DNA from: an uncultured Selenomonadaceae bacterium
Lineage (GTDB): Bacteria; Bacillota; Negativicutes; Selenomonadales; Selenomonadaceae
Length of the DNA stretch: 64,000 nucleotides
Assembly (NCBI GenBank): GCA_905235685.1
Contig: CAJOMO010000005.1
Location: forward strand, 62,001-126,000
Direction of reading: 5' to 3'
Shown here: positions 1 through 64,000 of the stretch, piece by piece
Position numbering within the stretch: the first letter of the stretch is position 1
How the letters are laid out: each line of letters opens with the position of its first letter
The notes under the pieces: generated by a model
The model's database searches: none
What the model was told of the DNA's origin: nothing
Seen by the model: the letters and a program-made list of their open reading frames with translations, nothing else
Made by a program: the position numbers and the translations under genes

Positions 1-819
1 CAAAACGCGAATAATTACACGGCGGATTTTGCGGGCGCGCTGAATAGGCGAATTGTGGTGCTGTACACGGGCGACGGCGTTGTTTGCGACGGTATCACGG
101 ACGCGGATTTTCAAGCGGCGTGCAAAATTTACGGGCGCGATTTGGGGATTTGGTGGAATTATCCGGTGAACGATTACGCGGTGACGGACGGCGGCGATAA
201 AAATGCTAAGCTGGCGCTCGGCGCGATTGAAAAATTGCCGACTAAAAATGTTCAAGCGATTTTTTTTAATCCAATGGGGCAATATGAGTTGTCGAAAATC
301 GCATTGGCTACGGGCGCGGTTTATTCCAATTCGCCGGAAACTTACGACGCGGAAAAATCCTGGGACGCGGCTTTGAAGGCTCAATTCGGCAGATTGACGC
401 CCGCAATGAAAATTTTTGCAAGCCATTCGCGGCACATGGAAAATTCCTGGGCGAAAGTTGGCGCAGCTGATTCGCCGGAATTTAAAGCGGCGGCGGACGC
501 GGTTATCCAAAATTTTCTCGAAGGACAAAGATTAGATTCTTATCAACTGTCAAAAATGATAACCGAAATGGAAAAATCCGCCGCGATTTTGCTGAAAAAT
601 TTACTGCCGGAAATTTTATCGGAATGTCAGCCGCAGCTTGAACAATTTCAAAGAATAGCCGCTGCCGACAGATTGGCGCTGGATTCGCTGATAAACAAAG
701 CGCTTGACCCGCAATTAAAAATCCTGCGCGAAGAAATTCGACAGCACGAGCCGCGCGCCGTACTTTCGGAAAAATCCGCGCTGAAATTTATTGACGATGT
801 AATTTTCTTGTTTGACTGA
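1..819 (+). CDS. GH84-type beta-N-acetylglucosaminidase, C-terminal part (5' end outside window)
   Basis: The frame is open from the first base, so this is the 3' part of a longer gene. The first GTG in view, at 55, lies inside the domain and is not a real start. The motifs YTGDGVVCDGIT and, about 30 residues on, WWNYPVNDY match the part of the GH84 (hyaluronidase / O-GlcNAcase-like) barrel where an N-acetylglucosamine-recognising segment is followed by W-(D/N)-N-Y-P-V-N-D. The last 130 residues are a helical region typical of what follows the barrel in this family. The catalytic aspartate pair would lie upstream and cannot be seen. Likely role: release of terminal GlcNAc from glycans, probably outside the cytoplasm. 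The next gene starts 15 bp after the stop, so the two may be co-transcribed. Confidence 0.72.
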   Translation, partial: QNANNYTADFAGALNRRIVVLYTGDGVVCDGITDADFQAACKIYGRDLGIWWNYPVNDYAVTDGGDKNAKLALGAIEKLPTKNVQAIFFNPMGQYELSKIALATGAVYSNSPETYDAEKSWDAALKAQFGRLTPAMKIFASHSRHMENSWAKVGAADSPEFKAAADAVIQNFLEGQRLDSYQLSKMITEMEKSAAILLKNLLPEILSECQPQLEQFQRIAAADRLALDSLINKALDPQLKILREEIRQHEPRAVLSEKSALKFIDDVIFLFD

Positions 820-834
820 CTGGGGGAATTGTTA

Positions 835-2229
835 ATGAAAAAATTGCTGTCGACAGCCGCGGCAGCTTTTTTTATTGCGTCGAATGTTTATGCCGCGCCG
901 ATGGAGTTGAACGTGCACAATTCGGATTTGCGCTCGGCGATAATGTTGGTGGCGCGCACCGGCGGCTTGAATGTTTCTGTCGACGATTCGGTGAAGGGCA
1001 CGACTTCAATAACTTTAAACGGCGTTGAGCCCGAAAAGGCGCTTGAGATTATCGCCAAAACCAACGGCTTGAATTTGATTCGCGACGGAAATATCTATAT
1101 TGTGACGGCGAATATTTATGGCGGCGCGCCTATGAAAAGTTATGTTTTACCGATAAAATTTGGCGACGCTGAAATTTTGCGAAAAGCTGTTGTTGGAACA
1201 CTTGACCCAGACACTGAAAAAATTCCCGACCAAATGACGCGCACGCGAAACAATGACGGCAGTTATACTTATCGTTACAGTTTCAAAGACGGCGACGAAA
1301 CAACCACGCGCGAAAATATCAAACGCGAAGATAGAATTATGATTAACGCGGAAACAAACAGCTTAATTTTGTTTGGCACAGAAGCTGAATATGAGCGCGC
1401 GCGAAATTTATTGGCGCAGTTGGACGTGGAACTCAAGCAGGTTTCGGTTGAGGCGCAGATTTTGGCGATTGACAAAAACGCCAGCAAAAATTTAGGAATA
1501 AATTGGTTTTGGTCGACAGCGCCGCAATATCCGGAACGTGAAATTGAAATAAATGAAACCAACTCCGGCAGAATTATTGAAAAAGAAACCTACACGCGCA
1601 AATCTAACGATAGCACCGGCTACGGCATTATTCAATTTGGGCGCGGACCTTTGGGCATACCGTTTGAATTTTATTACGGCGCGCAGATTAACGCACTCGT
1701 TACGAACGGCAAAGCTAAAATTCTTTCCCGCCCGAACGTTACGACCATTCAAGGCAAAGAGGCTGTGATAAACATTGGCAGCTCCGTACCCGTGCCGCGA
1801 GAGTCAATTACAAATTCGACAACAACGACTTCGTTTGAATATCGCGACGCCGGAATTATTTTGAAGTACACGCCGCGCGTCAACGCCGATGGAACAATTA
1901 CCGCCACAATTCACACCGAAGTTAGCACGCCGCAATATGTTTCCGATTTGAAGGCGTATCAATTCAATACGCGCTCGGCAGATACGACGGTGACTGTGCG
2001 GGACGGCGAGCCTATGGTAATTGGCGGCTTGATTGGCGCTGAAGAAGGCAAGAGCGTCAGCAAAATTCCGTTCCTGGGCGATTTGCCGATATTGGGCGCG
2101 CTTTTCCGTTCGCACAAAAAAAATAAATCTGAATCCGAATTGCTGATTTTTATAACGGCGCACGTGATTAATGGCGCGGGCGTTGGCGTGCCGCAAAATG
2201 TTAACTACAATACGCACGCGGGGGATTGA
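835..2229 (+). CDS. Secretin family protein (type II/IV system outer-membrane pore, PilQ/GspD-like)
   Basis: 464 residues from the ATG at 835, which has GGGGG 8 nt upstream; the TTG at 829 is less likely. A signal peptide (KKLLSTAAAAFFIASNVYA) is followed by an STN/secretin N0-like domain (about residues 22-90, with VSVDDSVKG and GNIYIVTA), an N-domain (about 105-200) and a C-terminal secretin domain (about 250-445) with the conserved block GEPMVIGGLI and the end LLIFITAHVIN. Secretins form gated rings in the outer membrane for type IV pili, type II secretion or competence, so this implies a diderm cell. At 464 residues it is short and lacks extra N-domains or an AMIN domain. No pilus motor genes are adjacent; the only possible relative here is the PilO-like gene at 51.4 kb. 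Confidence 0.85.
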   Translation: MKKLLSTAAAAFFIASNVYAAPMELNVHNSDLRSAIMLVARTGGLNVSVDDSVKGTTSITLNGVEPEKALEIIAKTNGLNLIRDGNIYIVTANIYGGAPMKSYVLPIKFGDAEILRKAVVGTLDPDTEKIPDQMTRTRNNDGSYTYRYSFKDGDETTTRENIKREDRIMINAETNSLILFGTEAEYERARNLLAQLDVELKQVSVEAQILAIDKNASKNLGINWFWSTAPQYPEREIEINETNSGRIIEKETYTRKSNDSTGYGIIQFGRGPLGIPFEFYYGAQINALVTNGKAKILSRPNVTTIQGKEAVINIGSSVPVPRESITNSTTTTSFEYRDAGIILKYTPRVNADGTITATIHTEVSTPQYVSDLKAYQFNTRSADTTVTVRDGEPMVIGGLIGAEEGKSVSKIPFLGDLPILGALFRSHKKNKSESELLIFITAHVINGAGVGVPQNVNYNTHAGD

Positions 2230-2232
2230 GCT

Positions 2233-2856
2233 ATGAATTTTTATCCGGTTAATATCAATTTGCAAAACAAAAAATGCGTGGTTGTGGGCGGTGGGAAAAT
2301 TGCTCACGACAAAATTATCGGGCTTTTGGAGGCAGGCGCGCAGGTTGACGTTATCGCGCCGGAAATTTGCCCCGAAATTGAGCGGCTTGACGTCAATTTG
2401 ATTCGCGAAAATTATTCTGCCGAGAAAATTTCAAGCGGCGTGATTTTGATTGCGGCGACGAATGACCACGATTTAAATCAGCGTATCGCGCAGGACGGGC
2501 GCGCCAAACATTTTCTGGTGAATATTGTTGACGATATTTCGAGCGATTTTATTGTGCCGTCGAGGATTCGGCGCGGCGATTTTCTTTTGGCGATATCGAC
2601 GGGCGGCAGTTCACCGGCTTTTTCGCGTTTTGTTCGGACTATGCTTGAGGGCGAATTTGACAGCAATTTTGGCGCGGCGGTGGAAATTATTTCAAAGTAT
2701 CGCGCAGAAATTCAGCCGCAACTTCCCACTCACCAGGCGCGGATAAAATTTTGGCGCGAAGTTTTGACGCCGGAAATTTGGCAAAAACGCGGCGACCTTA
2801 AAAATTTGGAGGCAAAAATTAAAAATGCAGTTACAAGTGCTGGGCTTAAATTATAA
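2233..2856 (+). CDS. Precorrin-2 dehydrogenase / sirohydrochlorin ferrochelatase-like (SirC/CysG-N)
   Basis: 207 residues. An N-terminal Rossmann fold (VVVGGGKIAHDKIIGLLEAGA, residues about 15-35) binds NAD. It is followed by the family block AATND and the dimerisation segment with SRIRRGDFLLAISTGGSSPAFS (about 112-135), as in Met8p, SirC and the CysG N-terminal half. The enzyme oxidises precorrin-2 to sirohydrochlorin for sirohaem and cobalamin. It starts 3 nt after the secretin stop, and its last 32 bp overlap hemA in another frame, so the two tetrapyrrole genes are probably translationally coupled, an arrangement common in Clostridia and Negativicutes. Whether it also inserts iron cannot be told from sequence. 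The cbi genes at 35-37 kb use its product. Confidence 0.88.
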   Translation: MNFYPVNINLQNKKCVVVGGGKIAHDKIIGLLEAGAQVDVIAPEICPEIERLDVNLIRENYSAEKISSGVILIAATNDHDLNQRIAQDGRAKHFLVNIVDDISSDFIVPSRIRRGDFLLAISTGGSSPAFSRFVRTMLEGEFDSNFGAAVEIISKYRAEIQPQLPTHQARIKFWREVLTPEIWQKRGDLKNLEAKIKNAVTSAGLKL

Positions 2857-4072
2857 AACCGCGCCGATAGAGATTCGCGAAAAATTTTCCTTCAGCAAAG
2901 AGACGATACGGCAGGCGCTTGAAAATCTCGACGAATACGACGGCTTGAATGAAGCGGTGATTTTGTCGACGTGCAACCGGACTGAAATTTACGCGGTGAC
3001 GGCGGACTCCTGCGCGAACAGCTTAAAAAATTTTATGAATGATTTAATCGGCGGCGGCGCTGTGGAAAATTATCTGTACGAATACAGCGGCGAAAATTGC
3101 ATTCGTCATTTGTTCGAAGTGGCGGCGAGTTTGGATTCGCTGATTTTGGGCGAAGGGCAAATTCTTTCGCAAGTTAAAGACGCTTACATGTTGGCGAAAA
3201 ATCTCGGCGCAACGCACACGATTTTGAATATGCTTTTTCACAAGGCGATATCGTCCGGCAAAAATATTCGCACGGAAACGAAAATTGCATACAATTCGGT
3301 ATCGGTAAGTTCGGCAGCGGTGGAATTGGCGGCTGAAAAATTGTGCGGGCTTGAAAATAAATCTGCGCTTATATTTGGCGCGGGAAAAATGGCGCAATTA
3401 ACGGCTCAACATTTGAAGGCTCACGGCGTCAATAAAATTTTCGTAGCGAATCACCATTTGGAGCGCGCGGTTGAAATGGCTGACAAAATCGGCGGCGAAG
3501 CGGTTTCCTGGGAAAATGCGATGATTAGCGCGGCTGACGTTGACATAATCGTAACTTCGACGGGCGCGCCGCATTACGTAGTCAAGCCGTGGCAAACTCA
3601 ACAATTAATGACACGTCGCGCAGGACGCGGGATTTTTTTCATAGATATAGCCGTGCCGCGGGACGTCGACCCCGAAGTCGGCAAAATCAAAGGCGTCATG
3701 CTTTACAACATTGACGATTTAGAATCCGTCGTAGAATCGCATATCAAGGCGCGGCAGGAAGAAGCGAAATCTGCGCGAAAAATAATTGAGGCGGACGTTA
3801 CGGCAATGTTGGAGCGCTTTAAATATTTGAAATTCCAACCGCTGATGGCAGATTTATCAGCGCGGGCTGAAAAAATTCGTGAGCGCGAATTAAAGCGGGT
3901 GTCAAACAAATTGCCGAATTTAACCGAAGACGAACGGCGCGCAGTCGAACAAATGACGCGAATGATTGTGCGAAAACTTTTGCGGCTGCCGATGATGAAA
4001 TTAAATGCGTCCGCCGGTACGACCGAAGAAAATTTTTACGCGGCGGCAATGAGGGCGCTGTTCAATGATTAA
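2825..4072 (+). CDS. hemA: Glutamyl-tRNA reductase
   Basis: 415 residues, the normal length. The enzyme reduces glutamyl-tRNA(Glu) to glutamate-1-semialdehyde, the first committed step of C5 tetrapyrrole synthesis. Visible landmarks are the N-terminal [14 protein letters not shown], the catalytic cysteine in [10 protein letters not shown] (about residue 49), [13 protein letters not shown], the NADPH site [12 protein letters not shown] (about 181-192), [10 protein letters not shown], and a C-terminal dimerisation helix region. The ATG lies inside the 3' end of the precorrin-2 dehydrogenase gene. GGAGG at 2808-2812 is 12 nt upstream, a long but workable spacing. The 3' end overlaps ecfA1 by 8 bp, so transcription appears continuous from tetrapyrrole genes into transport genes. 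Confidence 0.96.
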
Positions 4073-4859
4073 GGTTGAAAATCTGCGACACGTTTACGCG
4101 AATGGTAAAGTTGCGCTTGACGATATTGATTTGGAAATTGGCGAAGGCGAATTTGTTGCGGTTATCGGCACAAATGGCAGCGGCAAGTCGACTTTGGCGA
4201 AACATTTTAACGCGCTCTTGAAACCGACGGCGGGCAAAGTTTTTGTCAACGGAATTGACACCGCCGACGAAGAAAATCTTTGGCGCGTGCGCGAAAATGT
4301 TGGAATGGTTTTTCAAAATCCGGACAACGAAATTGTTGCGGCGATTGTCGAAGACGATATTGCATTTGGACCGGAAAATTTGGGAATTGAGCCGGCTGAA
4401 ATTCGGCGACGCGTAGATTTGGCGCTGGATACGGTGAATATGGCTGACTACAAAAAATTTTCGCCGAGCAAATTATCCGGCGGACAAAAACAGCGAATAG
4501 CAATAGCGGGCGCGGTTGCAATGCTCACAAAAATAATTGTTTTCGACGAACCGACGGCGATGCTCGACCCGCAAGGACGCCGCGAAGTTTTGTCGACGAT
4601 ACGAAAATTGCACGCGCAGGGCTTGACGATAATTTTGATAACTCATTTTATGGAAGAGGCGGCGCAGGCTGGCAGGGTCGTTGTAATGGAAGGCGGCAAG
4701 ATTTTAAAAATCGGGACACCGCGCGAAATATTTTCCGACGTGCGGGAAATGAAACGGCTGGGGCTTGACGTACCGGTTGCGGCGGAATTGGCGGCGCGCT
4801 TGAAATTGCCCGCGGGAATTTTGACGGCGGCAGAATTAGCCGAGGCGATTAAGCGATGA
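4065..4859 (+). CDS. ecfA1: Energy-coupling factor transporter ATPase 1
   Basis: 264 residues. An ABC ATPase with Walker [10 protein letters not shown] (about 36-44), Q-loop FQNPDNE, signature LSGGQKQR, Walker [14 protein letters not shown] and H-loop [17 protein letters not shown] and the C-terminal extension after about residue 225 are typical of EcfA1/CbiO rather than import ATPases of classical ABC systems. EcfA1 and EcfA2 form the cytoplasmic motor that, with EcfT and an S-component, takes up vitamins or metal ions. The start overlaps the hemA end by 8 bp, and the end overlaps the next gene by 4 bp. No ecfT or S-component gene follows, so the membrane part must be encoded elsewhere. Confidence 0.93.
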
Positions 4860-5902
4860 AAATTTTAATCATAGCGCCCGCGAATGAGCAATTGCGCCCG
4901 ATTTCCAACAGCATTTTCGCCGAAATGAAAAATCGCGGCTGTCAAGTTGAAATTTTCGAGATGGCGATTTTTTATTTAAACTGTACGTATTTTCAGCAAC
5001 GGCTTTACAAATTGGGCTATCGGGCTGCGGAAAAAATTTACGACAAAAATTTGGTGGCGGCGCTGAAAACGAAATGCGCAGAATTTCAGCCGGATTGCGT
5101 TTTGATTTTGAATGGCGCGCAAATTCCGGCGGCTGTTCAAAAATTTCTCGCGCAGTACAAAGTTATTGCGTGGTTGTGGGATTCGATTCACGGCGGGCAA
5201 AATTTGAGCAACGTAATCGATTTGGCTGACGAAATTTTTTGCTTTGAGTACGAGGATTTAAAATCTTTGGCGGCGAAAAACAAATTTGCGCGATATTTGC
5301 CGCTGGGCGCGAATGACAAAATTTATTTTCCGCGGGAATGTGAGCGCGACGTCGATATTTCATTTGTAGGTTTGGCGTCGAAGGAGCGGCTTTTTCTGCT
5401 GAACAAAATTTGCGCGCGTGCCTGTGAAAAAAATTGGTCGGTGAAAATCGGCGGCATTTTTTATGACGATAAACATTTTTGGAAGAAATATTTGTTTCGG
5501 CGGCGTCAACCGGCGCTTGCAAAGTTTTTGGAGAATCGGATTTTCGCGCCCGCGGAAGTTGCGGAACTTTACCGGCGCAGTAAAATTTGCGTGAATATAA
5601 ACACGGCGGCGCATAAAAGTTTGAGCCCGCGGACTTTTGAAATCTGCGCGACGAAAAGTTTTCAGTTGATGAATAGCGGGCAAAATTCGCACGGGCTGAT
5701 GGATTTTGAAACCGACCTTGCAACTTTCAGCGGCGCTGGAGATTTGCTTGACAAAATCGAATTTTATTTGGCGAATGAGCCTTTGCGTAAAAAAATTGCG
5801 GTGGCGGGTTATAATTCCGTTATCAAAAATTGCACGATGAAAAAATCTGTCGAAAAATTATTTGCCGAATCAAAAATTTTGCGGGGCGTGACAAATGATT
5901 GA
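4856..5902 (+). CDS. CgeB-like glycosyltransferase (GT4/DUF3880-type) inserted in the ecfA operon
   Basis: 348 residues. The N-terminal half has a Rossmann-like start ([18 protein letters not shown]). A central block follows with [18 protein letters not shown] and [12 protein letters not shown], and then [13 protein letters not shown]. The C-terminal half carries [20 protein letters not shown] and [10 protein letters not shown]. This order (a middle D-S motif, then P-x-G-x-D, then a C-terminal nucleotide-sugar half with SPRTFE) is characteristic of CgeB-like glycosyltransferases that modify surface glycans or flagellin. It is locked between ecfA1 and ecfA2 with overlaps of 4 and 8 bp, so all three are translationally coupled. 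A glycosyltransferase has no known place in ECF transport. The target sugar and acceptor cannot be predicted. Confidence 0.72.
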
Positions 5903-6716
5903 CGTTAAAAATATCAGCTACACGTACATGGAAGGGACTCCGTTTGAGAAAACTGCTCTGCGCGAAATTTCTTTTCAAGTGAACGAGGGCGATTTTCTTG
6001 CCATTGCCGGACACACGGGCAGCGGCAAATCGACGCTGATTCAGATTATCGCGGGGCTGATTGATTTGAAAATTGGCGCGGTGGAAATTGACGGCGAAAA
6101 TATTTCCGCCAAAACTGCGCGGCGCAAAATCGGGATTGTCTTTCAATATCCGGAATACCAACTTTTTGAAGAAACCGTTGCGAAAGATATTGCATTCGGA
6201 CCGAAAAATTTGGGCTTGAGTGAAGCGGAAATTTTGGCGCACGTGGACGAGGCAATGAAACTTGTTGGGCTTGACGCCGATTTAAAAAATTCTTCGCCGT
6301 TTGAATTATCGGGCGGGCAAAAACGCCGCGTAGCCATTGCGGGAATTTTGGCGCTCAAACCGAAATATTTAATTTTGGACGAACCAACCGCCGGATTAGA
6401 CCCGCGGGCGAAAAAAAATCTTTTAACCGAAATAAAAAAACTCCATCGCGCAGGCGTCACAATACTTTTCGTGTCGCACGCAATGGAAGACATCGCCGCT
6501 TTGGCAAACCGCGTAATAGTTTTGGCGCAGGGCAAAATTTTATTCGCGGGCGCGCCGCGAAAACTTTTCAGCCAAACAGAAATTTTAAATAGCGCAGGAT
6601 TAATGCCGCCGTCGGTTACTCAGCTAATGCTTGAACTTCGTCGCGCAGGGCTGAATGTTTCGACGGAAATTTTAACTTTAGACGAAGCCGAACGGGAAAT
6701 TTCGCGGTTAAAATGA
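5895..6716 (+). CDS. ecfA2: Energy-coupling factor transporter ATPase 2
   Basis: 273 residues. An ABC ATPase with Walker A GHTGSGKST (about 38-46), Q-loop FQYPEYQLFEET, signature LSGGQKRR, Walker B LILDEPTAGLDP and H-loop SHAMED. FQYPEYQLF is a hallmark of EcfA2 and distinguishes it from EcfA1. In the standard cluster the order is ecfA1-ecfA2-ecfT. Here a glycosyltransferase gene separates the ATPases and ecfT is missing downstream, where a YbjN-like gene begins 63 bp later. It overlaps the glycosyltransferase gene by 8 bp. Function as the second motor subunit for vitamin or metal uptake is a family inference. Confidence 0.93.
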   Translation: MIDVKNISYTYMEGTPFEKTALREISFQVNEGDFLAIAGHTGSGKSTLIQIIAGLIDLKIGAVEIDGENISAKTARRKIGIVFQYPEYQLFEETVAKDIAFGPKNLGLSEAEILAHVDEAMKLVGLDADLKNSSPFELSGGQKRRVAIAGILALKPKYLILDEPTAGLDPRAKKNLLTEIKKLHRAGVTILFVSHAMEDIAALANRVIVLAQGKILFAGAPRKLFSQTEILNSAGLMPPSVTQLMLELRRAGLNVSTEILTLDEAEREISRLK

Positions 6717-6779
6717 AACAATTTGCGCGGCAGGAATATTCGCGTTCGCATTGAATATAACCGGCAAGGAGTGATTATT

Positions 6780-7247
6780 ATGGCTGAAAAATTGAATTAT
6801 ATCGATGTTATTAAAAATGCGTTCGAGGAAAATGATTGGAAGTTTACAAGCCGAGAGCTTGACGACGAAACGCTGTTTAATCTTCCAATGGGCTCGAAAT
6901 ATTTGCCGACGCTCGACGTGAAATTTATTCTTGACGCCTCGGGCGATTGCAAAATTCGCTGCTACATTGCGCGGGCTATTCCATTTGCCAAACGCGCGGC
7001 GATGTTGGAAGTGATTAACACGCTCAATAGCAAATATCGCTACATAACGGTTTCGCTGGATTCGGATAATGACGTTCTCGTGGCGTATGACTTCACGATT
7101 TTTGGCGACGCCGTGATAGCCGATAAACAGGTTGGCACTATGATTTATTTTGTCAGCAATGTTATCGATAAGTGCGTGCCTGCGGTTATGAAACTTCTTT
7201 GGCAGGACGACGGGGAAGAAATTACTGTTCCGAAAAGATATAATTAA
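6780..7247 (+). CDS. YbjN domain protein (type III secretion chaperone-like fold)
   Basis: 155 residues from the ATG at 6780, preceded by AAGGAGTG 7 nt upstream; longer in-frame reading back to 6723 has no SD. The protein has the YbjN pattern: a start with an amphipathic helix, a strand-rich core (TLDVKFILDASGDCKIRCYIA), a helix (KRAAMLEVINTLNSKYRY), strands (TVSLDSDNDVLVAYDF) and a last long helix with VSNVIDKCVPAVMKLLW. YbjN proteins are small soluble proteins whose biochemical role is unclear; some act as chaperone-like stabilisers. It follows ecfA2 by 63 bp and may be read from the same transcript. No transmembrane segment or signal peptide is present. Confidence 0.65.
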   Translation: MAEKLNYIDVIKNAFEENDWKFTSRELDDETLFNLPMGSKYLPTLDVKFILDASGDCKIRCYIARAIPFAKRAAMLEVINTLNSKYRYITVSLDSDNDVLVAYDFTIFGDAVIADKQVGTMIYFVSNVIDKCVPAVMKLLWQDDGEEITVPKRYN

Positions 7248-7314
7248 ACTCCGGAAAATTTTTTATCGCCTCGATTTTGGGGCAATTTTTTTTTGCGCGG
7301 ATTGATAATTTTGC

Positions 7315-7343
7315 TTGATTTTTTTTCTGTATGGCTTTAAAAT
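7315..7343 (+). promoter_or_regulatory. Predicted sigma-70 promoter for the GH32 gene
   Basis: TTGATT at 7315-7320 and TAAAAT at 7338-7343 with a 17-bp spacer, 40 bp before the ATG at 7384. No inverted repeat that would suggest an operator was recognised. Confidence 0.55.
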
Positions 7344-7383
7344 AATTGCAACAACTAAAATTTAAATGTTTGGAGGTCTCGAT

Positions 7384-8910
7384 ATGGCTCTTCCACCCCC
7401 TGAAGTGGCTCAAGCTTCAAAATGGTATCCTTTCTATCATGTTGCTCCGCCGGTTGCGTGGCTCAACGATCCTAACGGTTTCTGCTGGTACAAAGGCGAA
7501 TATCACATTTTCTATCAGCATCATCCGTTCTCCGTCGATTGGGGACCCATGCATTGGGGTCATTCCACGAGTAAAGATTTCTGCCATTGGACACATCAGC
7601 CCATTGCAATTGCGCCTGGCGCGTTTTCCGAAGGTCATGAGTGGTACGACTGGGACGGCTGCTTCAGCGGCTGCGGCTTCGAATTTGAAGGTAAACTTTG
7701 GCTTATGTACACCAGTCAGCGCTTCAACGGTCCTGGCGGCGTTAATGCTTCCGCGAATCCTTCCGGCTACAATCCGTCCGGCAGCGCAGGCGGCGGCAAC
7801 GTAACCGAACGTCAATGCTACGCTTATTCCGAAGACGGCATTCACTTCACCAAATACGAAAAGAATCCTGTTATTGACATCCCGAACGGTCACCCGATTA
7901 TCGCCAATATCGACTTCAGAGATCCAAAAATTTGGGAACACAACGGCAAATATTACTGCGTAATCGGTAACAGAATCCACGACCGTTCGCGCACGCAAAT
8001 TGTTTTGTTCGAATCCGATAATTTCTTCGATTGGACGTACAAATCCATCGTTGCCATTTCTAAACCGGATTATTCCGAAGGTACAATGTGGGAATGCCCG
8101 GGCTTTGCGCATTTCGGCGATAAATATGTCATGATTATTTCGCCGCAACACGTCCCACCGCAGGGTCGCCTCTTCCATAACATTCACCAGGCAGGTTACA
8201 TGGTCGGCACGCTCGATTACGATCAAGGCGTCTTCACGCACGGCGATTTTTACACGTTCGATTACGGCTTCGACTTCTACGCAACCACACTGATGAAACA
8301 CCCCGATACCGGACGTTACTTCATTATCGCGTGGATGGCGGCGTGGCAAAGTCCGTTCCCCGAACAGGCTGACGGCTGGGCAACTATGCTCACAATTCCG
8401 CGCGAACTCAAAATGCGCGAAGACGGTAAAGTCCTCACCGTTCCGCCGGAAGAACTTAAAGGTTTGCGCAAAGAACACGTCGGCTATCAAAACGTTAAAA
8501 TCGACAAGCCCACGAAACTTGACGGCGTCAAAGGCAGCGTCGGCGAACTCATTGTTGAAATTGACCCGAAACAGGCGTTCAAAATCGAATTGCGCGTTGG
8601 CGAAGGCAGCGAAACTGAACAGCCCGAAAAGACTGTCTTCAGCTATGAGCCGAATGAAAGAGTTATCGCACTCAATCGCGACTTTGCAGGCGCTGGCGGC
8701 AAGGGCGTTCGTGAGTTCCAAATCGATCCGTGCGAAACTATGGAATGGCGCTTCTACCTCGACCGCTCTTCGATTGAACTTTTCGTTAACGGCGGCGAAT
8801 ACGCTTCCACAACCCGCGTTTATCCGCGTACGACTTCTGACGATATCGTTTTCGCGCCGATTGACGCTCCGATTGAAATTAAATCCGTGGATTATTACAA
8901 ATTCGCTTAA
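7384..8910 (+). CDS. Glycoside hydrolase family 32 enzyme (beta-fructosidase / sucrose hydrolase)
   Basis: 508 residues from the ATG at 7384, with GGAGG 7 nt upstream. GH32 enzymes hydrolyse terminal beta-fructosyl bonds in sucrose, sucrose-6-phosphate, inulin or levan. The five-bladed propeller motifs are present: WLNDPNGF (nucleophile Asp, about residue 26), FYQHHP, WGHSTSKDFCHW, FRDPKIW (transition-state Asp) and WECPGF (acid/base Glu). A C-terminal beta-sandwich ends with DRSSIELFVNGGEYA. There is no signal peptide, so a cytoplasmic enzyme is expected. No sugar transporter, kinase or LacI regulator is adjacent, so the substrate is undecided. It has its own promoter and a T-rich terminator. 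Many C-ending codons suggest high expression, but this was not measured. Confidence 0.93.
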   Translation: MALPPPEVAQASKWYPFYHVAPPVAWLNDPNGFCWYKGEYHIFYQHHPFSVDWGPMHWGHSTSKDFCHWTHQPIAIAPGAFSEGHEWYDWDGCFSGCGFEFEGKLWLMYTSQRFNGPGGVNASANPSGYNPSGSAGGGNVTERQCYAYSEDGIHFTKYEKNPVIDIPNGHPIIANIDFRDPKIWEHNGKYYCVIGNRIHDRSRTQIVLFESDNFFDWTYKSIVAISKPDYSEGTMWECPGFAHFGDKYVMIISPQHVPPQGRLFHNIHQAGYMVGTLDYDQGVFTHGDFYTFDYGFDFYATTLMKHPDTGRYFIIAWMAAWQSPFPEQADGWATMLTIPRELKMREDGKVLTVPPEELKGLRKEHVGYQNVKIDKPTKLDGVKGSVGELIVEIDPKQAFKIELRVGEGSETEQPEKTVFSYEPNERVIALNRDFAGAGGKGVREFQIDPCETMEWRFYLDRSSIELFVNGGEYASTTRVYPRTTSDDIVFAPIDAPIEIKSVDYYKFA

Positions 8911-9019
8911 GCCTCCACGTTCGTTTAAATATATCTTTAGTTGCTCGCTATGGCGGGCATTTTTTTTGTGTTGAAAATTCTATTGAGCCTTCGACTTCGT
9001 CAAAATATATCTTTAGTTG
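8910..9019 (+). repeat. Pair of imperfect 34-bp direct repeats behind the GH32 gene
   Basis: 8910-8943 and 8986-9019 share AGCCT at one end and AAATATATCTTTAGTTG at the other, with about six differences. They are 76 bp apart, and the terminator lies between them. No function is recognised. Confidence 0.6.
8943..8967 (+). terminator. Rho-independent terminator of the GH32 gene
   Basis: GCTCGC/GCGGGC stem (8943-8948 and 8953-8958, one G-T pair), loop TATG, then T8 at 8960-8967. Confidence 0.65.
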
Positions 9020-9079
9020 TTAGTTTTTACGAACAATCTTTTGATTCATTAAATTTTGATTAAATTTACCGTTTGACGC

Positions 9080-9107
9080 TTGCCAAAAATTTTTACTGTG
9101 ATAAAAT
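9080..9107 (+). promoter_or_regulatory. Predicted promoter of the first ChW-repeat gene
   Basis: TTGCCA at 9080-9085 and TAAAAT at 9102-9107, 16-bp spacer ending CTGTGA. The same arrangement recurs before tRNA-Pro and the second ChW gene at 9786-9813. Confidence 0.55.
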
Positions 9108-9150
9108 TTAACCAATCGAGAGTTATTTTTTATCAAGGAGCGTGGTCGGC

Positions 9151-9732
9151 ATGAATAGATTTTTGGCAGCGTTGTTCTTCGCATTTTTTACTGTCGCGCA
9201 ATTGTCCGTTGCGAGCGCGGCTCAATCGCCGTTGCGTTATCAAGTTTATATCGAAAAAAGCGGTTGGTTGTCTGAAGTCGGCGATAATGTTGCCACCGGA
9301 ACTACCGGACAGGGCAGACGGCTTGAGGCTATCAGAATTTCGATGGGCGGCGGCGGTATCCAATATTGCGCGCACGTCGAAAAGGAAGGCTGGCAAAGTT
9401 GGCGAAGTTCCGGTAACGTTGCCGGCACTATGGGGCAAAGTCTTCGCATGGAGGCAATTAAAATCAAATTGACCGGCAATTACGCCAATATGTACGATAT
9501 TTATTACAGGGTACACGTCGAGAAAAAAGGCTGGCTCGGCTGGGCGAAAAACGGCGAAACTGCGGGCTCTACCGGTCAAAACTTGAGGATTGAGGCTATT
9601 CAAATTAAACTTGTGGCTAAAAGTAACGGCAATTACAACAACAGAAATGACAACCGCAACAACAACCGTTACGATAACCGCAGAAACAGGTACGACGATT
9701 GGAGCGGGCGTGAACGTCGTCAAAGATATTGA
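9151..9732 (+). CDS. Secreted protein with three ChW (clostridial hydrophobic W) repeats
   Basis: 193 residues from the ATG at 9151 (AAGGAG 10 nt upstream). A signal peptide (FLAALFFAFFTVAQLSVASA) leads into three repeats of about 50 residues. Each runs from V-x-(I/V)-E-K-x-G-W through G-T-x-G-Q-x-x-R-x-E-A-I-x-I, the pattern of ChW repeats (PF07538). The three G-W dipeptides fall near residues 34, 83 and 132. The tail is rich in Asn, Arg and Tyr. ChW repeats occur in exported clostridial proteins and are thought to bind surfaces or partner proteins; no enzymatic role is known. A paralogue lies at 9925-10515 with the same order of signal peptide, three repeats and charged tail. Confidence 0.82.
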   Translation: MNRFLAALFFAFFTVAQLSVASAAQSPLRYQVYIEKSGWLSEVGDNVATGTTGQGRRLEAIRISMGGGGIQYCAHVEKEGWQSWRSSGNVAGTMGQSLRMEAIKIKLTGNYANMYDIYYRVHVEKKGWLGWAKNGETAGSTGQNLRIEAIQIKLVAKSNGNYNNRNDNRNNNRYDNRRNRYDDWSGRERRQRY

Positions 9733-9745
9733 ACATATTTTAGCG

Positions 9746-9775
9746 GCTCGTCGGCGCGGCGGGCAATTTTTTTTT
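9746..9775 (+). terminator. Rho-independent terminator of the first ChW gene
   Basis: GCTCGTC (9746-9752) pairs with GGCGGGC (9758-9764) around loop GGCGC; T9 follows at 9767-9775. Confidence 0.75.
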
Positions 9776-9785
9776 GCAGATATCC

Positions 9786-9813
9786 TTGTCAAAATTTTTT
9801 GCTGTGATATAAT
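9786..9813 (+). promoter_or_regulatory. Predicted promoter of tRNA-Pro and the second ChW gene
   Basis: TTGTCA at 9786-9791, 16-bp spacer ending CTGTGA, TATAAT at 9808-9813, only 8 bp before the tRNA. It closely resembles the promoter at 9080-9107, as if copied together with the ChW gene. Confidence 0.7.
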
Positions 9814-9821
9814 TCAAATAT

Positions 9822-9896
9822 CGGGGTTTAGCGCAGTTTGGTTAGCGCGTCTGCCTTGGGAGCAGAAGGTCGTGAGTTCAAATCTCACAACTCCGA
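9822..9896 (+). tRNA. tRNA-Pro (anticodon TGG)
   Basis: 75 nt. The acceptor stem pairs CGGGGTT (9822-9828) with AACTCCG (9889-9895), discriminator A. The D-arm contains AGTTTGGTTA. The anticodon stem TCTGC/GCAGA encloses the loop CTTGGGA, which places TGG at positions 34-36 and so reads proline codons. The T-arm is GTGAG-TTCAAAT-CTCAC. CCA is not encoded. Only 28 nt separate its 3' end from the start of the second ChW gene, and no other promoter fits between them, so the tRNA is probably cut from a transcript that also carries that mRNA. Confidence 0.95.
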
Positions 9897-9924
9897 TTAT
9901 TTTTTTTTTAAGGGTGTGGTTGGC

Positions 9925-10515
9925 TTGAAAAAAGTTTTTGCCGCAGTGTTTTTTGCATTTTTGGCGGTCGCGCAGTTGGCGGTTGCCAATGCCGCGCAAC
10001 ATTCTCGGCTTTTTTACGAGGCTTACGTTGCAGACGAAGGTTGGTTAGACACCGTTGACGAAGGCGAAATTGCCGGAACTGTTGGAGAGAGCAGACGCCT
10101 TGAGGCTATCAGAATTTCGCTTGACGATGGCAGCGGTATCGAATACAGCGCTCACGTTCAAGATGAAGGCTGGCAAAATTGGAAACATGACGGTCAAATC
10201 GCCGGTACAATCGACCAGGGCTTGAGAATGGAAGCTATCAAAATTAAATTAACCGGCAGCTATGCAAATCTCTATGATGTTCAATACAGAGTTCACGTTG
10301 AAAAGGAAGGCTGGCAGGGCTGGGTTAAAAACGGCGCTGTTGCAGGAACTACCGGCAAAGGCTTGAGACTTGAAGCTATTCAAATCAAACTCGTATCAAA
10401 AAGTAGCAACCACAGAAGACACAGCTATTACGATGATGACTACGACTATGATGACGACGATTATGACGACGACGATTGGAACAACCACCGCAGAAATGGC
10501 AGACACCATTACTGA
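9925..10515 (+). CDS. Secreted protein with three ChW repeats and an acidic Asp/Tyr tail
   Basis: 196 residues from the TTG at 9925. This start is preferred because AAGGG lies 10 nt upstream and the layout matches the paralogue at 9151. The longer open frame from 9838 would run through the tRNA. A signal peptide (VFAAVFFAFLAVAQLAVANA) precedes three ChW repeats with G-W near residues 34, 83 and 132. The C-terminal tail is a run of Asp and Tyr (about residues 170-185) followed by His/Arg, which could bind divalent cations or a basic surface. The upstream copy has an Asn/Arg-rich tail instead, so the duplicates differ most at the C-terminus. Surface attachment or interaction is a family inference only. 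Confidence 0.82.
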   Translation: MKKVFAAVFFAFLAVAQLAVANAAQHSRLFYEAYVADEGWLDTVDEGEIAGTVGESRRLEAIRISLDDGSGIEYSAHVQDEGWQNWKHDGQIAGTIDQGLRMEAIKIKLTGSYANLYDVQYRVHVEKEGWQGWVKNGAVAGTTGKGLRLEAIQIKLVSKSSNHRRHSYYDDDYDYDDDDYDDDDWNNHRRNGRHHY

Positions 10516-10541
10516 TATTTTCAAATTTCAATAAAAATAAA

Positions 10542-10580
10542 CGGGCAAGGTTTAGCGCCTCGCCCGAATTTTTATTTTTA
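10542..10580. terminator. Bidirectional terminator between the second ChW gene and the DUF1232 gene
   Basis: CGGGCAAGG (10542-10550) pairs with CCTCGCCCG (10558-10566) with one A-C mismatch. T-rich on the plus side, and A-rich before the hairpin, so it can serve both convergent genes. Confidence 0.75.
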
Positions 10581-10593
10581 GCGGAAAAATTTT

Positions 10594-10965
10594 TTAGCTG
10601 AGACTAGCCGCAGTCTTTTCGCCGAAAAATTGTCGAATCGTATTTTTAGCCTGTTGTTTGATATCGTCGGTAATGTACATCTGCGCCAGAGCCATAGCGC
10701 CCGCAATCGCCGTGGCATCGTCCGAGTAACCGACAAACGGCGTAATGTCCGGAATTAAATCAATCGGCGAAATGAAATAACCGAGCGGCGCAATGACGGC
10801 TGCGCGAATGTGCATGGGCACGTTGGGGTTTTTGGCAACATAGAAAAGTTGAAGCGATTTATAAACCAAACCGAGCCCCGCCGATTTGACGGCGTTTTTG
10901 ACTTTGGAAAATAAACCCGAATCCGAATAATTGCCCGCGTATTTGTCGACGTCCGGATTTGCCAT
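10594..10965 (-). CDS. DUF1232 (YkvA-like) small membrane-associated protein
   Basis: 123 residues from the ATG at 10965, which has AAGGAG 9 nt upstream; the ATG at 10971 is too close to the SD. The DUF1232 core is clear: a helix, then PLGYFISPIDLIPDITPFVGYSDDATAIAGAM (read as YFISPIDLIPD and GYSDDATA, about residues 60-95), with two short hydrophobic segments around it. Proteins of this family are small, often membrane-bound and of unknown function. It converges on the ChW gene and shares its terminator. Nothing in the neighbourhood suggests a specific role. Confidence 0.78.
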   Translation of the reverse strand: MANPDVDKYAGNYSDSGLFSKVKNAVKSAGLGLVYKSLQLFYVAKNPNVPMHIRAAVIAPLGYFISPIDLIPDITPFVGYSDDATAIAGAMALAQMYITDDIKQQAKNTIRQFFGEKTAASLS

Positions 10966-11081
10966 AATCATCAGCTCCTTAAAAATTTAAGTACTTTTAC
11001 ACTTATATATCGATTAAAAATTCTTGGTGTATAATAGCTTTAAAATCTCCTCTAAAATATTGTCGAAAGGGGGAGATTTTT

Positions 11082-11264
11082 ATGTTTGCTGTGAAAAAAA
11101 TCGAAATGGTCAACAAAACTTTTCGCATGCCGACTGACTTGGTGAAACGCCTTGCCGAAGTCGCCCAACAACAAGGCGTTTCCGTGAATAATCTGGTAAG
11201 TCAGTGCTGCGAATACGCGCTCAATCACATGGAAAAACCTAAACAAGACGAAACTAAAGATTAA
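11082..11264 (+). CDS. Small ribbon-helix-helix (Arc/CopG-like) DNA-binding protein
   Basis: 60 residues from an ATG preceded by AAAGGGGGAG. The sequence NKTFRMPTDLVKRLAEVA then GVSVNNLVSQCCEYAL fits the ribbon-helix-helix fold: a short strand (about residues 10-16), helix A with D-L-x-x-R-L, a turn with V-S-V-N-N, and helix B. Such proteins bind operators as dimers and often act as antitoxins or plasmid/phage regulators. No toxin-like partner follows; after the stop there is a terminator and then the KAS III gene. A chromosomal regulator of unknown target is the most that can be said. Confidence 0.68.
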   Translation: MFAVKKIEMVNKTFRMPTDLVKRLAEVAQQQGVSVNNLVSQCCEYALNHMEKPKQDETKD

Positions 11265-11303
11265 GGCGCGATTCTTATTGTAGCATAACACAAAGATTTT
11301 CGG

Positions 11304-11327
11304 CTGCGTTGTTATGGCGGGACAATT
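11304..11327 (+). repeat. Short dispersed repeat, copy 1 (24 bp)
   Basis: The sequence here (CTGCGTTGTTATGGCGGGAC and on) recurs at 63537-63560 with one C/T difference. A diverged inverse copy starts near 30182. All three are intergenic. Confidence 0.55.
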
Positions 11328-11335
11328 CAAAAATC

Positions 11336-11370
11336 TGAGCTTAGTCAATCGGCTGGGCTCATTTTTATTT
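11336..11370 (+). terminator. Rho-independent terminator after the RHH gene
   Basis: TGAGCTTAGTC (11336-11346) pairs along its length, with G-T pairs, to GGCTGGGCTCA (11351-11361) around loop AATC; TTTTTATTTTT follows. Confidence 0.7.
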
Positions 11371-11376
11371 TTGCGC

Positions 11377-11405
11377 TTGCTTACAATCGGTAAATAGTCT
11401 AAAAT
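11377..11405 (+). promoter_or_regulatory. Predicted promoter of the KAS III gene
   Basis: TTGCTT at 11377-11382, 17-bp spacer, TAAAAT at 11400-11405, shortly before AAGGAG at 11415. Confidence 0.55.
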
Positions 11406-11429
11406 ACCGGCGGCAAGGAGTTGAAAATT

Positions 11430-12440
11430 TTGTTTGCAAGAATTAGGGCGGTGTCTTCGTATCTGCCGGAAATTGTTGAGAAAAATGCTGAGCTGATTGA
11501 GCGGCGCGTCATAAAAAAAATCGGCGTCGAAGAGCGGCACGTTGTTTCAAAGGACGAGGCGGCAAGCGATTTGGCAGTCAAGGCGGCGGAAAAACTTTTT
11601 GACGAATACAAAATCAACCGCGACGATATAGAATTTATTTTGCTGTGCGTGCAACATCCGGATTATCTCGGTCCGCATACGGCGGCGCAAATTCAAGCTC
11701 GGCTCAAACTTTCAAAAAACGTCGGCAGTATGGATATTTCGCTGGGCTGTTCGGGCTACATTTACGCTTTGGCAACGGCTAAGGGCTTGATTGAAACCGG
11801 CTTAGTCAAAAATGTTTTGCTGATAACTTCGAGCGTTTACACGAAATACATTAACGCGCGGGATTTAGCGATACGCCCGCTGTTCGGCGATGGCGCAACT
11901 GCCACGTGGCTTGAGGCTGTCGAAGAATCCGCGGAGAATATTCGTGCGTTTGTTTTCGGAACTGACGGCGCACGTTTCGACAAACTGTACATTCCGGTTG
12001 GCGGCAGTAAATTTTTGCCGCGGGACAATCCGGAAATTTTTGAAACGGACGCTGGCGGCAATGTCCATTCCAATTACGACATTCATATGGACGGCGCGGC
12101 GCTTGCCTATTTCACTTTGCACGAAATACCCAAACTGATTGACGATGTGCTTGCCAAAGCTAAACTTACTCGCGCAGATTTGGACTATTGCATTTTTCAC
12201 CAGGCGAATAAATTAATTTTGGAATATCTGCGGGCGAAAGCCGCGCTTGAAAATGTGCCGTACTTCAATGATATCTCTAAATCCGGCAATTTAATTTCGG
12301 GCAGTGTTCCCTACGCGATTGAGCAGGTTATCAAGTCCGTTGCTCCTGCGCGATTGCGAAAAGTTTTGCTTACAGGTTTTGGCGTGGGTTTAAGTTGGGC
12401 GGGCTGTGTTGTAGATTTGTCGAAAATTTTTCAAAGGTAA
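11430..12440 (+). CDS. 3-oxoacyl-ACP synthase III (FabH/KAS III family)
   Basis: 336 residues from the TTG at 11430. The TTG at 11421 directly abuts AAGGAG (11415-11420) and cannot be the start; 11430 has a 9-nt spacing. The thiolase-fold catalytic triad is visible: Cys in SLGCSGYIYAL (about residue 108), His in IFHQANK (about 252) and Asn in SGNLISGSVPYAI (about 284). Canonical FabH condenses acetyl-CoA with malonyl-ACP to start fatty acid synthesis. It stands alone with its own promoter and is not in a fab cluster. Divergence around the substrate pocket means it could instead serve branched-chain or secondary product synthesis. The following exported-protein gene starts 10 bp after the stop. 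Confidence 0.85.
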   Translation: MFARIRAVSSYLPEIVEKNAELIERRVIKKIGVEERHVVSKDEAASDLAVKAAEKLFDEYKINRDDIEFILLCVQHPDYLGPHTAAQIQARLKLSKNVGSMDISLGCSGYIYALATAKGLIETGLVKNVLLITSSVYTKYINARDLAIRPLFGDGATATWLEAVEESAENIRAFVFGTDGARFDKLYIPVGGSKFLPRDNPEIFETDAGGNVHSNYDIHMDGAALAYFTLHEIPKLIDDVLAKAKLTRADLDYCIFHQANKLILEYLRAKAALENVPYFNDISKSGNLISGSVPYAIEQVIKSVAPARLRKVLLTGFGVGLSWAGCVVDLSKIFQR

Positions 12441-12450
12441 GGTGATTTTT

Positions 12451-13092
12451 ATGAAAAAATTTATTTTGGCGCTGGCTATTTTTTTAATGAGCCTGGCAAA
12501 TGTCGAGGCGGCGGAAATTGACAGCGTGCTTTATTTGGGAAATCCCGACGTAAATTATCCGTTGGTTATCCTTGACGATAAAGACGCCGCGGCGAAAATT
12601 AACGCGGAAATTCGCGCAGAAGTTCAGCGGCTGATTAACACCGTGAACGAAACCATGGCGAACGGCGAATTTACTTCCGTGGTAATGGAAATTGATTATC
12701 GCATTCCCTGCAATCATAAAAACGGGCTCTTGAGCATCATTCTTGACCAATACGTGAATTTCGAAAACTCGGCGCATCCTTCGCGCTATTATCGCACGCT
12801 GAATTTCAATTCCAGTACCGGAAAAAGAATTTGGTCGAGCAGTTTGACTGAAATTGGACCGCCGATTGACGGCGAAGATTATTATTCGCCAAAAAATATC
12901 ACGCGCCGCCTTCGGGCTTACGTTGAAAAAAATAATATCGTACTGTTCAACGATTTTCAACAATTAACCGCAATTCCGGAAGAATTTTATTTTGACGACG
13001 CCACGCGCGTACATTTCATTTTCCAACAGGGCGAAATTGCGCCCTATGCAGTTGGGATTATCGATTTGGACGACGGCGTGACAACCGATTAA
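12451..13092 (+). CDS. Exported DUF3298/RsiV-like protein
   Basis: 213 residues from the ATG at 12451 with AAGGTG 6 nt upstream. A signal peptide (KKFILALAIFLMSLANVEA) precedes a domain that matches the pattern of DUF4163/DUF3298 (PdaC/RsiV C-terminal) proteins. That pattern is an N-terminal strand-helix part (KINAEIRAEVQRLINTVNE), a central YRTLNFNSSTGKRI segment, and a C-terminal part with FYFDDATRVHFIFQQGEIAPYAVG. The last is the typical 'F-Y..-x-x-L-x-F-x-F-x-x-x-E-I-A-P-Y-A-x-G' ending. Such domains occur in envelope-stress sensors and in secreted hydrolase-associated proteins. No transmembrane anchor apart from the signal peptide is seen, so a periplasmic location is likely. Confidence 0.7.
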   Translation: MKKFILALAIFLMSLANVEAAEIDSVLYLGNPDVNYPLVILDDKDAAAKINAEIRAEVQRLINTVNETMANGEFTSVVMEIDYRIPCNHKNGLLSIILDQYVNFENSAHPSRYYRTLNFNSSTGKRIWSSSLTEIGPPIDGEDYYSPKNITRRLRAYVEKNNIVLFNDFQQLTAIPEEFYFDDATRVHFIFQQGEIAPYAVGIIDLDDGVTTD

Positions 13093-13107
13093 AAAGTTTT
13101 CGCGCAG

Positions 13108-13137
13108 GCTCTCGAATTTTCGGGGGCTTATTTTTTT
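13108..13137 (+). terminator. Rho-independent terminator after the DUF3298-like gene
   Basis: GCTCTCGA (13108-13115) pairs with TCGGGGGC (13120-13127, two G-T pairs) around ATTT; TTATTTTTTT follows. Confidence 0.65.
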
Positions 13138-13150
13138 GCGCAAAATTAAA

Positions 13151-13179
13151 TTGCAATGATTCAAGCTAAATGTTAGAAT
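13151..13179 (+). promoter_or_regulatory. Predicted promoter of the RNase J gene
   Basis: TTGCAA at 13151-13156, 17-bp spacer, TAGAAT at 13174-13179. The transcript would have a leader of about 80 nt. Confidence 0.55.
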
Positions 13180-13238
13180 ACCAGCGACGATAAGAGTTCG
13201 GATTGTGTTTTTTCTATTGTTTGTAGGAGGTTTTTTTA

Positions 13239-13277
13239 TTGAAAATTTTAAGCGAGGTTGTTAACAGTGAGAAATGA
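13239..13277 (+). other. Short SD-led upstream ORF overlapping the RNase J start
   Basis: TTG at 13239 lies 8-9 nt behind a perfect AGGAGG (13225-13230) and opens a 12-codon frame ending TGA at 13275. It overlaps the first codons of rnj in another frame. It may be a translated leader coupled to rnj, or the SD may serve another start; no frameshift-prone run is present. Confidence 0.4.
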
Positions 13278-14940
13278 GGCGAGACTTGAACAAAAATTGC
13301 AGATAATCCCATTGGGCGGCTTGGGCGAAATCGGCAAAAATATGACGGTGATTCGTTGCGGCGACGAAATGATTTTAATTGATTCGGGGCTGATGTTTCC
13401 GGAAACTGATATGCTCGGCGTAGATTTAGTCATACCGGATATTTCGTACGTGTTGGAAAATCAGCAATGCTTGAAGGCAATAGTGCTGACGCACGGACAC
13501 GAAGATCATATTGGCGCGCTGCCGTACATTTTAAAGCAGCTGTCCGTTCCGGTTTACGGCACGCGCTTGACGCTCGGAATATTGGAGGGGCGGCTCAAAG
13601 AAAACGGCGTTGATTCGGGAAATTTGCGCGCCGTTACGCCTGGCGAAATTGTCATGCTGGGCTGTTTCAGCGTCGGGTTTATTCGCGTCAATCATTCGAT
13701 ACCGGATTCAGTCGGTTTATCGATAAAGACGCCGGTTGGTATGATTGTTCACACGGGCGATTTTAAATTCGACTATACGCCGGTTGACGGCAAGATGACG
13801 GATTTTCGGCGATTTGCGGATTTGGGCAACAAGGGCGTTTTGGTTTTAATGGCTGATTCGACAAATTCCGAGAAGGAAGGGCACACGCTCAGCGAAAAAA
13901 CTGTAGGCGTGGCGTTCAACCGCGAATTTCAAAATGCGCAGGGGCGAATTATCGTAGCAACTTTTTCGTCTAATGTTCACCGGATTCAGCAGGTGATTGA
14001 TACTGCCGTGAAATATCGGCGGCGCGTGGCGATTTTGGGGCGGAGCATGGTTAACGTTGTGAATATTTCGCTGGAATTGGGCTACATTCACGCGCCCGAA
14101 GGCGTCATTATCGATATCGAAGAAATTGTTAACTATCCTGCAAACCGCGTTGTCATAATCACGACGGGAAGTCAAGGCGAACCGATGAGCGCGCTTACTC
14201 GAATGGCAATGAGCGACCACCGGCAAGTTGACATTGTGCAGGGCGACACGGTTATAATTTCCGCCACGCCGATTCCTGGCAATGAAAAAGTTGTTGCCAA
14301 GACGGTTGATAATTTGCTGCGGCTCGGCGCGAATGTCATTTACAGTCGGAGCGACGGCATACACGTTTCTGGGCACGCGTCGCAGGAAGAATTGAAACTT
14401 ATGCACAATCTTATCAAGCCGAAATTTTTTATACCGGTACACGGCGAATTGCACCATTTGCACGCGCACGCGAAATTGGCTGAAGAACTCGGTATGCCGC
14501 GCGACCATATTTTTATCGGCGAAAATGGCTACGTTTTTGAATTTACGCGGGAGCGCGGAAAAATCGTCGGCAGAATCAATTGGGGCGTTGTTATGGTTGA
14601 CGGATTAGGCGTGGGCGATGTTGGAAATATTGTCCTGCGCGACCGTCGGCAACTTTCGCAGGACGGGATTTTAATTGTCGTGGTTACCATGAACAAGGAA
14701 ACCGGAAAGATTGTAGCCGGACCGGATATAGTTTCGCGCGGCTTTGTCTACGTTCGCGAATCCGAGGAACTCATGGAAGACGCCAAACAGCGCGTTTGCC
14801 AGGCTTTGAAACGTTGCGTTGAAGAAAAAATTTCCGATTGGTCGACTATGAAAATCAATGTCAAGGATTCTCTCGCGCAGTTTTTATTCGACCAAACCCG
14901 CCGCCGCCCGATGATTTTGCCGATTATCATGGAGATTTAA
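13267..14940 (+). CDS. rnj: Ribonuclease J
   Basis: 557 residues from the GTG at 13267, 9 nt after GAGG; TTG at 13258 is the alternative. RNase J combines 5'-3' exonuclease and endonuclease activity in mRNA decay and rRNA processing. The metallo-beta-lactamase/beta-CASP layout is complete: LQIIPLGGLGEIGKNM near the N-terminus, the zinc motif LTHGHEDHIGA (about residues 75-85), VHTGDFKFD, the beta-CASP segment with GRSMVNVV and TTGSQGEP, then HVSGHASQEEL and PVHGELHHL. It ends with the C-terminal RNase J domain. Length is normal. The short SD-led ORF overlapping the start suggests regulated initiation. Confidence 0.95.
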   Translation: MRNEARLEQKLQIIPLGGLGEIGKNMTVIRCGDEMILIDSGLMFPETDMLGVDLVIPDISYVLENQQCLKAIVLTHGHEDHIGALPYILKQLSVPVYGTRLTLGILEGRLKENGVDSGNLRAVTPGEIVMLGCFSVGFIRVNHSIPDSVGLSIKTPVGMIVHTGDFKFDYTPVDGKMTDFRRFADLGNKGVLVLMADSTNSEKEGHTLSEKTVGVAFNREFQNAQGRIIVATFSSNVHRIQQVIDTAVKYRRRVAILGRSMVNVVNISLELGYIHAPEGVIIDIEEIVNYPANRVVIITTGSQGEPMSALTRMAMSDHRQVDIVQGDTVIISATPIPGNEKVVAKTVDNLLRLGANVIYSRSDGIHVSGHASQEELKLMHNLIKPKFFIPVHGELHHLHAHAKLAEELGMPRDHIFIGENGYVFEFTRERGKIVGRINWGVVMVDGLGVGDVGNIVLRDRRQLSQDGILIVVVTMNKETGKIVAGPDIVSRGFVYVRESEELMEDAKQRVCQALKRCVEEKISDWSTMKINVKDSLAQFLFDQTRRRPMILPIIMEI

Positions 14941-14958
14941 ACTTTAGGAGATGTTTCA

Positions 14959-15123
14959 GTGAAAGTGGCAATTTGCGGATATCCGCCGCTGGCTCTTCAG
15001 CTTATCAACAATTTAAAAAATATCGGCGTCGAATGCACGCACTTTATTAGCGATTTTGTAACTAATCACGGTGAAAAAAGTTTCAACGCCATCACCCCCC
15101 CCCGATTTTATAAATTTCTTTAA
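14959..15123 (+). pseudogene. N-terminal fragment of the radical SAM gene, out of frame at a C9 run
   Basis: GTG at 14959 has AGGAG 11 nt upstream and opens a 54-codon frame (starting KVAICGYPPLALQLINNL) that stops at 15123. Position 15095-15103 is a run of nine C. Removing one C joins this frame to the radical SAM frame that continues to 16087, giving one continuous protein of about 375 residues. The fragment has the strand-helix look of a small Rossmann-like N-terminal domain. It could be a sequencing error, a true frameshift, or a phase-variable switch. Confidence 0.7.
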
Positions 15124-16087
15124 ATTGAGAAAATTTATTTCGACGGGAAAAATTGACGGCGTGATTATCGCGGAAAATGAAAAAACTTTATTTGCTTACG
15201 AAGCGATAAAAACTTTTAAACTTTATGAAATTCCAAATGTCGGGATAATAAATCTCGAAGATCCGTTTCACAGTTTGCGCTGGCTTGACAGTGAAAAAAT
15301 TTATATGCGGCAGCTTGAGGCGAATGTAACCGACAGCTGCAATCTGAATTGTAAGGCCTGCACGCATTATTCAAATATTTTTGGCGACGGGGATTTTTAT
15401 TCGATTGACGATTACGCGCGGGATATTCGGCAAATTGCTAACTGCGTTGATGTGGCGGATTTTTATATTCTTGGCGGCGAGCCGTTCAAATTGAAAAATC
15501 TGGACGAATATTTAAAGCTCACGCGAAAATTTTTGCCGAACACTAATTTAAGAATTGTGACGAATGGCTTGCTCATTCCGAATACGCCGCAATATATTTT
15601 GGACGCTCTTCGCGAAAATCAATTTGTCGTGGATATTTCTATGTACCCGCCGACAGTCCGAATGATTGACCAAATTGCCGACGTTTTTAAGAAAAATAAT
15701 ATTCCGCACAATACCAGAGGGCACGTTCGATTTTTCAATGCGTTTTTGTCTTTGCGCGGCGGGCATAATCCTCAAAAATCCCGCGCCGTTTGCTGCAACG
15801 ACGTCTGCCGATTTTTGCGAAATGGAAAAATTTATAAATGTCCCGTCGACGCATTGAGTTTTAAATTTGCTGAGCATTTTGGTTTGAGGGATTTTCCGGC
15901 GGCTACCGGTGTTGACATTTTCGCGAAAAATTTCTCTTCGCAGGTTGAAAGGCTTGACGGCAACGTTGAGCTTTGCACCTGGTGTAATGAAACCGCCCGC
16001 CAAATTGCCTGGACGCCTGAAAATAATCCTAAGCTTACAGATTGGCTTGCTGCCCCCTCGGAGATTGAAAATTTTTTACCAAAATAA
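15071..16087 (+). CDS. Radical SAM protein with SPASM-like C-terminal cysteines (N-terminus in another frame)
   Basis: This frame opens at GTG 15071, which has no SD; the natural start is more likely the GTG at 14959 in the previous frame, interrupted by a C9 run. The iron-sulfur motif CNLNCKAC (CX3CX2C, about residue 92 of this frame) sits in TDSCNLNCKACTHYS. The SAM-binding G-G-E motif appears as YILGGEPFKL. Near the C-terminus the cysteines of RAVCCNDVCRFL, KIYKCP and ELCTWC suggest an auxiliary cluster region. Relatives modify peptides or sugars; the substrate is unknown. The gene lies between rnj and dnaE, 18 bp before dnaE. Function is uncertain, and it may be switched off in this sequence. 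Confidence 0.75.
   Translation: MKKVSTPSPPPDFINFFKLRKFISTGKIDGVIIAENEKTLFAYEAIKTFKLYEIPNVGIINLEDPFHSLRWLDSEKIYMRQLEANVTDSCNLNCKACTHYSNIFGDGDFYSIDDYARDIRQIANCVDVADFYILGGEPFKLKNLDEYLKLTRKFLPNTNLRIVTNGLLIPNTPQYILDALRENQFVVDISMYPPTVRMIDQIADVFKKNNIPHNTRGHVRFFNAFLSLRGGHNPQKSRAVCCNDVCRFLRNGKIYKCPVDALSFKFAEHFGLRDFPAATGVDIFAKNFSSQVERLDGNVELCTWCNETARQIAWTPENNPKLTDWLAAPSEIENFLPK
15095..15103. repeat. Homopolymeric tract C9 inside the radical SAM gene
   Basis: Nine consecutive C. With eight C the upstream SD-led frame and the radical SAM frame are continuous; with nine the protein ends after 54 codons. It is the longest C run I noticed in the window. Confidence 0.85.
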
Positions 16088-16105
16088 ATTATTCGGAGCT
16101 TTTAA

Positions 16106-19100
16106 ATGGCTGAAACAAATTTCGTACACCTGCACAATCACACAGAATACAGTTTGCTGGACGGCGCGGCGCGCATTACCGATTTGCTTGAACAGGCAAA
16201 AAATTTCGGAATGGGCGCGCTGGCGATAACCGACCACGGCAATATGTACGGCGTGATTAATTTTTACAAAGCGGCGATTAAACGCGGGATTAAGCCGATA
16301 ATCGGGTGCGAAGTTTATGTTGCGCCGACTTCGCGGAAAATTCGCGCTGAAGTTGACGGCGAAAAATATTTTCATTTGGTGCTGTTAGCCGAAAACAACG
16401 AAGGCTACAGAAATTTGGTTAAGCTGGTATCTTTGGCGGCGACCGAAGGATTTTATTACAAGCCGCGCGTGGACAAAGAAATTTTACGAAAATATCACCG
16501 CGGCTTAATTGCCTTGAGTGCGTGCGTGGCGGGCGAAATTCCAAAGGCGATTTTGAAGCAAAATATTTCGCGCGCCACCGAAATTGTCAATGAGTACGTT
16601 GAAATTTTCGGGCGGAATAATTTTTTTCTGGAATTGCAGAATCACGGTTTGGACGAAGAAAAAATTGTTCGCGAGAATCTCATGAACATTTCGCGGGTGC
16701 TGAATATTCCGGTTGTGGCGACAAATGACGCGCATTATGTTCGCCGCGCCGACAGCGAATTTCAAGATATTTTGCTGTGCATTCAAATGAATAAAACGGT
16801 TGACGATAAACACAGGCTGCGCTTTCCCTCTGACGATTATTATTTGAAGTCGGCGGGGGAAATGCGCAGTCTTTTTGCTGAAATTTCGGAGGCGTGCGAT
16901 AACACTTTGAAAATTGCGGCGCGTTGCAATGTGACTTTCGAATTTGGAAAATTGCACTTGCCGATTTATCCTTTGCCGAAAAATTTTAAGAGCGATATTG
17001 AATATTTGCGGAAGCTTTGCCACGAAAAACTTTGCACGCGGTACTTGCTTTTCACCGACGAAATTTTGACGCGGCTGGATTATGAGCTTGACATTATCAA
17101 TCGGATGGGTTACGCGGGCTATTTTTTAATTGTGTGGGACTTCATAGATTTTGCGAAAAAAAATAATATTGCTGTCGGTCCAGGGCGCGGCAGTGCGGCG
17201 GGCAGTATCGTCGCGTACATTTTGGGAATTACCGAGATTGACCCGCTCGAATTTAATTTGCTGTTCGAGAGGTTTTTGAATCCGGAGCGCGTGACAATGC
17301 CGGATATCGACGTAGATTTTTGTTACATACGCCGCGAGGAAGTTATCGAGTATGTCAAAAATTTTTATGGCGAAGAGCGGGTCGCGCAGATTGTAACCTT
17401 TGGAACTTTGGCGGCAAAGGCGGTTGTGCGTGACGTTGTGCGGGCGCTGAATATTCCCTACGCGGAAGGCTCGCGGATTGTGGCAATGATACCCAATGAA
17501 TTAAAAATCACGCTTGACAAGGCGCTGCAGACTTCGCGGGATTTGGCGCGGGAATACGAAAACAACGCTCAAGTTCGGCGCGTGATAGATTTTTCGAAAA
17601 TGCTTGAAGGTTTGCCGCGGCATTCTTCGACGCACGCCGCGGGAATTGTCATTTCGAAATTGCCGCTGACAAATTACGTACCGGTGCAAATTTCCAATGA
17701 TACGCTCGTCACGCAATACGACAAAGACATAATCGAAGAACTCGGCTTGCTTAAAATGGACTTTCTCGGCTTGCGAACTTTGACGATAATTGACGAAACA
17801 ATTTCAAACTTAAAAAAAACGCGCGGGCTGAAAATCGACATAACGAAAATACCGCTGCGCGACAAATTGACGGCGGAAATGTTATCGGCGGGCGAAACGG
17901 GCGCGGTATTTCAAATGGAATCGGCGGGAATGACAAAACTTGTGCGGGATTTGAAACCGGAAGGATTTGCCGATTTGATACCAACTGTGGCGCTGTATCG
18001 CCCGGGGCCATTGGGCAGCGGCATGGTTGAAGATTTTATAAACGGCAAGCACGGCGTCAAGAAACCGGAATATCTTCACCCGAAATTAGAGCCGATACTG
18101 CGCGAAACGTTCGGCGTGATTTTGTACCAGGAACAAGTAATGCAAATCGTACAGGCGCTGGCGGGTTTCACTTTGGGGCAGGCAGATTTATTGCGGCGGG
18201 CAATGGGCAAGAAAAAGGCTGAGATACTTTTAGCGCAGAAGGCGAATTTTTTATCGGGCTGCGCGGCAAACGGCGTTGACAAAGATTTGGCGGCGAAAAT
18301 ATTTGAATTGCTGTTGCATTTTGCGGATTATGGATTCAACAAATCGCACTCGGCGGCGTATGCGTTAATCGCGTGGCAGACGGCTTACTTGAAGGCGCAT
18401 TTTCCGGTAGAATTTATGGCGGCGATGTTGTCAAGCGTGATGGATTCGGATAAGATGAACAATTATATCGACGTTGCGAAAAATATGGGGCTGAAGATTT
18501 TGCCGCCGGATATAAATTTGAGCGGCGTGCATTTTCAAGTTGAAGACGGCTCTATAAGATTTGCTTTGTCGGCGATAAAAAATATTGGCGAGGCGACGAT
18601 CAGCGGCTTAGTTAAAGTTCGTGAGAGCGGCGGCGAATTTAAATCGCTGTTAGATTTTTGTAAACGAATTGATTTGCGGGATTTTAATCGGCGCGCGTTG
18701 GAAAATCTGATAAAGTGCGGCGCATTTGATAGCATCGATTCGCGCAGAACGGCGTTATTGGCGTCGTTGGAGTCTGCATTTTGGGAAGGGACTATCGCGC
18801 AGGAAAATCGAGCGCGCGGGCAAGTCAATATTTTTGACGGTAAAGATTTTTGCGTGTCGAGTTACAGCGTGCCGGATATTCCTGAAAAGCCGCGGCTTGA
18901 AATTCTCAGCGACGAGAAAGACGCGCTCGGTTTTTATATGTCGGGCAATCCGCTTGACGAATTTGCCGATAAAGTTTCTGGACTTTTCAAAATCGGCGAA
19001 ATTAAACGCGATAAAAATTTTTCTGGCAAGAATATTAAAATTGGCGGCTTGATAATTGATTTGCGGCAAATTACCACGAAAAAGGGCGAAATGATGGCGT

Positions 19101-19471
19101 ACGTTACGCTTGAGGATTTGAGCGGCAAATTGAGTGTGAAGATTTTTCCAAATGTTTTTGACAGCTGCATGAATTTCATCATGATTGATGAGATTGTCAT
19201 CGTTGAGGGGCGGCTTGAAGGAGCTCATTTTGTGGCGAAAAATATAATTGCGGCGAAAGATTATGTTCCGGAAATTTATTTGACTTTGTCGAATGTCAAT
19301 CTTGAAAATCCTCTGCGCGATATTCTTAAAAAATTCTCCGGTGCAAGTTCAGTGTACTTCAAAAAATCCGGCAGGTGGCAACGTCAACCCGATTTGAAAG
19401 TTACAATTAACCCCGCCCTTCGCGCAGAACTCCAAAGTCTTCTCGGCGAAAATAATATTCGCATTTATTAA
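16106..19471 (+). CDS. dnaE: DNA polymerase III alpha subunit
   Basis: 1121 residues, the usual length for DnaE1-type replicases. The N-terminal PHP domain is seen in FVHLHNHTEYSLLDGA and AITDHGNMYG (residues about 5-55) and GCEVYVAP. The polymerase palm carries GPGRGSAAGSIVAY and the catalytic acidic motif MPDIDVDFCY (about residues 400-410). The fingers carry DRLGLLKMDFLGL-like DFLGLRTL and VALYRPGPLGSGM. Helix-hairpin-helix and C-terminal OB-fold regions (IKIGGLIIDLRQI, about 970) close the protein. It synthesises the chromosome as the catalytic core of the holoenzyme. An SD (GGAGCT) sits before the ATG. The gene directly follows the frameshifted radical SAM gene, and its transcript may end at the three-stem element downstream. 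Confidence 0.97.
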   Translation: MAETNFVHLHNHTEYSLLDGAARITDLLEQAKNFGMGALAITDHGNMYGVINFYKAAIKRGIKPIIGCEVYVAPTSRKIRAEVDGEKYFHLVLLAENNEGYRNLVKLVSLAATEGFYYKPRVDKEILRKYHRGLIALSACVAGEIPKAILKQNISRATEIVNEYVEIFGRNNFFLELQNHGLDEEKIVRENLMNISRVLNIPVVATNDAHYVRRADSEFQDILLCIQMNKTVDDKHRLRFPSDDYYLKSAGEMRSLFAEISEACDNTLKIAARCNVTFEFGKLHLPIYPLPKNFKSDIEYLRKLCHEKLCTRYLLFTDEILTRLDYELDIINRMGYAGYFLIVWDFIDFAKKNNIAVGPGRGSAAGSIVAYILGITEIDPLEFNLLFERFLNPERVTMPDIDVDFCYIRREEVIEYVKNFYGEERVAQIVTFGTLAAKAVVRDVVRALNIPYAEGSRIVAMIPNELKITLDKALQTSRDLAREYENNAQVRRVIDFSKMLEGLPRHSSTHAAGIVISKLPLTNYVPVQISNDTLVTQYDKDIIEELGLLKMDFLGLRTLTIIDETISNLKKTRGLKIDITKIPLRDKLTAEMLSAGETGAVFQMESAGMTKLVRDLKPEGFADLIPTVALYRPGPLGSGMVEDFINGKHGVKKPEYLHPKLEPILRETFGVILYQEQVMQIVQALAGFTLGQADLLRRAMGKKKAEILLAQKANFLSGCAANGVDKDLAAKIFELLLHFADYGFNKSHSAAYALIAWQTAYLKAHFPVEFMAAMLSSVMDSDKMNNYIDVAKNMGLKILPPDINLSGVHFQVEDGSIRFALSAIKNIGEATISGLVKVRESGGEFKSLLDFCKRIDLRDFNRRALENLIKCGAFDSIDSRRTALLASLESAFWEGTIAQENRARGQVNIFDGKDFCVSSYSVPDIPEKPRLEILSDEKDALGFYMSGNPLDEFADKVSGLFKIGEIKRDKNFSGKNIKIGGLIIDLRQITTKKGEMMAYVTLEDLSGKLSVKIFPNVFDSCMNFIMIDEIVIVEGRLEGAHFVAKNIIAAKDYVPEIYLTLSNVNLENPLRDILKKFSGASSVYFKKSGRWQRQPDLKVTINPALRAELQSLLGENNIRIY

Positions 19472-19501
19472 ATCGGCATTTCTTTTCTCGAAAAACAATA
19501 A

Positions 19502-19654
19502 CTACTTTCTTTCTCATTGCAGAAAGAAAGTAGCAAAGAAAGGCTAGCCCGCGCTTATGTAATTCGCTTCCAGCTCATACTAAAGAGCATGCCTTGCTGC
19601 GCAAGCCACGCAGGGGCGCGGGCAGGGGTTCGGGGCGCGCGTCCGTGCGCGCCC
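19502..19654 (-). repeat. Three-stem intergenic element, copy 1 (inverse orientation, long form)
   Basis: Stem III: CTACTTTCTTTCT (19502-19514) with its perfect complement at 19521-19533. Stem II: GCCCGCGC (19547-19554) with GCGCGGGC (19616-19623). Stem I: GGGCGCGC (19633-19640) with GCGCGCCC (19647-19654); its loop read on the minus strand is ACGGAC. The plus strand then runs TATTTTTTT, so it may also terminate dnaE. The inner part (ACTAAAGAGCATGCCTTGCT and GCGCAAGCCACGCA) is shared with copy 5. Confidence 0.8.
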
Positions 19655-19689
19655 TATTTTTTTGTTGTGTTTAAAATTTTTGTTGCGGA

Positions 19690-20274
19690 TTATAAATTTT
19701 TTTTGTGGACGATAGAACTAATTGCAAAAGCCATCCCCGCAAGCGGTATTTGCCTGTCAACGGCGCCGCATTCAAACGCCGATTTCGGCATACCGTAAAC
19801 TATACAGCTTTGTTCGTCCTGACCCAATGTCAAAGCGCCGTGCTGTTTCATTTCAAGTAAGCCCGCCGCGCCGTCGTGTCCAATTCCCGTCAAAATTACG
19901 CCCAACGAAGTCGCTCCGGCTAATTCGGCAACCGATTTAAATAAAATGTCGACAGCCGGACGGCAGGAATGTACCGGCGGCGCCATAAAACAACGAATTT
20001 GCAAATTATCATTGTAGCGGCAAAGTTTCATGTGAATACCGCCAGGCGCTATGTAAACGCAGTCGTTTTGTATCAGTTCGCCGTTTTCGCCTTCCTTGAC
20101 AGTCAAAACGCATTCGCGGTTCATTCGGTCGGCAAACAATTTCGAAAAGCCCGCGGGAATATGTTGCACGATAACTATAGGTGGGAGCGGCGGACGTAAT
20201 CGCGGCAAGATCGTTGCCAGCGCCTCCACGCCGCCCGTTGATGATCCTATCGCTACTAAATTTATTTTGCCCAT
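19690..20274 (-). CDS. CheB-type protein-glutamate methylesterase, catalytic domain only
   Basis: 194 residues from the ATG at 20274, preceded by AGGTGGTGAG; the upstream in-frame start at 20313 has no SD. The CheB methylesterase domain is complete: active-site Ser in AIGSSTGGVEAL (about residue 12), His in IVIVQHIPAGFS, and Asp in LTGIGHDGAAGLLEM, with PPVHSCRPAVDILF between. CheB removes methyl groups from chemoreceptor glutamates. The N-terminal response-regulator domain that normally controls it is absent. No cheR, cheA or cheW lies nearby, though two chemoreceptors are encoded at 56-63 kb. It follows the PIN/TRAM gene by 22 bp on the same strand and is probably co-transcribed. Confidence 0.88.
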   Translation of the reverse strand: MGKINLVAIGSSTGGVEALATILPRLRPPLPPIVIVQHIPAGFSKLFADRMNRECVLTVKEGENGELIQNDCVYIAPGGIHMKLCRYNDNLQIRCFMAPPVHSCRPAVDILFKSVAELAGATSLGVILTGIGHDGAAGLLEMKQHGALTLGQDEQSCIVYGMPKSAFECGAVDRQIPLAGMAFAISSIVHKKNL

Positions 20275-20296
20275 CACTCTCACCACCTGCAAAATT

Positions 20297-21526
20297 TTAA
20301 CGCGGTTTAGCAAAAATCATACGCCCCGCCGAAGTTTGCAACGCACTCGTCACTTCAACGGATATTGTACGACTTAAATATCTGTGCCCATTTTCGATGA
20401 CAATCATTGTGCCGTCGTCCAAATACGCCACGCCTTGCCCGGGCTCTTTGCCATCGCGGACAACTTGAACTTTCATAGTTTCGCCCGGAATCACCACGGC
20501 TTTAACGGCGTTTGACAAATCATTGATATTCAGCACCTCGACGCCGCGCAGCTGAGCAACTTTATTCAGATTAAAATCGTTGGTTATAATTTTGCCGCCG
20601 ACTTTCTGCGCGAGCCGAACCAATTTTGAATCGACTTCGTGAATATCTTCAAAATCCACATTCATAACTTCGACGTCCATTGACGGGTTGTCTTGAATTT
20701 TTTGTAAAACGTCAAGCCCGCGTCTGCCGCGAACGCGCCGCAAACTATCCGGCGAATCGGCTATGTGCTGAACTTCCTCAAGCACGAATACCGGAATTAA
20801 CAGCGTGCCTTCCAAAAATCCGGTTTTGCAAATATCGGCAATTCGCCCGTCGATTATAACGTTTGTGTCGAGCAATTTATAATTTTTATTTTTATCGGCT
20901 TTGACAAGGTTAACTTTCGGCTGAGAATTTTCTTCAACCGGCGGCGTTTCAACGGGCTTTTCTGTTTCAGTTTGAGTTTCGCTTTGAACTTCCGCCGACT
21001 CAAGTTCCTTAGCCTTTGCCTCACGGTTACGTAAAATTTCTTTCAAGACACGCGGCACAAAGGCGAAACTGCCGGTTAATTCGTGGCGCTTTTTAATCGT
21101 TATGCGAATGCCCAATGTGCCGAGCACGATACTAAAAACAATCGGAATATAATTCCCAATGACAGGAACACGCGAAAAAGCATTACCCAATAAATCCGCA
21201 ATAATAAGTCCTATCGCCAAACCCACAGCGCCCGCAATTACGTCGTGAATCGGCATTTTACTAAGCTGTTTTTCGACAAATGCTGTGAAATTTCCCAGGC
21301 GGCGAATCAGAAACGGCGAGACAAACCAACCGCAAATTCCGCCCAATATCGCGCCGATTGATATGCAAATCAAACTGGCTAAAGTCAGCTGGAAAATTCC
21401 CAGGTCGACTGAAAAAAGTTCCGTGGAAATTAAATCTGCCATAAACGGGCTTGCAAATCGGCAAAGCGCTCCGCCCGCTATGATCAACGTTAATGTTATA
21501 AAAAATCTTATCACTTTATCGAGCAT
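20297..21526 (-). CDS. PIN/TRAM domain membrane protein (YacL-like)
   Basis: 409 residues. The first 140 residues contain four hydrophobic segments (for instance VIRFFITLTLIIAGGALC and VIAGAVGLAIGLIIADLLG). A Glu/Thr/Pro-rich linker (about 170-205) follows. Then comes a PIN nuclease-like domain starting KLLDTNVIIDGRIADI (about 217) with LEEVQ and TNDFNLNKVA, and last a TRAM RNA-binding domain (about 350-405, GQGVAYLDDGTMIVIENG). This is the Bacillus YacL/TTHA0540 family, of uncertain function but with PIN acidic residues retained. In many Firmicutes it lies near ispD/ispF, cysS or disA; none of these is seen here. The RBS is AGGAGGTG on the minus strand. Confidence 0.85.
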   Translation of the reverse strand: MLDKVIRFFITLTLIIAGGALCRFASPFMADLISTELFSVDLGIFQLTLASLICISIGAILGGICGWFVSPFLIRRLGNFTAFVEKQLSKMPIHDVIAGAVGLAIGLIIADLLGNAFSRVPVIGNYIPIVFSIVLGTLGIRITIKKRHELTGSFAFVPRVLKEILRNREAKAKELESAEVQSETQTETEKPVETPPVEENSQPKVNLVKADKNKNYKLLDTNVIIDGRIADICKTGFLEGTLLIPVFVLEEVQHIADSPDSLRRVRGRRGLDVLQKIQDNPSMDVEVMNVDFEDIHEVDSKLVRLAQKVGGKIITNDFNLNKVAQLRGVEVLNINDLSNAVKAVVIPGETMKVQVVRDGKEPGQGVAYLDDGTMIVIENGHRYLSRTISVEVTSALQTSAGRMIFAKPR

Positions 21527-21596
21527 AAGCTACACCTCCTCAATTCAAATTTAACATATTAATATGAAAATTTAATGAGCCGCCTCTGAAAATAAA

Positions 21597-21642
21597 TACG
21601 CCACCAACTTTTTAAACTGCAAAATTTTTGGTTGATGGCGCA
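21597..21642 (-). terminator. Probable terminator of the rfbD-cupin transcript
   Basis: CGCCACCAAC (21599-21608) pairs with GTTGATGGCG (21631-21640), one mismatch. On the minus strand the stem is followed by TATTTATTTT. Confidence 0.5.
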
Positions 21643-21662
21643 CTGGTTTTTTCCTGTTGGAT

Positions 21663-22016
21663 TTAATTATGCGCAGGAGTTGTAATTATTATGGCGATAA
21701 AAATTAAATCCTCTTCGCCGATATTTTCAATACCGTGCATTGAGCCGTCGGGGCAAAAAGTCGTTTCGCCGGCGTTGACTTCGTAAAATTTATCGTTATC
21801 GTTGTATTTGGCTTTTCCCTGCAAAATATGATAAGTTTCAGAATCGCCGTAGTGGTAATGAGCGCCGATTGACGCGCCGACCGGAATTGTGACTTTGGCG
21901 AACATTTTGCACTGTCCGAGCATTTCAGCGGGCGTCAAAAGGTGCGTGATTTGAATTTCGCCCTTACCGCCGGCTTTATTTTTCGCCGAAACAGTTTCGC
22001 TTTTAATCAGCGGCAT
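21663..22016 (-). CDS. Cupin domain protein
   Basis: 117 residues from the ATG at 22016 (GGAGGG 8 nt upstream; the TTG at 22031 is within the SD region). Cupin motif 1 is IPVGASIGAHYHYGDSETYHILQGKAKYND, seen as GAHYHYGDSETYHILQG (about residues 52-70). Motif 2 is FCPDGSMHGIENIG (about 86-99). The two histidines, the glutamate and the later histidine form a likely metal site. Single-domain cupins range from isomerases to regulators, so no reaction is assigned. It starts 15 bp downstream of rfbD on the same strand, so a role in sugar-nucleotide or surface polysaccharide metabolism is possible but unproven. Confidence 0.8.
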   Translation of the reverse strand: MPLIKSETVSAKNKAGGKGEIQITHLLTPAEMLGQCKMFAKVTIPVGASIGAHYHYGDSETYHILQGKAKYNDNDKFYEVNAGETTFCPDGSMHGIENIGEEDLIFIAIIITTPAHN

Positions 22017-22031
22017 AAAATTTCCCTCCAA

Positions 22032-22883
22032 TTATTTTTTAATGCTGCCGGTTTCAATTAAAAATCTGCGGACGGCGTCCTGCCACTCCGGCAAACGATT
22101 AAAACCGGCGTCGTCTAAACTTTTTTTGCTGAGTCTGGAATTAAGCGGACGTTTCGCGGGCGTGGGGTAATCAGCGCTGGGAATTTTCTCAACGTTAATT
22201 TTTTTGCCAACCTGCTTGAAAATTTCTTCGGCAAATTCCGCCCAACTGCAAAAGCCTTCGTTCGTGGCGTGGTAAATTCCGAATTTATCGCTGTGAATCA
22301 TATCCACCAAAAGCGGCGCAAGGTCAGCGGTATAAGTCGGGCTGCCAATCTGATCGTCGACTATTTGGAGTTTGCGGCGGCGCTTGCCGAGTTCCAGCAT
22401 TGTCTTGACGAAATTTTTACCATTCGCGCCGAAAACCCAACTGATTCTTACGATAAAATAATCGCGCAGAATTGCCGCAACGGAATTTTCGCCTAAAAGT
22501 TTGCTCGTGCCGTAAATGTTAATCGGATTTTTTTCGTCGTGAATTTCGTACGGTTCAGAGCCTTCGCCGCCGAAAACGTAATCGGTGCTGACGTAAAGCA
22601 TTTTGGCGCCAACTTCGCGGCAAGCCTCGGCAATGCGGCGCGTGCCCATTCCGTTAACAGTCAAGGCAAGTTCGGCTTCCTCTTCGGCTTTGTCAACGGC
22701 GGTATACGCCGCGCAATGAATGACGGCTTCGGGCTTTTTCTCAAGGATAAAACTTTTCGCGCCTTCCTCGGTTGTCAAATCAATTTCGTTTCGGGTTGTG
22801 CCGATAAAATCTTCGCCGCGGCGTTCGAGTTCTTTAACGACGTCGTGACCGAGCTGTCCGGTAATTCCTGTAACCAAAATCAT
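22032..22883 (-). CDS. rfbD: dTDP-4-dehydrorhamnose reductase
   Basis: 283 residues from the ATG at 22883. The GTG at 22898 sits directly on the AAGAGG and is less likely, but the 14-nt spacing to 22883 is long, so the start is uncertain. The last step of dTDP-L-rhamnose synthesis is NADPH reduction of the 4-keto sugar. An SDR-type Rossmann fold begins MILVTGITGQLGHDV. DAVIHCAAYTAVDKAEEE, the YVSTDYVF block, the catalytic Y-x-x-x-K as YGTSKLLGE, and RISWVFG all fit RfbD. The partner genes rfbB, rfbC and rfbA form a separate minus-strand run at 37.6-40.1 kb, so this gene is split from its pathway by about 15 kb. Confidence 0.92.
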   Translation of the reverse strand: MILVTGITGQLGHDVVKELERRGEDFIGTTRNEIDLTTEEGAKSFILEKKPEAVIHCAAYTAVDKAEEEAELALTVNGMGTRRIAEACREVGAKMLYVSTDYVFGGEGSEPYEIHDEKNPINIYGTSKLLGENSVAAILRDYFIVRISWVFGANGKNFVKTMLELGKRRRKLQIVDDQIGSPTYTADLAPLLVDMIHSDKFGIYHATNEGFCSWAEFAEEIFKQVGKKINVEKIPSADYPTPAKRPLNSRLSKKSLDDAGFNRLPEWQDAVRRFLIETGSIKK

Positions 22884-22901
22884 ATTAGGTTTATTCACCT
22901 C

Positions 22902-23279
22902 TTAATAAATTTCCGCGTCTTCGGGATGTTTTCTGATGTAGTCCACGTATTTATTGTACTCGTCTTCAAAACCTTTGTCTTCCATTGCGTCAAGCTGAAA
23001 GGACATAAGCGCAATAGCGGCGATACGCGAAATTTCGTGCGATGGAAAAGTTTTAATCAAATGAATAATTGCTTTGGCGCTCTCTTCGATAACCTCGCCG
23101 TCGTACTTTGCGAAACGATTCATTAACAGCAAATCGAACATTTGTTGTTCCAAAGGCGACCAACCAAGCGCAATTCCGGCATTAGAGCGCGGATATTGCC
23201 CGTGAATATCAATTTCTTCGTCAGTGTCGCCAATATCCGGAATATACACTTCGTCGTCGTCAATAATGTTTTTCCGCAT
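22902..23279 (-). CDS. Hypothetical protein upstream of rfbD
   Basis: 125 residues with a good SD (GGGAGGG) 9 nt before the ATG. It is acidic at the N-terminus (KNIIDDDEVYIPDIGDTDEE). A helical region follows (about residues 40-110, with SPLEQQMFDLLLMNRFAKYDGEVIEES read in parts) that looks like a stack of amphipathic helices. No signal peptide, transmembrane segment or known motif was recognised. It precedes rfbD by 19 bp and may be its first co-transcribed gene. I do not recognise the family. Confidence 0.6.
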   Translation of the reverse strand: MRKNIIDDDEVYIPDIGDTDEEIDIHGQYPRSNAGIALGWSPLEQQMFDLLLMNRFAKYDGEVIEESAKAIIHLIKTFPSHEISRIAAIALMSFQLDAMEDKGFEDEYNKYVDYIRKHPEDAEIY

Positions 23280-23406
23280 TTATAAAATCCCTCCCAATGA
23301 ATTTTTTGGTATAACCGCGCTTAGTATATACCGATTGGCAATTTAAATCAAGTAAAGTGTTTTATGCGGGCGCGGCAGGATTTTTTTCAGCGGGCGTCAA
23401 ATAAAC

Positions 23407-23435
23407 TTGCAATGCTAAAAAGCAGATTGTTAATT
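23407..23435 (+). promoter_or_regulatory. Possible promoter of the 1828-residue protein gene
   Basis: TTGCAA at 23407-23412 and TTAATT at 23430-23435, 17-bp spacer, close to AAGGAGGG at 23442. The -10 is weak. Confidence 0.35.
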
Positions 23436-23457
23436 TTTTGTTAAGGAGGGATTCCCA

Positions 23458-26400
23458 ATGGATAGTCTAAGCTCCGAAATGATTGAACAACTTCGAGGTT
23501 TATTTGGGCAAATGGTTGAATCGCGACGGCATTTGCGCCCGATTTTATCAGACATTGCCGCCTCGATTGACAAGGGCTTTTTCATTGACGCTGATTCTGA
23601 AGAAGTAAATCAGCTGTTGAAAAAAATTTTGGAAGTGCAGGAGCAACTTTCCGGTGTCGAACAGCTTAAACGCGCCGCCAATTCAAAAAAACTTGAGCAA
23701 GTCGATAAAAGCCTGGGTTTATTGGAGCAAAATTGTAAACGCGACGAAATTAATTCAACCCTTGCGCGAATTTCCACTTTGGTTGTGGATTCGGAAGATC
23801 AAGCGATTTTGGACGCCGTTATGAAGGTTAAAATGCAGGCTGAACATTTGAGAAACAAATCCGGCAAATTAGAGCCCGCGCAATTCGATAAGCAAGCCGA
23901 GAGGTTTGTTTTGCTCGTTGAAATTATCGACAACGCGGAGGCTTTTTCCGCCAATGATTTTTTGAAAATCTCCGCCAGTTTCCAGGACAACCCGCTAATC
24001 GGTATGATTTTGACGAGTCATATTTTGCATTTTCCGCAGCCGGTTGAGGAAGAAGATTACGCTGAAGAAACTCCGCCGCCCAATGACGATAAGGAAAGTG
24101 CTTCGACTGAGCCGACTAAACACAAATTGAGCGCGGTTCGTCGGCAGGCGGATAAAATTCAGCCCGACCTTTCGCTGGTGCTTGTTGACGAAAAAAATTT
24201 TGTTATCGAAAAGGCGACCGTGAAAAAGTTGCTCACGATTAAATCTTTCAACAACAAGGTACATGAACTTTTTGACGCGGTTGATCCGATGCCGATTTTC
24301 AAAGTGCTGATTAAAACCAGGATATTTTTCAGCGACGACCCGAAGGATATTTTGGTTTCCGGCAAATTGACGAAAAAAATTGCCGCGCTTGTTCCGCGCA
24401 TTTTCAACAAACTTTTCAGTTGGGGAATTGTCGACAAAATCACGTGGCGCGGACGCGAATTTTATTTTCTTAATGATTTTGGCTTAGATTTGTGCATTCG
24501 TTCGTTTACGCACACTTCGCCGCCTTCGCCCGCTGAAAATTATTTTTCCGAAATGGTAAATTCTCTGCAATTTTCGATTATGCTCATGTCGGAGGCGCGG
24601 CTCAAAGGCGACCTCAAAATCAAATTCAATTACAATCCGAAAATACCGGCGGCGCGCGCGCTTATGCTTTCCAAAGAAGGCTCTATCGATGTAATTTTAA
24701 TGTTCTCGCTGATTTTGCTCGGCGAAAAGTGGGAACTTCAAATTGCGCGTTTCAAGCTTTTAATCGAACACGAAATTGATTCGCCTGCTGAATTGAAGGC
24801 GGTATTTTTATTTGCGTTTTCGGATAAAGATTTGCCGTGGCTGAAATTTTTCGACACCACCAAATTCAAGAAGATAAAATTTTTTATGCTGACGTGGGAC
24901 GGACTTTTGGATCAAGACGGCAAGGAAGTTGATTTGGACAATTGGAAAGACCTTTGCAATATTTCCGCGCCTATGGAAAATCCCAATTTCAGAAATTTTA
25001 AGCCGAAGGGCAGACCCAAAAAAAATGTCACTGTCGAAGATATTTTTGGATTTAAAACCGCCAAAAAACCAGCCGCGCCGAAAACTAATCCGCAGCCTAA
25101 AGAGCCCGAAATAAACCTTTTCGATTTTGACACCGCCGACGAAGATATTTCCGCGGAAGAAATTTTTGAAACCGAAATTGACGAGCCGATTGTTGACGTG
25201 GAAACCGAGCCGGTTATTGAAGTCGATGTTGAAACTGAAACTGAAATTATTTTTGAGCCGGAAGCCGAAACTAAAATTGAGCCGACGCCCGCGCCGGAGC
25301 CGGAAATTGAGATTGTCAAAACTTCGGACGAAGATATTGTAACGGCGGATATTTTGAGCAGTGTAACTAATCTTTTCAAAATCGGCGCGAATGGGCGCGG
25401 TATGCTGGCGTTGCACGCGCTGAAGGATTATTTTTCGGGCGAAGACGACGGCGAATTGGCGGTTGAATCGCTCACGAAAGAAATTGGCTTTATTCTTGAC
25501 GACCCGCTGACTTTGCGCAATCTGCATAATTTTGACACGTTTAACTTTTGGACGGGCGGCGCGGAAATTCCTAAGGCGAATCTCGGCAACACGTTTGATT
25601 ATCTGAATCTAGCCGCGACGATTAAAAATTTCTTTGCGCCCGCGAATCCTACCAGTTATCAACTTCAAAAACTTTGGAAACAAATTAACGAAGATAAGGC
25701 TAACAGCGTACTGAAAACTTTGCCCGCCGCGAAAAATCTTATCAGCGTTTTTAACATTTTCACTGAAAAAACTCACCGCGCCTTTGCCGATTGCCTTAGT
25801 CAGAGCGGCGATACCGGAGAAAATAAATTCAAAGCCGTGCTCGCGCAGATTGAGAATATGAAAAATGTTATCGAAAATGTTTTGCACTCGGACGTGAATC
25901 ACCGCCGCGTCAAAGACGTTATCACTCAGCTTTTCCGCAACAACGGCTTAGCGCGGAAATATCTTGACGTGGATAAATTTTCTGTGGACGAGATTTTGGA
26001 TTTTTGCCGCCGCTTCGAAAAGGTTGACCTGCGCGAGATTGTTGCCGACGCGAACGCGACGATTGACGACGAACTTTTTTCTGAAGATAAAATCGGCGAA
26101 TTTCTTGACTACGTTTGGGACAATCCGGTTGTGCAGATTGTTCGCCGCGAACACGAGCCATTTCACGGACCGAAACGCAAAAAAGTTACCGTGACGATGA
26201 CGCAACTTTTGACTACGCTTTTAAGTTATGTTCACGCGAAGAAAAATCTTGAAATTTCGGGCGGAAATGCTAAGCAGAGCGCGCCGGTTGATAAAGCGCT
26301 GGATATTTTAACCGATTTGAAAAAGCAAATCAATCGCGTAGATAAACGTTTGAATTTGGGCAATTTGGTTTTCCGCGCGTTTGTCGAAAATCTGATTAAG

Positions 26401-28944
26401 CGGCTCAAAGGCAAAGATACCGCGCTGAGTTACGACGAATGCCTGCTCGGCGCGAATTACATTGAGCTGGAAAATAATTTGCCGGTTATGGAATCTTTTG
26501 GCGTGGAAGAATTTTCGTTGAAAAATCGCACGGCTGAATTTGAGGAAAATCTGCGCGATAAGAATTTTTACGACACTTTGAAAATTGCGTACGAAACGGC
26601 GCTGAAAAATTATGACTGCGGGATTTTGCAGGATTTAGCTAAAAATTATTTTGTGGAGCTGGGGACTTCCGAGGAAGATATTAAGCGGAAAATTGCCGGA
26701 TTGGAGCGGCAGGTTGATAAACAAATCGAACGCATTTACAACGAATTTTTGAACGACCTCGAACTGGCGCGCAATTATTCACGCATTACCGACCAGGAGA
26801 AAATTGATTTTTACATTAACGCCGTCGTCAAGGCGAAGGAACATTTCACCGATACGAAAAACGCCGGACTTTTCCAGCGCTTTGTCAACGCCTGCTACGA
26901 TTCGATTAATCAGGCGTCGTTGCCGCAGAGAAACGCGCTGACGAAACGCCTTGAGAAACTTGAAGAAAATCTTGTAACCACGCTCAGCGGCGAAGAAACG
27001 CTTGAAACGCGATACCCGATTCTTGCCAATGTTCGCCGCCAAATCGATTTGATGAATTTGACGGTCGCCGAAGATTATATGAACCGCCTTGAAACCGAAG
27101 GTATAAATTTGCTGACGGAGCTTGACGTTACGGGTACGGATTTGCGCACGCTCGAAGATTTTCTTGTCGAATATGAAGGCTTGTTGCGCTCAATCGTAAA
27201 CGCGAACGGCTCGATTGAAGGCGCATATCGTCAACGCGCTCACGTTGGAAATAACCTTAGCCGTTTGAACCGCGAAACTCAAAATGCGCTGGAATTTGCG
27301 CGCGCGTGGCAGGGTATTCATTCTGGGCAAAATAACGCTATCAGAAGTTCGATTATCGATTTGCTGAACCGCCTCGGCTTTACCGGCGGCAATATCGTCG
27401 CGCAGAGCATGGACGCCATTAATCAAAAATCGTACACCGTGACTTTCCCTGAACCAATTAAAGCCCGCAATAGTTATCCGCACCCGTTTGCGATTTTCGG
27501 CACGGAACGCTTTATTAAGGGGCTTGAAATTATTTATTTGGGCGCGAACAGAGATTCGGCTGACAACATCGCCAAAGTTTTGGGCGATATGACTTCCGAA
27601 CGCGGCACGATTTGTTTTATGGATCACGCAATGACTTTGCCGGTGCGCCGCAGTCTTGCCAAATCCATTAAAATCGACGCGAATTTGAAAAATATTATCG
27701 TAATTGATAAAGTTATGATGCTGTATTTGACGCGCTTTGACGAGGCTAATCGCGGTAAAAAAATGCTGCAGGTTGCGTTGCCATTTGCGCGGATTCAGCC
27801 GTACACTTCGAAAGGCAAGGGCGTTGTTGCGCCGGAAATGTTTATCGGGCGCTCTGAAGAACTTGATAAAATTCGTGATATGTCCGGACCGGTTTTTGTT
27901 TACGGCGGGCGGCAGTTGGGTAAATCGGCGCTCCTTCGTCAAGTTCGCAGTCTTGAACACAATCCCGCCCAATTGAGCTACGCATTTTTTATCGATTTGA
28001 AGGGCTACGACGCCACGCAGACTTTGAAAAAAATAATTTTGGAATTGACGTCGGCAAAACTTATCGGCGAAGTCGAAACGTGGCAGGATTTTTCTTTCGA
28101 AATGCACAAATTGCTCAGCGGGCAACTTCGCGGCGTTATCAAGCCGAAAAAACTTTTCCTGCTGTTTGACGAAAGCGACGCCTTTTTGAGCAGTCCGGAT
28201 TCGGAAAAGGCAATTAATGTTCTGCGCGAGTTGCTTGTGGCGTTCAGCGGGCAATTCAAATTTGTGCTGGCGGGCGTGCATAAAGTCATTCGCTTTGAGC
28301 AAAATTCCAGTTTCGGCAACCTCAGCCACATTTCGGTTTTGCCATTTCGCCCGTCCGACGCTATGGAACTTCTCGTTAAGCCGATGAGTTATCTTGGTTT
28401 TCGTGTGGCGGACGACAGCCTGATTAGCGCTATTTTCAGTCGCACGAATTATTATCCTGGCTTGATTCAATATTATTGCAATATGCTGGTTGACGCGGTC
28501 GGAAATAATTACACAAAGCAGAATTTTAACGTTACTAAAAATCCGCCGTACACTCTCGACGACGATTATTTGAAAAATATGCTCAGCAATAACGACTTCC
28601 AAAAAGAAATTAACGCGCGCTTTCAAGAAACTTTGACTTTGGATAATGATAATTTTTATGAGATTTTAGCGCTGGCAATCGCTTGGATTTACTACGAAAA
28701 TAACCGTCCGGTGAGCGTTGAAGTTTCTGAAATTCGGAATATCTGCGTGATGTGCGGCGTTGAAAAAATTACTAAGTTGACTGACGCGGAACTTTTGAGC
28801 CTGCTCGATGAAATGGTCGCGCTGAATCTTCTGCGCCGCGTCGAAGGCAAATTTGAATTTAACCGCTACGCTTTTTGGCACATGATGGGCACTGAAACTG
28901 AAGTTAATGAAAAGCTCGATTCGTACGGGCTGAACGCGGAATGA
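23458..28944 (+). CDS. 1828-residue multidomain protein with C-terminal STAND-like ATPase
   Basis: ATG at 23458 behind AAGGAGGG. The N-terminal 200 residues are helical (coiled-coil-like). Residues about 240-350 have a possible winged-helix look (KLTKKIAALVPRIFNKLFSWGIVDKI read in parts). Residues about 540-630 are an acidic Glu/Thr/Pro linker, and 650-1330 are largely helical. Around 1345-1460 an alpha/beta region with IYLGANRDSADNI and NIIVIDKVMMLYL leads into EMFIGRSEEL (about 1462), P-loop YGGRQLGKSALL (about 1482) and Walker B LFLLFDESD (about 1566). The motif pair F-x-G-R then Y-G-G-R-Q-x-G-K marks a STAND/AAA-type signalling ATPase, and YPGLIQYYCNML plus a winged-helix-like tail follows. 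The role is unknown. A sensor-scaffold ATPase of a defence or stress system is an inference. The next gene begins 16 bp later. Confidence 0.72.
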   Translation: MDSLSSEMIEQLRGLFGQMVESRRHLRPILSDIAASIDKGFFIDADSEEVNQLLKKILEVQEQLSGVEQLKRAANSKKLEQVDKSLGLLEQNCKRDEINSTLARISTLVVDSEDQAILDAVMKVKMQAEHLRNKSGKLEPAQFDKQAERFVLLVEIIDNAEAFSANDFLKISASFQDNPLIGMILTSHILHFPQPVEEEDYAEETPPPNDDKESASTEPTKHKLSAVRRQADKIQPDLSLVLVDEKNFVIEKATVKKLLTIKSFNNKVHELFDAVDPMPIFKVLIKTRIFFSDDPKDILVSGKLTKKIAALVPRIFNKLFSWGIVDKITWRGREFYFLNDFGLDLCIRSFTHTSPPSPAENYFSEMVNSLQFSIMLMSEARLKGDLKIKFNYNPKIPAARALMLSKEGSIDVILMFSLILLGEKWELQIARFKLLIEHEIDSPAELKAVFLFAFSDKDLPWLKFFDTTKFKKIKFFMLTWDGLLDQDGKEVDLDNWKDLCNISAPMENPNFRNFKPKGRPKKNVTVEDIFGFKTAKKPAAPKTNPQPKEPEINLFDFDTADEDISAEEIFETEIDEPIVDVETEPVIEVDVETETEIIFEPEAETKIEPTPAPEPEIEIVKTSDEDIVTADILSSVTNLFKIGANGRGMLALHALKDYFSGEDDGELAVESLTKEIGFILDDPLTLRNLHNFDTFNFWTGGAEIPKANLGNTFDYLNLAATIKNFFAPANPTSYQLQKLWKQINEDKANSVLKTLPAAKNLISVFNIFTEKTHRAFADCLSQSGDTGENKFKAVLAQIENMKNVIENVLHSDVNHRRVKDVITQLFRNNGLARKYLDVDKFSVDEILDFCRRFEKVDLREIVADANATIDDELFSEDKIGEFLDYVWDNPVVQIVRREHEPFHGPKRKKVTVTMTQLLTTLLSYVHAKKNLEISGGNAKQSAPVDKALDILTDLKKQINRVDKRLNLGNLVFRAFVENLIKRLKGKDTALSYDECLLGANYIELENNLPVMESFGVEEFSLKNRTAEFEENLRDKNFYDTLKIAYETALKNYDCGILQDLAKNYFVELGTSEEDIKRKIAGLERQVDKQIERIYNEFLNDLELARNYSRITDQEKIDFYINAVVKAKEHFTDTKNAGLFQRFVNACYDSINQASLPQRNALTKRLEKLEENLVTTLSGEETLETRYPILANVRRQIDLMNLTVAEDYMNRLETEGINLLTELDVTGTDLRTLEDFLVEYEGLLRSIVNANGSIEGAYRQRAHVGNNLSRLNRETQNALEFARAWQGIHSGQNNAIRSSIIDLLNRLGFTGGNIVAQSMDAINQKSYTVTFPEPIKARNSYPHPFAIFGTERFIKGLEIIYLGANRDSADNIAKVLGDMTSERGTICFMDHAMTLPVRRSLAKSIKIDANLKNIIVIDKVMMLYLTRFDEANRGKKMLQVALPFARIQPYTSKGKGVVAPEMFIGRSEELDKIRDMSGPVFVYGGRQLGKSALLRQVRSLEHNPAQLSYAFFIDLKGYDATQTLKKIILELTSAKLIGEVETWQDFSFEMHKLLSGQLRGVIKPKKLFLLFDESDAFLSSPDSEKAINVLRELLVAFSGQFKFVLAGVHKVIRFEQNSSFGNLSHISVLPFRPSDAMELLVKPMSYLGFRVADDSLISAIFSRTNYYPGLIQYYCNMLVDAVGNNYTKQNFNVTKNPPYTLDDDYLKNMLSNNDFQKEINARFQETLTLDNDNFYEILALAIAWIYYENNRPVSVEVSEIRNICVMCGVEKITKLTDAELLSLLDEMVALNLLRRVEGKFEFNRYAFWHMMGTETEVNEKLDSYGLNAE

Positions 28945-28960
28945 GCGCGAGGTAATTTCA

Positions 28961-30043
28961 ATGGCAAAAAATTTGAGAATATCGTTGACAAATCAATACA
29001 CAATTTCAGAAAAAAAAATCGACTTCAGCAAAATGCAGGCGCTTGACGAAGACGATTTAGATTCGTGGTGGCGGACAGTGCCAGGAGCGCGTCGATTTAT
29101 GAAGGCGGCGATTGACGCTGTCGACAAACACTGCGCGATAGCCGCACATTTGCCGCAATTCGACACGGCGGGCTTTGTACAGATTTTGCGGGAAAAAATT
29201 CAGAGGCGGCACGTTTTTTTGATGGTTGAAGTTTTTGAATACAAAGGTGCGGGCGACGCTGAAGAATTTGTTGACGAATTGAAGGCTGAATTTGCGCCCA
29301 ATTTCCGGCGCGATTTTATCGAAGATTCGCCGATGGCAGATTTGGCGCGGCAAAATCCGTTGAGCGGCTACGCGATTATTATTCTACTGAAAAACAAAGC
29401 CGATTGGCTGACGAGCGCCGTTACCGACTTTAACAAAAATACTGCGAATATGGGCAGCTCATTAATTTTCGTGACGAATGAAGAAAACCCGCCGCCGAGT
29501 TTGACGCGCCTGTCGGATTATTTGACGCCGTACGACATACAATTTTTCGCGCTGAATTTGTTGGAGAACGCGCGGCTGACTGTGCAGGAAAAACTTTATA
29601 CGTCGACATTGGCGGCGAAACTTTCGGGGCAATCGGCGCAGCTGGCTAAAAATTTCGCGAAAACCGAACTGTACACGCACGGCTTGGATTTTGTGAAAAG
29701 CGTCCTGCCGAATTTTGACGAAAAAATTTTTAATCGCGCAGTTTGGGAATGTCAAACGCAATTTTTATTGCCGATATTGGAGCAGCTGCGGGGACGCTTA
29801 ATCGAAAAAAATTATGACAAATTGCGGAACGTTATGCACGTGACCGACGAATTTGGCAAGACGCTTGAAGATCCTTGGGATATGGAACTGCGGCACTTGC
29901 ACTATTACGGCGGCAAAAAAATGCTGTTTCAATATGGCGATTGGGAAAAACTTGAGCGAGCTTACAGCGCCCGAAATGACCTTTCGCACTTAAAGACAAT
30001 CGAATTGGCTCAAATGGAAAAAATTTTTCTGTTTGCCGAATAA
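28961..30043 (+). CDS. Hypothetical protein partner of the STAND-like ATPase
   Basis: 360 residues, ATG with GCGAGG 8 nt upstream, 16 bp after the large ATPase gene, so the two almost certainly form an operon. No family was recognised. Features: an Asp/Trp-rich segment near the N-terminus (DEDDLDSWWRTVPGARRFM), a probable alpha/beta part (HVFLMVEVFEY, YAIIILLKNKADWL, SSLIFVTNEENPPPS), and a helical C-terminal half ending with ARNDLSHLKTIELAQMEKIF. That last segment (A-R-N-D-L-S-H-x-K) resembles the conserved R-N-x-x-x-H neighbourhood seen in some HEPN-like helical domains, but the match is weak and only suggestive. No signal peptide or membrane segment. It is followed by the three-stem element. 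Confidence 0.6.
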   Translation: MAKNLRISLTNQYTISEKKIDFSKMQALDEDDLDSWWRTVPGARRFMKAAIDAVDKHCAIAAHLPQFDTAGFVQILREKIQRRHVFLMVEVFEYKGAGDAEEFVDELKAEFAPNFRRDFIEDSPMADLARQNPLSGYAIIILLKNKADWLTSAVTDFNKNTANMGSSLIFVTNEENPPPSLTRLSDYLTPYDIQFFALNLLENARLTVQEKLYTSTLAAKLSGQSAQLAKNFAKTELYTHGLDFVKSVLPNFDEKIFNRAVWECQTQFLLPILEQLRGRLIEKNYDKLRNVMHVTDEFGKTLEDPWDMELRHLHYYGGKKMLFQYGDWEKLERAYSARNDLSHLKTIELAQMEKIFLFAE

Positions 30044-30055
30044 GTGTAACGAGAA

Positions 30056-30172
30056 CCGCCCAAGGATGGGCGGCGAACCCCGCCCGCTGCTAATGAGCGT
30101 GAAGCGAATTATTCAGCGGGCAGTTTTCTTTCTTTGCTAAGCGTTTCTTTCTTTCCGAAAAGAAAGAAATGC
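30056..30172 (+). repeat. Three-stem intergenic element, copy 2
   Basis: Stem I: CCGCCCA (30056-30062), loop AGGA, TGGGCGG (30067-30073). Then CGAACCCC. Stem II: GCCCGCTG (30082-30089) with CAGCGGGC (30114-30121). Linker TTTTCTTTCTTTGCT. Stem III: GCGTTTCTTTCTTT (30141-30154) with AAAGAAAGAAATGC (30159-30172). Stem I differs in sequence from copies 3 and 4 but keeps full pairing. Confidence 0.8.
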
Positions 30173-30188
30173 TGTATTGATAATTTGT

Positions 30189-30217
30189 CCCGCTGTACCA
30201 ACACGGCGGGATTTTTT
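30189..30217 (+). terminator. Rho-independent terminator behind the ATPase/partner operon
   Basis: CCCGC (30189-30193) pairs with GCGGG (30206-30210), then ATTTTTT. The flank TTGTCCCGC belongs to the short dispersed repeat also seen at 11304 and 63537. Confidence 0.55.
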
Positions 30218-30225
30218 ATGTTAAA

Positions 30226-30654
30226 CTAATCGACAACGACAATCTGATTTTCGCCTAGATTTTTAAGATATTCATTCATATCAGCAAAAGTCATATTGTG
30301 TTCAATCGCTGAAATAATCACCGCGTCCCAGGAATTACGCGGATAAAGAATCGCATATCCGCCGTAGCGAAGCAGGTATTGAGTTTGAGCCAAATTCAAA
30401 TCCAAAACGCGGGCAATACCTATCAGTCTTTCGCGCGAAGTTTTTTTAGCGCCGGAAAAAATATGGTGAATATAGCTGTCGTCCAAAAACATTTCGAAGG
30501 CGACGTCGTGCCGCGTCAAATTTTTTTCGCGCAGAAGTTCACTCAAGTATTCGTGGAGCGGTTTAGAGAGTTCGCCCTTGTTCTTTTTGATAAATTTTCC
30601 GACGTCCGGATCAGCCTTCAGTTCGTTAAAAAGTTCGTCAGTGTCCTTTCCCAT
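30226..30654 (-). CDS. XRE-like helix-turn-helix protein
   Basis: 142 residues, ATG at 30654 with GGGGGC about 9 nt upstream. The central region SKPLHEYLSELLREKNLTRHDVA, then FLDDSYIHHIFSGAKKTSRERLIGIARVLDL (read in parts), has the helix order of a lambda-repressor-like HTH. Helix 2 is NLTRHDVAFEM, recognition helix DDSYIHHIFSG, then SRERLIGIARVL (about residues 45-95). The C-terminal 50 residues (LRYGGYAILYPRNSWDAVI) are an extra helical tail often attached to this HTH in Firmicutes. It is divergent from the Ser/Thr kinase gene 40 bp away, so it may control that promoter region and could be a kinase substrate. Both points are inferences. Confidence 0.72.
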   Translation of the reverse strand: MGKDTDELFNELKADPDVGKFIKKNKGELSKPLHEYLSELLREKNLTRHDVAFEMFLDDSYIHHIFSGAKKTSRERLIGIARVLDLNLAQTQYLLRYGGYAILYPRNSWDAVIISAIEHNMTFADMNEYLKNLGENQIVVVD

Positions 30655-30694
30655 AACAGCAATGCCCCCAATTTTTTTACAGGAAGTGAAAACT

Positions 30695-31675
30695 ATGAAT
30701 CCGCTGGATAATATTTACGAGACAATTGACATTTTTAAGCCGAATATCAAATTGGCGTATGACAAAATCGGCAAACAAATCTGCGTGATTAAAGAGCGGA
30801 ATTTAAAACTCTTGCCATTATACCAAATTCTGCGCGAAATAAACATTCCCTACGTGCCGGAAATTTACCGGCTGGTAAAATTCGACGAAAAATTATTCGT
30901 GGTTGAAGAATACATCAGCGGGCAAACGCTGTTGCAGTTGGTGAGGTACGAACAGCACATTGACGAACAATTGGCGGCGGAAATTTTGCGGCAGGTTTGC
31001 GAGGCGCTGAAGATTCTTCACGGACACAGAATCATTCACCGAGATTTGAAACCGTCGAATATTATGTTGACGCGGGACGGCGTGATTCGGCTGATCGACT
31101 TCAGCATTTCGCGCATTAAAAAAGACGACAGCGATACCGACACAGAATTTTTAGGAACGCGCGGCTACGCTTCGCCGGAGCAATACGGTTTCGGACAAAC
31201 TGATTCGCGCAGTGATATTTATTCGCTGGGCGTGACGATTTCGCGGCTCTTGGGCTCGAATTACAACGGCTGGCTAAAAAAAATTATCGCGCGCTGTACG
31301 AAACTTGACCCAATGCAGCGTTATTATTCCGCAGAAAATTTGTTAGCGGATTTGGACAGGCGCAAGTGGCAGCAGCATTTTAAACAGCTGAAAAAAAATT
31401 CCGGCAAGGTTGAGCCTGAGCCGGAGCCGGAATTGGATACTTACGAGAAACTTGACAGTTTTTGCAAGCAGGTTGAGGATATCGATTTGATGATTAACAA
31501 TTACCTGGAAGCGGACAGCGGAACATTGCAGGCGCGGCTGATTGAGCAAAGCGCGTTGCAAGCCGCAGAGGAGCTTGAAAAGTTCGCGCATTCTTTCACA
31601 GACGAAGATTTTGCCGAAATGCACGCCGCCCTTGAGGAATTTCCGCTTGTAGATTCTGATACAGAAATTGATTAA
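30695..31675 (+). CDS. Hanks-type Ser/Thr protein kinase without membrane anchor
   Basis: 326 residues from the ATG at 30695 (AGGAAGTG upstream); the longer frame back to 30578 runs through the HTH gene. Catalytic loop HRDLKPSNIML (about residues 115-125; Asp 117) and activation segment GTRGYASPEQYG with SDIYSLGVTISRLL are canonical. The metal-binding DFG reads DFS (about 135-137). The N-lobe has an IKE lysine, but no G-x-G-x-x-G loop can be seen (AYDKIGKQICVIKE), so nucleotide binding may be unusual. After the kinase domain a Glu/Pro stretch and a helical tail (about 235-326) end acidic; there is no transmembrane helix and no PASTA or FHA domain. No phosphatase is adjacent. An AAA+ operon follows with its own promoter. 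Confidence 0.9.
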   Translation: MNPLDNIYETIDIFKPNIKLAYDKIGKQICVIKERNLKLLPLYQILREINIPYVPEIYRLVKFDEKLFVVEEYISGQTLLQLVRYEQHIDEQLAAEILRQVCEALKILHGHRIIHRDLKPSNIMLTRDGVIRLIDFSISRIKKDDSDTDTEFLGTRGYASPEQYGFGQTDSRSDIYSLGVTISRLLGSNYNGWLKKIIARCTKLDPMQRYYSAENLLADLDRRKWQQHFKQLKKNSGKVEPEPEPELDTYEKLDSFCKQVEDIDLMINNYLEADSGTLQARLIEQSALQAAEELEKFAHSFTDEDFAEMHAALEEFPLVDSDTEID

Positions 31676-31688
31676 AAAAAATAAGCTG

Positions 31689-31717
31689 TTTACAAAGCGA
31701 AAATTGGGTAGTATAAT
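31689..31717 (+). promoter_or_regulatory. Strong predicted promoter of the AAA+ operon
   Basis: TTTACA at 31689-31694, 17-bp spacer, TATAAT at 31712-31717. It lies just after the kinase stop and shows the AAA+ operon can be expressed separately from the kinase. Confidence 0.75.
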
Positions 31718-31755
31718 GCACTGAATTATGAGTACAAATTTGCGAGGTGAATTAA

Positions 31756-31815
31756 TTGCCAATTAGAACTGCAAGTACTCAAACAAAAAACGAGTGGAAT
31801 ATTGAAAAAAAATAA
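31756..31815 (+). other. SD-led short ORF fused out of frame to the AAA+ gene at an A8 run
   Basis: TTG at 31756, 6 nt after GAGGTG, opens 19 codons ending TAA at 31813, straight after eight A (31805-31812). With seven A the frame would run into the AAA+ protein, extending it by about 15 residues. Confidence 0.5.
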
Positions 31816-32716
31816 GCCGCCTGAAAAATCTGATGAAAAACAGCCGGCGGAAGAAGTTTTCGTTCCGGAAGAGCCGCGCTACACGCTGGACGATATAATT
31901 TTGCCGCCCTCGACGCGCGACCAAATTTTGGACGTGGCAACTTACGCGGAAAATTCGCACTTAGTTTTTGAGCTGTGGGGTTTCAAACGCACGCACGCTT
32001 ATTCCAAAAGAATCGGCGTCAATTTGTACGGCGCGCCCGGCACGGGCAAAACTATGGCGGCTCACGCTATCGCCAAAAAACTCGGCAAGAAAATTTTAAT
32101 CGTCAACTACGCCGATATCGAATCAAAGTACGTCGGCGAGACGCCCAAAAATATTCGCAGGGCGTTTGAGGCGGCGAAAAATTCCGGCAGCATTTTGTTT
32201 TTCGACGAAGCCGACGCCATTTTGAGCAAGCGCGTTACGAATATGTCAAGCGCGACCGACGTCAGCGTCAATCAAACGCGTTCGGTCATGCTCATGCTCA
32301 TGAATGAGTACGAGGATTTTATAATTTTTGCCACAAATTTCATTGAGAATTTTGATCCGGCGTTTATGCGGCGAATTTCCGTCCACGTGAAATTTGACCT
32401 TCCGGACGAAGACTGCCGCCAAAAACTTTGGGCAAAATATATTCCGCCCGAATTGCCGAATAATCTTGACGCGGCGGAACTTGCCCAAAAATTTGACAAC
32501 CTTTCGGGCAGCGACATTGCGAATGCCATGCTAAATTCTGCGTTCAAAGCGGCGCGAATGGGTTTGACTTCGCTGGATAAAAATTTGGTGTTCGAGGCTG
32601 TCGAAAATATTTTGGCGAGCAAGGCGGCGAATCAGAAAATTACCGTCACCAAGCGTAAAGTTTCTGAGGATTATGTTAAGCAACAAGTTGCCGACGGGAA
32701 AGGGGAATTGATTTAA
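31802..32716 (+). CDS. AAA+ ATPase (FtsH/Cdc48-like core)
   Basis: 304 residues from TTG at 31802, a start with a poor SD. The better SD serves an upstream 19-codon frame that would be continuous with this one if the A8 run had seven A. Walker A GAPGTGKT (about 77-84), the pore-loop-like ESKYVGET, Walker B SILFFDEADAIL (about 129-140), sensor 1 FATNF and the arginine finger region AFMRRI are all present, followed by a lid domain with SGSDIANAML. The N-terminus is a short charged segment, so substrate choice likely relies on adaptors. Three small related proteins follow directly in the operon and may be adaptors, regulators or substrates. Remodelling rather than proteolysis is expected because no protease domain is attached. 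Confidence 0.88.
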   Translation: MKKNKPPEKSDEKQPAEEVFVPEEPRYTLDDIILPPSTRDQILDVATYAENSHLVFELWGFKRTHAYSKRIGVNLYGAPGTGKTMAAHAIAKKLGKKILIVNYADIESKYVGETPKNIRRAFEAAKNSGSILFFDEADAILSKRVTNMSSATDVSVNQTRSVMLMLMNEYEDFIIFATNFIENFDPAFMRRISVHVKFDLPDEDCRQKLWAKYIPPELPNNLDAAELAQKFDNLSGSDIANAMLNSAFKAARMGLTSLDKNLVFEAVENILASKAANQKITVTKRKVSEDYVKQQVADGKGELI

Positions 32717-33055
32717 ATGGGACCTTTGATTGCATTACTTATTGCTATAGGTGTTGGCTCTGCGGTTGCATTTGTATTTTGGGACGATCTTGTAAGATGG
32801 ATTCAAAGTTTTATTATGCGCCTCCAAAATAAATTTAATGCATTGAAAAGAAAGTATGCCGAAAAGCTTTTTCATTGGTTGGGCGATAAGTACAATCTTG
32901 AGCATAAACTTTATTACAAGGAAAATGGCGAATACGTCGAGGAAGTCACAACCCGCACCGTACCCGAGAGTGAAGTTCCGGATTGGGCGAGAGAGGCGCT
33001 TGACGAGGAAGATTGCACCGAAGTTTACGAACAAGAATTGGGATTGAGTTTATGA
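32717..33055 (+). CDS. Small membrane-anchored protein, family member 1 of the AAA+ operon
   Basis: 112 residues, ATG at 32717 directly after the AAA+ stop. The N-terminus is one hydrophobic helix (GPLIALLIAIGVGSAVAFVF). A soluble part follows with KYAEKLFHWLG, then LYYKENGEYVEEV, and ends PDWAREALDEEDCTEVYEQEL. The segments K-Y-A, Y-Y-K-E-N and P-D-W-A-R-x-x-L-D are shared with the next gene, and more distantly with the third. No known domain was recognised. The gene overlaps the next start by 4 bp (ATGA), so expression is coupled. The anchor could recruit the AAA+ ATPase to the membrane; this is a guess. Confidence 0.7.
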   Translation: MGPLIALLIAIGVGSAVAFVFWDDLVRWIQSFIMRLQNKFNALKRKYAEKLFHWLGDKYNLEHKLYYKENGEYVEEVTTRTVPESEVPDWAREALDEEDCTEVYEQELGLSL

Positions 33056-33405
33056 GGTTTATCGATTTGCCTATTATGCCGCCTCCATCAACTTTACGGA
33101 AAATGCTTGGTATAATTTTAAATTTTGATGAGCTGTGCACTTGGCTGAAAGATTTGCTTATTCAAGTTCAAGACAGATTTAATAAATCAAACCAGAAATA
33201 TGCCGTGCAGATTTTCCATCGGTTGAACGACGACGATAAATACAGTCTCGAGGTTCGAATTTATTACAAGGAAAATGAAGAGTACTTTGAAGAAACCATT
33301 ATCGCCAAGATTTCCATGAAAGAAATTCCGGATTGGGCGCGAGCTGAACTTGACAAGGAAGATGTTACTGATTTGTATAATGAGAAATTAAAATTGAATA
33401 TTTGA
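33052..33405 (+). CDS. Small protein, family member 2 of the AAA+ operon
   Basis: 117 residues from the ATG at 33052, which overlaps the previous stop (ATGA). The earlier in-frame codon at 33013 lies within member 1. The N-terminus (RFIDLPIMPPPSTLRKMLGIIL) is less hydrophobic than in member 1 and probably not a full membrane helix. The middle and C-terminus repeat the same scheme: KYAVQIFHRLN, then IYYKENEEYFEET, then IPDWARAELDKEDVTDLYNEKL. Tandem duplication from member 1 is the likely origin. No enzyme motif is visible. Confidence 0.7.
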   Translation: MRFIDLPIMPPPSTLRKMLGIILNFDELCTWLKDLLIQVQDRFNKSNQKYAVQIFHRLNDDDKYSLEVRIYYKENEEYFEETIIAKISMKEIPDWARAELDKEDVTDLYNEKLKLNI

Positions 33406-33418
33406 GGAGTTAGTGAAA

Positions 33419-33802
33419 ATGGGGATTTTGCCAATAGATTTGAAGGGGCTTGGTTTACAGGCTTTGATTGATACGGCGCTTAAGTCGCTTGAGCAAATGC
33501 TTCGTCCAAATATGAGCCTTGACGAAGTTGCCGAAAAACTTTCACCGCGTGTCGACAACATTATTACAAAGCATATCAATGAGGGTAACAAGTATGCCGC
33601 TGGGAAATTTAAAATTTTTGCCGAAGAAAACGAAAAATTTGCTGTGAATTTTGAGCTGTACTTTAAGGATACTGATGGTAAATGGCTTAAAGTTACAAGC
33701 AATAGCCAAGCGTTGGACGCCAAAGAATGGTTATCACCAGAGGCGATTAATGAACTGCAAGAGGCGCGGGAAAAAGTTTATGACATTACCGCGCCGGAAT
33801 AA
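33419..33802 (+). CDS. Small protein, diverged family member 3 of the AAA+ operon
   Basis: 127 residues from the ATG at 33419, 9 nt after GAGGAG; the GTG at 33413 is too near the SD. The N-terminal half is helical (LQALIDTALKSLEQMLRP, then LDEVAEKLSPRVDNIITKHI). The C-terminal half keeps the family outline in weak form: NKYAAGKFKIFAEEN, FELYFKDTDGKWLKV, and AKEWLSPEAINELQEA in place of P-D-W-A-R-x-x-L-D. It lies 13 bp after member 2. It is followed by a terminator at 33868. Function unknown. Confidence 0.65.
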   Translation: MGILPIDLKGLGLQALIDTALKSLEQMLRPNMSLDEVAEKLSPRVDNIITKHINEGNKYAAGKFKIFAEENEKFAVNFELYFKDTDGKWLKVTSNSQALDAKEWLSPEAINELQEAREKVYDITAPE

Positions 33803-34124
33803 AGTAAGCGCATATATTTAGAGGCGGATTTAATGGGAAGTCCTGCGAATAAGTTGTTTTTTATGCACCCGCGTTTTGCGGGAATTTTTTTGCACAAAGG
33901 CTGAAGAGTTTCAGTCTCAAATGGTCATTGGCGTATTTCAGCAGAAGAACCGAACGCAGATGAAGCAGTTTCAGTGTTAACGACTCTTATAAAGTAGAGA
34001 GAATCGGGGAATCATGACTATATTTTAAATTCGTAACTGAATAAAAAATACTTCGCCGAGATTTACAGCGAAGCAGAATATTTAAAAATGAATTACGACG
34101 CCTGCACGAAATTAAAAACAGAGT
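33803..34124. other. 322-bp gene-poor stretch between the AAA+ operon and the beta-propeller gene
   Basis: It contains a possible 23-codon ORF (ATG 33832 behind GAGGCGGA, stop at 33903) and a terminator inside it. A short inverted repeat CTTCGC/GCGAAG lies near 34052-34075. Otherwise no coding signal, tRNA or recognised RNA structure was seen. The stretch marks the boundary between plus-strand accessory genes and minus-strand cbi/rfb genes. Confidence 0.5.
33868..33891 (+). terminator. Rho-independent terminator of the AAA+ operon
   Basis: CCCGC (33868-33872), loop GTTTT, GCGGG (33878-33882), then AATTTTTTT. Confidence 0.7.
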
Positions 34125-35021
34125 TCAGTGATTCAAATTAATCTCGATAATGCGGCTGGTAACCAAATCGGGAATGTACAAAATGCCGCGCGCTTGAGCA
34201 ATGTCCGCCGGACCGATACCGTTTTCACGGTACACGACGCGGACTTTTTTTGTTTTAATGTCAATCGATTTGACGCTGGAAGTCAGCCAATCCGAAAAAT
34301 ACAGCGTCCGCGCATTATCCGAAAGAGCCACGCCGTCATAGAGCCCGGGCACATTGTAAAAAATTTCGGCAACAGGATTTTCTAAATCGCTCACGCGGTA
34401 AATAACATTTTCGTCGGTAACGTTGCTGTAATCGGCGGGAATTGACGCAATGTACATAACGCCGCCGCCAATCGCCAATCCGTTTGGTCCAGGAATTTCA
34501 AGCCAAAGTTGCGGCTGAACTTCATTCATTCGCGAAGGATCGCTTATGTCCAAAGAATAAATTCTGCCGGTGTTGGTTATCGAAACGTAAAGCGTTGTAC
34601 CATTCGCGGCAAGTGCGTTGACAACTTTATCGTCCTCGGCGAAAGTTATAATTTGCGGCTCAATGTTGTAATTTTTCAAATCGTAGACAATCAGCCGCGT
34701 ATCGTCGCAGACAAATAAATGACCGAATCGAACGAGCGTGGCGGTTGGTTTGTGCAAACCGTCGACAATCACTTGATTGACGCCATTTTTCCGCAAAAGA
34801 ATATAGCCTTTGTTTTCTCCAGGCGCGGGATTCATCGTTGCCGAGCCGAAATTTGAAATTAACAGCCCGCCGTCATAGGGCAAGATACTTTCGGAAAATC
34901 TGATATCGTCGTCGTAAACAGAAACAATCGGCGTGGTATCGGCTTTGGCGGGTTTAGCTTCAGCCGAAAAACAATTCGCCGCGAATAGCACAGCCGCCGT
35001 TAGTGCGGTAATTTTTTTCAT
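34125..35021 (-). CDS. Exported beta-propeller (SMP-30/NHL-like) protein
   Basis: 298 residues from the ATG at 35021 with GGAGGC 8 nt upstream. A signal peptide (KKITALTAAVLFAANCFSAEA) precedes repeating strand units such as GLLISNFGSATMN, GHLFVCDDTRLIVYDL, TTLYVSITNTGRIYSLDI, GVMYIASIPADY, RTLYFSDWLTSSVKSIDI and GILYIPDLVTSRI. These are typical of six-bladed propellers of the SMP-30/gluconolactonase or NHL type. No lactonase active site was confirmed. It lies 15 bp downstream of cbiT on the same strand, so it may be co-transcribed with the cobalamin genes, possibly as a periplasmic binding protein. Confidence 0.72.
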   Translation of the reverse strand: MKKITALTAAVLFAANCFSAEAKPAKADTTPIVSVYDDDIRFSESILPYDGGLLISNFGSATMNPAPGENKGYILLRKNGVNQVIVDGLHKPTATLVRFGHLFVCDDTRLIVYDLKNYNIEPQIITFAEDDKVVNALAANGTTLYVSITNTGRIYSLDISDPSRMNEVQPQLWLEIPGPNGLAIGGGVMYIASIPADYSNVTDENVIYRVSDLENPVAEIFYNVPGLYDGVALSDNARTLYFSDWLTSSVKSIDIKTKKVRVVYRENGIGPADIAQARGILYIPDLVTSRIIEINLNH

Positions 35022-35036
35022 AATCAAGCCTCCAAT

Positions 35037-35690
35037 TTAATCTTGAACGAAACTTCGTAGAATGTGCGTGAATTTCGATTTGGCGTCGGAAAAATTTATC
35101 ATGTTGGACATTTGGCACTGACGAATTTTTTTAGCCGTCACGATATGCACGGGATTAATCGCCTCCGCCATATCGTAAAAGCCGAGATTTTTCAGCCGGT
35201 TGATTTGAACTTGAATGGTGCTGTATTTATAATCGGTGTGATTTTTAAACCAATTGAGGCACGCGGCAAGCGATTGGACGGTGATAAAATTTAAAACGAT
35301 ACGCCCGCCGATTTTCAATTTGGCGTCAATGGTTTGTAAAATTTCCGTTAGGAAGCCGCCGCTGCCGCCGATAATCGCCACGTCAATTCGCGGTATCAGA
35401 TGCAAACCGTCCGGCGCTTCAGCATTTATGATTGAAATATTTTTGACGGAAAATCTCTCTGCGTTTTGGCGGATAAGGTTAATGGCGTCCGAATTTCTTT
35501 CCAGCGCGAAAATATGTCCGCTGGTGGCAATGCGCGCCGCCTCAATCGAAATAGAGCCCGTACCCGCGCCCACGTCAACAACATAATCTTCGACGCCGAT
35601 ATTCGCATTCGCCAAAGTCAAAATTCGAATTTCGCGTTTGGTCATTGGAACTTTGCCGCGAACAAAATCTTCGTCGTCAATGCCAATCAT
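35037..35690 (-). CDS. cbiT: Cobalt-precorrin-6B/7 C15-methyltransferase (decarboxylating), CbiT
   Basis: 217 residues. CbiT methylates C15 and decarboxylates the C12 acetate side chain in cobalamin ring synthesis. It starts GIDDEDFVRGKVPMTKREIR, the classic CbiT N-terminus. Motif I is VVDVGAGTGSISIEAARI (about residues 37-54), followed by ALERN, INAEAPDGL and AIIGGSGG. The C-terminal 30 residues beyond the usual end (RQCQMSNMINFSDAKSK) look like an extension. It lies 6 bp downstream of cbiE on the minus strand; in many genomes CbiE and CbiT are fused as CbiET/CobL, but here they are separate. Confidence 0.9.
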   Translation of the reverse strand: MIGIDDEDFVRGKVPMTKREIRILTLANANIGVEDYVVDVGAGTGSISIEAARIATSGHIFALERNSDAINLIRQNAERFSVKNISIINAEAPDGLHLIPRIDVAIIGGSGGFLTEILQTIDAKLKIGGRIVLNFITVQSLAACLNWFKNHTDYKYSTIQVQINRLKNLGFYDMAEAINPVHIVTAKKIRQCQMSNMINFSDAKSKFTHILRSFVQD

Positions 35691-35696
35691 AGCAAA

Positions 35697-36314
35697 TCAC
35701 CAACCTACAATTAAAATACAGTGCCTAACCGGTTCAAATTTAATTGCGTCAGATAAAGTTGTGCGAATAATTTTTTCGTCGGGATAAGACAGCCGCGCGC
35801 AAATCGCCACGTTAGAATTTTCGTGCCAGCCGCAGTCGAGCAGAATTTTGGAAATGGTAACCGAATTAAAATCGGCGTCGGTCAGCAAACCTAAAATTTT
35901 TCCCTGCGCGAATTTTAAATCAGAATCAGCCGGACGCCGCCCGTGGAAGCTAAGCAAAGTTGCCGAATGCCACGGCAAACTTAATCTTGCGAAGGCTAAT
36001 TGCATGGCGCTGATTGACGGTATCACTTCGATTGATTTAAAATTTTTCCGGAGCAAATCCAACAGCGAATAATAGCCCGGGTCGCCCGATACCATTACAA
36101 CGACTTCATCGATTAAAATTTTTTCGCGCAGGAAATTTATTGCCGCGTCCAAATCGCCGGTTATCGCGCAGGTTTCCTGAGTTGTGGCGAATTGAGCCAG
36201 CGCGCGCCGTGAGCCTAATAAAAATTTCGCCGCCTGAATTTTCTCCAACGCGGCGGGTGATATGAATTTTTCGCCGCCTGGACCTATGCCCGCGACGATT
36301 ATTTTATTTTCCAA
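35697..36314 (-). CDS. cbiE: Cobalt-precorrin-7 C5-methyltransferase, CbiE
   Basis: 205 residues from the TTG at 36314, which gives the proper family start ENKIIVAGIGPGGEKFISPAA and has GGGGA about 10 nt upstream; the open frame continues 5' but only as shadow of cbiD. It is a tetrapyrrole methylase. The SAM-binding GIGPGG is at the N-terminus, then LLGSRRAL, VMVSGDPGYYSLL (about residues 80-92), VIPSISAMQLAFARL and LSFHGR. The end CILIVGW is normal. The start overlaps the cbiD end by 11 bp. With CbiD and CbiT it forms a tail-end corrin cluster of the anaerobic route. Confidence 0.9.
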   Translation of the reverse strand: MENKIIVAGIGPGGEKFISPAALEKIQAAKFLLGSRRALAQFATTQETCAITGDLDAAINFLREKILIDEVVVMVSGDPGYYSLLDLLRKNFKSIEVIPSISAMQLAFARLSLPWHSATLLSFHGRRPADSDLKFAQGKILGLLTDADFNSVTISKILLDCGWHENSNVAICARLSYPDEKIIRTTLSDAIKFEPVRHCILIVGW

Positions 36315-37353
36315 AAAAATCAGTCCCCAAAATATTTCCGGCGTAGTCGACAAGGATTGTGCCGATTTTAATTTTGCCGAAAACATAACGTTCTGCGCGA
36401 AAACTCGCCCGCGCCGCAATTTTCTCGTAGACAACCTCAAGGTGATTCGCCGAAATAATTTGCGTGGCGTCCTCGGTGGTATTCGCGGATAAAATTTTTT
36501 GAACTTCGACAGCGGGCAAACCTTCAGCCGCCGCATAAGCCGCCAAAGTTTCAAGGCGCGCGTCGGCAATTCGGTTGTGCGTGTGAAAAATCCCCGCCGC
36601 AACTTTTATCAACTTGCCGATATGTCCGCACAAAATTATCTGCGGAATTTGCCGCTCAGCCGCCGCCTCCAACATAAAGCCGATAAAATTACTCGTTTGA
36701 ATAATCGCCGCCGCCTCGAAGCCGATTTTTTTTGCAATGGTTTCGCCGATTTTTCCAGGAACGAAAATTAATTTTTCAAAGCCCGCCGCCTTCGCCACGT
36801 CGATTTGAGGGATAAGCGAATTTTTAAAAGCGTCTTCGCTCATTGGGCGCAAAACGCCGGTAGTGCCGATAATCGACAAGCCGCCTTCCACGCCCAAAAT
36901 CGGATTCAAAGTTTTTTTCGCAATTTCGACGCCCGCCGGAATTGAAATTTCGACTTCAAGCCCCGCGATATTAAATTCCTGCGCGATATTTTTAATGAGT
37001 TGGCGCGGACCAGGATTGATGGCAGGCTCGCCGATTGGCAGCTGCAAACCGCGCTTGGTTATTCGCCCGACGCCCGCTCCTGCGCGAAAAATTATTTCAT
37101 TGCCGGTGATTTTTGTTGTTGTGAAAATCGAAACGCCGTTAGTAATATCTGGGTCGTCGCCGGAATCTTTGACAACTTCGACTTTGACGGTATCGGAAAT
37201 TTTTTCAACGCGGTTAATCGGAATTTTTAAAGGCGTGCCGTCCAGCGCGGTAATTTCAACAGCCTTAACAATTTCGTCTGTACCGAAATAAATCAGCGCC
37301 GCCTTGACGCCCGCAGCAGCCGCCGCGCCCGTTGTGAATCCGCCGCGCATCAT
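36304..37353 (-). CDS. cbiD: Cobalt-precorrin-5B C1-methyltransferase, CbiD
   Basis: 349 residues. CbiD methylates C1 in the anaerobic cobalamin pathway. The family start RGGFTTGAAAAAGVKAAL is clear, with GDDPDITNG, GAGVGRITKRGLQLPIGEPAINPGP (read as GRITKRGLQLPIGEPAINP), GLSIIGTTGVLRPMSEDAF, and a C-terminal part with CGHIGKLIKVAAGIFHTHN. All are CbiD hallmarks. The ATG overlaps the stop of the small HicB-like gene by 4 bp. Cobalt-precorrin substrates could be fed by the precorrin-2 dehydrogenase at 2.2 kb, but other cbi genes must lie elsewhere. Confidence 0.95.
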   Translation of the reverse strand: MMRGGFTTGAAAAAGVKAALIYFGTDEIVKAVEITALDGTPLKIPINRVEKISDTVKVEVVKDSGDDPDITNGVSIFTTTKITGNEIIFRAGAGVGRITKRGLQLPIGEPAINPGPRQLIKNIAQEFNIAGLEVEISIPAGVEIAKKTLNPILGVEGGLSIIGTTGVLRPMSEDAFKNSLIPQIDVAKAAGFEKLIFVPGKIGETIAKKIGFEAAAIIQTSNFIGFMLEAAAERQIPQIILCGHIGKLIKVAAGIFHTHNRIADARLETLAAYAAAEGLPAVEVQKILSANTTEDATQIISANHLEVVYEKIAARASFRAERYVFGKIKIGTILVDYAGNILGTDFFGK

Positions 37354-37592
37354 GATTTTATGAGCATTACACGCTCATTTTTAAGAATTTTAATGTTTTC
37401 AATGGGCGTTGGTGTTGGTATTTTGTCGCCGTCTTTTTTCATTGCGTAAAGGTGCAGTTGCATCGCCTCTTTTGCGTTTCTCAATGCCTCTTCAACATTA
37501 TCTGCACACGGCAGGCAGCCTGATAAATCCGGAAATTCAACGGATATGCCGTCTTTAGCTAAATGGAATACAGCAGGGTAAACGTAACGCAT
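37350..37592 (-). CDS. Solitary HicB-like antitoxin family protein
   Basis: 80 residues. The HicB fold is seen in YVYPAVFHLAKDGISVEFPDLSGCLPCADNVEEAL (read as YPAVF, SVEFPDLSGCLPCADN, EEALRNAKEAMQLHL), a partly degraded RNase H-like domain that neutralises the HicA RNase toxin. There is no C-terminal DNA-binding domain. No hicA-sized gene is next to it: rfbB lies 9 bp upstream and cbiD overlaps downstream. It may be an orphan antitoxin or a HicB-like domain used for something else. Its place in an overlapping biosynthetic operon suggests it is simply co-expressed. Confidence 0.78.
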   Translation of the reverse strand: MRYVYPAVFHLAKDGISVEFPDLSGCLPCADNVEEALRNAKEAMQLHLYAMKKDGDKIPTPTPIENIKILKNERVMLIKS

Positions 37593-37601
37593 AAAAACCC
37601 C

Positions 37602-38618
37602 CTACCGATTGCCATACATTTTCGCGTAATAATTTTGGTATTCGCCGCTGATAATTTTTTCCCACCAAGATTTATTTTGCAAGTACCAATCGACAGTCAG
37701 TTTAATTCCGTCGTCAAATTTTGTTTTGGGCGTCCAGCCAAGCTCAGTCTCAATTTTCGTCGGGTCAATCGCGTAACGCTGGTCGTGTCCTTTGCGGTCG
37801 GTTACAAATTCAATCAAATCTTCGCTCTTGCCCAAAATTTTTAAAATCGTCTTCACCACGGCAAGATTAGTTTTTTCGTTATGCCCGCCGACGTTGTAAA
37901 CTTCGCCAACCTTACCTTCGCGCAGAATTAAATCGATCGCCGCGCAATGATCTTCGACGTACAGCCAATCGCGCACATTTTCGCCCGTGCCATAAACCGG
38001 CAGCTTTTTACCATTCAGCGCGTTAATAATCATCAGCGGAATTAATTTTTCCGGAAAATGATAAGGACCATAATTATTCGAACAGCGGCTGATAGTGGCG
38101 GGAATTTTATAAGTGCGCTGATAAGCTTGAACAAGCAAATCGGCGGAAGCTTTACTTGCAGAATACGGACTTGACGTGTGAAGATTAGTTTTTTCGGTGA
38201 AAAATAAATCGGGGCGGTCAAGCGGCAAATCGCCGTAAACTTCATCAGTCGAAACCTGGTGATAGCGCTGAATACCGAATTTTTTGCAGGCGTCAAGCAA
38301 AATGCTCGTGCCGATAATATTTGTGCGCAAAAAAAGTTCGGGGTCTTCAATCGAGCGGTCAACGTGACTTTCCGCCGCAAAATTTATCACGGCGTCCGGC
38401 TTTTCCGTTTCGAACAGATTATAAACTTCTGCGCGATTGGAAATGTCGCCGCGAATAAATTTGAAATTTTTATTGGGCTCGGCGTCTTTCAAAGTTTCCA
38501 GATTGCCGGCGTAAGTCAGCTTATCGTAGCAAATAATTTCGTCGCCGTGATTTTTCAGCTCGTAGTAAACAAAATTAGCGCCGATAAAGCCCGCGCCGCC
38601 CGTAACAACAATTTTCAT
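37602..38618 (-). CDS. rfbB: dTDP-glucose 4,6-dehydratase
   Basis: 338 residues. The second step of dTDP-L-rhamnose synthesis, NAD-dependent oxidation-dehydration-reduction. Rossmann start KIVVTGGAGFIGANFVYY. VINFAAESHVDRSIEDPE, the active-site region HQVSTDEVYGDLPLDRPD, the Y-x-x-x-K as YSASKASADLLVQAY, SRCSNNYGPYHFPEKLIP and GTGENVRDWLYVEDHC are all canonical. It follows rfbC by 1 bp and precedes the HicB-like gene by 9 bp. Order on the minus strand: rfbA, rfbC, rfbB. Confidence 0.97.
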   Translation of the reverse strand: MKIVVTGGAGFIGANFVYYELKNHGDEIICYDKLTYAGNLETLKDAEPNKNFKFIRGDISNRAEVYNLFETEKPDAVINFAAESHVDRSIEDPELFLRTNIIGTSILLDACKKFGIQRYHQVSTDEVYGDLPLDRPDLFFTEKTNLHTSSPYSASKASADLLVQAYQRTYKIPATISRCSNNYGPYHFPEKLIPLMIINALNGKKLPVYGTGENVRDWLYVEDHCAAIDLILREGKVGEVYNVGGHNEKTNLAVVKTILKILGKSEDLIEFVTDRKGHDQRYAIDPTKIETELGWTPKTKFDDGIKLTVDWYLQNKSWWEKIISGEYQNYYAKMYGNR

Positions 38619-38619
38619 T

Positions 38620-39195
38620 TTAATCCTCCTCGTCGAAGATAAAATTCAATTCGTCACGTTCGAGGCGCTCATTTAAAAGCGGAGCGTTGGCGTCTTTGTC
38701 GGCAAGAATCGTCGGTTTAATCGTCCAGTCAATTCCAATTTGCGGGTCGTCCCAACGAATATTGCCTTCACAATGCGGCGCGTAATAATTATCCGCCTTG
38801 TACTGAATTTCAACGTCGTCAGTGAGCGTGATAAAGCCGTGAGCAAAGCCGCGCGGAATCATCAATTGGCGCTTATTTTCGGCGGAAAGAATAACGCTAA
38901 CCCATTTGCCGAATTGCGGAGAATTTTTGCGAATGTCGACCGCCACGTCCAAAAGCGTGCCGCGCGTGCAGCGTACCAATTTAGCCTGCGCCATCGGATT
39001 GAGCTGATAGTGCAAACCGCGCAGCGTGCCTTTCTGCGCCGAATAAGACTGATTGTCTTGAACAAAATCGTAATTCAAGCCCGCCGCGTCGAATTTCAAC
39101 TTCGACCAGCTTTCCATAAACCAGCCGCGAGCGTCGCCGAAAACTTGCGGCTCAACGATATATACGCCCTTCAAAGCAGTTTCGATAACAGCCAT
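38620..39195 (-). CDS. rfbC: dTDP-4-dehydrorhamnose 3,5-epimerase
   Basis: 191 residues. An RmlC-type cupin epimerase: start ALKGVYIVEPQVFGDARGWFMESW, FVQDNQSYSAQKGTLRGLHYQ with the catalytic His, VRCTRGTLLDVAVDIRKNSP, and MIPRGFAHGFITLTDDVEIQYKADNYYAP with the conserved Tyr. It ends with a short acidic tail. The gene sits 13 bp after rfbA and 1 bp before rfbB on the minus strand. It supplies the 4-keto-L-rhamnose intermediate reduced by RfbD, whose gene is at 22 kb. Confidence 0.96.
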   Translation of the reverse strand: MAVIETALKGVYIVEPQVFGDARGWFMESWSKLKFDAAGLNYDFVQDNQSYSAQKGTLRGLHYQLNPMAQAKLVRCTRGTLLDVAVDIRKNSPQFGKWVSVILSAENKRQLMIPRGFAHGFITLTDDVEIQYKADNYYAPHCEGNIRWDDPQIGIDWTIKPTILADKDANAPLLNERLERDELNFIFDEED

Positions 39196-39208
39196 TTTAA
39201 AATCCCCC

Positions 39209-40084
39209 TCAGCCGCGCGCTAAACGCTGCAAATATTTTCCGTACTCATTTTTGGACAAAGGCTCAGCCAATTTCAAAAGCTGTTCGGCGTCAATGTAGC
39301 CCATGCGGTAGGCAATTTCTTCAATGCAAGAAATTTTCAAACCCTGCCGCGTCTGAATTGTTTGAACGAAAGTAGCCGCCTGCAACAGCGATTCGTGCGT
39401 GCCGGTATCCAGCCAGGCATAACCGCGCCGCATTTTTTCAACGCGCAATTTGCCATTCGCCAAATAAACTTTATTCACGTCGGTAATTTCAAGCTCGCCT
39501 CGCGCAGAAGGCTTAATCGACTTCGCCACGTCAACAATATCTTTGTCATAAAAATACAAACCGGTTACCGCGTAATTCGAGCGCGGATTTTTCGGCTTTT
39601 CTTCGAGGCTGATAGCTTGTCCGGTTTCCTTGTTAAATTCGACGACGCCGTAACTTTCGGGGTCATTGACGTAATACGCAAAAACCGTCGCGCCGTCATC
39701 ATTCGCCGCCGCCCGCTGTACAAGCTTTGCAAAATCCGAGCCGTAAAAAATATTATCGCCCAAAACCAGCGCGCAGCTGTCACCGGCAATAAATTCTTCA
39801 CCAATCAAAAAAGCCTGCGCTAAGCCCTCTGGTTTCGGCTGTACTGCGTATTTTATGTTCAAGCCTAACTGTGTACCGTCCTTCAAAAGCGCCTGAAATA
39901 GCGCGCTATCCTGCGGCGTGTTTATAATTAGAACTTCGCGAATTCCGGCTAACATCAGAGCCGAAAGTGGGTAATAAATCATCGGTTTGTCGTAAATCGG
40001 CATTAATTGTTTCGATACAACTTCAGTTAGCGGGTAAAGGCGCGTGCCCGAACCGCCCGCCAAAATTATTCCCTTCGTTATCAT
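39209..40084 (-). CDS. rfbA: Glucose-1-phosphate thymidylyltransferase
   Basis: 291 residues from the ATG at 40084 (GGAGGT 8 nt upstream); the longer frame to 40129 has no SD. First step of dTDP-rhamnose synthesis, activating glucose-1-phosphate with dTTP. The nucleotide-binding start is [17 protein letters not shown], followed by [28 protein letters not shown] with the metal-binding Asp, [22 protein letters not shown], and [17 protein letters not shown]. It ends [25 protein letters not shown] box lies about 15 bp upstream of the SD on the minus strand, so the rfbACB transcript likely begins here. Confidence 0.97.
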
Positions 40085-40193
40085 TGAAAATACCTCCAAT
40101 CTGCAAATATTATACAACGCCGCCGCCAAATTTCCTGTTTATTCAGCTTGTAAAAATTCTGTTACAATGATATACTTCAAAAATCATGGCAAT

Positions 40194-40227
40194 AAAAAAG
40201 CTCCGGCTGGCTAGAGTCGAAGCTTTT
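40194..40227 (-). terminator. Terminator of the small coiled-coil membrane protein gene
   Basis: AAAAGCT (40196-40202) pairs with AGCTTTT (40221-40227) with partly paired inner arm; read on the minus strand it is followed by TTTTTTATT. Confidence 0.6.
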
Positions 40228-40250
40228 GGTTGAAAATTGGTTTTTAGGTT

Positions 40251-40535
40251 TTACTTGAAGATTACTGAAAAGACGAATCCGACGACTGAAACTGAAATTG
40301 CACCAATACCGACGATTGCGGCGATTGTTATGTTGCTGACGCTTTTAGTCATGCTGTCAATCTTGGTATTCATTGTTTCAATACTTGAACGAATTTCACG
40401 AATATCTTCAGCACGTTGGTTGTCACGGTCGCGCATTTCGCCAATGAACATCTCAAATTTCGTTTCAAGGCTGCTCACACGCGCTTCAATGCTAATCGGT
40501 TGACCTTCGCTGACTTTTGAATTTTCGTCTGCCAT
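40251..40535 (-). CDS. Small coiled-coil protein with C-terminal transmembrane helix
   Basis: 94 residues from the ATG at 40535 with a strong AAGGAGGTG 7 nt upstream. The middle (EARVSSLETKFEMFIGEMRD, then SSIETMNTKIDSMTKSV) is a heptad-like coiled coil. The last 25 residues (ITIAAIVGIGAISVSVVGFVF) form one membrane helix. This layout resembles haemolysin XhlA-type phage accessory proteins and small bacterial tail-anchored proteins. No phage genes are near, so an ordinary tail-anchored protein is as likely. It is a single gene with its own terminator. Confidence 0.65.
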   Translation of the reverse strand: MADENSKVSEGQPISIEARVSSLETKFEMFIGEMRDRDNQRAEDIREIRSSIETMNTKIDSMTKSVSNITIAAIVGIGAISVSVVGFVFSVIFK

Positions 40536-40558
40536 GATAAACACCTCCTTCTGCGTAA

Positions 40559-41884
40559 TTATAACACAGAAGGATTTTTTTTGCTATTTGAACGATTCAG
40601 GAGCGCTGAAAAAATCGGCTCGCCGCCCAAAAAGTCCGCCGTCATGAACGCCGCGCCCGAAATTATCATCAGCGTCAGCAAGTACGAAAATTGCCCCGTA
40701 ATTTCCATCATCAGCAAACAGCCCGTAACCGGCGCTTTGACTGCCGCCGCAAACATTGCCGCCATTCCGAAAATTATCAAAAGCGTCGTCCATTCCGCGG
40801 AAAAAAATTCGAGCCGCATTCCCATTTCCGCGAAAATATTGCCGCCCAATGCGCCCAATGTCATTATCGGCAAAAATACGCCGCCCGGCGCGCCCGTTCC
40901 AAAACAAACAAGCGTGAATAAAAATTTTCCCGCAAAAAGTATCAGCGTCATTTCCCAATCGAATCGTGCGCTCAAAAGTTCGTCGACTAAAACATTTCCG
41001 CAGCCCAATATCTGCGGCAGATTCACTCCGATTGGAATTATCAACAGCAGTGGAACGAAAAATCTGCGCGAAGTTGAAAATTTATCGTAAACGTCCAGCG
41101 ATTTAATCAGCGCTTTGTTGAAAATCGCGCCGAGCACGCCTAAAAAAATTCCCAGCGCCACGAAACACAGAAATATTTTAAGCGGCGCGGCGGACATTTC
41201 GGCGAAAATTTCAAGCGTCGGTACTTTCAAAATTTCCGGAACGGCTAACGGTTTTGCCGTGATTGTTTCGAAAATCGGACGCACGCCAAAAACCAATTCG
41301 ACAACAGCTGAAGCGGATACCGACGCCGTCAACGTGGCAACGAGTATTTCCGGCGTAAATTTTTTGTGCAAATCTTCAAGGCAGAAAATCACGCCCGCAA
41401 GCGGCGCATTGAAAACCGCGGCTAAGCCCGCACTTGCCCCCGCCGTCAATAAGATATCGCCTTCGACGTGGCTTTTTTTGCTGAAGAAATTTCCCACGCA
41501 CGCGCCGAATTGCAAACTTAGTCCTGCGCGACCGAGCGACATTCCCGCGCCTATCGTCAAAATCGTTGCCAAAAATTTTAGCGCCAATAATCGGAGCGGC
41601 TTGAACATTCGCGCCTGTCCCATCAACATTGCTTTGATTTGCGGAACGCCGCTGCCTGCGATTTGCCCGTCGAATTTTATTGCCCGCGCTAAAAATATTC
41701 CAATCAAAATCAGCGCGCAAAATGTCAGCCAAAATTTTTCCGCGCCGAAATTCGCAAACCACAGTGGGCGGTAAATGTCTGCCTGGTCGATTAAAAATCT
41801 CAACGCCGCGATTATTACGCCCGTTAAAATTCCTATCGTCAGCCCTTCCAAACACAGCCGCAACCTGTATCTGCGCCGCAACAT
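40559..41884 (-). CDS. ClC-family chloride channel/transporter lacking the gating glutamate
   Basis: 441 residues with about 10-12 hydrophobic segments and no C-terminal CBS domains. The three anion-selectivity motifs are GSGVPQIKAML (about 80), LGRAGLSLQFGA (about 118) and GTGAPGGVFLPIMTLGALGG (about 335). In ClC exchangers motif 2 is G-(K/R)-E-G-P; here the Glu is Ala and the Pro is Leu. The internal proton glutamate region reads LEDLHKKF where E. coli has EEMRPQF, and the central Tyr region GGEPIFSALL has Phe where E. coli has Tyr. These changes fit a passive anion channel rather than a 2Cl-/H+ exchanger, an inference from known mutants. It is divergent from ccmA. Confidence 0.9.
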   Translation of the reverse strand: MLRRRYRLRLCLEGLTIGILTGVIIAALRFLIDQADIYRPLWFANFGAEKFWLTFCALILIGIFLARAIKFDGQIAGSGVPQIKAMLMGQARMFKPLRLLALKFLATILTIGAGMSLGRAGLSLQFGACVGNFFSKKSHVEGDILLTAGASAGLAAVFNAPLAGVIFCLEDLHKKFTPEILVATLTASVSASAVVELVFGVRPIFETITAKPLAVPEILKVPTLEIFAEMSAAPLKIFLCFVALGIFLGVLGAIFNKALIKSLDVYDKFSTSRRFFVPLLLIIPIGVNLPQILGCGNVLVDELLSARFDWEMTLILFAGKFLFTLVCFGTGAPGGVFLPIMTLGALGGNIFAEMGMRLEFFSAEWTTLLIIFGMAAMFAAAVKAPVTGCLLMMEITGQFSYLLTLMIISGAAFMTADFLGGEPIFSALLNRSNSKKNPSVL

Positions 41885-41933
41885 TGAGATTCGCCTCCTT
41901 GAAATATTCGCCGCAAAATTTTATAATTCCGCC

Positions 41934-42512
41934 ATGAAAAAAATTGTTTTCGAAAATGTCAGCTTGAATTTTGGGCGTCACGAAATTTTTAAAAATTTGA
42001 GCTGTGAACTTGACGCCGGTAAAGTTTTCGGGATTATCGGTAAAAATGGCGCGGGGAAGTCAACTTTTTTGAAATTAGCCGCGCAGATTATAAAGCCCGC
42101 AGCCGGTGAAGTCAAAATTTTGGGGCTGAAAAATGTTGCCGCCGTCACGCCCGAATTGAAAATTTACGACGATTTGACTGCCGCTGAAAATCTGAATTTT
42201 TTTGTCAAACTTCGCGGCAAAGCTGTCAACCTTGCTGAAATGGGCGCACGCGTCGATTTGGATTTTCAAAATAACACTCGCGCAGGAGATTTTTCAACCG
42301 GAATGAAACAGCGCTTGAAGTTTGCAATTCTTTTGAGCGTGGACGCCGATATTTGGCTGTTGGACGAACCGACGGCTAATCTTGACGACAGCGGGCGGGA
42401 AATTTTTTACAGAGAAATTCGCAGAGGCGCGGTGGAAAAACTAATTTTGTTGGCGACGAACGACGCGGCGGATTTGGAGGTTTGCGATGAAATTATCAAA
42501 CTTCCGATTTGA
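41934..42512 (+). CDS. ccmA: Cytochrome c maturation ABC ATPase CcmA
   Basis: 192 residues from the ATG at 41934, shorter than typical ABC ATPases but near CcmA length. Walker A GKNGAGKS (about 37-44), signature FSTGMKQRL (in place of LSGGQ, as in CcmA), Walker B IWLLDEPTANLD and the terminal LATNDAADLEVCDEI replace the H-loop region. CcmA drives release of haem-loaded CcmE from CcmC with CcmB. No clear SD is visible. The last 120 bp are repeated downstream as part of a 163-bp tandem duplication that reaches into ccmB. Confidence 0.85.
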   Translation: MKKIVFENVSLNFGRHEIFKNLSCELDAGKVFGIIGKNGAGKSTFLKLAAQIIKPAAGEVKILGLKNVAAVTPELKIYDDLTAAENLNFFVKLRGKAVNLAEMGARVDLDFQNNTRAGDFSTGMKQRLKFAILLSVDADIWLLDEPTANLDDSGREIFYREIRRGAVEKLILLATNDAADLEVCDEIIKLPI

Positions 42513-42697
42513 GCAAGCGGCGGCGATTTTGTTATTTGCCGAGTCAGCGGCTAGCTGGCAAAAATTTTTTCACAGGGAAATTCGCAGAGGCGCGGCTGAG
42601 AAATTAATTTTGTTGGCGACGAATGACGCGGCGGATTCGGAGGTTTGCGATGAAATTATCAAACTTCCGATTTGAGCAAGCGGCGGCGATTTTCCGA
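42395..42697 (+). repeat. Partial tandem duplication (period 163 bp) across the ccmA/ccmB junction
   Basis: 42395-42534 and 42558-42697 are near-identical (for example GAAATTCGCAGAGGCGCGG at both sites, then GAGGTTTGCGATGAAATTATC). The unit covers the ccmA 3' end and the first codons of ccmB. The 163-bp period shifts the frame by one, so the first copy of the ccmB start leads into a dead-end frame. Confidence 0.9.
42487..42675 (+). pseudogene. Chimeric dead-end ORF made by the ccmA/ccmB duplication
   Basis: ATG at 42487 opens with the same first 14 residues as CcmB (KLSNFRFEQAAAI). It then runs into a second copy of the ccmA C-terminus (REIRRGAAEKLILLATNDAAD) and stops at 42675. It has the same SD context as ccmB. 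It is probably translated but without function, though it may affect translation of ccmB. Confidence 0.75.
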
Positions 42698-43318
42698 AAA
42701 GATTTTTTACTCGGATTAAGGCGGCGGGCGGCGTTTGCGGCAATGCTGATGTTTTCGTTGACGGCAACGGCAAATTTAAGTTTATCGATTGGCGGTGCGA
42801 TTTTCGACGAAAATTTATTGGCGGCGCTGTTGTGGGTCGTGATATTTTTTGCGGCAAGCGCGGGAATTTCCGGAACATTTGAAACGGAAGCGGCGGCAGG
42901 AACATTAGCCACGCTGAAACTTTACGCAGAGCCTCAAGCGATTTTATTCGGCAAAATGTTTTTCACGCTGGCGTCATTGGCGGCGCTCACGGTATTTTTA
43001 CTGCCGATATTTTTAATTTTGTTCGACTGCACGGTCGCGCAGATTTGGCTGTTGCTGGCGGTAATTTTTTTTGGAATAATCGGATTGGCGGCGGCGGGAA
43101 CATTGATAGCGGCGTTGACAACTTCGGCGTCGGTGAAGGGCGGCTTGTTTCCAATTTTGCTGTTCCCGATAACACTGCCGATATTTTTACCGGCGATACA
43201 ATTAACGGCGGCGGCGATTTCGGGCGCGGATTTTGAAACGGAATTGCTGATGACGATGGCGATATTCGACGCAATTTTAATCACGGCGGCGTCGATACTA
43301 TTTGATTATTTGGATTGA
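42650..43318 (+). CDS. ccmB: Haem exporter membrane protein CcmB
   Basis: 222 residues from the ATG at 42650 (GAGG 7 nt upstream), normal length. Start FRKDFLLGLRRRAAFAAMLMFSL, then six hydrophobic segments such as LLAALLWVVIFFAASAGI and AQIWLLLAVIFFGIIGLAAAGTLIA. The family features RKD-(L)-E near the start, FETEAAAGTLATLKL and SVKGGLFPILLFPITLPIFLPAI are present. CcmB is the membrane partner of CcmA. The start lies in the second copy of the tandem duplication. ccmC begins 6 bp later. Confidence 0.85.
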   Translation: MKLSNFRFEQAAAIFRKDFLLGLRRRAAFAAMLMFSLTATANLSLSIGGAIFDENLLAALLWVVIFFAASAGISGTFETEAAAGTLATLKLYAEPQAILFGKMFFTLASLAALTVFLLPIFLILFDCTVAQIWLLLAVIFFGIIGLAAAGTLIAALTTSASVKGGLFPILLFPITLPIFLPAIQLTAAAISGADFETELLMTMAIFDAILITAASILFDYLD

Positions 43319-43324
43319 TGAATT

Positions 43325-43927
43325 TTGAGATGGGTAATTTTGTTGACGGCGGCGATAATCGCAGCGGTGATATTTTTCGTGCCGCCGGTCAAAGGTTTAG
43401 GCGATTTAGCAAAGATAATATTCTTTCACGTACCAACGGCGTGGGTGGCAGTGCTGGCGTTTTTTGTGAGCGCATTTTTCGCGGCTAAATTTTTACGCAC
43501 AGGCGAATTTTCCTTTGACGAATTGAGCGCTCGTTCTGCGCGATTGGGATTTATATTCGTGCTTATGGCGACGGCAAGCGGCGCGATTTTCAGCAAATTA
43601 ACCTGGGGCGCGTATTGGAATTGGGATCCGCGGCAGACGACAATTTTTGTGCTGATATTAATTTACGGCGCGTATTTGACACTGCGGGCGGCAGTCACGG
43701 ACGAAAAAGCGCGCGCAAAAGTTTCAGCGGTGTATTCGCTTTTGAGCGTGCTGACAGTGCCGTTTCTGGTATTCATTTTGCCGCGAATGTTTTTTTCATT
43801 GCACCCCGCGCCCGTGATAAATTCGGCAGGAAAATTAGAAATGGACACCGAAATTCTCACAGCATTGATAGCGGCGGCAGTCGACGCAACCATGATTTTT
43901 TATCAGCTAATGAAAAAGCGGAGATGA
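43325..43927 (+). CDS. ccmC: Haem handling protein CcmC
   Basis: 200 residues, TTG start at 43325, a little short for CcmC (usually about 220-245). Six hydrophobic segments; the haem-binding tryptophan-rich motif is WGAYWNWDPRQTTIF (about residues 94-108), and conserved histidines lie in FHVPTAWVAVLAFF and FSLHPAPVI. CcmC places haem on CcmE in the periplasm. It is coupled to ccmB (6 bp) and ccmE (overlap or 5 bp). No ccmD-like small gene is found between ccmC and ccmE. Confidence 0.88.
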   Translation: MRWVILLTAAIIAAVIFFVPPVKGLGDLAKIIFFHVPTAWVAVLAFFVSAFFAAKFLRTGEFSFDELSARSARLGFIFVLMATASGAIFSKLTWGAYWNWDPRQTTIFVLILIYGAYLTLRAAVTDEKARAKVSAVYSLLSVLTVPFLVFILPRMFFSLHPAPVINSAGKLEMDTEILTALIAAAVDATMIFYQLMKKRR

Positions 43928-43932
43928 TTTTT

Positions 43933-44304
43933 ATGCGAAAGATTTTTTTAGCGGTTTTGCTGATTGGATTTATAGCTTACGCCGGAATAAATTTCAGCGA
44001 AAATCTAACGCCGTACGTGAGCATAGCCGAGGCAACTGCCTCAAATAAAAATGTGCAGGTGAAAGGTTTGCTGGATAAAAATTTTGAGCCGCAACAATCC
44101 GGCGGTGAATTTTTGTTCAATCTGCGCGACGAATTTACCGGCGAAACTTTGAGCGTTAAATATTCCGGAATAAAGCCCGACCGCTTTGACGCGGCTTATC
44201 ACGTTATCGCCATTGGCAAATACAATTCCGCCGAAGAAATTTTTCACGCCCAAAAACTTTTAGTAAAATGCCCGTCTAAGTACGAAGGACAGCAAGCGCA
44301 ATGA
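43933..44304 (+). CDS. ccmE: Haem chaperone CcmE of the CXXXY type
   Basis: 123 residues from the ATG at 43933 (ATG at 43924 is the alternative). One N-terminal membrane helix (KIFLAVLLIGFIAYAGI) is followed by the OB-like domain with NVQVKGLL, GEFLFNLRDEFTGETLSVKYSGIKPD (read in parts) and AEEIFHAQKLLVKCPSKYEG. Classical CcmE binds haem through His in H-x-x-x-Y; here that position reads C-P-S-K-Y. The CXXXY form is known from Desulfovibrio Ccm systems that lack CcmG and CcmH, and neither gene is present here either. It overlaps ccmF by 4 bp. Confidence 0.9.
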   Translation: MRKIFLAVLLIGFIAYAGINFSENLTPYVSIAEATASNKNVQVKGLLDKNFEPQQSGGEFLFNLRDEFTGETLSVKYSGIKPDRFDAAYHVIAIGKYNSAEEIFHAQKLLVKCPSKYEGQQAQ

Positions 44305-46241
44305 CTGGGCAGACACCAACGATTTTATTGGGCGGCGCGTTGACAAGCACGGCAACTTTGGCGTGGATGTTTTTCAAAAACGAACAAGCGGAAATGCGAC
44401 ATTTGAAAATTTTGACGCTCGTATCAATGGCAATAATCGCGGCGATAAGCTTGTGGCTGTGGTTTTTGATTTTCACCGACGACTTCACAACTTACTACGT
44501 GGCGCAATATTCTTCAAGAGATTTACCGGCGATGTACAAAATTTCGGTGTTTTGGGCGGGGCAAGCGGGCTCACTGTTATTCTGGCTGTTAATCCACGCG
44601 ATGATTGGCTCGATACTTGCCTACCACAACGCGCCGATGAAGGCAATGGGCGTATATTTTTCCGTGCAATGTCTGTTGAATTTTTTGGTCGTGCTAAATT
44701 CGCCGTTTTGGGAAAATCCAATCGCGCAGGACGATGGATTTGGTTTGAATCCGCTGCTACAAGACCCGTGGATGGCGATACACCCGCCGCTGGTTTTCGC
44801 GGGCTACGCAATTTTGGCAGTGCCGCTTTCGCTGAGCCTGGGAAACTTGCTCGAATCTTCGTCAAAAAAATGGTTAGAGCCTGCGCGAAAATGGACGTTA
44901 ATTGCGTCGGTATTATTGGGCGCGGGAATATTTATCGGCGGCTATTGGGCGTACAAAGTTTTGGGCTGGGGCGGCTATTGGGCGTGGGATCCCGTTGAAA
45001 ATTCTTCGCTCGTACCGTGGCTCGTCAGCGTCGTACTTTTGCACTTAATCATTTTATCCAAAAAAAAATCCGCCGTTTTGCCAATGGCGCATATCGCGGC
45101 GGTATTCACATATTCGCTGGTGATTTACGGAACATTTTTAACGCGCTCCGGAGTTTTGGGCGAATTTTCGGTTCACTCTTTTGCAAGCAGCAAAATCAGC
45201 TTAGCAATTGCCCTTGTCAACGCAATAATTTTCCTCGGCGGACTGCTCATAATTTTAATCAAAGCGAAAGATTTTCCGCGGGGCAGAATGTACGAAAACT
45301 TCAAAGATCCGGCGTACGCAACGCTCCTGGGAATGCTGATGTTGGTTTTCATAGCAATAGTAGTTTGGCTGGGAATGTCCGCGCCGCTGATTTTGCAGTT
45401 CTTCGGCAAAGCGGCGGCAGTTAGCCCTACGTTTTATGAAGCCGTGACAAAACCGTTAGCCTTGATAATGGCGGCGATAATGATTTATATCTTCGTAAAA
45501 GTTGGCTGGCAGATAAGTTTTGGCGGGAAAATTGCACACCTCGGCGTATTGGCGGGCGTGGCGGCAATGATAATTTCTGCTCAAGGCGAAACTGTCGACA
45601 GAATTTTTATGAATAACATTGAAGTTGACGTTTTCGGTCACAAATTTACTTACAACGGGCAAATTTTTGAAACGGATTCGTGCAGGAAATTTTATGTTTT
45701 CAATGTGGACGGGCAGGAAGTTCGAGCGCTGACGAAACTTCGCGAAAATGGAGACGACGCCGCGCGCGAGCCCGCAATTTTGAGAAATTTCACCGGCGAT
45801 ATTTACATTGCGCCAAATCCAAATAGTTTCCGTCCGCAAGAATTAATTCTCGACAAAGGCAGATTTCAAATGGACGGCGAAATCGGCTACACTTTTAAAA
45901 GTGTCGAAGTAAAGCACGTTGACGATAAATATCTTGAGTCAATCACGGCGGAAATCGAAGTTACGGACGGAGTGACTACGGAAAATGTTCAGTTGCTGAT
46001 AAATTTTAGGCGCGAAGGCGCTATTTCATATCCGGTAGAATTTTTGAACGGCAAGCGGCGCATTCGGCTAATCGGCGTATCAGACGACAGATTAAAATTG
46101 CGGCTGGAAATTTTACCGACGCTTGAAGAAATTTCGCAATTACCAATCATCGCCACAATCAGCACGAAACCGTTTATTTGGGTACTGTGGCTGAGCGCGG
46201 CGGCGGTTTGCGCGGGAACTTTGGCGGCGGTTAAAAAATAA
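44301..46241 (+). CDS. ccmF: Cytochrome c haem lyase subunit CcmF
   Basis: 646 residues with about 14 hydrophobic segments. The WWD motif region GWGGYWAWDPVENSSLVPWL (about residues 223-240), conserved His in MAIHPPLVFAGYA, YGTFLTRSGVLGEFSVHSF and the periplasmic domain (about 430-620) before the last helix are CcmF features. CcmF joins haem from CcmE to apocytochrome CXXCH motifs. In this system without CcmH, CcmF may work alone or with CcmE. The end is 48 bp before nrfH, whose four-haem product and the five-haem NrfA are likely clients. Confidence 0.95.
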   Translation: MTGQTPTILLGGALTSTATLAWMFFKNEQAEMRHLKILTLVSMAIIAAISLWLWFLIFTDDFTTYYVAQYSSRDLPAMYKISVFWAGQAGSLLFWLLIHAMIGSILAYHNAPMKAMGVYFSVQCLLNFLVVLNSPFWENPIAQDDGFGLNPLLQDPWMAIHPPLVFAGYAILAVPLSLSLGNLLESSSKKWLEPARKWTLIASVLLGAGIFIGGYWAYKVLGWGGYWAWDPVENSSLVPWLVSVVLLHLIILSKKKSAVLPMAHIAAVFTYSLVIYGTFLTRSGVLGEFSVHSFASSKISLAIALVNAIIFLGGLLIILIKAKDFPRGRMYENFKDPAYATLLGMLMLVFIAIVVWLGMSAPLILQFFGKAAAVSPTFYEAVTKPLALIMAAIMIYIFVKVGWQISFGGKIAHLGVLAGVAAMIISAQGETVDRIFMNNIEVDVFGHKFTYNGQIFETDSCRKFYVFNVDGQEVRALTKLRENGDDAAREPAILRNFTGDIYIAPNPNSFRPQELILDKGRFQMDGEIGYTFKSVEVKHVDDKYLESITAEIEVTDGVTTENVQLLINFRREGAISYPVEFLNGKRRIRLIGVSDDRLKLRLEILPTLEEISQLPIIATISTKPFIWVLWLSAAAVCAGTLAAVKK

Positions 46242-46289
46242 ATCGAGGAGGTTGTATCTTGTAAAAAATTTAGGAGAGGGGGACAAGCT

Positions 46290-46769
46290 ATGTGTCTCAA
46301 AAATTTACTCGAAAAGCACACGCTGAAAATTTTGGCGGGCGGATTCATTTTGGGCGTGGTTGCTTTGGGTGTCACAAATTTATTTTTGCACGTCAGCGGA
46401 ACTAAATTTTTCTGCGGGCAATGCCACTCAATGAAACACGAGGCTGAAACTTTTGCAATGTCAAGCCACCGCGAACTTGATTGCGTCGAATGCCATTTGC
46501 CGCACGATAATTTCCCGCACTATCTCATTGAAAAAGGGCGCACCGGTATGGTTGATATGTATCACGAAATGCTGCGCGATTATCCGGAGCGAATAAAACT
46601 TGACGCCGACGCCCGAAAAATGGTCAGCGAAAATTGTCTGCGTTGCCACGAATCAACTATGTCCTACGTCAACACAGCGCCGAGCGGCTCACAAGACGAT
46701 TGCTTGAAGTGCCACAGCAGAATTGCGCACGGCTCAAATCATTTGGAAGGCGGGATTCAAATTGACTAA
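46290..46769 (+). CDS. nrfH: Nitrite reductase membrane tetrahaem quinol dehydrogenase NrfH
   Basis: 159 residues, ATG behind AGGAGAGGGGGA. One N-terminal membrane helix (LKILAGGFILGVVALGVTNLFL) then four haem motifs: CGQCH (42-46), CVECH (65-69), CLRCH (116-120) and CLKCH (138-142). This NapC/NirT-family protein takes electrons from menaquinol and passes them to NrfA. The stop overlaps the TTG start of nrfA, so the two are coupled. Maturation would rely on ccmABCEF just upstream. Confidence 0.95.
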   Translation: MCLKNLLEKHTLKILAGGFILGVVALGVTNLFLHVSGTKFFCGQCHSMKHEAETFAMSSHRELDCVECHLPHDNFPHYLIEKGRTGMVDMYHEMLRDYPERIKLDADARKMVSENCLRCHESTMSYVNTAPSGSQDDCLKCHSRIAHGSNHLEGGIQID

Positions 46770-48087
46770 GATACAAAAATATTTAGCGGGAATATTGGTC
46801 TTGGGCGTGATATTTTTCGCCTTCGTGGTCGTGCGAATAGGAATAGCGAAGCCGGCGACGAAATTTGAATTGGCAATGATTCCCGACGATCAGAAATTAA
46901 CGCGAATGGGTTATGCGGAAGCGTATCCATTGCAATTCGAAAGTTTTAAAATGAATATGCGCGGCGACCCAAGTCCGACCGGATTTGGCGGCGCTCAAGC
47001 GGGAAATTCGCATTTAACCGAACAGCCCGAACAACTCGAACTTTTCAAAGGCTACAAATTTTCAATCCAATATGACGACGACCGCGGGCATTGGTACGCC
47101 GGACAAGATATTCTTGAATCCAAACGCCGCCCCGGGCAAAAAGGCTCGTGCATAACCTGTAAAGGCTCTTACATGTACGACGTTTATTTTAAACAAAGCG
47201 GTTGGGAATATGCGGCGAGACCGTTTGACGAAATTGCCGCGCCGATTAAAGACGATGAATGGTTCGGCTGTTCCAGCTGCCACGACCCCGACAGTATGCA
47301 GCTGCGCATTTACAATCAAGGTTTTATTGAATCGATGGCGCAAAAGGGCGTCGACGTCAGCAAAGCCAGCCATAACGAAATGCGCGCGTATGTTTGCGCT
47401 CAATGTCACACGGAATATTATTTCACGGCGGAAGACGGGCGCGTGCATATGCCTTACGCCAACGGTTTTGACGCCGAATCTGAATGGGCTTATTATCAAG
47501 ACGGGCACGCAATGGGCTTTACCGGTGATTGGACGCACCCCGACAGCGGCGCGCGTATGTTGAAGGCACAGCACCCCGACTTTGAATGCTGGCAGCTTAG
47601 CGTACATGCTGACGCCGGAGTTACCTGCGTGGACTGCCATATGCCCTATATGCGCGAAGACGGACAAAAATACACTTCGCACTGGATGACTTCGCCGCTT
47701 AAAACTATCAACGAATCCTGCTTGAAATGTCATGACGAATCCGCCGAAGTTTTGACGGCGCGTGTGCAGACAATTCACGACAATACTTTTAAATTGCAAC
47801 GAATTGCGGGCGAAACGACGGCGCGGGCTCATACGACGATACAAGCCGCCGCTGCCGCCGGTGCAACGGACGAACAACTTGCCAATGCGCGGTTGCTTGT
47901 TCGTGAGGCTCAATGGTATTGGGATTGGGTTGCCGCTGAAAATGGCATGGGTTTCCACAATCCAGATAGAGTAATGCGGACGCTGGGCTTAGCCATTGAC
48001 CGTGCGCATAGGGCTATCGAAGAGGCTAACGCTGTTGTTCGCGGCTCAATTACCACCAATCCTATTTTGCAGTCGCCTGAAATGTGA
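46762..48087 (+). CDS. nrfA: Ammonia-forming cytochrome c nitrite reductase NrfA
   Basis: 441 residues from the TTG at 46762, which overlaps the nrfH end. An N-terminal hydrophobic segment (YLAGILVLGVIFFAFVVV) serves as signal or anchor. The active-site haem motif is CITCK (130-134) with the lysine ligand, then CSSCH (170-174), CAQCH, CVDCH and CLKCH, giving the standard pentahaem pattern of one CXXCK and four CXXCH. It reduces nitrite to ammonium with six electrons, in respiration or detoxification. The SD GGAAGGCGGG lies within nrfH. A three-stem element follows 19 bp after the stop and may end the transcript. Confidence 0.96.
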   Translation: MTKIQKYLAGILVLGVIFFAFVVVRIGIAKPATKFELAMIPDDQKLTRMGYAEAYPLQFESFKMNMRGDPSPTGFGGAQAGNSHLTEQPEQLELFKGYKFSIQYDDDRGHWYAGQDILESKRRPGQKGSCITCKGSYMYDVYFKQSGWEYAARPFDEIAAPIKDDEWFGCSSCHDPDSMQLRIYNQGFIESMAQKGVDVSKASHNEMRAYVCAQCHTEYYFTAEDGRVHMPYANGFDAESEWAYYQDGHAMGFTGDWTHPDSGARMLKAQHPDFECWQLSVHADAGVTCVDCHMPYMREDGQKYTSHWMTSPLKTINESCLKCHDESAEVLTARVQTIHDNTFKLQRIAGETTARAHTTIQAAAAAGATDEQLANARLLVREAQWYWDWVAAENGMGFHNPDRVMRTLGLAIDRAHRAIEEANAVVRGSITTNPILQSPEM

Positions 48088-48106
48088 TTTTTTACGCAAT
48101 ATGAGA

Positions 48107-48212
48107 GGCGCGCACGGACGCGCGCCCCGCCCGCGCTAGTCGCGTGATGCGACTAATGCGGGCAAGTTTTCTTTCTTTGCTTTAGCGTTTCTTTCTTTTT
48201 CGAAAGAAATGC
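48107..48212 (+). repeat. Three-stem intergenic element, copy 3
   Basis: Stem I: GGCGCGC (48107-48113), loop ACGGAC, GCGCGCC (48120-48126). Stem II: GCCCGC (48129-48134) with GCGGGC (48158-48163), enclosing TAGTCGC/GCGACTA. Linker TTTTCTTTCTTTGCTTTA. Stem III: GCGTTTCTTTC (48185-48195) with GAAAGAAATGC (48202-48212). Confidence 0.8.
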
Positions 48213-48276
48213 GTTAAAAAAAAACCGCCTTTAAATTGGCGGCAATTTTTTTATATGGGGGATATTTCATGTTGTC

Positions 48277-48846
48277 TTAGTGGTGACGCGCCGAATTTGC
48301 CATAGCAATCAAATCGCCAGTTTCGACTCCGGCGGGCGCGTAAAGAACGATTCTATCTGAAATTTTTGTAGCGCTGCCGTTGACTGCATAGCACGCGCCA
48401 TCAATGAAATCGCAAATGCTACGCTGTTGGTCAATGGGCAGGCGCTCATAATTCACGACCACAGCTTTGTTGGCGAGAATATCATCGGTAATGCGGATAA
48501 CTTCCTGGTTGTATTCGGCGGGATTATAAAGTCTCATAACAAGTTCGGGCGCTTTGACGACTTTAAGATTAGGACGATCATTAGCCGAAGCATACGCGTC
48601 ATAACGGACGCCATTTACAGAAATAGTGCCGCTGTGAGAAGTGCTGACATAACCAGGCGGATATTTTTCCGTGGCGAAATGAGCGCCGCCGCCAGCAGCA
48701 ACCGCCGCACGCTTAACGGTCGCTTCAGTGCGTACCTGCGATTTAACTTCTTCCTGCTTTGCCTCAACTTTCGCTTCGGCTTCCTCTTCCGGCATTGTCT
48801 CCAGTGGCATTACCACGTCAACAATTTTCTTAATCCAACTCAACAT
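48277..48846 (-). CDS. sepF: Cell division protein SepF
   Basis: 189 residues with GAGGGG upstream of the ATG. The N-terminal amphipathic membrane-targeting helix (LSWIKKIVDVVM) is followed by a Glu/Lys-rich linker and a Gly/Ala-rich stretch. The C-terminal SepF domain (about residues 95-180) has VVKAPELVMRLYNPAEYNQ, RITDDILANKAVVVNYERL, RSICDFIDGACYAVNGSATKIS and VLYAPAGVE. SepF polymerises and anchors FtsZ rings to the membrane in Firmicutes and actinobacteria. It stands alone here, without the ylm genes usually found next to it. Confidence 0.93.
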   Translation of the reverse strand: MLSWIKKIVDVVMPLETMPEEEAEAKVEAKQEEVKSQVRTEATVKRAAVAAGGGAHFATEKYPPGYVSTSHSGTISVNGVRYDAYASANDRPNLKVVKAPELVMRLYNPAEYNQEVIRITDDILANKAVVVNYERLPIDQQRSICDFIDGACYAVNGSATKISDRIVLYAPAGVETGDLIAMANSARHH

Positions 48847-49034
48847 AAAATCGTCCCCTCGTCGTCATATTCTACAAAGTTAAATTATTTTAACACAACC
48901 TTTCGCCGCTTGTAAAGATATCTTTCAAGCTATTTTCATAAAAATTATTCGCGCAGAAAAAATATTAATTCACGCCTGTAAAATTATTTTGGGCAATTCG
49001 ACGCCGATATTTTGGTTGAAAGGAGTGATTAAAA
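48847..49034. other. Divergent intergenic region between sepF and the 49-kb unknown gene
   Basis: 188 bp. It holds both SD sequences and AT-rich DNA, but no convincing -35/-10 pair, repeat or RNA structure. A GCCGATAT near 49010 recalls a flagellar sigma-28 -10 box but lacks a correctly spaced -35. Confidence 0.3.
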
Positions 49035-49784
49035 ATGCCCGTGAAAATTGGCAACAGCTACGTTTCAGAGGCGGCGGCGAGTTTCGCACAAAGTCAAGCT
49101 GTCGAAGAATCCGAAGGCGGAGTTTTTAAAGATTTGGCGGAAAAATTTTCGAATCTCAAATTCAGCATCGGTACAGCGCCGTTTAGCGGCAACGGTTTAC
49201 GCAACGTCGCCATTTCGCCAAAAATCCTGCGCGAGATGGAAAATAATCCCGATAAGCGAATGGAATATGAGGCGCTGCTTTATGACGTGGCGAATCTGAA
49301 TTGGAATATGAACCCGACGGTTAAATCTTCCGGCGTTATTATCGGCGACGACGGCGGCTTGAGTATGTGGAGCATTTCAAAAAGCGACGACGGCAACCGG
49401 CGCGTGAAAGTTACGCTTGACAAAAACGATAAAAAATCCTGGTGGCAAAAACTTCTCGACAAACTTAACGAAAAAACCGAAACGCCCGCTGCGAAAGTCG
49501 AACTTTCCGAGGAAACCGAAGAATCCAAAGGCAAAGTCGGTTTTAACGGCTCAAAGCGCGCCCGCCAAATTTCCGCCGCTGAAACTAAGGACGAAGTGCG
49601 AGCTGTCATTGAACTCTTGAAGCAGGATTTAACCGAATGCAAAGAAGGCGTCAAAAATAAAATGTGCACCGAGGACGAAGTTAAGAAAGTCGAGGCGATG
49701 ATTGAGCGCGCCAATAAACGGCTGAGTGAAGTTGGCGACGAAGATCCGACGCCGAATTTTTCACCGGTCGACTTGATTATTTGA
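49035..49784 (+). CDS. Hypothetical protein (DUF6033-like N-terminal part)
   Basis: 249 residues, ATG with AAAGGAGTG upstream. The first 110 residues include FSNLKFSIGTAPFSGNGLRNVAISPKILREMENNPDKR (read as FSIGTAPF and AISPKILREMENNP) and DDGGLSMWSIS. This outline recalls DUF6033 proteins of Firmicutes; the assignment is from memory and uncertain. The middle is a Lys/Glu-rich linker. The C-terminal 70 residues (EVRAVIELLKQDLTECKEGV, KVEAMIERANKRLSEV) form a helical hairpin. No signal peptide or membrane segment. The next unknown gene starts 12 bp later, so they form a two-gene operon. Confidence 0.55.
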   Translation: MPVKIGNSYVSEAAASFAQSQAVEESEGGVFKDLAEKFSNLKFSIGTAPFSGNGLRNVAISPKILREMENNPDKRMEYEALLYDVANLNWNMNPTVKSSGVIIGDDGGLSMWSISKSDDGNRRVKVTLDKNDKKSWWQKLLDKLNEKTETPAAKVELSEETEESKGKVGFNGSKRARQISAAETKDEVRAVIELLKQDLTECKEGVKNKMCTEDEVKKVEAMIERANKRLSEVGDEDPTPNFSPVDLII

Positions 49785-49796
49785 GGAGGAATTTTT

Positions 49797-50117
49797 ATGG
49801 CAACGATTAGGCAAATGTACAGCGGCTTTTACCGGAATTACCGGACGCAATACTCCAACGGTCAGCTTTTCCGCAACACACAGAAAAATCTTCAAACTGC
49901 GAAATTTGATTTGAATAAAACCGCGCAGAAAATTACCGGCGATAACAGCGACGTTTTGTCCGCCGTGAAAAATCTGGTTGACAGCTACAGCGGCGGGCGC
50001 TATTCGCCGTACGGTTTGCTCGCCAGTCAAATTAATCAATCTTCGACGTACACCGGCGCAGCTTTAAAAATGAATACTCTAACCGGCATCGGAAATTTAT
50101 TCAGTCACTGGATTTAA
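49797..50117 (+). CDS. Hypothetical small protein
   Basis: 106 residues behind GAGGAGG. The sequence is polar and rich in Asn, Gln, Ser and Tyr (RQMYSGFYRNYRTQYSNGQL), with one helical segment (DVLSAVKNLVDSYSG) and a slightly hydrophobic end. No signal peptide, cysteine or known motif. It follows the DUF6033-like gene by 12 bp and ends 19 bp before a three-stem element. A structural or surface-appendage role would fit its composition, but there is no direct evidence. Confidence 0.5.
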   Translation: MATIRQMYSGFYRNYRTQYSNGQLFRNTQKNLQTAKFDLNKTAQKITGDNSDVLSAVKNLVDSYSGGRYSPYGLLASQINQSSTYTGAALKMNTLTGIGNLFSHWI

Positions 50118-50136
50118 AATTTGACCACTGAAAAGA

Positions 50137-50244
50137 GGCGCGCACGGACGCGCGCCCGAACCCCGCCGCGAATTAGTCGACCGGAAGTCGACTATCTGAG
50201 CGGCTGTTTTCTTTGCAACTTTCTTTTGCGCCCAAAAGAAAGTT
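50137..50244 (+). repeat. Three-stem intergenic element, copy 4
   Basis: Stem I: GGCGCGC (50137-50143), loop ACGGAC, GCGCGCC (50150-50156). Then CGAACCCC. Stem II: GCCGC (50165-50169) with GCGGC (50200-50204), enclosing TAGTCGAC/GTCGACTA. Linker TGTTTTCTTTGC. Stem III: AACTTTCTTTT (50217-50227) with AAAAGAAAGTT (50234-50244). Confidence 0.8.
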
Positions 50245-50301
50245 GATAACTTGAATTAAAAATCCGGTTGCGAAATTCCTTGCCTCAAAAAAATTTCCCA
50301 C

Positions 50302-50330
50302 TTGCGAAAAGAAATTACCAGTGCTATAAT
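50302..50330 (+). promoter_or_regulatory. Strong promoter of the rpsF-ssb-rpsR operon
   Basis: TTGCGA at 50302-50307, 17-bp spacer with TG before the -10, TATAAT at 50325-50330. The leader to the rpsF start is about 60 nt. Confidence 0.8.
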
Positions 50331-50350
50331 TCTATTTCGGTTACTTCCCT

Positions 50351-50369
50351 GCTCGGAGCAATACCGAGC
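50351..50369 (+). promoter_or_regulatory. Hairpin in the rpsF leader, possible ribosomal-protein binding site
   Basis: GCTCGG (50351-50356) pairs with CCGAGC (50364-50369) around AGCAATA, 12 nt before GGAGG. Its position and the CCG in the 3' arm recall S6:S18-binding leaders of rpsF operons, but the full motif was not confirmed. Confidence 0.4.
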
Positions 50370-50396
50370 CACAGACCACGGAGGAGGTGTATTTTT

Positions 50397-50690
50397 TTGA
50401 GAAAGTATGAAGTAGTTTTCATTATCAGACCGCTTGAGGAAGAGGCTACTAACGCAGTTATCGAAAAGTTTTCCAAACTTATCGCGGCTAACGGCGGCAC
50501 TATCGACAAAGAAGATCGTTGGGGCAGACGCCGCCTGGCTTACGACATCAAGAAAGAATCTGAAGGTTTCTACGTCATTTTCTACGTGACTTGCGAACCG
50601 GATTGCGTTAACGAATGCGACCGCGTTTTGAAAATCACAGACGAAATTCTTAAGCACATGATTGTTCGCACTGACGAAGACGAGGCTTAA
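50397..50690 (+). CDS. rpsF: Ribosomal protein S6
   Basis: 97 residues from the TTG at 50397, behind GAGGAGG with a 9-nt spacing; the reading frame open further 5' has no start signal. The S6 ferredoxin-like fold starts RKYEVVFIIRPLEEEA. It has GGTIDKEDRWGRRRLAYDIKK (read as DRWGRRRLAYDI, the S18-binding and helix region) and FYVIFYV, and ends with ILKHMIVRTDEDEA. It binds 16S rRNA with S18. The order rpsF-ssb-rpsR is the Gram-positive-type arrangement. ssb starts 1 bp after the stop. Confidence 0.97.
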   Translation: MRKYEVVFIIRPLEEEATNAVIEKFSKLIAANGGTIDKEDRWGRRRLAYDIKKESEGFYVIFYVTCEPDCVNECDRVLKITDEILKHMIVRTDEDEA

Positions 50691-50691
50691 T

Positions 50692-51078
50692 ATGAACAAG
50701 GTAATTCTTTCCGGAAATTTGACGCGCGACCCCGAAATTCGTTACACGCAAAGCGGCAAGGCAGTTGCACGAACTGCTATTGCTGTAAATCGCCGTTTCA
50801 ACAGAGATACCGTTGACTTTTTTAATTTGACGGCGTGGGAAAAGGAAGCTGAATTTTGCAGTCGCTATCTTAAAAAAGGCTCTAGCGTTATCGTTGAGGG
50901 GCGCGTCGAAAACAACAATTACGAAGGCAAAGACGGCGTGAAACATTACAGCGTTGAAATTCAAGTTGAGCATTTTGAATTTGCAAGCAGTTCGCGCAGG
51001 CAAGGCGGCACGACTGAAAACGAATCCGAAGCCGAGCCCGAAGCAGATCCGCCGTTCGACGATAACGTACCATTTTAA
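50692..51078 (+). CDS. ssb: Single-stranded DNA-binding protein
   Basis: 128 residues from the ATG at 50692. The OB fold runs from [25 protein letters not shown] through [25 protein letters not shown] (read in parts) to about residue 105. A short acidic linker ([12 protein letters not shown]) leads to the tip PFDDNVPF, the conserved tail that binds replication and repair partners. Shorter than E. coli SSB because the linker is brief. Co-transcribed with rpsF and rpsR. Confidence 0.96.
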
Positions 51079-51095
51079 TCGAAAGGAGCTTGCAT

Positions 51096-51326
51096 ATGCG
51101 TAGAGAGAGAGGCAGACGCCCGCGCAAGAAAGTTTGTGCGTTTTGCGTGGACAAAGTCGAGCAGATTGATTATAAAGACGCGGCTAAACTTCGCCGTTTC
51201 ATTACCGAGCGCGGCAAAATTCTTCCGCGCCGCATTAGCGGAAACTGCGCCAAACATCAGCGCCAGGTTACCGTGGCTATCAAGCGCGCGCGTAACATTG
51301 CACTTTTGCCGTTCACCGCAGAATAA
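51096..51326 (+). CDS. rpsR: Ribosomal protein S18
   Basis: 76 residues from the ATG at 51096, 9 nt after AAAGGAG. Basic N-terminus, then [32 protein letters not shown] (read in parts) and [24 protein letters not shown]. The Cys pair plus the later Cys/His make this the zinc-binding (C+) type of S18. It pairs with S6 on the 30S platform. A terminator with T7 lies 26 bp after the stop. Confidence 0.97.
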
Positions 51327-51351
51327 ATTTTGAGGTCGGTTAATCTTTATG

Positions 51352-51374
51352 GGAGTCTGCGGACTCCTTTTTTT
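51352..51374 (+). terminator. Terminator of the rpsF-ssb-rpsR operon
   Basis: GGAGTC (51352-51357) pairs with GACTCC (51362-51367), then T7 at 51368-51374. Confidence 0.85.
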
Positions 51375-51387
51375 GTTGGTAAATTTT

Positions 51388-51936
51388 ATGGACAGAAAAT
51401 TTTTGCCGCTCTTAACCCTGTTAATCTGCGCGACGGCGGGATTTATTTATTGGCAAATGATCTACCTGCCGATTCAAAGCGAAATTTTAAAATTCAAAGC
51501 AGAAACGCGACAAATCCAATTAATACGCGCGGAAATTTCCAAATTGCAAACGCGGCACGCCAATTTCGCTGATTTTGTCGAACTCAATGACGAACGCCTT
51601 GCCTTCGCGCAGGAATACTTGCCCGCCGATATGGACGACGAAAAATTTATTGCCGAACTTTACAATTTAGCGGGCGCGAAAAATATCTTGATTTATTCGG
51701 TGCAGACCGGCGAAATTTCCGGCGGCGAAGTTCAAACGCAGTCCGTGAAAATTCGCGCGGAGGCTGAATTTATCTCGTTGCTGAATTTTATTCGTGAAGT
51801 GCTTGACGGCGGGCGAATGGTTAATTTTAAAAATTTTTCCATCGAAAGCGACGGCAAGACGAATATTTTGGACTGCGAATTGGAATTTTCAATTTTTGCG
51901 GCGAATATCGAAAAAATGAATGTTGCAAAGCGATAG
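51388..51936 (+). CDS. PilO-like type IV pilus/secretion membrane protein
   Basis: 182 residues from the ATG at 51388. The longer frame from 51349 would begin inside the rpsR terminator. One N-terminal membrane helix (FLPLLTLLICATAGFIYWQMIYLP) is followed by a coiled-coil stretch (SEILKFKAETRQIQLIRAEI) and a C-terminal alpha/beta domain (EKFIAELYNLAGAKNILIYS to LECELEFSIF-like DCELEFSIF). This is the PilO/GspM-type layout, an inner-membrane alignment protein of type IV pilus machines. It could belong with the secretin at 0.8 kb, though the genes are 50 kb apart. Its 3' end is duplicated directly downstream. Confidence 0.6.
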   Translation: MDRKFLPLLTLLICATAGFIYWQMIYLPIQSEILKFKAETRQIQLIRAEISKLQTRHANFADFVELNDERLAFAQEYLPADMDDEKFIAELYNLAGAKNILIYSVQTGEISGGEVQTQSVKIRAEAEFISLLNFIREVLDGGRMVNFKNFSIESDGKTNILDCELEFSIFAANIEKMNVAKR

Positions 51937-52130
51937 ATATAAAAATTCGCGCAGAGGCTGAATTTATCTCGTTGCTGAATTTTATTCGTGAAATGCTTAA
52001 CGGTGGGCGAATGGTTAATTTCGAAAATTTTTCCATCGAAAGCGACGGCAAGACGAATATTTTGGACTGCGAATTGGAATTTTCAATTTTCGCGGCGAAT
52101 ATCGAAAAAATGAATGTTGCAAAACGCTAG
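51748..52130 (+). repeat. Tandem duplication of the PilO-like gene 3' end (period 194 bp)
   Basis: 51748-51936 and 51942-52130 are about 95 percent alike by eye, both ending in AATGTTGCAAA(G/A)CG and a TAG stop. The second unit has no start codon in the right frame. Confidence 0.92.
51942..52130 (+). pseudogene. Orphan second copy of the PilO-like C-terminus
   Basis: The frame encodes the same last about 60 residues as the PilO-like protein (IRAEAEFISLLNFIREML, then SIESDGKTNILDCELEF) but is cut off from any start. Its last bases hold the -35 box of the terD promoter. It is a fossil of a tandem duplication, with only silent or mild changes so far. Confidence 0.8.
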
Positions 52131-52145
52131 ATTTTGTGATAGATT
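52117..52145 (+). promoter_or_regulatory. Predicted promoter of the first TerD gene
   Basis: TTGCAA at 52117-52122 (inside the duplicated 3' end), 17-bp spacer, TAGATT at 52140-52145. Confidence 0.5.
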
Positions 52146-52184
52146 ATTAGCGGTTGTTTTTATACTTGAAGGAGGAATTTTTTT

Positions 52185-52766
52185 ATGGCTGTAAGTTTAG
52201 CTAAAGGTCAGAAAGTTGATTTGACGAAAACGAATCCTGGCTTGAAGGAAATTTTAATCGGGCTGGGCTGGGATACTAACAAATACGACGGCGGCAAAGA
52301 TTTCGATTTGGACGCGTCCGTTTTCTTGCTCGGCGCGAATGGCAAAGTTCGCAGCGACGCTGATTTTGTTTTCTACGGCAATTTGAAACACGAATCCGGC
52401 GGCGTAGAACACATGGGCGATAACCTCACCGGCAAGGGCGAAGGCGACGACGAAGAAATCAAAGTTTACCTTGATAAAGTTCCTGCTGACGTTGAGAAAA
52501 TTGACTTCACCGTCACGATTTACGAAGCGGAACAACGCAAACAGAATTTCGGGCAAGTCGAAAATGCGTTTATTCGCGTGGTGAATGCGGCAAACAACGA
52601 AGAATTAATCCGCTACGATTTGGGCGAAGATTTTTCGATTGAAACCGCGGTTGTTATCGGCGAACTTTATCGCAACAAGGGCGAATGGAAATTTAATGCG
52701 ATTGGCTCTGGCTTTGAAGGCGGACTTGCGTCGCTTGGTCGCAATTACGGCGTCAATGTCGGCTAA
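52185..52766 (+). CDS. TerD-family stress protein 1
   Basis: 193 residues, ATG behind GAAGGAGGA. TerD domains bind calcium and occur in tellurite-resistance and general stress systems; their action is unsettled. Landmarks: [69 protein letters not shown] (read as [15 protein letters not shown], the acidic calcium site), [12 protein letters not shown] and [11 protein letters not shown]. The acidic residues are intact. A second TerD gene follows 161 bp later and then a calcium-pump gene. Confidence 0.95.
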
Positions 52767-52858
52767 TTGATTAATCGGTAAAAAAATTTTTCTGCAGGGA
52801 GCGGGGACTTTGCGGAGTTTAGGGTATAGTGGAAAGGGTACAGGGACTAGTGAAAAAT

Positions 52859-52892
52859 CCCTAGCCCCTAGCCCCTAACCCCTAACCCCTAA
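52859..52892 (+). repeat. Heptamer tandem repeat CCCCTA(A/G), about five units
   Basis: CCCTAG, CCCCTAG, then three CCCCTAA (52872-52892), between the two terD genes. The region before it is G-rich (52798-52850). The reverse strand reads TTAGGGG, like a telomere-type G-tract repeat. Confidence 0.9.
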
Positions 52893-52927
52893 TGCCCTGC
52901 TCCAATTTTTTTGAAAGGAAGATTAAC

Positions 52928-53530
52928 ATGTCTGTAAATTTGAAGAAGGGGCAAAAAGTAAATCTGGTAAAATCCGACGGCAAAAAACTTTCGGTATTGG
53001 TGGTCGGGCTCGGTTGGGACGCGGCGGAACAGCCCAGCGGCGGCTTTTTCAAGAGACTTTTCAGCGGCAAGAAAGATATTGACTGCGACGCCTCGGTTTT
53101 CGTTTGCAAAAACGGCAAACTTACCAGCGTTGACGACGTCGTTTATTTTGGAAATTTAGAACACGCGAGCGGCGCGATTAAGCACATGGGCGATAATTTG
53201 ACGGGCGAAGGCGAAGGCGACGACGAAGAAATTTTCGTTGACCTTGATAAAATTCCCGCGGCGTATGATAAACTTGTTTTCGTGGTGAATATTTTCAAAG
53301 CGGTTGAACGCAAACAGCATTTCGGCATGATTAAAAACGCGTTTATCCGCATTGTGGACGGCGATACCCGCGAGGAACTTTGCCGCTACAATTTGAGCGA
53401 AGATTATACCGGTATGTTGGCGATGATTGCCGGCGAAGTTTACCGTCGTAACGGCGAATGGAAATTCAATGCGATTGGCAACGGTACGACAGATCCTGGT
53501 TTGCAGGAGCTCATAAAACGTTTCGCGTAA
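52928..53530 (+). CDS. TerD-family stress protein 2
   Basis: 200 residues from the ATG at 52928 with GAAAGGAAG upstream. Same domain as the previous gene but diverged: SVNLKKGQKVNLVK, VVGLGWDAAEQ, a short insert with [36 protein letters not shown] (calcium site), FGMIKNAFIRIVDG and [11 protein letters not shown]. The insert of about 10 residues near position 40 is not in the first copy. The pump gene starts 16 bp after the stop behind GGAGG, so the two are probably co-transcribed. Confidence 0.95.
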   Translation: MSVNLKKGQKVNLVKSDGKKLSVLVVGLGWDAAEQPSGGFFKRLFSGKKDIDCDASVFVCKNGKLTSVDDVVYFGNLEHASGAIKHMGDNLTGEGEGDDEEIFVDLDKIPAAYDKLVFVVNIFKAVERKQHFGMIKNAFIRIVDGDTREELCRYNLSEDYTGMLAMIAGEVYRRNGEWKFNAIGNGTTDPGLQELIKRFA

Positions 53531-53546
53531 ATTGGAGGCTTTTTAG

Positions 53547-56198
53547 TTGAAGATAACAGGATTAACCGACGCGCAGGTTCAGGAAAATAAATCGAAATAC
53601 GGCGACAATTCAATCACCGAGCAGGCGCGCGAAGGTTTTTGGGACAAACTTAAGGGCAATTTCGACGACCCGATTATCAAGATTTTAATTTTTGCACTTA
53701 TTCTAAATGTATTCTTCGCGTTTATGGGCAAAGCGGAATGGTACGAATCCGTCGGTATCGCAATGGCGGTTTTGTTGGCAACTTTCGTATCGACTTTCTC
53801 CGAATTTAAAAACGAAAGCGCTTTTCAGAAATTGCAGGGCGAGGCGTCCTTGATTAAGTGCAAAGTCTATCGCAACGGCGCGGTTGTCGAAATTCCGATT
53901 AACGATATAACGATGGGCGATTGCGTTTTGTTGCAGAGCGGCGATAAGATACCGGCTGACGGCGTGATTATCGACGGCTCAATCACCGTTGACCAATCCA
54001 TTTTGAACGGCGAAGCTAAGGAAGAAACTAAGACGCCCGCGCCCGACGCTAAAACTGACGGCGAATCTGCGAAAAGCGACGACCTTTTGAATCCGCACAA
54101 AGTATTTCGCGGCGCGGTTGTAGCTGGCGGCAATGCGGTTATGCGCACGGTTACGCTCGGCGATAAAACTTTCTACGGCAAAATCGCTGAGGAACTTCAG
54201 ATTGACGAAGACCGCGATACTCCGCTGAAATTGAAACTCGGCGACCTTGCCGATCAGATTAGTAAATTCGGTTATATCGGCGGCGTGGCTATTGCGGTTG
54301 CGTTTATGTTCCAGCGCATTGTCATTCACAACAATTTTGATATGGCGCTGATTTCGGCGTATTGTTCGGACTGGATGAATTTGCTGAACAGTTTGGTTGA
54401 AGCGGTTATGCTGGCGGTTATAATTATTGTTATGGCTGTTCCGGAAGGTTTGCCGCTTATGATAGCGATTGTTTCAGCGCAGAATATGGGCAAAATGCTC
54501 AAGGACAATGTTTTGGTTAGAAAAATTTCCGGAATTGAGACGGCGGGCAGCTTGAATCTGCTTTTCAGCGATAAAACCGGCACTATAACCAAAGGGCAGC
54601 TTGAGGCGGTAAGTTTCCTTGACGGCACGGCGAAAAGTTATAAATCCTACAGCGAACTCGGCAAGGCGCTTGGTGAATTGATGTCGCTGTCCGTTCGCTA
54701 CAACACGGCGGCGGTTATCAATGGCGATAAAGCTGTTGGCGGCAATGCGACCGAGCGCGCGCTGTTAGGTTTTGTTTTGGGCAAAGATCATGACGTCAAC
54801 GTCAAAGTTGGTGAAACCGTACCATTTAACAGCAAAAATAAATATTCTTTGGCAAAAGTTACCGGCGCGTATAATTTGACATTGGCGAAAGGCGCGCCTG
54901 AGCGTCTGCTTGACCGCTGCAGTTTTTACTACGACAGCCAGGGCAAGAAACAGCCGCTGAATGGCGTAGACCACATTAACCGCGAAATTGATAAACTTGC
55001 CGAGCGCGCAATTCGTGTTTTGGCGTTGGCGACTTATGACGGCGATATTGTCAATGGTGAATTGCCGGAAACCGGATTAACTTTCGTAGGCGCGGTTGGT
55101 ATTCGCGATGAAGTTCGTCCGGAATCTCCTATCGCTCTCGCGCAGGTGCAGCAGGCGGGCGTTCAAGTCATTATGATAACCGGCGACCGCAAGGAAACCG
55201 CCATGGCTATTTCCAAAGAGGCGGGTTTGCTGAAAAATCCGGAAGACGTTGTTTTGACTTCCGCCGAATTGAACGCAATGAGCGACGACGAAGTTAAAAA
55301 AGTTTTGCCAAAAATCCGCGTTATCGCGCGCGCTTTGCCGACCGATAAAAGCCGCCTTGTGCGTATCGCGCAGGAGCTGAATATGGTTGTCGGTATGACG
55401 GGCGACGGCGTTAACGATTCACCGGCGCTGAAAAAGGCTGACGTTGGTTTTGCAATGGGCGACGGTACGGAAGTTGCTAAGGAAGCTAGCGAAATTGTTA
55501 TTCTGGATAATAATTTTAGTTCGATTGGCAAGGCGATTTTGTACGGGCGCACGATTTTTAACAGCATTAGAAAATTTATAATCTTCCAACTCACAATTAA
55601 TGTTAGCGCGGTTATGATTTCGTTTGTTTGTCCGCTGATTGGCATTGAAAATCCGCTGTCAATCACGCAAATTCTTTGGGTTAATCTGGTTATGGATACA
55701 TTAGCGGCGCTTGCCTTTGGCGGCGAACCGGCGCTTGACCGCTACATGGAAGAGAAACCTAAAAAGCGCGACGAAAAAATTATCAACGGCTATATGTACA
55801 GCGAAATTGGCGTTGGCTCGGTGTGGTGTTTTGCAATGGGTTTAGTTTTCCTGCTTACCGAATTTTCGCATGAGCATTTCAGAGTCGGCGCTGAAGACGC
55901 GAATATGTATCTGATGACGGGCTACTTTGCGTTCTTTATTTTTATGGCGGTGTTCAACGCGTTCAACGCGCGCACCGACCGAATGAATTTGTTTGACAAT
56001 ATCGGCGGCAACACGGGCTTTTTGGAAGTCATGGGCTTAATCGTGGTCGTGCAGGTGATTATGACGTATTTTGGCGGCGTAATTCTGCGCTGCTTCGGCT
56101 TGACGCTCACTGAATGGGCTTTTGTCATTGGCATGGCGTTTACGATTATTCCGGTGGATTTAATCCGAAAAGCTGTGGTTGGCAGTTCGACGAAATAA
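53547..56198 (+). CDS. P-type calcium-transporting ATPase (PMCA-like)
   Basis: 883 residues from the TTG at 53547 (GGAGG 11 nt upstream). A P2-type ATPase with phosphorylation motif FSDKTGTITKG (Asp about 342), an actuator with DQSILNGEAKEETK, PEGLPLMIA in M4 with the PEGLP calcium-site element, nucleotide-site KGAPERLL, and the hinge MTGDGVNDSPALKKADVGFAMG. Ten membrane helices are expected; the C-terminal half has NVSAVMISF and LWVNLVMDTLAALA, which fit calcium pumps. It expels calcium from the cytoplasm. Its coupling to calcium-binding TerD proteins suggests a shared role in calcium-linked stress. Confidence 0.94.
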   Translation: MKITGLTDAQVQENKSKYGDNSITEQAREGFWDKLKGNFDDPIIKILIFALILNVFFAFMGKAEWYESVGIAMAVLLATFVSTFSEFKNESAFQKLQGEASLIKCKVYRNGAVVEIPINDITMGDCVLLQSGDKIPADGVIIDGSITVDQSILNGEAKEETKTPAPDAKTDGESAKSDDLLNPHKVFRGAVVAGGNAVMRTVTLGDKTFYGKIAEELQIDEDRDTPLKLKLGDLADQISKFGYIGGVAIAVAFMFQRIVIHNNFDMALISAYCSDWMNLLNSLVEAVMLAVIIIVMAVPEGLPLMIAIVSAQNMGKMLKDNVLVRKISGIETAGSLNLLFSDKTGTITKGQLEAVSFLDGTAKSYKSYSELGKALGELMSLSVRYNTAAVINGDKAVGGNATERALLGFVLGKDHDVNVKVGETVPFNSKNKYSLAKVTGAYNLTLAKGAPERLLDRCSFYYDSQGKKQPLNGVDHINREIDKLAERAIRVLALATYDGDIVNGELPETGLTFVGAVGIRDEVRPESPIALAQVQQAGVQVIMITGDRKETAMAISKEAGLLKNPEDVVLTSAELNAMSDDEVKKVLPKIRVIARALPTDKSRLVRIAQELNMVVGMTGDGVNDSPALKKADVGFAMGDGTEVAKEASEIVILDNNFSSIGKAILYGRTIFNSIRKFIIFQLTINVSAVMISFVCPLIGIENPLSITQILWVNLVMDTLAALAFGGEPALDRYMEEKPKKRDEKIINGYMYSEIGVGSVWCFAMGLVFLLTEFSHEHFRVGAEDANMYLMTGYFAFFIFMAVFNAFNARTDRMNLFDNIGGNTGFLEVMGLIVVVQVIMTYFGGVILRCFGLTLTEWAFVIGMAFTIIPVDLIRKAVVGSSTK

Positions 56199-56221
56199 AA
56201 TCTTAGCGCGAAAAATTTTTT

Positions 56222-56261
56222 GACAGCAGTTGATTTTTTCATTGACTGCTGTTATTTTTTT
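56222..56261 (+). terminator. Terminator after the calcium ATPase gene
   Basis: ACAGCAGT (56223-56230) pairs with ACTGCTGT (56244-56251), then TATTTTTTT. Confidence 0.8.
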
Positions 56262-56289
56262 GTAAAAGAAAATTGCGGGGGTGTATTTG

Positions 56290-57975
56290 ATGGGGCTTAA
56301 GAGCAAGGTGATAATTTCAGTCAACGCGACGGTTATATTCGTCTGCGTGTGTATGGGCGTGTTGGGTTACATGAGCGCCAACAGCGGCTTCAAAAAGGCT
56401 TTGGAGATGAAGGCAACCAGTGACGTATCGGCGCTGGCGGAGATTATGAATTATCGTTACCCTGGCGCGTGGAATTTGCGCGACGGCGTTTTGTACAAGG
56501 GCGATATGAAAATTGACGGCGCTGAAGAAATTGTTGATTCGCTGAGTCAAGTTACCGGCGGCAAGGTTACATTTTTCAACGGCGATACGCGGGTTGCCAC
56601 GAATGTTAAAGATTCTTCCGGCAATCGGCAAGTTGGCACAAAGGCTTCGGCTGAAGTTATCGATAAGGTTTTGCGCGGCGGTAATGATTTTCTCGGCACG
56701 GCGAATGTTATGGGCGAGGAACACCACGCCGCTTATCGTCCCTTGAAAGACACTTCCGGAAAAACAATCGGTATGCTATTTGTCGGCGTCAGCGTTCACG
56801 AAATGGACGACGTTACCGGCGCTTTGATTCGCTCGATTATTATTGTCATGGCGGTTATCGTGATTGGCTGCGCGGTTTTGTCGAATGTGGCTGTTGGTAA
56901 AATGCTCGGCACGCTTGAGGAAGTTGTTAATGCTATGGGCAAAATTTCCCACGGCGATTTGACGATTAACGATATTGTTGTGAAGTCCAAAGATGAAATT
57001 GGAACATTGGCGACGGAAATTAACGATATGAAATCCAATTTGAAACATTTGCTGACAAATATTGCAAACAGTTCGGAGCGTGTTGCGGCGTCTTCCGAAG
57101 AGTTAACCGCCGCCACTTCCGAAGGCTCAAGCGCTATTCACAATATGGCACAGAGTACCGCCGAAATGTCCAATTACGCCGAAGAGCAGACTCACACCGT
57201 GGCAAACCTGCGCGAAATTCTTCAAAATTTGGAAAAGCGCATGGAAGAACTTTATGACGATACGATGTTAATGGATCAAGTTGCTGTCGATAGCGCGAAA
57301 TGTACGGTTGAAGGTAAGGAACAGGTTAACGTGGCGATTGACCAAATGAAGGATATTACCGAAAAATCGAATGAATCAATGCGCGTTGTTGAAAATCTCG
57401 GTAAACGCTCTGACGAAATCGGCGAAATTGTCAACACCATTTCTGAAATTGCCGACCAGACAAATCTTTTGGCGTTGAATGCGGCGATTGAAGCGGCAAG
57501 AGCCGGTGAACAGGGACGAGGTTTTGCTGTCGTTGCCGAGGAAGTTCGGAAATTGGCGGAACAATCCAGTCAAGCGGCTCAAAATATCGCGCAGTTGATT
57601 TCAAGTATACAAGGCGAAACTCAAAACGCCGTCAAAGCGATTGAGCGCGGCACGTCCGGCGTCAAAGACGGTATGAGTGCTGTTTTGGATACCGGCACAG
57701 CATTTGACAGAATCGGCACGCAAGTTGAGCGGCTCACCGGCAACGTTGCAACCAGTATAACGCGCATTGAGGCTATGAATAACGGTAGCGCGGTAATTTT
57801 GAACGCGGTTAATCGCACTGAAGAAATTGCTAAGAAAACCAATGAAAATACCACGTCGATTAGCGCCATTGCCGAGGAACAAACCGCCATGATTAGCGAA
57901 ATTGCCGAGGCAAGTAAACAGCTTGCCGAACTTGCAACCGCTATGCAAAATGAAGTCGCCAGATTTAAATTGTAA
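56290..57975 (+). CDS. Methyl-accepting chemotaxis protein with periplasmic Cache-type sensor
   Basis: 561 residues from the ATG at 56290, 9 nt after GGGG; the GTG at 56281 is too close. First membrane helix [21 protein letters not shown], a periplasmic domain of about 150 residues with [30 protein letters not shown] and [19 protein letters not shown] (single Cache-like), second helix [26 protein letters not shown], then the signalling domain. The tip is [41 protein letters not shown] (read as tip [20 protein letters not shown]). Methylation helices are rich in Glu/Gln. The ligand is unknown; this Cache type often senses small organic acids. Confidence 0.94.
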
Positions 57976-57984
57976 GCGTTATCA

Positions 57985-58117
57985 ACTTTCTTTTGGCGCA
58001 AAAGAAAGTAGCAAAGAAAACAGCGGCGCGGATTGTCACATCACGTGATACTAAAGAGCATGCCTTGCTTACGCAAGCCACGCAAGCGCGCCGCGGGGGC
58101 GCTCATCCTTGAGCGCC
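57985..58117 (-). repeat. Three-stem intergenic element, copy 5 (inverse orientation, long form)
   Basis: Stem III: ACTTTCTTTT (57985-57994) with AAAAGAAAGT (58000-58009). Stem II: GCGGCGCG (58023-58030) with CGCGCCGC (58087-58094), enclosing ACTAAAGAGCATGCCTTGCT as in copy 1. Stem I: GGCGCTCA (58098-58105) with TGAGCGCC (58110-58117); the minus-strand loop is AGGA. It lies between the chemoreceptor and the DUF1385 gene. Confidence 0.8.
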
Positions 58118-58163
58118 TTTATTTTTGGTAGTTGGTGTGATATAATCTGCATGGGGTGATTCA

Positions 58164-59015
58164 ATGCAAAAGCCAATCGTCGGCGGGCAAGCTGTCATTG
58201 AAGGCGTAATGATGCGCGGCTTCGGCAAAATCGCAACTGCTGTTCGTGAACCGAGCGGTAATATTTGCGTTCAAGTTAATTCGGTACATTCAATCGCAGA
58301 AAAATATCCGATATTAAAATTGCCATTCCTGCGCGGCTCCGTCACGCTTTTTGAAAGTTTGATTTTGGGAATAAAGTCGCTGTCATTTTCGGCACAGGCG
58401 GCGGGCGAAGACGAAGAACAATTAACCGACAAAGAATTAGCCGGAACAATAATTTTCGCGCTGTTGTTGGCGTGCGGGCTGTTTATCGCCATTCCAACTT
58501 TCGCGGCGAAATTTTTGCACGAAATAACCGACGACCCCGTAATTTTCAATTTGGCGGAAGGATTTTTGCGGCTGATAATTTTTCTGCTGTACATTTTCGC
58601 CATTTCGCGAATGCAGGACATACAGCGCGTTTTCCAATATCACGGTGCGGAACACAAAACGATTTTCTGCTACGAGGCGGATTTGCCGCTGACAGTCGAA
58701 AACGTCAAAAAATTTCCGCGGCTGCATCCACGTTGCGGCACGGCGTTTCTATTAATCGTTATGATTGTCAGCATTTTCGTATTCGCATTTTTGGGCTGGC
58801 CGGATTTGTGGCTGAGAATTTTATCGAGAATAATTTTGCTGCCGGTGGTGGCGGGCATTGCCTACGAAATAATCAGATTCGCGGGAACTTCGCAAAATCC
58901 GCTGGTGCATTTGGCGATACTGCCTGGCTTGTGGCTGCAATATTTGACGACGCGCGAGCCGGACGATTCAATGATAGAAGTTGCGATAAAATCTTTGGAG
59001 GCGGTGCAGAAATAA
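58164..59015 (+). CDS. DUF1385 (YqhQ-like) membrane protein
   Basis: 283 residues, ATG behind GGGGTGA. DUF1385 proteins carry metal-binding histidines near the membrane; function is unknown. The family start VGGQAVIEGVMMRGFGKIATAVREPSG is clear. Four hydrophobic segments follow (for instance GTIIFALLLACGLFIAIPTF and LLIVMIVSIFVFAFLGWPDL), with the conserved YHGAEHKTIFCYEADLPLTVENV and FPRLHPRCGTAFLL between. A TATAAT at 58141-58146 is likely its -10 box. It is immediately followed by tmcAL, whose ATG begins at the next base after the stop. Confidence 0.9.
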   Translation: MQKPIVGGQAVIEGVMMRGFGKIATAVREPSGNICVQVNSVHSIAEKYPILKLPFLRGSVTLFESLILGIKSLSFSAQAAGEDEEQLTDKELAGTIIFALLLACGLFIAIPTFAAKFLHEITDDPVIFNLAEGFLRLIIFLLYIFAISRMQDIQRVFQYHGAEHKTIFCYEADLPLTVENVKKFPRLHPRCGTAFLLIVMIVSIFVFAFLGWPDLWLRILSRIILLPVVAGIAYEIIRFAGTSQNPLVHLAILPGLWLQYLTTREPDDSMIEVAIKSLEAVQK

Positions 59016-60149
59016 ATGGCGGTCGGAATAATCGCGGAATATAACCCGTTTCACGCGGGACACGCCTTCCAAATTTCGCAGATAAAAAAATTCACGGGCG
59101 CGGAGATTGTGGCGGTAATGAGCGGCTCATTCACGCAGCGCGGCACACCGGCGATTTTGGACAAATGGACGCGGGCAAAATTGGCGGTAATGGGCGGAGT
59201 CGATTTGGTATTGGAATTGCCATTCACGGCGGCGGTACGGAGCGCACAAAATTTCGCGCGCGGCGGCGTCAATTTGCTGTCGAAGTTAGGAATAATCGAC
59301 ACGCTTGCATTTGGCGCGGAAGTTCCCGATTTAAAAAAATTAAAATTGGCAGCGTCAATCTTCGGCGAAAAAACTTTTCAACAAAAATTAAAATCGTCAA
59401 TGTCAACGGGCAAATCCTACGCGGCGGCAGTCACTGAAATTTTATCCGAAATTGTAAAAGCCGACGTTGGACAACCGAATACCATTTTGGCGATAGAATA
59501 TTTACGCGCGTTGCCGAAAACAATTCAGCCGCTGTTAATCCCGCGCGGCGAAGTCCAATCCAACGCAACCGAAATTCGCCGCCTGCTTTACCAAAAAAAT
59601 ATTCCCTGGCAAAAATTATCCGTGCCTCGCGCAGTCCTCGACGAATTAAAATCCGCTGAATTAGTTCGTGAGGATTTTTTATTGCGCCCAATCTTAGCCA
59701 AAATTTTAAACAGCAAATTAGAAAATCTGCGCGAAATTTACGGAATGGCTGAAGGCATCGAATTTAAATTAATCGAATCTGCGCGACGGGCAAAAACTTT
59801 CGACGAATTAATCACGGGAATTGTAAATCGGCGTTTCCCAATCAGCCGCGTAAAAAGATTATTGCTGCATTTTTTACTCGGATTCACCGAAGAAATTTCC
59901 GGCGATTACGCAAGAGTTTTGGCGTGCAATTCGCGCGGCAGGCTTTTATTAAAACAAATTCGCGCAGTGCCAATCGTCACGAAAGTTGCACAGCATTTAA
60001 CCAGCCGCGAAATTTTATCCGGACAAATAATCGAACCGTACAAAAAAAATCTCGCGTTCGACCTGCGAGCAACAGACCTGCGCGAGATTCTCTTTGAAAA
60101 ACCAAATTTTTCGGGCAAAGATTTTTTAACGCCGCCTTATCTCAGATAA
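59016..60149 (+). CDS. tmcAL: tRNA(Met) cytidine acetate ligase TmcAL
   Basis: 377 residues, ATG directly after the DUF1385 stop. TmcAL (YlbM family) activates acetate with ATP to form N4-acetylcytidine at the wobble position of elongator tRNA-Met. The nucleotidyltransferase start is GIIAEYNPFHAGHAFQI with H-x-G-H, then VAVMSGSFTQRGTPAILDKWTRAK, LELPFTAAVRSAQNFARGGV (read as DLVLELPF and SAQNFARGGV) and LAFGAE. The C-terminal tRNA-binding half has ISRVKRLLLHFLL. The 3' end overlaps the convergent sugar-binding gene by 13 bp. Confidence 0.93.
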   Translation: MAVGIIAEYNPFHAGHAFQISQIKKFTGAEIVAVMSGSFTQRGTPAILDKWTRAKLAVMGGVDLVLELPFTAAVRSAQNFARGGVNLLSKLGIIDTLAFGAEVPDLKKLKLAASIFGEKTFQQKLKSSMSTGKSYAAAVTEILSEIVKADVGQPNTILAIEYLRALPKTIQPLLIPRGEVQSNATEIRRLLYQKNIPWQKLSVPRAVLDELKSAELVREDFLLRPILAKILNSKLENLREIYGMAEGIEFKLIESARRAKTFDELITGIVNRRFPISRVKRLLLHFLLGFTEEISGDYARVLACNSRGRLLLKQIRAVPIVTKVAQHLTSREILSGQIIEPYKKNLAFDLRATDLREILFEKPNFSGKDFLTPPYLR

Positions 60150-61165
60150 ATGCCAACGTTCGTGCTGTCAACAATCTGCGGCGTGCAAAGATACGACGGA
60201 ACGATAAGCACACCGTTATCAGAACTGGTGATGTCGTTAATATCGGGCTGCGTGCCTTCAACAACAGATTTAATCATACGCACGCACTTTGCCGCTAAAA
60301 TTTCCGGCGGTTTGGCAACGGTGAAAGTTTGCTGACCGTTTTTAATGCGTTCAAGCGCGGCAGGGTCGCCGTCAAGCCCAGAAATAAGCGGTAAAGGTTT
60401 GCCCGCGGCTCTAAATTCTTCGAGGAGCACACCGGCAATATCGTCATTCGGACTCAAAACAACGTTCAAAGTTGCGTCGGTATAATATTTGTTGAAAATG
60501 TCTTTGATACGCGGGCGGGCGTTTGCAGAGTTCCATTCGGCAACAGCAACTTGATCAAAAGTTGTCTGCCCCGAACGGCAAACCAGTTGCCCGCTCCTCA
60601 AATACGGTTCTAAAATTTTCATCGCGTTTGAAAAATAAACATTCGCGCCGCTGTCCGTGGGACTTCCTGCGAAAAATTCAATGTTGTATGGACCAGCGCC
60701 GCTCTTCAAATTCAAAGCCGCTTCAAGATATTCGCCCATACCTTCGCCAACAGCCGCGCCGTCAAAGCCCGCGTGATAATTCACGGCGTCCGTATTCAAC
60801 AGCATTCTTTCAACCGAAATAACCGGCACATTATATTTTTTTGCGTCCTCCAAAACATTGACAAACGCGCCGGAGTCAATCGCGGCAATGACGATACAGC
60901 CAGGCTTTTTGGCAATGGCGTCTTTAACCTGCTGCAACTGTTTTTCGCTGGTATCAGAAAATTGCACGTCGACAACAAAGCCTTCTTCTTGAAGAAATTT
61001 AGTCAACGAATCGCCGTTGCGCTGCCAACTGTCCGTGGTATTCGGGAAACACACCGCAACCGTTTTGTTGCCCGTACCCGCGGAATCTGAGCTGCCGCCA
61101 CAGCCGCTAATCGCCGCCGCCAAAATTAACAGCAGCGTCGCGCAGAAAATTTTTGCTAACTTCAT
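60137..61165 (-). CDS. Sugar-binding periplasmic lipoprotein (ChvE/Xyl type)
   Basis: 342 residues from the ATG at 61165, with AAGGGG 9 nt upstream; the ATG at 61174 is too near. A signal peptide with lipobox LAAAISGC (Cys about 22) is followed by Gly/Ser. The type I periplasmic binding fold has TVAVCFPNTTDSWQRNGDSL, GCIVIAAIDSGAFVNVLEDA, VPVISVERMLLNTDAVNYHAGFDG (read in parts), SPNDDIAGVLLEEF, ISGLDGDPAALERIKNGQQTFTV and VLIVPSYLCTPQIVD. These match the multiple-monosaccharide binding protein family. No ABC permease or ATPase lies near. It is 12 bp downstream of a chemoreceptor gene on the same strand, so it may serve chemotaxis. Confidence 0.9.
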   Translation of the reverse strand: MKLAKIFCATLLLILAAAISGCGGSSDSAGTGNKTVAVCFPNTTDSWQRNGDSLTKFLQEEGFVVDVQFSDTSEKQLQQVKDAIAKKPGCIVIAAIDSGAFVNVLEDAKKYNVPVISVERMLLNTDAVNYHAGFDGAAVGEGMGEYLEAALNLKSGAGPYNIEFFAGSPTDSGANVYFSNAMKILEPYLRSGQLVCRSGQTTFDQVAVAEWNSANARPRIKDIFNKYYTDATLNVVLSPNDDIAGVLLEEFRAAGKPLPLISGLDGDPAALERIKNGQQTFTVAKPPEILAAKCVRMIKSVVEGTQPDINDITSSDNGVLIVPSYLCTPQIVDSTNVGIYLR

Positions 61166-61177
61166 TGTATTCACCCC

Positions 61178-62875
61178 TTAAATTTTAAATTTGGAAGTGG
61201 AAGTTGTGAGCGCGTCGGCAAGTTCCGAAAGTTTTTTACTGGCGCTTGCAACTTCGTCGATTGACGCGGATTGTTCCTCGGTCGCCGCGCTGACGGATTC
61301 GGTTTCGGCGCTGACGTCTTTACTTGAGCGGTTAAGTTCCTCCATCGTGCCGACGAGTTTATCAACGCGCGTGGAGGCGATTTGAGCATTTTTCTGAATT
61401 TCCTCGGCGTGTTCAGTGAGTTGGACAATAGCGTTGGCAATATTTTTGAAAGAATCGCCGGCCTCCGCCACAACAACTTTGCCGCTTTCGACTTCGTTAT
61501 TGCCGCGTTCCATTTGTTCCAGCGCCTGGCTCATTTCAGCTTGAATGGCGCTGATTAATTCGGCGATTTGCGACGCGGCGATACTGGAACTTTCCGCCAA
61601 TTTCCGAACTTCATCAGCCACAACCGCGAAACCACGTCCGGCTGTACCTGCGCGAGCGGCTTCGATAGCAGCGTTAAGCGCCAAAAGATTTGTCTGCTCG
61701 GCGATATTCGCAATGGTCGAACTGATATTTCCAATCTGCGTCGAACGTTCGGCAAGCTGTTTGATAACTTCAGCGGATTTGTCAACGCTTTCAGCAACGG
61801 CAGACATTTGGTCGACAGCGCCACGAACAGCCGCGCGTCCATTTTCAGCAATTTTCTCGACGTTTTGAGCCGCACTCAAGGAAGAATCCGCCTTGCTCTC
61901 AAAATTCTGCAAAAGTGTTGCGAAGGCTTTAATTTCGTCCGTGGATTGTTCAACAGCCTCGCCCTGCTTAATCGCATTTTCAGCAACATTGCCAATCGAA
62001 GTCGCTACCTGTTGCGTGGCAAGCGCGCTTTGACTTGCATTTTCATTGAGCTGTGAGGCGAATGTAGAGGCGTCTTCGGCGTTTCGCTGGATATTGGCAA
62101 TGAGCGTCCGAAGTTTCGCAATGGTATCGGCGTAAATATTCGTCAGCTGCCCAAATTCGTCGTTGTTTTTCGCCTTAGCCTCCACCGTCAAATTGCCCGC
62201 CGCCATTTCCTTTGAAACGTCCGACAGATAATTAATCGAATCCAAAATCAAACGGCTCAGCGCAATGGAAACGAAAATTACAAAGGCAACAACTGCCGCA
62301 ATAATGACTATCAAGATAAAACGCGTCTGATTGTACTGGTTTTCGGATTCAACAACTTCAGCGTGAATAAAATCTTTGCGGTTATCGAGAATGCGGTTAA
62401 GTTTCGTACCGATAGTGTTGTAGGATTCGCTGGACATTTCCAAAAGTCGAGCGGCTTCGCGCGTGTTGCCCTGTTTCGCAAGGTCGATAACGCGCGTGGA
62501 ATTTGCCTTGTACTGATTCCAAATATTTCTCATCTCGGAAAATTCGTCGGCGATTTTCCCGCTAAGGCGCGGCTGAATATTATCGAAGGCAATATCGATT
62601 TGATCAGCCAATTTTTTAGTGGACTGCGCGGCGTAAATTCTGCTCGGCAAAGTTGTGGCGTCGATAACCGCAAATTCACCTTGCCGATAATCGCTCATTG
62701 CGCGGCTGGATTCGGACGCCGAAATAACTCCTTGCAAGTGTTGTGTCGCAATTCTTAGCGCGCTCTCGTTGATTGACGAAAGGCTGAACACCGAATAAAC
62801 ACCGTTGGCAACAAACGCGATTATCAAGAGGACAAAAACTACAAATAATTTCTCCCGAATTGACATCGAGCTCAT
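61178..62875 (-). CDS. Methyl-accepting chemotaxis protein with four-helix-bundle sensor
   Basis: 565 residues from the ATG at 62875 (AGGAGGGG upstream); the longer frame from 62923 has no SD. First helix [22 protein letters not shown], a four-helix-bundle periplasmic domain of about 150 residues (with [19 protein letters not shown]), second helix [26 protein letters not shown], then the signalling domain with tip [21 protein letters not shown] and [18 protein letters not shown]. The tail [20 protein letters not shown] may carry methylation sites. It forms an operon with the sugar-binding lipoprotein gene, which suggests sugar sensing by binding-protein docking. Confidence 0.93.
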
Positions 62876-62968
62876 AAGTACCCCTCCTCGTACTGTTTTG
62901 GTCGGAAAAATTTCAGACCACATTTCTGATATAATTATTGCCGGTTTTGAAATTTCCTGCCAATGCGA

Positions 62969-63205
62969 TTAGTTTTTCTTAAAAATTTGTTTGACGGCAA
63001 CTTTGAGCCAGCCGCCGTGCCACGCAATATGCAAAATCAGCCCGACCGCCATAATATATCCGCTGTAAATGTGAATATTTCTAACCAAATGCCGCACGCT
63101 GAAATCCCCAGGCGGCATCAAATGAAAATCCAGCATAACGCCCGTCACAATGCAAGTTAAACCGCTCAAAAAAAGTATCACGTCCAACCAAAAATTTCTG
63201 CGCAT
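62969..63205 (-). CDS. Small cytochrome b561-like / DUF4405 membrane protein
   Basis: 78 residues behind GGGGGA. Two membrane helices: WLDVILFLSGLTCIVTGVML and NIHIYSGYIMAVGLILHIAWHGGWL. The histidines (HLVRNIHIYSG and LHIAWHGGW) are placed like the haem ligands of DUF4405/cytochrome b561-type proteins, but the protein has only two helices, so it would have to dimerise or work with a partner. Redox function is an inference. Single gene between the chemoreceptor and the zinc-ribbon gene. Confidence 0.6.
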   Translation of the reverse strand: MRRNFWLDVILFLSGLTCIVTGVMLDFHLMPPGDFSVRHLVRNIHIYSGYIMAVGLILHIAWHGGWLKVAVKQIFKKN

Positions 63206-63301
63206 AACTTTTCCCCCAACAAAAAAATTGACGAGATTTCTCTCGCCAATTCTAACATAAAAATTTTTAATTCGCCAATGACAGCAAAATTTTCTGTGCG
63301 C

Positions 63302-63460
63302 TTATGCCGGTCTCCAAGCATTATTGTGACATTTTGGACAATTCACAGACGGACGCTGACTGTATTGTGTTCGCGGAACATAACCACAAACGCCACATTC
63401 CCAAGAAATAGGCGTACCGAGTAAAGCTTTGTAATGCACTCTATACAAGAATCTTCTCAT
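63302..63460 (-). CDS. Small zinc-ribbon protein (52 residues)
   Basis: ATG at 63460 with GGGAGGTG 10 nt upstream, stop at 63302. The product has one zinc ribbon: WECGVCGYVP and NCPKCHN give two CXXC knuckles about 19 residues apart, as in rubredoxin-like ribbons of small regulatory or ribosome-linked proteins. Basic N-terminus (RRFLYRVHYKALLG) and a short tail. It is well placed between other genes with a good SD, which makes chance unlikely. Function unknown. Confidence 0.7.
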   Translation of the reverse strand: MRRFLYRVHYKALLGTPISWECGVCGYVPRTQYSQRPSVNCPKCHNNAWRPA

Positions 63461-63536
63461 AGCCAATTTCACCTCCCGAAAATTACTTGTAAATCGTAGT
63501 TCAACCTACAAGATAATTTTAACACGGGAGATTTAT

Positions 63537-63560
63537 CTGCGTTGTTACGGCGGGACAATT
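63537..63560 (+). repeat. Short dispersed repeat, copy 2 (24 bp)
   Basis: CTGCGTTGTTACGGCGGGAC and on, 23 of 24 bases the same as 11304-11327. Here it lies just downstream of htpX. Confidence 0.55.
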
Positions 63561-63562
63561 TT

Positions 63563-64000
63563 TTAATTTAAAAGCCGCATTTCGCGCGCCTGCTCTTGAA
63601 GTTTAGCAATTCTGTCTTCGGTTGCGGGGTGCGTTGAGAATAAATTTTTTAACAATTTGCCGGAATTTTCCAGTGGATTGACGATAAACATATGAGCCGT
63701 CGCCGTCGAAGAATTTTCCAGCGGCGCGGAATGTTGCGCGTAATATTCGATTTTCTCAAGCGCTTTAGCCAAATACATAGGATTTCCGCAAATTTCGCCG
63801 CCGGTTTTATCAGCGTCAAATTCGCGCGAACGGGAAATAGCCATTTGAATCAAAGTCGCGGCAATAGGCGCAAGAATAATCGTGGCGAGCGTGCCGAGAA
63901 TGCCGCCGTTGTCATTGTCGCGGCTGCCGAAAATTGCGCCCCATTGAACGATATTGGCGATCATCGAAATGACGCCAGCCATTGACGCGGCGATTGTGCC
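63563..64000 (-). CDS. htpX: HtpX-type membrane metalloprotease, C-terminal part (5' end outside window)
   Basis: The frame is open through the window end, so only the last about 145 residues are seen. It reads [16 protein letters not shown], then a membrane helix ([19 protein letters not shown]), [30 protein letters not shown] and [12 protein letters not shown]. The E-x-x-x-D region [10 protein letters not shown] carries the third zinc ligand of M48 proteases. The HEXXH motif is upstream, outside the window. HtpX degrades damaged membrane proteins. The stop lies next to the short dispersed repeat. Confidence 0.93.

Follow-up and report, generated by a model that had tools for sequence, protein, structure and literature searches.

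A repeated intergenic element of a rumen Selenomonad genome with covarying hairpins, a candidate CsrA-binding loop and a predicted 3′ triple helix

The window, a 64,000-nt stretch from the genome of an uncultured Selenomonadaceae bacterium, contains five copies of an intergenic element of ~110 bases, present in about a hundred copies in this rumen Selenomonad genome. All five show the same order of stem I, stem II, pyrimidine linker and stem III (Table 1). A sequence-only reading had described these copies, and checks of sequence and fold bore out their coordinates and orientations, the order of their parts, the listed stem I variants with an invariant GGA loop and the location of every copy outside predicted genes. 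That each copy follows a stop codon is likewise true for all, but the copy's orientation relative to that gene varies. The five copies have minimum free energy (MFE) z-scores of -4.5 to -6.4, and 0 of 200 shuffles fold equally well. The inner block common to copies 1 and 5, already recognized in that reading, contains a nested palindrome of 25-26 bp that, at the loci examined, occurs only inside elements; this mini-palindrome sits in loops, with AGGA/AGGA on its flanks. Beside copy 1, at the same stop codon, lies what remains of an older stem III.

Table 1. Element copies in the window and their parts, with the observation behind each assignment.
Feature	Position	Strand	Observation
Copy 1, whole element	19502..19654	-	orthologous site in genomes G004 and G118 likewise holds an element
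Copy 1, stem I, GGGCGCGC-ACGGAC-GCGCGCCC	19633..19654	-	fold; CANGGAYG loop
Copy 1, nested 25-bp palindrome GCATGCCTTGCTGCGCAAGCCACGC in stem II	19587..19611	+	recurs in other copies, in stem II or the stem I loop
Copy 1, predicted third strand CTTTCTTT	19535..19542	-	mirror match to purine arm GAAAGAAA
Copy 1, stem III CTACTTTCTTTCT..AGAAAGAAAGTAG	19502..19533	-	fold
Copy 2, whole element	30056..30172	+	position, fold
Copy 2, stem I CCGCCCA-AGGA-TGGGCGG	30056..30073	+	fold
Copy 2, stem II, TAAT-GA-GC/GC-GA-ATTA (tandem G-A mismatches)	30082..30121	+	fold
Copy 2, predicted third strand TTTTCTTTCTTT	30124..30135	+	12-nt mirror match to AAAAGAAAGAAA
Copy 2, stem III	30140..30173	+	fold
Copy 3, whole element	48107..48212	+	G118 and G018 also hold an element here, its stems different
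Copy 3, stem I GGCGCGC-ACGGAC-GCGCGCC	48107..48126	+	fold
Copy 3, stem II, inner TAGTCGC-GTGAT-GCGACTA	48129..48163	+	fold
Copy 3, predicted third strand TTTTCTTTCTTT	48167..48178	+	mirror match
Copy 3, stem III	48185..48212	+	fold
Copy 4, whole element	50137..50244	+	G118 has a decayed remnant at the site
Copy 4, stem I GGCGCGC-ACGGAC-GCGCGCC	50137..50156	+	fold; terminator-like on reverse strand with CTTTT
Copy 4, stem II, inner TAGTCGAC-CGGAA-GTCGACTA	50165..50204	+	fold
Copy 4, predicted third strand TTTTCTTT	50207..50214	+	mirror match to AAAAGAAA
Copy 4, stem III CAACTTTCTTTTG..CAAAAGAAAGTTG	50216..50245	+	fold
Copy 5, whole element	57985..58117	-	position, fold
Copy 5, stem I GGCGCTCA-AGGA-TGAGCGCC	58098..58117	-	fold; terminator-like on + strand with ATTTTT
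Copy 5, nested 26-bp palindrome	58058..58083	+	sequence comparison of copies
Copy 5, predicted third strand TTTTCTTT	58013..58020	-	mirror match to AAAAGAAA
Copy 5, stem III	57985..58009	-	fold

A strict pattern matched 52 times in the window's genome, which amounts to 50 elements, and never in the reversed control. A covariance model of the stem I pairs, applied to counting only because MAFFT misaligned stem III, found at least 58 copies. A looser pattern gave 122 matches, several of them double reports, or about 115 copies; its reversed control is uninformative, the element being a mirror repeat in its own right. Across the genus, the covariance model matched 54 of 66 genomes, and the 12 genomes without a match to it indicate that the element is dispensable. 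Copy number ranges from none to 118 between species of the genus. Many further copies and compensatory changes exist beyond those of the window. At gathering threshold, Rfam returned only a tRNA in the window and no family for the element copies; weaker matches on copy 3 (the FdoG1 thermometer and others) all lie far below their gathering scores, and we took them as chance. A text search of 5.4 million papers for the element's literal motif strings returned no match.

Stems I and II covary strongly, with scores of 0.738 versus 0.165 after shuffling for stem I (40 distinct sequences) and 0.973 versus 0.220 for stem II (26 distinct sequences), and 0 of 500 shuffles in each case. The selection on a folded molecule that had been proposed from five copies is thus supported far more strongly than those copies allowed, and as strand-specific. 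In the window's genome, 23 of 23 distinct stem I sequences have the loop C-ANGGAY-G, as do 24 of 24 from relatives, all of them preselected for an ANGGAY loop in a stem; the 23 loops comprise 13 of the ACGGAC, ACGGAT or ATGGAC type and 10 AAGGAY. A test free of pairing bias, its sites being picked without regard to stems, used CANGGAYG sites located from the sequence only: close to the linker, 41 of 42 sites in this genome sit in stems, with at least five further Watson-Crick pairs, compared with 1 of 23 elsewhere. These hairpin loops contain CANGGANG, and a passage of PMC6849547 citing Schubert 2007 gives the RsmE optimum as 5′-A/U-CANGGANG-U/A. Read as sequence, the stem I loop is the CsrA/RsmE consensus, which the sequence-only reading had passed over. 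The stem II loops of this genome are pentaloops (GTGAT, CGGAA and similar), poor CsrA sites, so that most copies would offer one site.

The genome encodes one CsrA (E = 1.7e-24), and CsrA is present in most of the genus. More broadly, 10 of the 11 genomes whose sampled element has an ANGGA hairpin contain CsrA, versus 12 of 38 others (Fisher p = 0.001, confounded with phylogeny). An ANGGA hairpin lies upstream of the 3′ module at 15 of 135 loci in other taxa, compared with 0 of 1199 control windows. The elements resemble sponge RNAs of the CsrB/RsmZ type in their CANGGANG hairpin loops, their several sites per cell and the presence of CsrA. However, CsrB/RsmZ concentrates many sites in one sRNA, whereas the elements distribute one or two putative sites each across about a hundred loci.

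Judged by sequence and pairing, the closest known family is the TwoAYGGAY RNA motif (Rfam RF01731, clan CL00106; PMC2864571), whose function has been unknown since 2010; CsrA binding was proposed for it in 2014, and tandem G-A mismatches were reported in one stem (PMC4333381). Both have two consecutive hairpins with GGA loops, tandem G-A mismatches in some stems, a sense strand and gamma-proteobacterial members, and stems I and II appear to belong with this motif, a link that had been missed. The mismatches are confined, among the copies of the window's genome, to the TAATGAGC..GCGAATTA type. RF01731 (gathering threshold 43 bits) has no match in this genome even at E ≤ 0.05, and four relatives (G009, G015, G109 and G055) reach about 28 bits. 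The window copies, falling below threshold, are therefore a variant: AYGGAY is missing from their second loop, and about half have AAGGAY in the first, whereas G009 carries an AYGGAY second loop (ATGGAT, loci L386 and L396). Matches above threshold occur in Hydrocarboniphaga and an Oceanospirillaceae genome, and sub-threshold matches in Lysobacter, Pseudomonas and Selenomonads; most have the same pyrimidine module downstream. Of 24 matches that we read, 22, including all 6 above threshold, have a recognizable or degenerate module downstream (18 with a literal TTTCTTT); it is degenerate in most above-threshold members. The published description of TwoAYGGAY does not cover the downstream triple helix or pseudoknot, the high-copy dispersion or the cassette turnover considered here.

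The pyrimidine linker mirrors the pyrimidine arm of stem III, and the two covary (0 of 5000 permutations). Beyond the fixed core, the match extends 1.63 versus 0.78 nt in the window's genome, 0.81 versus 0.29 nt in relatives and 0.52 versus 0.21 nt in other taxa, with 0 of 5000 permutations for each. Asymmetric cases in the window's and sister genomes are mirror rather than direct by 39 to 1, and on this ground we rejected a direct-repeat origin of the linker as well as its Watson-Crick pairing with the purine arm. In other taxa the comparison is ambiguous (39 to 32), we think because the last C of a pseudoknot helix precedes the linker. Such covariation is as expected for the third strand of a U·A-U/C+·G-C triple helix, and the sequences contain the parallel Hoogsteen match of linker to stem III purine strand that the predicted helix needs; an MFE fold cannot show a triple helix. 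The linker's probable role as a conserved third strand had also gone unnoticed.

This 3′ module extends to Proteobacteria and Bacteroidota. In other taxa, bases 5′ of the linker are additionally paired with the stem III loop, forming a pseudoknot helix of at least 5 bp in 38 of 79 pairs (permuted mean 6.2, 0 of 1000). The helix is present in some Selenomonad relatives and absent in the window's genome, where stem III loops, mostly 2-8 nt, are too short. Telomerase RNA, SAM-II and preQ1-II are triple-helix H-type pseudoknots. The non-Selenomonad and some Selenomonad forms share with them a pyrimidine loop 1 parallel to the stem 2 purine strand, closed by loop pairing; in contrast, the element is a genomic repeat, and in the window's genome, without pseudoknot stem 1, a plain triplex hairpin is predicted. 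On 18 loci from other taxa, Rfam at gathering threshold returned only a fluoride riboswitch and Bp1_684 (RF02421, a Burkholderia SIPHT sRNA candidate). In Caballeronia (L102), Bp1_684 starts within the module's AAAGAAAG arm, but it spans only the 3′ arm onward, without the upstream hairpins or linker.

A linker-stem III mirror repeat is equally a signature of H-DNA, and the hairpins fold on both strands. The element could then act solely at the DNA level, as H-DNA or a cruciform; it might, for instance, be a site for gyrase or a nucleoid protein where convergent genes end, and would have no RNA role. Orientation gives this some footing: between co-directional genes, sense versus other orientations number 10 versus 16 in the window's genome, 16 versus 8 in relatives and 23 versus 32 in other taxa. 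With no sense preference, many copies would need antisense or own-promoter transcription to yield an RNA. However, G-T wobbles are frequent in the lower part of stem III and A-C pairs rare; the sense strand is therefore fixed, and the loop presents the optimum of an RNA-binding protein on that one strand only. We consider a purely DNA-level role very improbable.

The elements are intergenic, avoid divergent promoters and lie in convergent gene pairs in 17 of 45 cases, compared with 2 of 26 background gaps. Where the right gene runs toward the element, its stop codon is in most copies 6-17 nt away from the stem III core; on the other side, the distance between stop codon and stem I is mostly 12-35 nt. 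This placement would suit a bidirectional intrinsic terminator of convergent genes, with stem I plus a T-run on one strand and stem II plus the U-rich linker on the other. On the reverse strand, stem I qualifies as a GC hairpin followed by a T-run in part of the copies; in the window, copies 4 and 5 have such a terminator-like stem. An A-rich run ahead of stem I points the same way (6.3 of 10 nt where the right gene requires a terminator, versus 4.8 in the remaining copies), but the difference is weak. A terminator has no need of a fixed GGA hexaloop, a third strand matched to stem III or a loop pseudoknot, and the forms in other taxa lack a GC hairpin directly before the pyrimidine linker. 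We consider this explanation improbable.

Comparison with a sister species, whose flanks are ~90% identical, shows an element or remnant kept at 19 of 20 sites, and the one lost site (L032) retains the element's 3′ end as a scar; there is therefore no sign of recent insertion. None of these 20 sites is a clean empty site with a target duplication, and distant relatives are uninformative here because their synteny differs. Despite the conserved flanks, orthologous elements are no more alike than non-orthologous ones (identity 0.71 versus 0.69), which indicates that copies exchange cassettes; stems are swapped wholesale with the fold intact. The differences between copies, read earlier as compensatory, thus appear to arise largely by such exchange between loci and not by stepwise compensatory point mutation.

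These data also bear on a non-autonomous selfish repeat (REP- or MITE-like), whose single-stranded DNA hairpins a transposase or recombinase would recognize and whose location at gene ends would reflect tolerance only. The variable copy number within one genus, the intergenic location away from divergent promoters, the AGGA-flanked mini-palindrome and the stem III remnant beside copy 1 would all fit, and REP/BIME and RAYT-associated repeats are likewise high-copy intergenic hairpins at gene 3′ ends. However, the site comparison runs against mobility, no transposon signature was found and the genome has no match to the Y1 transposase (PF01797). The element is also longer than REP sequences, three-part and loop-conserved, with a cross-phylum 3′ module, and a selfish repeat would not predict the G-T/A-C asymmetry or CsrA-consensus loops. 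We regard this explanation as unlikely.

We give about even odds (roughly 0.5) to a sense-strand RNA family that binds CsrA, has a 3′ triple helix, is transcribed at gene ends and combines a sink role with cassette exchange. The element would encode a structured RNA read from the GGA-loop strand. Its 5′ half would be a TwoAYGGAY-type hairpin pair, with the putative CsrA-binding loop on hairpin I and, in some relatives, on hairpin II as well. In its 3′ half, the linker would occupy the stem III major groove as a parallel third strand, and in many other bacteria this half would be locked as an H-type pseudoknot where the stem III loop pairs with the bases immediately 5′ of the linker. Because copies lie at gene ends, the RNA would arise as 3′-UTR or read-through sequence. 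Together, the hundred or so copies could act as a dispersed sink for CsrA, and the triple helix would be a compact 3′ cap that resists decay. The sites are stable, but whole hairpin cassettes would pass between copies by recombination, and only combinations that preserve the fold would survive.

More tentatively, and with slightly less than even confidence, we propose that TwoAYGGAY is no more than the front half of a larger, modular RNA superfamily that crosses phyla and whose defining part is the 3′ triple-helix pseudoknot. In lineages with CsrA, this front half would bear CsrA sites; where CsrA is absent (Burkholderiales, Neisseriales and Bacteroidota), other hairpins would take its place. 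Copies would stay at fixed gene-end sites and exchange their cassettes throughout the genome. The link of TwoAYGGAY with a second, more widely conserved module, the predicted triple helix, completes its architecture and supplies concrete mutants for testing as well as a large natural alignment. If true, a sink spread over about a hundred copies would be an unusual way of setting the level of a global regulator, and cassette exchange under structural constraint would explain the hyper-covariant look of repeats between close species. In a collection of 2.9 million viral contigs, 89 stretches carry an exact match.

The five window copies proposed by the sequence-only reading are present as described, and they fold much better than shuffled sequences on both strands. 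In the 1.96 Mb genome that holds the window, a strict pattern (TTTCTTTGCT-gap-TTTCTTT) yields 52 matches, or 50 elements once double reports are removed, and 0 matches in the reversed control of that genome; a looser pattern yields 122 element matches, some reported twice. A covariance model, a step proposed in the same reading, finds at least 58 matches here, and with it 54 of the 66 genomes in the genus are positive (none to at least 58 matches in each of the 65 congeners). The relative G009 has 118 strict-pattern matches. The genus appears to be one of rumen Selenomonadaceae: its member G109 and the genome of L193, a Selenomonadaceae MAG, have their RF01731 match at an identical place.

Stem I is a GC-rich helix with a C-G closing pair and an A-N-G-G-A-Y hexaloop, and its base changes are indeed compensated, pairing being retained while the bases vary. 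Stem II joins an outer GC helix to an inner hairpin (loops such as GTGAT, CGGAA and AGGAT), whose pairs covary too. Because the stems entering both covariation counts had been picked for pairing, we added a sequence-only test, in which CANGGAYG up to 220 nt upstream of the linker was scored for at least five further Watson-Crick pairs. Such pairing accompanies the motif near the linker in 41/42 cases in the same genome, 16/16 in the sister species G118 and 27/32 in relatives; away from the linker, the fractions are 1/23, 1/54 and 2/28, respectively. A 25-26 bp palindrome, GCATGC[CT]TTGC..GCAA[AG]CCACGC, occurs twice in the window, in L018, L027, L040, L043, L048 and L049, and in G118 loci, in either orientation and, among the loci examined, solely inside element loops; in the stem I loop, AGGA usually flanks it on both sides. 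It may be a nested mini-element or a hairpin extension.

In most copies, the pyrimidine linker is the mirror image of the pyrimidine arm of stem III (CTTTTCTTT with GAAAAGAAA; TTTTCTTTCTTT with AAAAGAAAGAAA; CTTTCTTT with GAAAGAAA), which corresponds to the pairing rule (T/U·A-T/U, C+·G-C) expected of a parallel third strand made of pyrimidines. Outside the fixed seven-base core, 0/5000 permutations reach the observed match in each of three sets (the window's genome, relatives, other taxa), and mirror repeats of the linker outnumber direct repeats 39 to 1 in this genome and its sister. The linker would follow stem III, starting at the loop and finishing at the base, the geometry that a third strand needs. 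In lower stem III, G-T wobbles are common and A-C mismatches nearly absent; this asymmetry suggests that the molecule that folds is the sense strand.

We compared 20 copies with both flanks located in 1.36 Mb of G118, the nearest available relative. At these sites, G118 has 12 strictly intact and 4 nearly intact elements, internal-deletion remnants at L034 and L035, a scar where the element was lost (L032) and no recognisable element at L033. Eleven pairs could be compared, their flanks being 87-93% identical: average element identity is 0.71 between orthologous and 0.69 between non-orthologous copies, and the true ortholog is the top match for only 3/11 elements. Within a given site, the third strand and purine arm change in concert: at L023, for instance, one species carries TTTTTCTTT/AAAAAGAAA and the other CTTTCTTT/GAAAGAAA. 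Cassette exchange among copies would fit these differences; point mutation with compensation does not appear to fit at such flank identity. The stem III remnant beside copy 1 matches the element type at the same site in the relative G004.

Features located in the window
Feature	Position	Strand	Remark
Remnant of older stem III (TCGGCATTTCTTTTCTCGAAAAA)	19472-19500		Between stop codon and copy 1
Palindrome	19587-19611
Palindrome	58058-58083
Terminator-like hairpin (CCGCCTTTAAATTGGCGG)	48225-48242		T-runs both sides; directly past copy 3
Gene adjoining this hairpin	48277-48846	minus	Presumably SepF-like

No copy in this genome lies inside a gene, in agreement with the sequence-only reading, and both element ends have stop codons nearby. 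With genes called by a simple codon-usage script and read in element orientation, the neighbour pairs comprise 17 convergent, 16 (-,-), 10 (+,+) and 2 divergent cases; among 26 background gaps no shorter than 120 bp, 2 are convergent and 6 divergent. These neighbour counts show no preference for the sense orientation. A pure 3'-UTR model is weakened by this, and two rivals, a bidirectional terminator and a selfish repeat, stay in play. Given the adjacent terminator-like hairpin, copy 3 is not the sole terminator candidate at its site.

The 3' half of the element, a module of linker and stem III, extends further. Scanning one genome per species with a 20-base motif, TTTCTTTGSTDACTTTCTTT, gave matches that include, among those listed, Burkholderiales, Xanthomonadales, Neisseriales, Desulfuromonadales, Bacteroidota and Selenomonads. 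In other taxa, bases immediately 5' of the linker can form a helix with the loop of stem III (TCGCC/GGCGA, GGTGC/GCACC, GTGGCC/GGCCAC, GCCTTGAT/ATCAAGGC and others), which reaches at least 5 bp in 38/79 distinct pairs (permuted mean 6.2, maximum 14). The module there is a predicted H-type pseudoknot in which the linker forms loop 1; the window's genome has a reduced form without the loop-to-5' helix. Caballeronia/Paraburkholderia loci (L102, L105, L106, L113 and others) carry the module in pairs, inverted head to head and separated by about 420-500 bp. The sequences adjoining the two copies are alike, and the arrangement resembles a larger element whose ends are inverted. At Burkholderiales loci such as L107, L119 and L121, a conserved hairpin with tandem G-A mismatches (TTTGAGC-GNA-GCGAGTTT) lies upstream of the module and resembles the stem II type TAATGAGC..GCGAATTA of the window's genome.

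An ANGGA hexaloop hairpin lies upstream of the module at 15/135 other-taxa loci versus 0/1199 control windows, and only in CsrA-bearing genomes except for one 1.8 Mb MAG (Fisher p 0.001, a statistic that ignores phylogeny). The stem I loop is the RsmE optimum as quoted in PMC6849547, citing Schubert 2007. A weak Rfam match in Lysobacter pointed to TwoAYGGAY (RF01731), outlined as a pair of AYGGAY hairpins whose outer stem is poorly conserved (PMC2864571), and a proposed CsrA target (PMC4333381); the consulted passages of its descriptions contain no mention of a downstream module. RF01731 was searched in 28 genomes and the sequence downstream of 24 matches read by eye: the module follows 22/24, with a literal TTTCTTT in 18, and all six above-threshold matches have it (one clearly intact, the others variant or degenerate). 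The element itself falls below the RF01731 membership threshold. By sequence, the structure, selection upon it and kinship with TwoAYGGAY are well supported, and the best functional reading, one of moderate confidence, is that the sense-strand RNA would sequester CsrA. Among RF01731 matches in L381-L407 (genomes G067 and G074), an outer stem encloses those of G074, and some of G067 have ACGGATCGAT in place of the module's second pyrimidine strand.

Follow-up and report, generated by a model that had tools for sequence, protein, structure and literature searches.

A giant STAND-class ATPase and a partner with a probable HEPN domain form a recurrent two-gene module, a candidate defence switch, in a composite Selenomonadaceae gene cluster

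Results

Eight genes in a 10.3-kb run

The window analysed here, a 64,000-nucleotide stretch of a 1.96-Mb genome from an uncultured Selenomonadaceae bacterium, contains a 10.3-kb run of genes which comes after a minus-strand group including rfbD-like and 125-aa genes (Table 1). The run had been picked out in an earlier, sequence-only reading as a defence-like ensemble of eight genes. All eight are open reading frames with homologues in relatives and, because they are conserved there as proteins, they are not chance reading frames; that reading was right about their positions and also, we accept, about the defence-like character of their composition. A Pfam scan recognised AAA_22 at the C-terminus of the first and largest protein (the giant), HTH_3 in the regulator, Pkinase in the kinase (1.4e-34) and AAA in the 304-aa protein (1.4e-29), while the partner and the small proteins of the window gave no family-scan match. 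We divide the eight genes into modules A, B and C.

Table 1. Features of the gene cluster, in window coordinates.
Feature	Position	Strand	Remarks
Giant (module A gene 1)	23458-28944	+	1828-aa ORF
ATPase core, Walker A to NYYPGLIQ motif	27904-28449 (approximate)	+	inside gene 1
Partner (module A gene 2)	28961-30043	+	360-aa ORF
R-N-x-x-x-H (HEPN Rx4-6H) codons	29972-29989	+	RNDLSH at aa 338-343
Dispersed palindromic intergenic repeat	30044-30185		not module-specific
Terminator-like hairpin closing module A	~30187-30219	+	longest-stem, G+C-rich such site within 23250-34150
HTH_3 regulator (module B)	30226-30654	-	142 aa; divergent from kinase
Ser/Thr protein kinase (module B)	30695-31675	+	326 aa; ATG at 30695; HRDLKPSN and GTRGYASPEQ motifs
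Promoter-like site before module C	31689-31717	+	TTTACA-17-TATAAT; 11/12 match, region's best; consensus match only
IetA-related AAA+ ATPase (module C)	31802-32716	+	304 aa; TTG start
Small protein 1 (module C)	32717-33055	+	112 aa; N-terminal hydrophobic segment
Small protein 2 (module C)	33052-33405	+	117 aa from ATG 33052; paralogue of small protein 1
Small protein 3 (module C)	33413-33802	+	129 aa from GTG 33413; 127 aa from ATG 33419

The best terminator-like site of the region falls between the partner and HTH genes (the A/B boundary) and its best promoter-like site between the kinase and AAA+ genes (the B/C boundary), each being a consensus match only. On the strength of these two sites the run is probably transcribed as three units, not two. 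The sequence-only reading had left open whether the run was one system or two adjacent modules; the separateness stands, and the number has to be raised to three. Its three-stem element downstream of the partner is real, with a fold z-score of -7.65, but is not specific to the module, since it has 57 matches in the same genome. We rejected a regulatory RNA here because the element is a dispersed repeat and has no Rfam match. Separately, a possible 19-codon leader ORF with a TTG start (LPIRTASTQTKNEWNIEKK) lies at 31756-31815 and extends across the AAA+ gene's own TTG start; translation of the two may be coupled.

Three neighbouring modules rather than one cassette

We surveyed gene neighbourhoods in 61 genomes, 37 of them from the genus; many of the genus genomes are incomplete MAGs, so absences from them are soft. 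Modules A, B and C are adjacent only in the genome holding the window (G000) and in two sister genomes (G018 and G034), whose gene order differs from that of the window. G004 has its HTH gene in place, and its contig ends there. The giant and partner recur without kinase or AAA+ gene in nearly all relatives and are the sole repeated unit among the neighbourhoods examined. The HTH and kinase genes likewise form a divergent pair (HTH within 600 nt and in the opposite direction) at 38 of 47 kinase loci, spread over 27 genus genomes, and the module C AAA+ gene has loci of its own, shared with small proteins, in at least eight genus genomes (L180-L185, L187, L199). The cluster is therefore three neighbouring independent modules, and we have high confidence that the two genes of module A form a unit of their own, apart from B and C. 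The single ensemble proposed from the sequence does not survive these counts; adjacency in three genomes comes close to the complete lack of co-occurrence that the proposal had itself named as counter-evidence.

Module C is a separate mobile operon. Plasmids of Moraxella osloensis and Comamonas resistens carry the AAA+ gene plus three small genes (L372:3962-6383; L374:2866-5145), flanked by insertion sequences or toxin-antitoxin genes. Small proteins 1 and 2 of these plasmids match the window family profile (E 2e-11 to 6e-6), and the third has no match to it. In the window, small proteins 1 and 2 are 38.6% identical (E 5e-28) and the third shows remote kinship to both (hhalign P 0.0015), so that the three paralogues originally described reduce to two and a distant relative. 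The AAA+ protein resembles IetA (E 2e-37 to IetA profiles). Membership of IetAS was rejected, with an NCBIfam score of 125 bits against a cut-off of 510 and no subtilase IetS or protease gene adjoining; where IetAS has its subtilase gene, module C encodes small proteins, one of which carries a hydrophobic segment at the N-terminus. Moraxella phage Mcat5 carries a 52%-identical AAA+ gene at its end.

The giant has conserved ATPase motifs

From N- to C-terminus, the giant comprises a wing-helix-like segment and an alpha/beta domain (aa ~260-485), an acidic linker (~500-625), a long helical region (~625-1290), a second alpha/beta domain (~1300-1440), the AAA+/STAND core, with Walker A GGRQLGKS at aa 1483 and Walker B DE at 1571-1572, and a C-terminal region (~1690-1815). 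The AAA_22 match scored 28.5 bits, over the cut-off of 27, and ATPase_2 scored 21.5 bits, under its cut-off of 33.2; a profile of the giant weakly matched the archaeal ATPase structures 2fna (E 0.0014) and 2qen (E 0.34). The C-terminal 560 residues carry the signature PEMF-GR...GGR[QR]LGK[ST]...DExD...NYYP. Walker A GGRQLGK with S or T in last position is found in 66/66 full-length homologues, as is the Walker B aspartate, and the Walker B glutamate is kept in all except one of them (65/66, one E-to-V change). Judged by these motifs the giant is an intact STAND/ORC-class ATPase, and the proposal of a giant STAND-like ATPase with a partner is borne out.

An AlphaFold2 model of aa 236-1435 had a pLDDT of 81 with a disordered linker, and Foldseek returned no solved-structure match to this part below E 1e-3. 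PDB sequence searches with the giant, the partner and the partner profile gave no match, and neither protein matched a PADLOC model up to E 1. We considered a PD-(D/E)xK nuclease at aa 340-485, where the topology is suggestive only, and make no such claim because conservation of polar residues in that segment never exceeds 60% of homologues. Two unusual relatives were seen. One genome (G003; L064:8332-11931) encodes a 1199-aa relative without the Walker A region, next to a retained partner 34% identical to that of the window. On a Brasilonema plasmid (L031:4459-11664) the N-terminal part of the giant ORF is a complete sigma-70 factor (regions 1.2-4), possibly through mis-joining of the ORF, and a PLD-SNF2 helicase gene follows.

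The partner probably ends in a HEPN domain

The partner was modelled confidently (pLDDT 93.6) and has an AAA+/STAND-like fold without a P-loop at aa ~30-250, for which the best Foldseek matches were RFC, NB-ARC and ORC (E 1e-4 to 7e-4). A P-loop is absent from the expected site across the family alignment; two regular-expression matches to a P-loop were discarded, both falling at non-homologous places. We do not claim that the partner derived from the giant's ATPase, since profile-profile comparison showed no significant similarity.

The C-terminal part (aa ~254-360) is all-helical in the model, and a R-N-x3-H motif lies inside a helix. This motif is present in 50/50 aligned homologues, and the invariant residues of the family are W36, Q265, E274, R277, R338, N339 and H343. 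It fits the HEPN motif rule given in passages of the review by Anantharaman et al., 2013 (PMC3710099), namely R, then N, D or H, with a spacing of 4-6. Single members gave weak matches to HEPN_Swt1 (five members), HepT-like, HEPN_Apea and DUF4145; the window partner itself gave none, no HEPN family reached its cut-off in the partner family scans, and the Foldseek matches listed were AAA+ proteins, none of them a structure of the four- to five-helix bundle that defines the HEPN fold. In a profile alignment with Swt1-type HEPN, RN..AH pairs with RN.WAH (P 0.0037). On the basis of the invariant motif, the weak family matches and this alignment, we call the C-terminus a probable HEPN domain, a feature overlooked when the gene was first noted.

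The pair is widespread and variably placed

In the roughly 85,000 species genomes scanned, 563 confirmed stretches code for a relative of the giant's ATPase region, and the best 80 of these were kept, a sample biased to Firmicutes. Of the 77 giants that are resolved and followed by 1.1 kb or more of sequence, two viral-collection loci among them, 65 have a partner at most 900 nt downstream on the same strand, and the ends of the two genes commonly touch or overlap by a few bases. Four further loci (L203, L223, L274, L281) have a diverged, shifted or longer partner, and in two genomes (G028, L204; G008, L215) both genes are retained on separate contigs. The pair occurs in Selenomonadaceae, Lachnospiraceae, Paenibacillaceae, one spirochaete and Salinibacter, as well as on proteobacterial and actinobacterial plasmids and one phage-like contig; a search of 50,697 phage records found no homologue. 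Among public contigs, those nearest to the window come from uncultured Selenomonadaceae MAGs; the best match (L200, 98% over the ATPase region) is from red deer, and others are from rumen samples.

Among the 61 genomes searched, giants were found in one genome of another family in the class and in 30 of the 37 genus genomes, of which many are incomplete. They sit at differing sites and so do not behave as core genes of invariable presence, the other outcome that had been named as counting against a defence cassette. Six genus genomes, including that of the window, have the giant beside the 125-aa/rfbD genes (L035, L036, L038, L042, L043 and the window), with the 125-aa gene itself undetected in L043. 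At five loci (L314, L315, L327-L329) those genes are kept without a giant, which is elsewhere in the genome. The six linked giants are not one clade in the giant tree, so relocation or genome rearrangement has happened. A distant giant/partner subfamily (25-28% identity) lies downstream of a Liv-like ABC-transporter operon in about 13 genus genomes (L050-L062).

No other gene family recurs around the pair: 138 neighbours yielded matches to 165 Pfam families, each seen in at most three. By Pfam the Firmicutes neighbours are mostly metabolic and unrepeated. Defence genes near pairs are scattered (Csn2, DrmC, a DarT1-type NADAR antitoxin and PADLOC candidates), and these are raw occurrences. Helicase-rich neighbourhoods lie beside GTA/tail genes in L280 and in Methylocystis, and a Thiodictyon locus has integrase/recombinases near the pair. 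On an Agrobacterium Ti plasmid (L368:11301-17577) genes for a ThiF adenylyltransferase and a patatin-like phospholipase lie no more than a few genes beyond the pair.

Distant giants are joined to pPIWI-RE

At four loci (L365, L366, L281, L364) pPIWI-RE is fused to the giant or encoded directly before it. Bradyrhizobium elkanii pS15H and Microvirga pMVF16-3 each encode the giant as a single protein, of 3100 or 3394 aa, with pPIWI_RE_X, MID and RNaseH domains at its N-terminus, and a viral-collection contig encodes a 3177-aa giant protein with MID and RNaseH. In Azospirillum, REase-Y, Z-domain and pPIWI-RE genes lie directly upstream of giant and partner; the RNaseH domain is split there over two adjacent ORFs, perhaps by a frameshift. 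Partners at these plasmid loci retain R-x4-H, and those of Azospirillum, Bradyrhizobium and Microvirga have an extra C-terminal P-loop kinase-like domain (AAA_33-type where scanned). This link is confined to distant relatives, the Pfam scan having found no pPIWI-RE protein among the cassette genes of the window.

Discussion

We propose that the two components of module A make up an ATP-dependent defence switch in which a sensor would unleash a putative HEPN RNase on invaders, a reading drawn from sequence and structural models to which we give a probability of about 0.6. The long helical and wing-helix regions of the giant would detect an invader product, whether protein or nucleic acid, and the giant, given ATP, would change state or oligomerise. 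It might then take up the partner's P-loop-less AAA+-like domain as a subunit that is itself inactive, bringing two HEPN domains together and switching on RNA cleavage, with abortive infection or dormancy as the outcome. We infer each of these steps, from ATP-driven activation through partner docking, HEPN dimerisation and RNA cleavage to the abortive outcome. The giant may also serve as a chassis for plug-in sensors, such as the whole pPIWI-RE protein found at its N-terminus in Alphaproteobacteria. A role in defence is supported by the conservation of the pair, the RNx3H and Walker motifs, the pPIWI-RE and helicase context, carriage on plasmids and variable placement in the genus. Of all this evidence, the pPIWI-RE fusions argue most strongly for a place of the chassis in invader defence.

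Against this, the phage records searched yielded no homologue, and the presence of the giant in so many genus genomes and of one subfamily beside a transporter operon would also fit a housekeeping role. Module A might accordingly be a core or stress RNA-processing device, in which an ATP-gated HEPN RNase acts on cellular RNA; the frequency of the giant in the genus, the stable placement of that subfamily and the mostly metabolic Firmicutes neighbours all speak for such a device. We nevertheless think it unlikely given the patchy sites, the absence of the giant from some genomes, the plasmid carriage, the pPIWI-RE fusion and the helicase/nuclease neighbourhoods. Somewhat less likely again is that the giant is a restriction-like machine which loops or translocates DNA via its wing-helix/REase-like and ORC-type parts, the HEPN protein being a suicide effector kept as a back-up and set free on failure of the main activity. 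The ORC/Cdc6-STAND class of the ATPase, the wing-helix-like segments and an alpha/beta segment with weakly REase-like topology are consistent with such a machine, as are the pPIWI-RE-type REase and Z genes nearby in Azospirillum, and a review of Dnd systems proposes suicide back-up roles for HEPN proteins next to restriction systems (PMC10853773). However, the REase-like segment shows no polar residue of notable conservation, and the Firmicutes pair recurs without a nuclease or helicase partner. Finally, a single eight-gene system in which the giant ATPase, HTH, kinase, AAA+ and small proteins act jointly is very improbable, since the packing of eight genes into 10.3 kb, mostly on one strand, and the shared neighbourhood in the two sister genomes are outweighed by the giant pair lacking B and C everywhere else, by module B standing alone as a pair at 38 loci, by module C without A at many loci and on foreign plasmids, by the terminator and promoter matches between the modules and by the altered gene order in both sisters.

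How does the proposed defence switch compare with known systems? To judge from the profiles, module A as a whole matches no Pfam, NCBIfam or PADLOC system, in agreement with the sequence-only reading, which could not name one; an Avs/AVAST-type assignment finds no PADLOC defence-profile match in either giant or partner. A close likeness is to the STAND/ORC-Cdc6 NTPase immune sensors with HEPN covered in passages of the Anantharaman et al. review, which lists HEPN-STAND fusions: in both, a STAND-class ATPase is coupled to HEPN, and the partner fits the motif rule. Compared with the sensors in those passages, module A splits ATPase and HEPN over two proteins, its HEPN protein has an AAA+-like domain of its own that lacks a P-loop, and its ATPase reaches 1.7-2.1 kaa with helical and alpha/beta regions; the pair was not found in the passages of that review searched. 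BREX BrxB and the DUF499-HEPN BREX-related ATPases (PMC12839542) offer a further parallel, since their defence loci use STAND/ORC-type folds that lack Walker motifs as well as ORC-like ATPases fused to HEPN. Module A differs from them in having no DUF499, PglZ or methylase gene, and DUF499-HEPN is a single protein with an N-terminal HEPN domain, unlike the two-gene module A; no cassette gene had a Pfam or NCBIfam match to a DUF499-type ATPase, methylase, helicase or PglZ. The three-gene islands of Burroughs et al., 2013 (PMC3702460) consist of REase, DinG and pPIWI-RE, and neither a HEPN partner nor an AAA ATPase is mentioned there. The distant relatives in Azospirillum, Bradyrhizobium, Microvirga and the viral-collection contig share pPIWI-RE domains with these islands, upstream of or fused to the giant, which is followed by the HEPN partner; the window pair has no pPIWI-RE. 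We found no description of the giant/HEPN pair in the literature, of which subscription papers were mostly outside our coverage, so that this absence is not proof. The pair is a variant of STAND-HEPN-type systems with a pPIWI-RE link.

A bolder and more tentative idea, to which we give rather less than even odds, is that the giant and the AAA-HEPN partner constitute an unnamed, bacteria-wide immune chassis. The giant itself would sense the invader in the minimal form, that of Firmicutes, and in Alphaproteobacteria a captured, complete and Argonaute-like pPIWI-RE protein would wire PIWI-type recognition through the STAND ATPase to the HEPN RNase, which there has an extra P-loop kinase-like domain. 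If true, this would give pPIWI-RE proteins a previously unrecognised output that is RNA-cleaving and abortive.

The locus illustrates how independent modules, piled up side by side, can make a striking gene cluster. The giant's ATPase region appears to be present in several hundred genomes, yet Pfam sees just a generic AAA domain in the giant and nothing in the window partner, and PADLOC sees neither protein. If the mechanism holds, module A would represent a widespread sensor/HEPN pair whose effector has its own P-loop-less ATPase-like domain, and pPIWI-RE, the output of which has so far just been predicted, would be linked to RNA cleavage.
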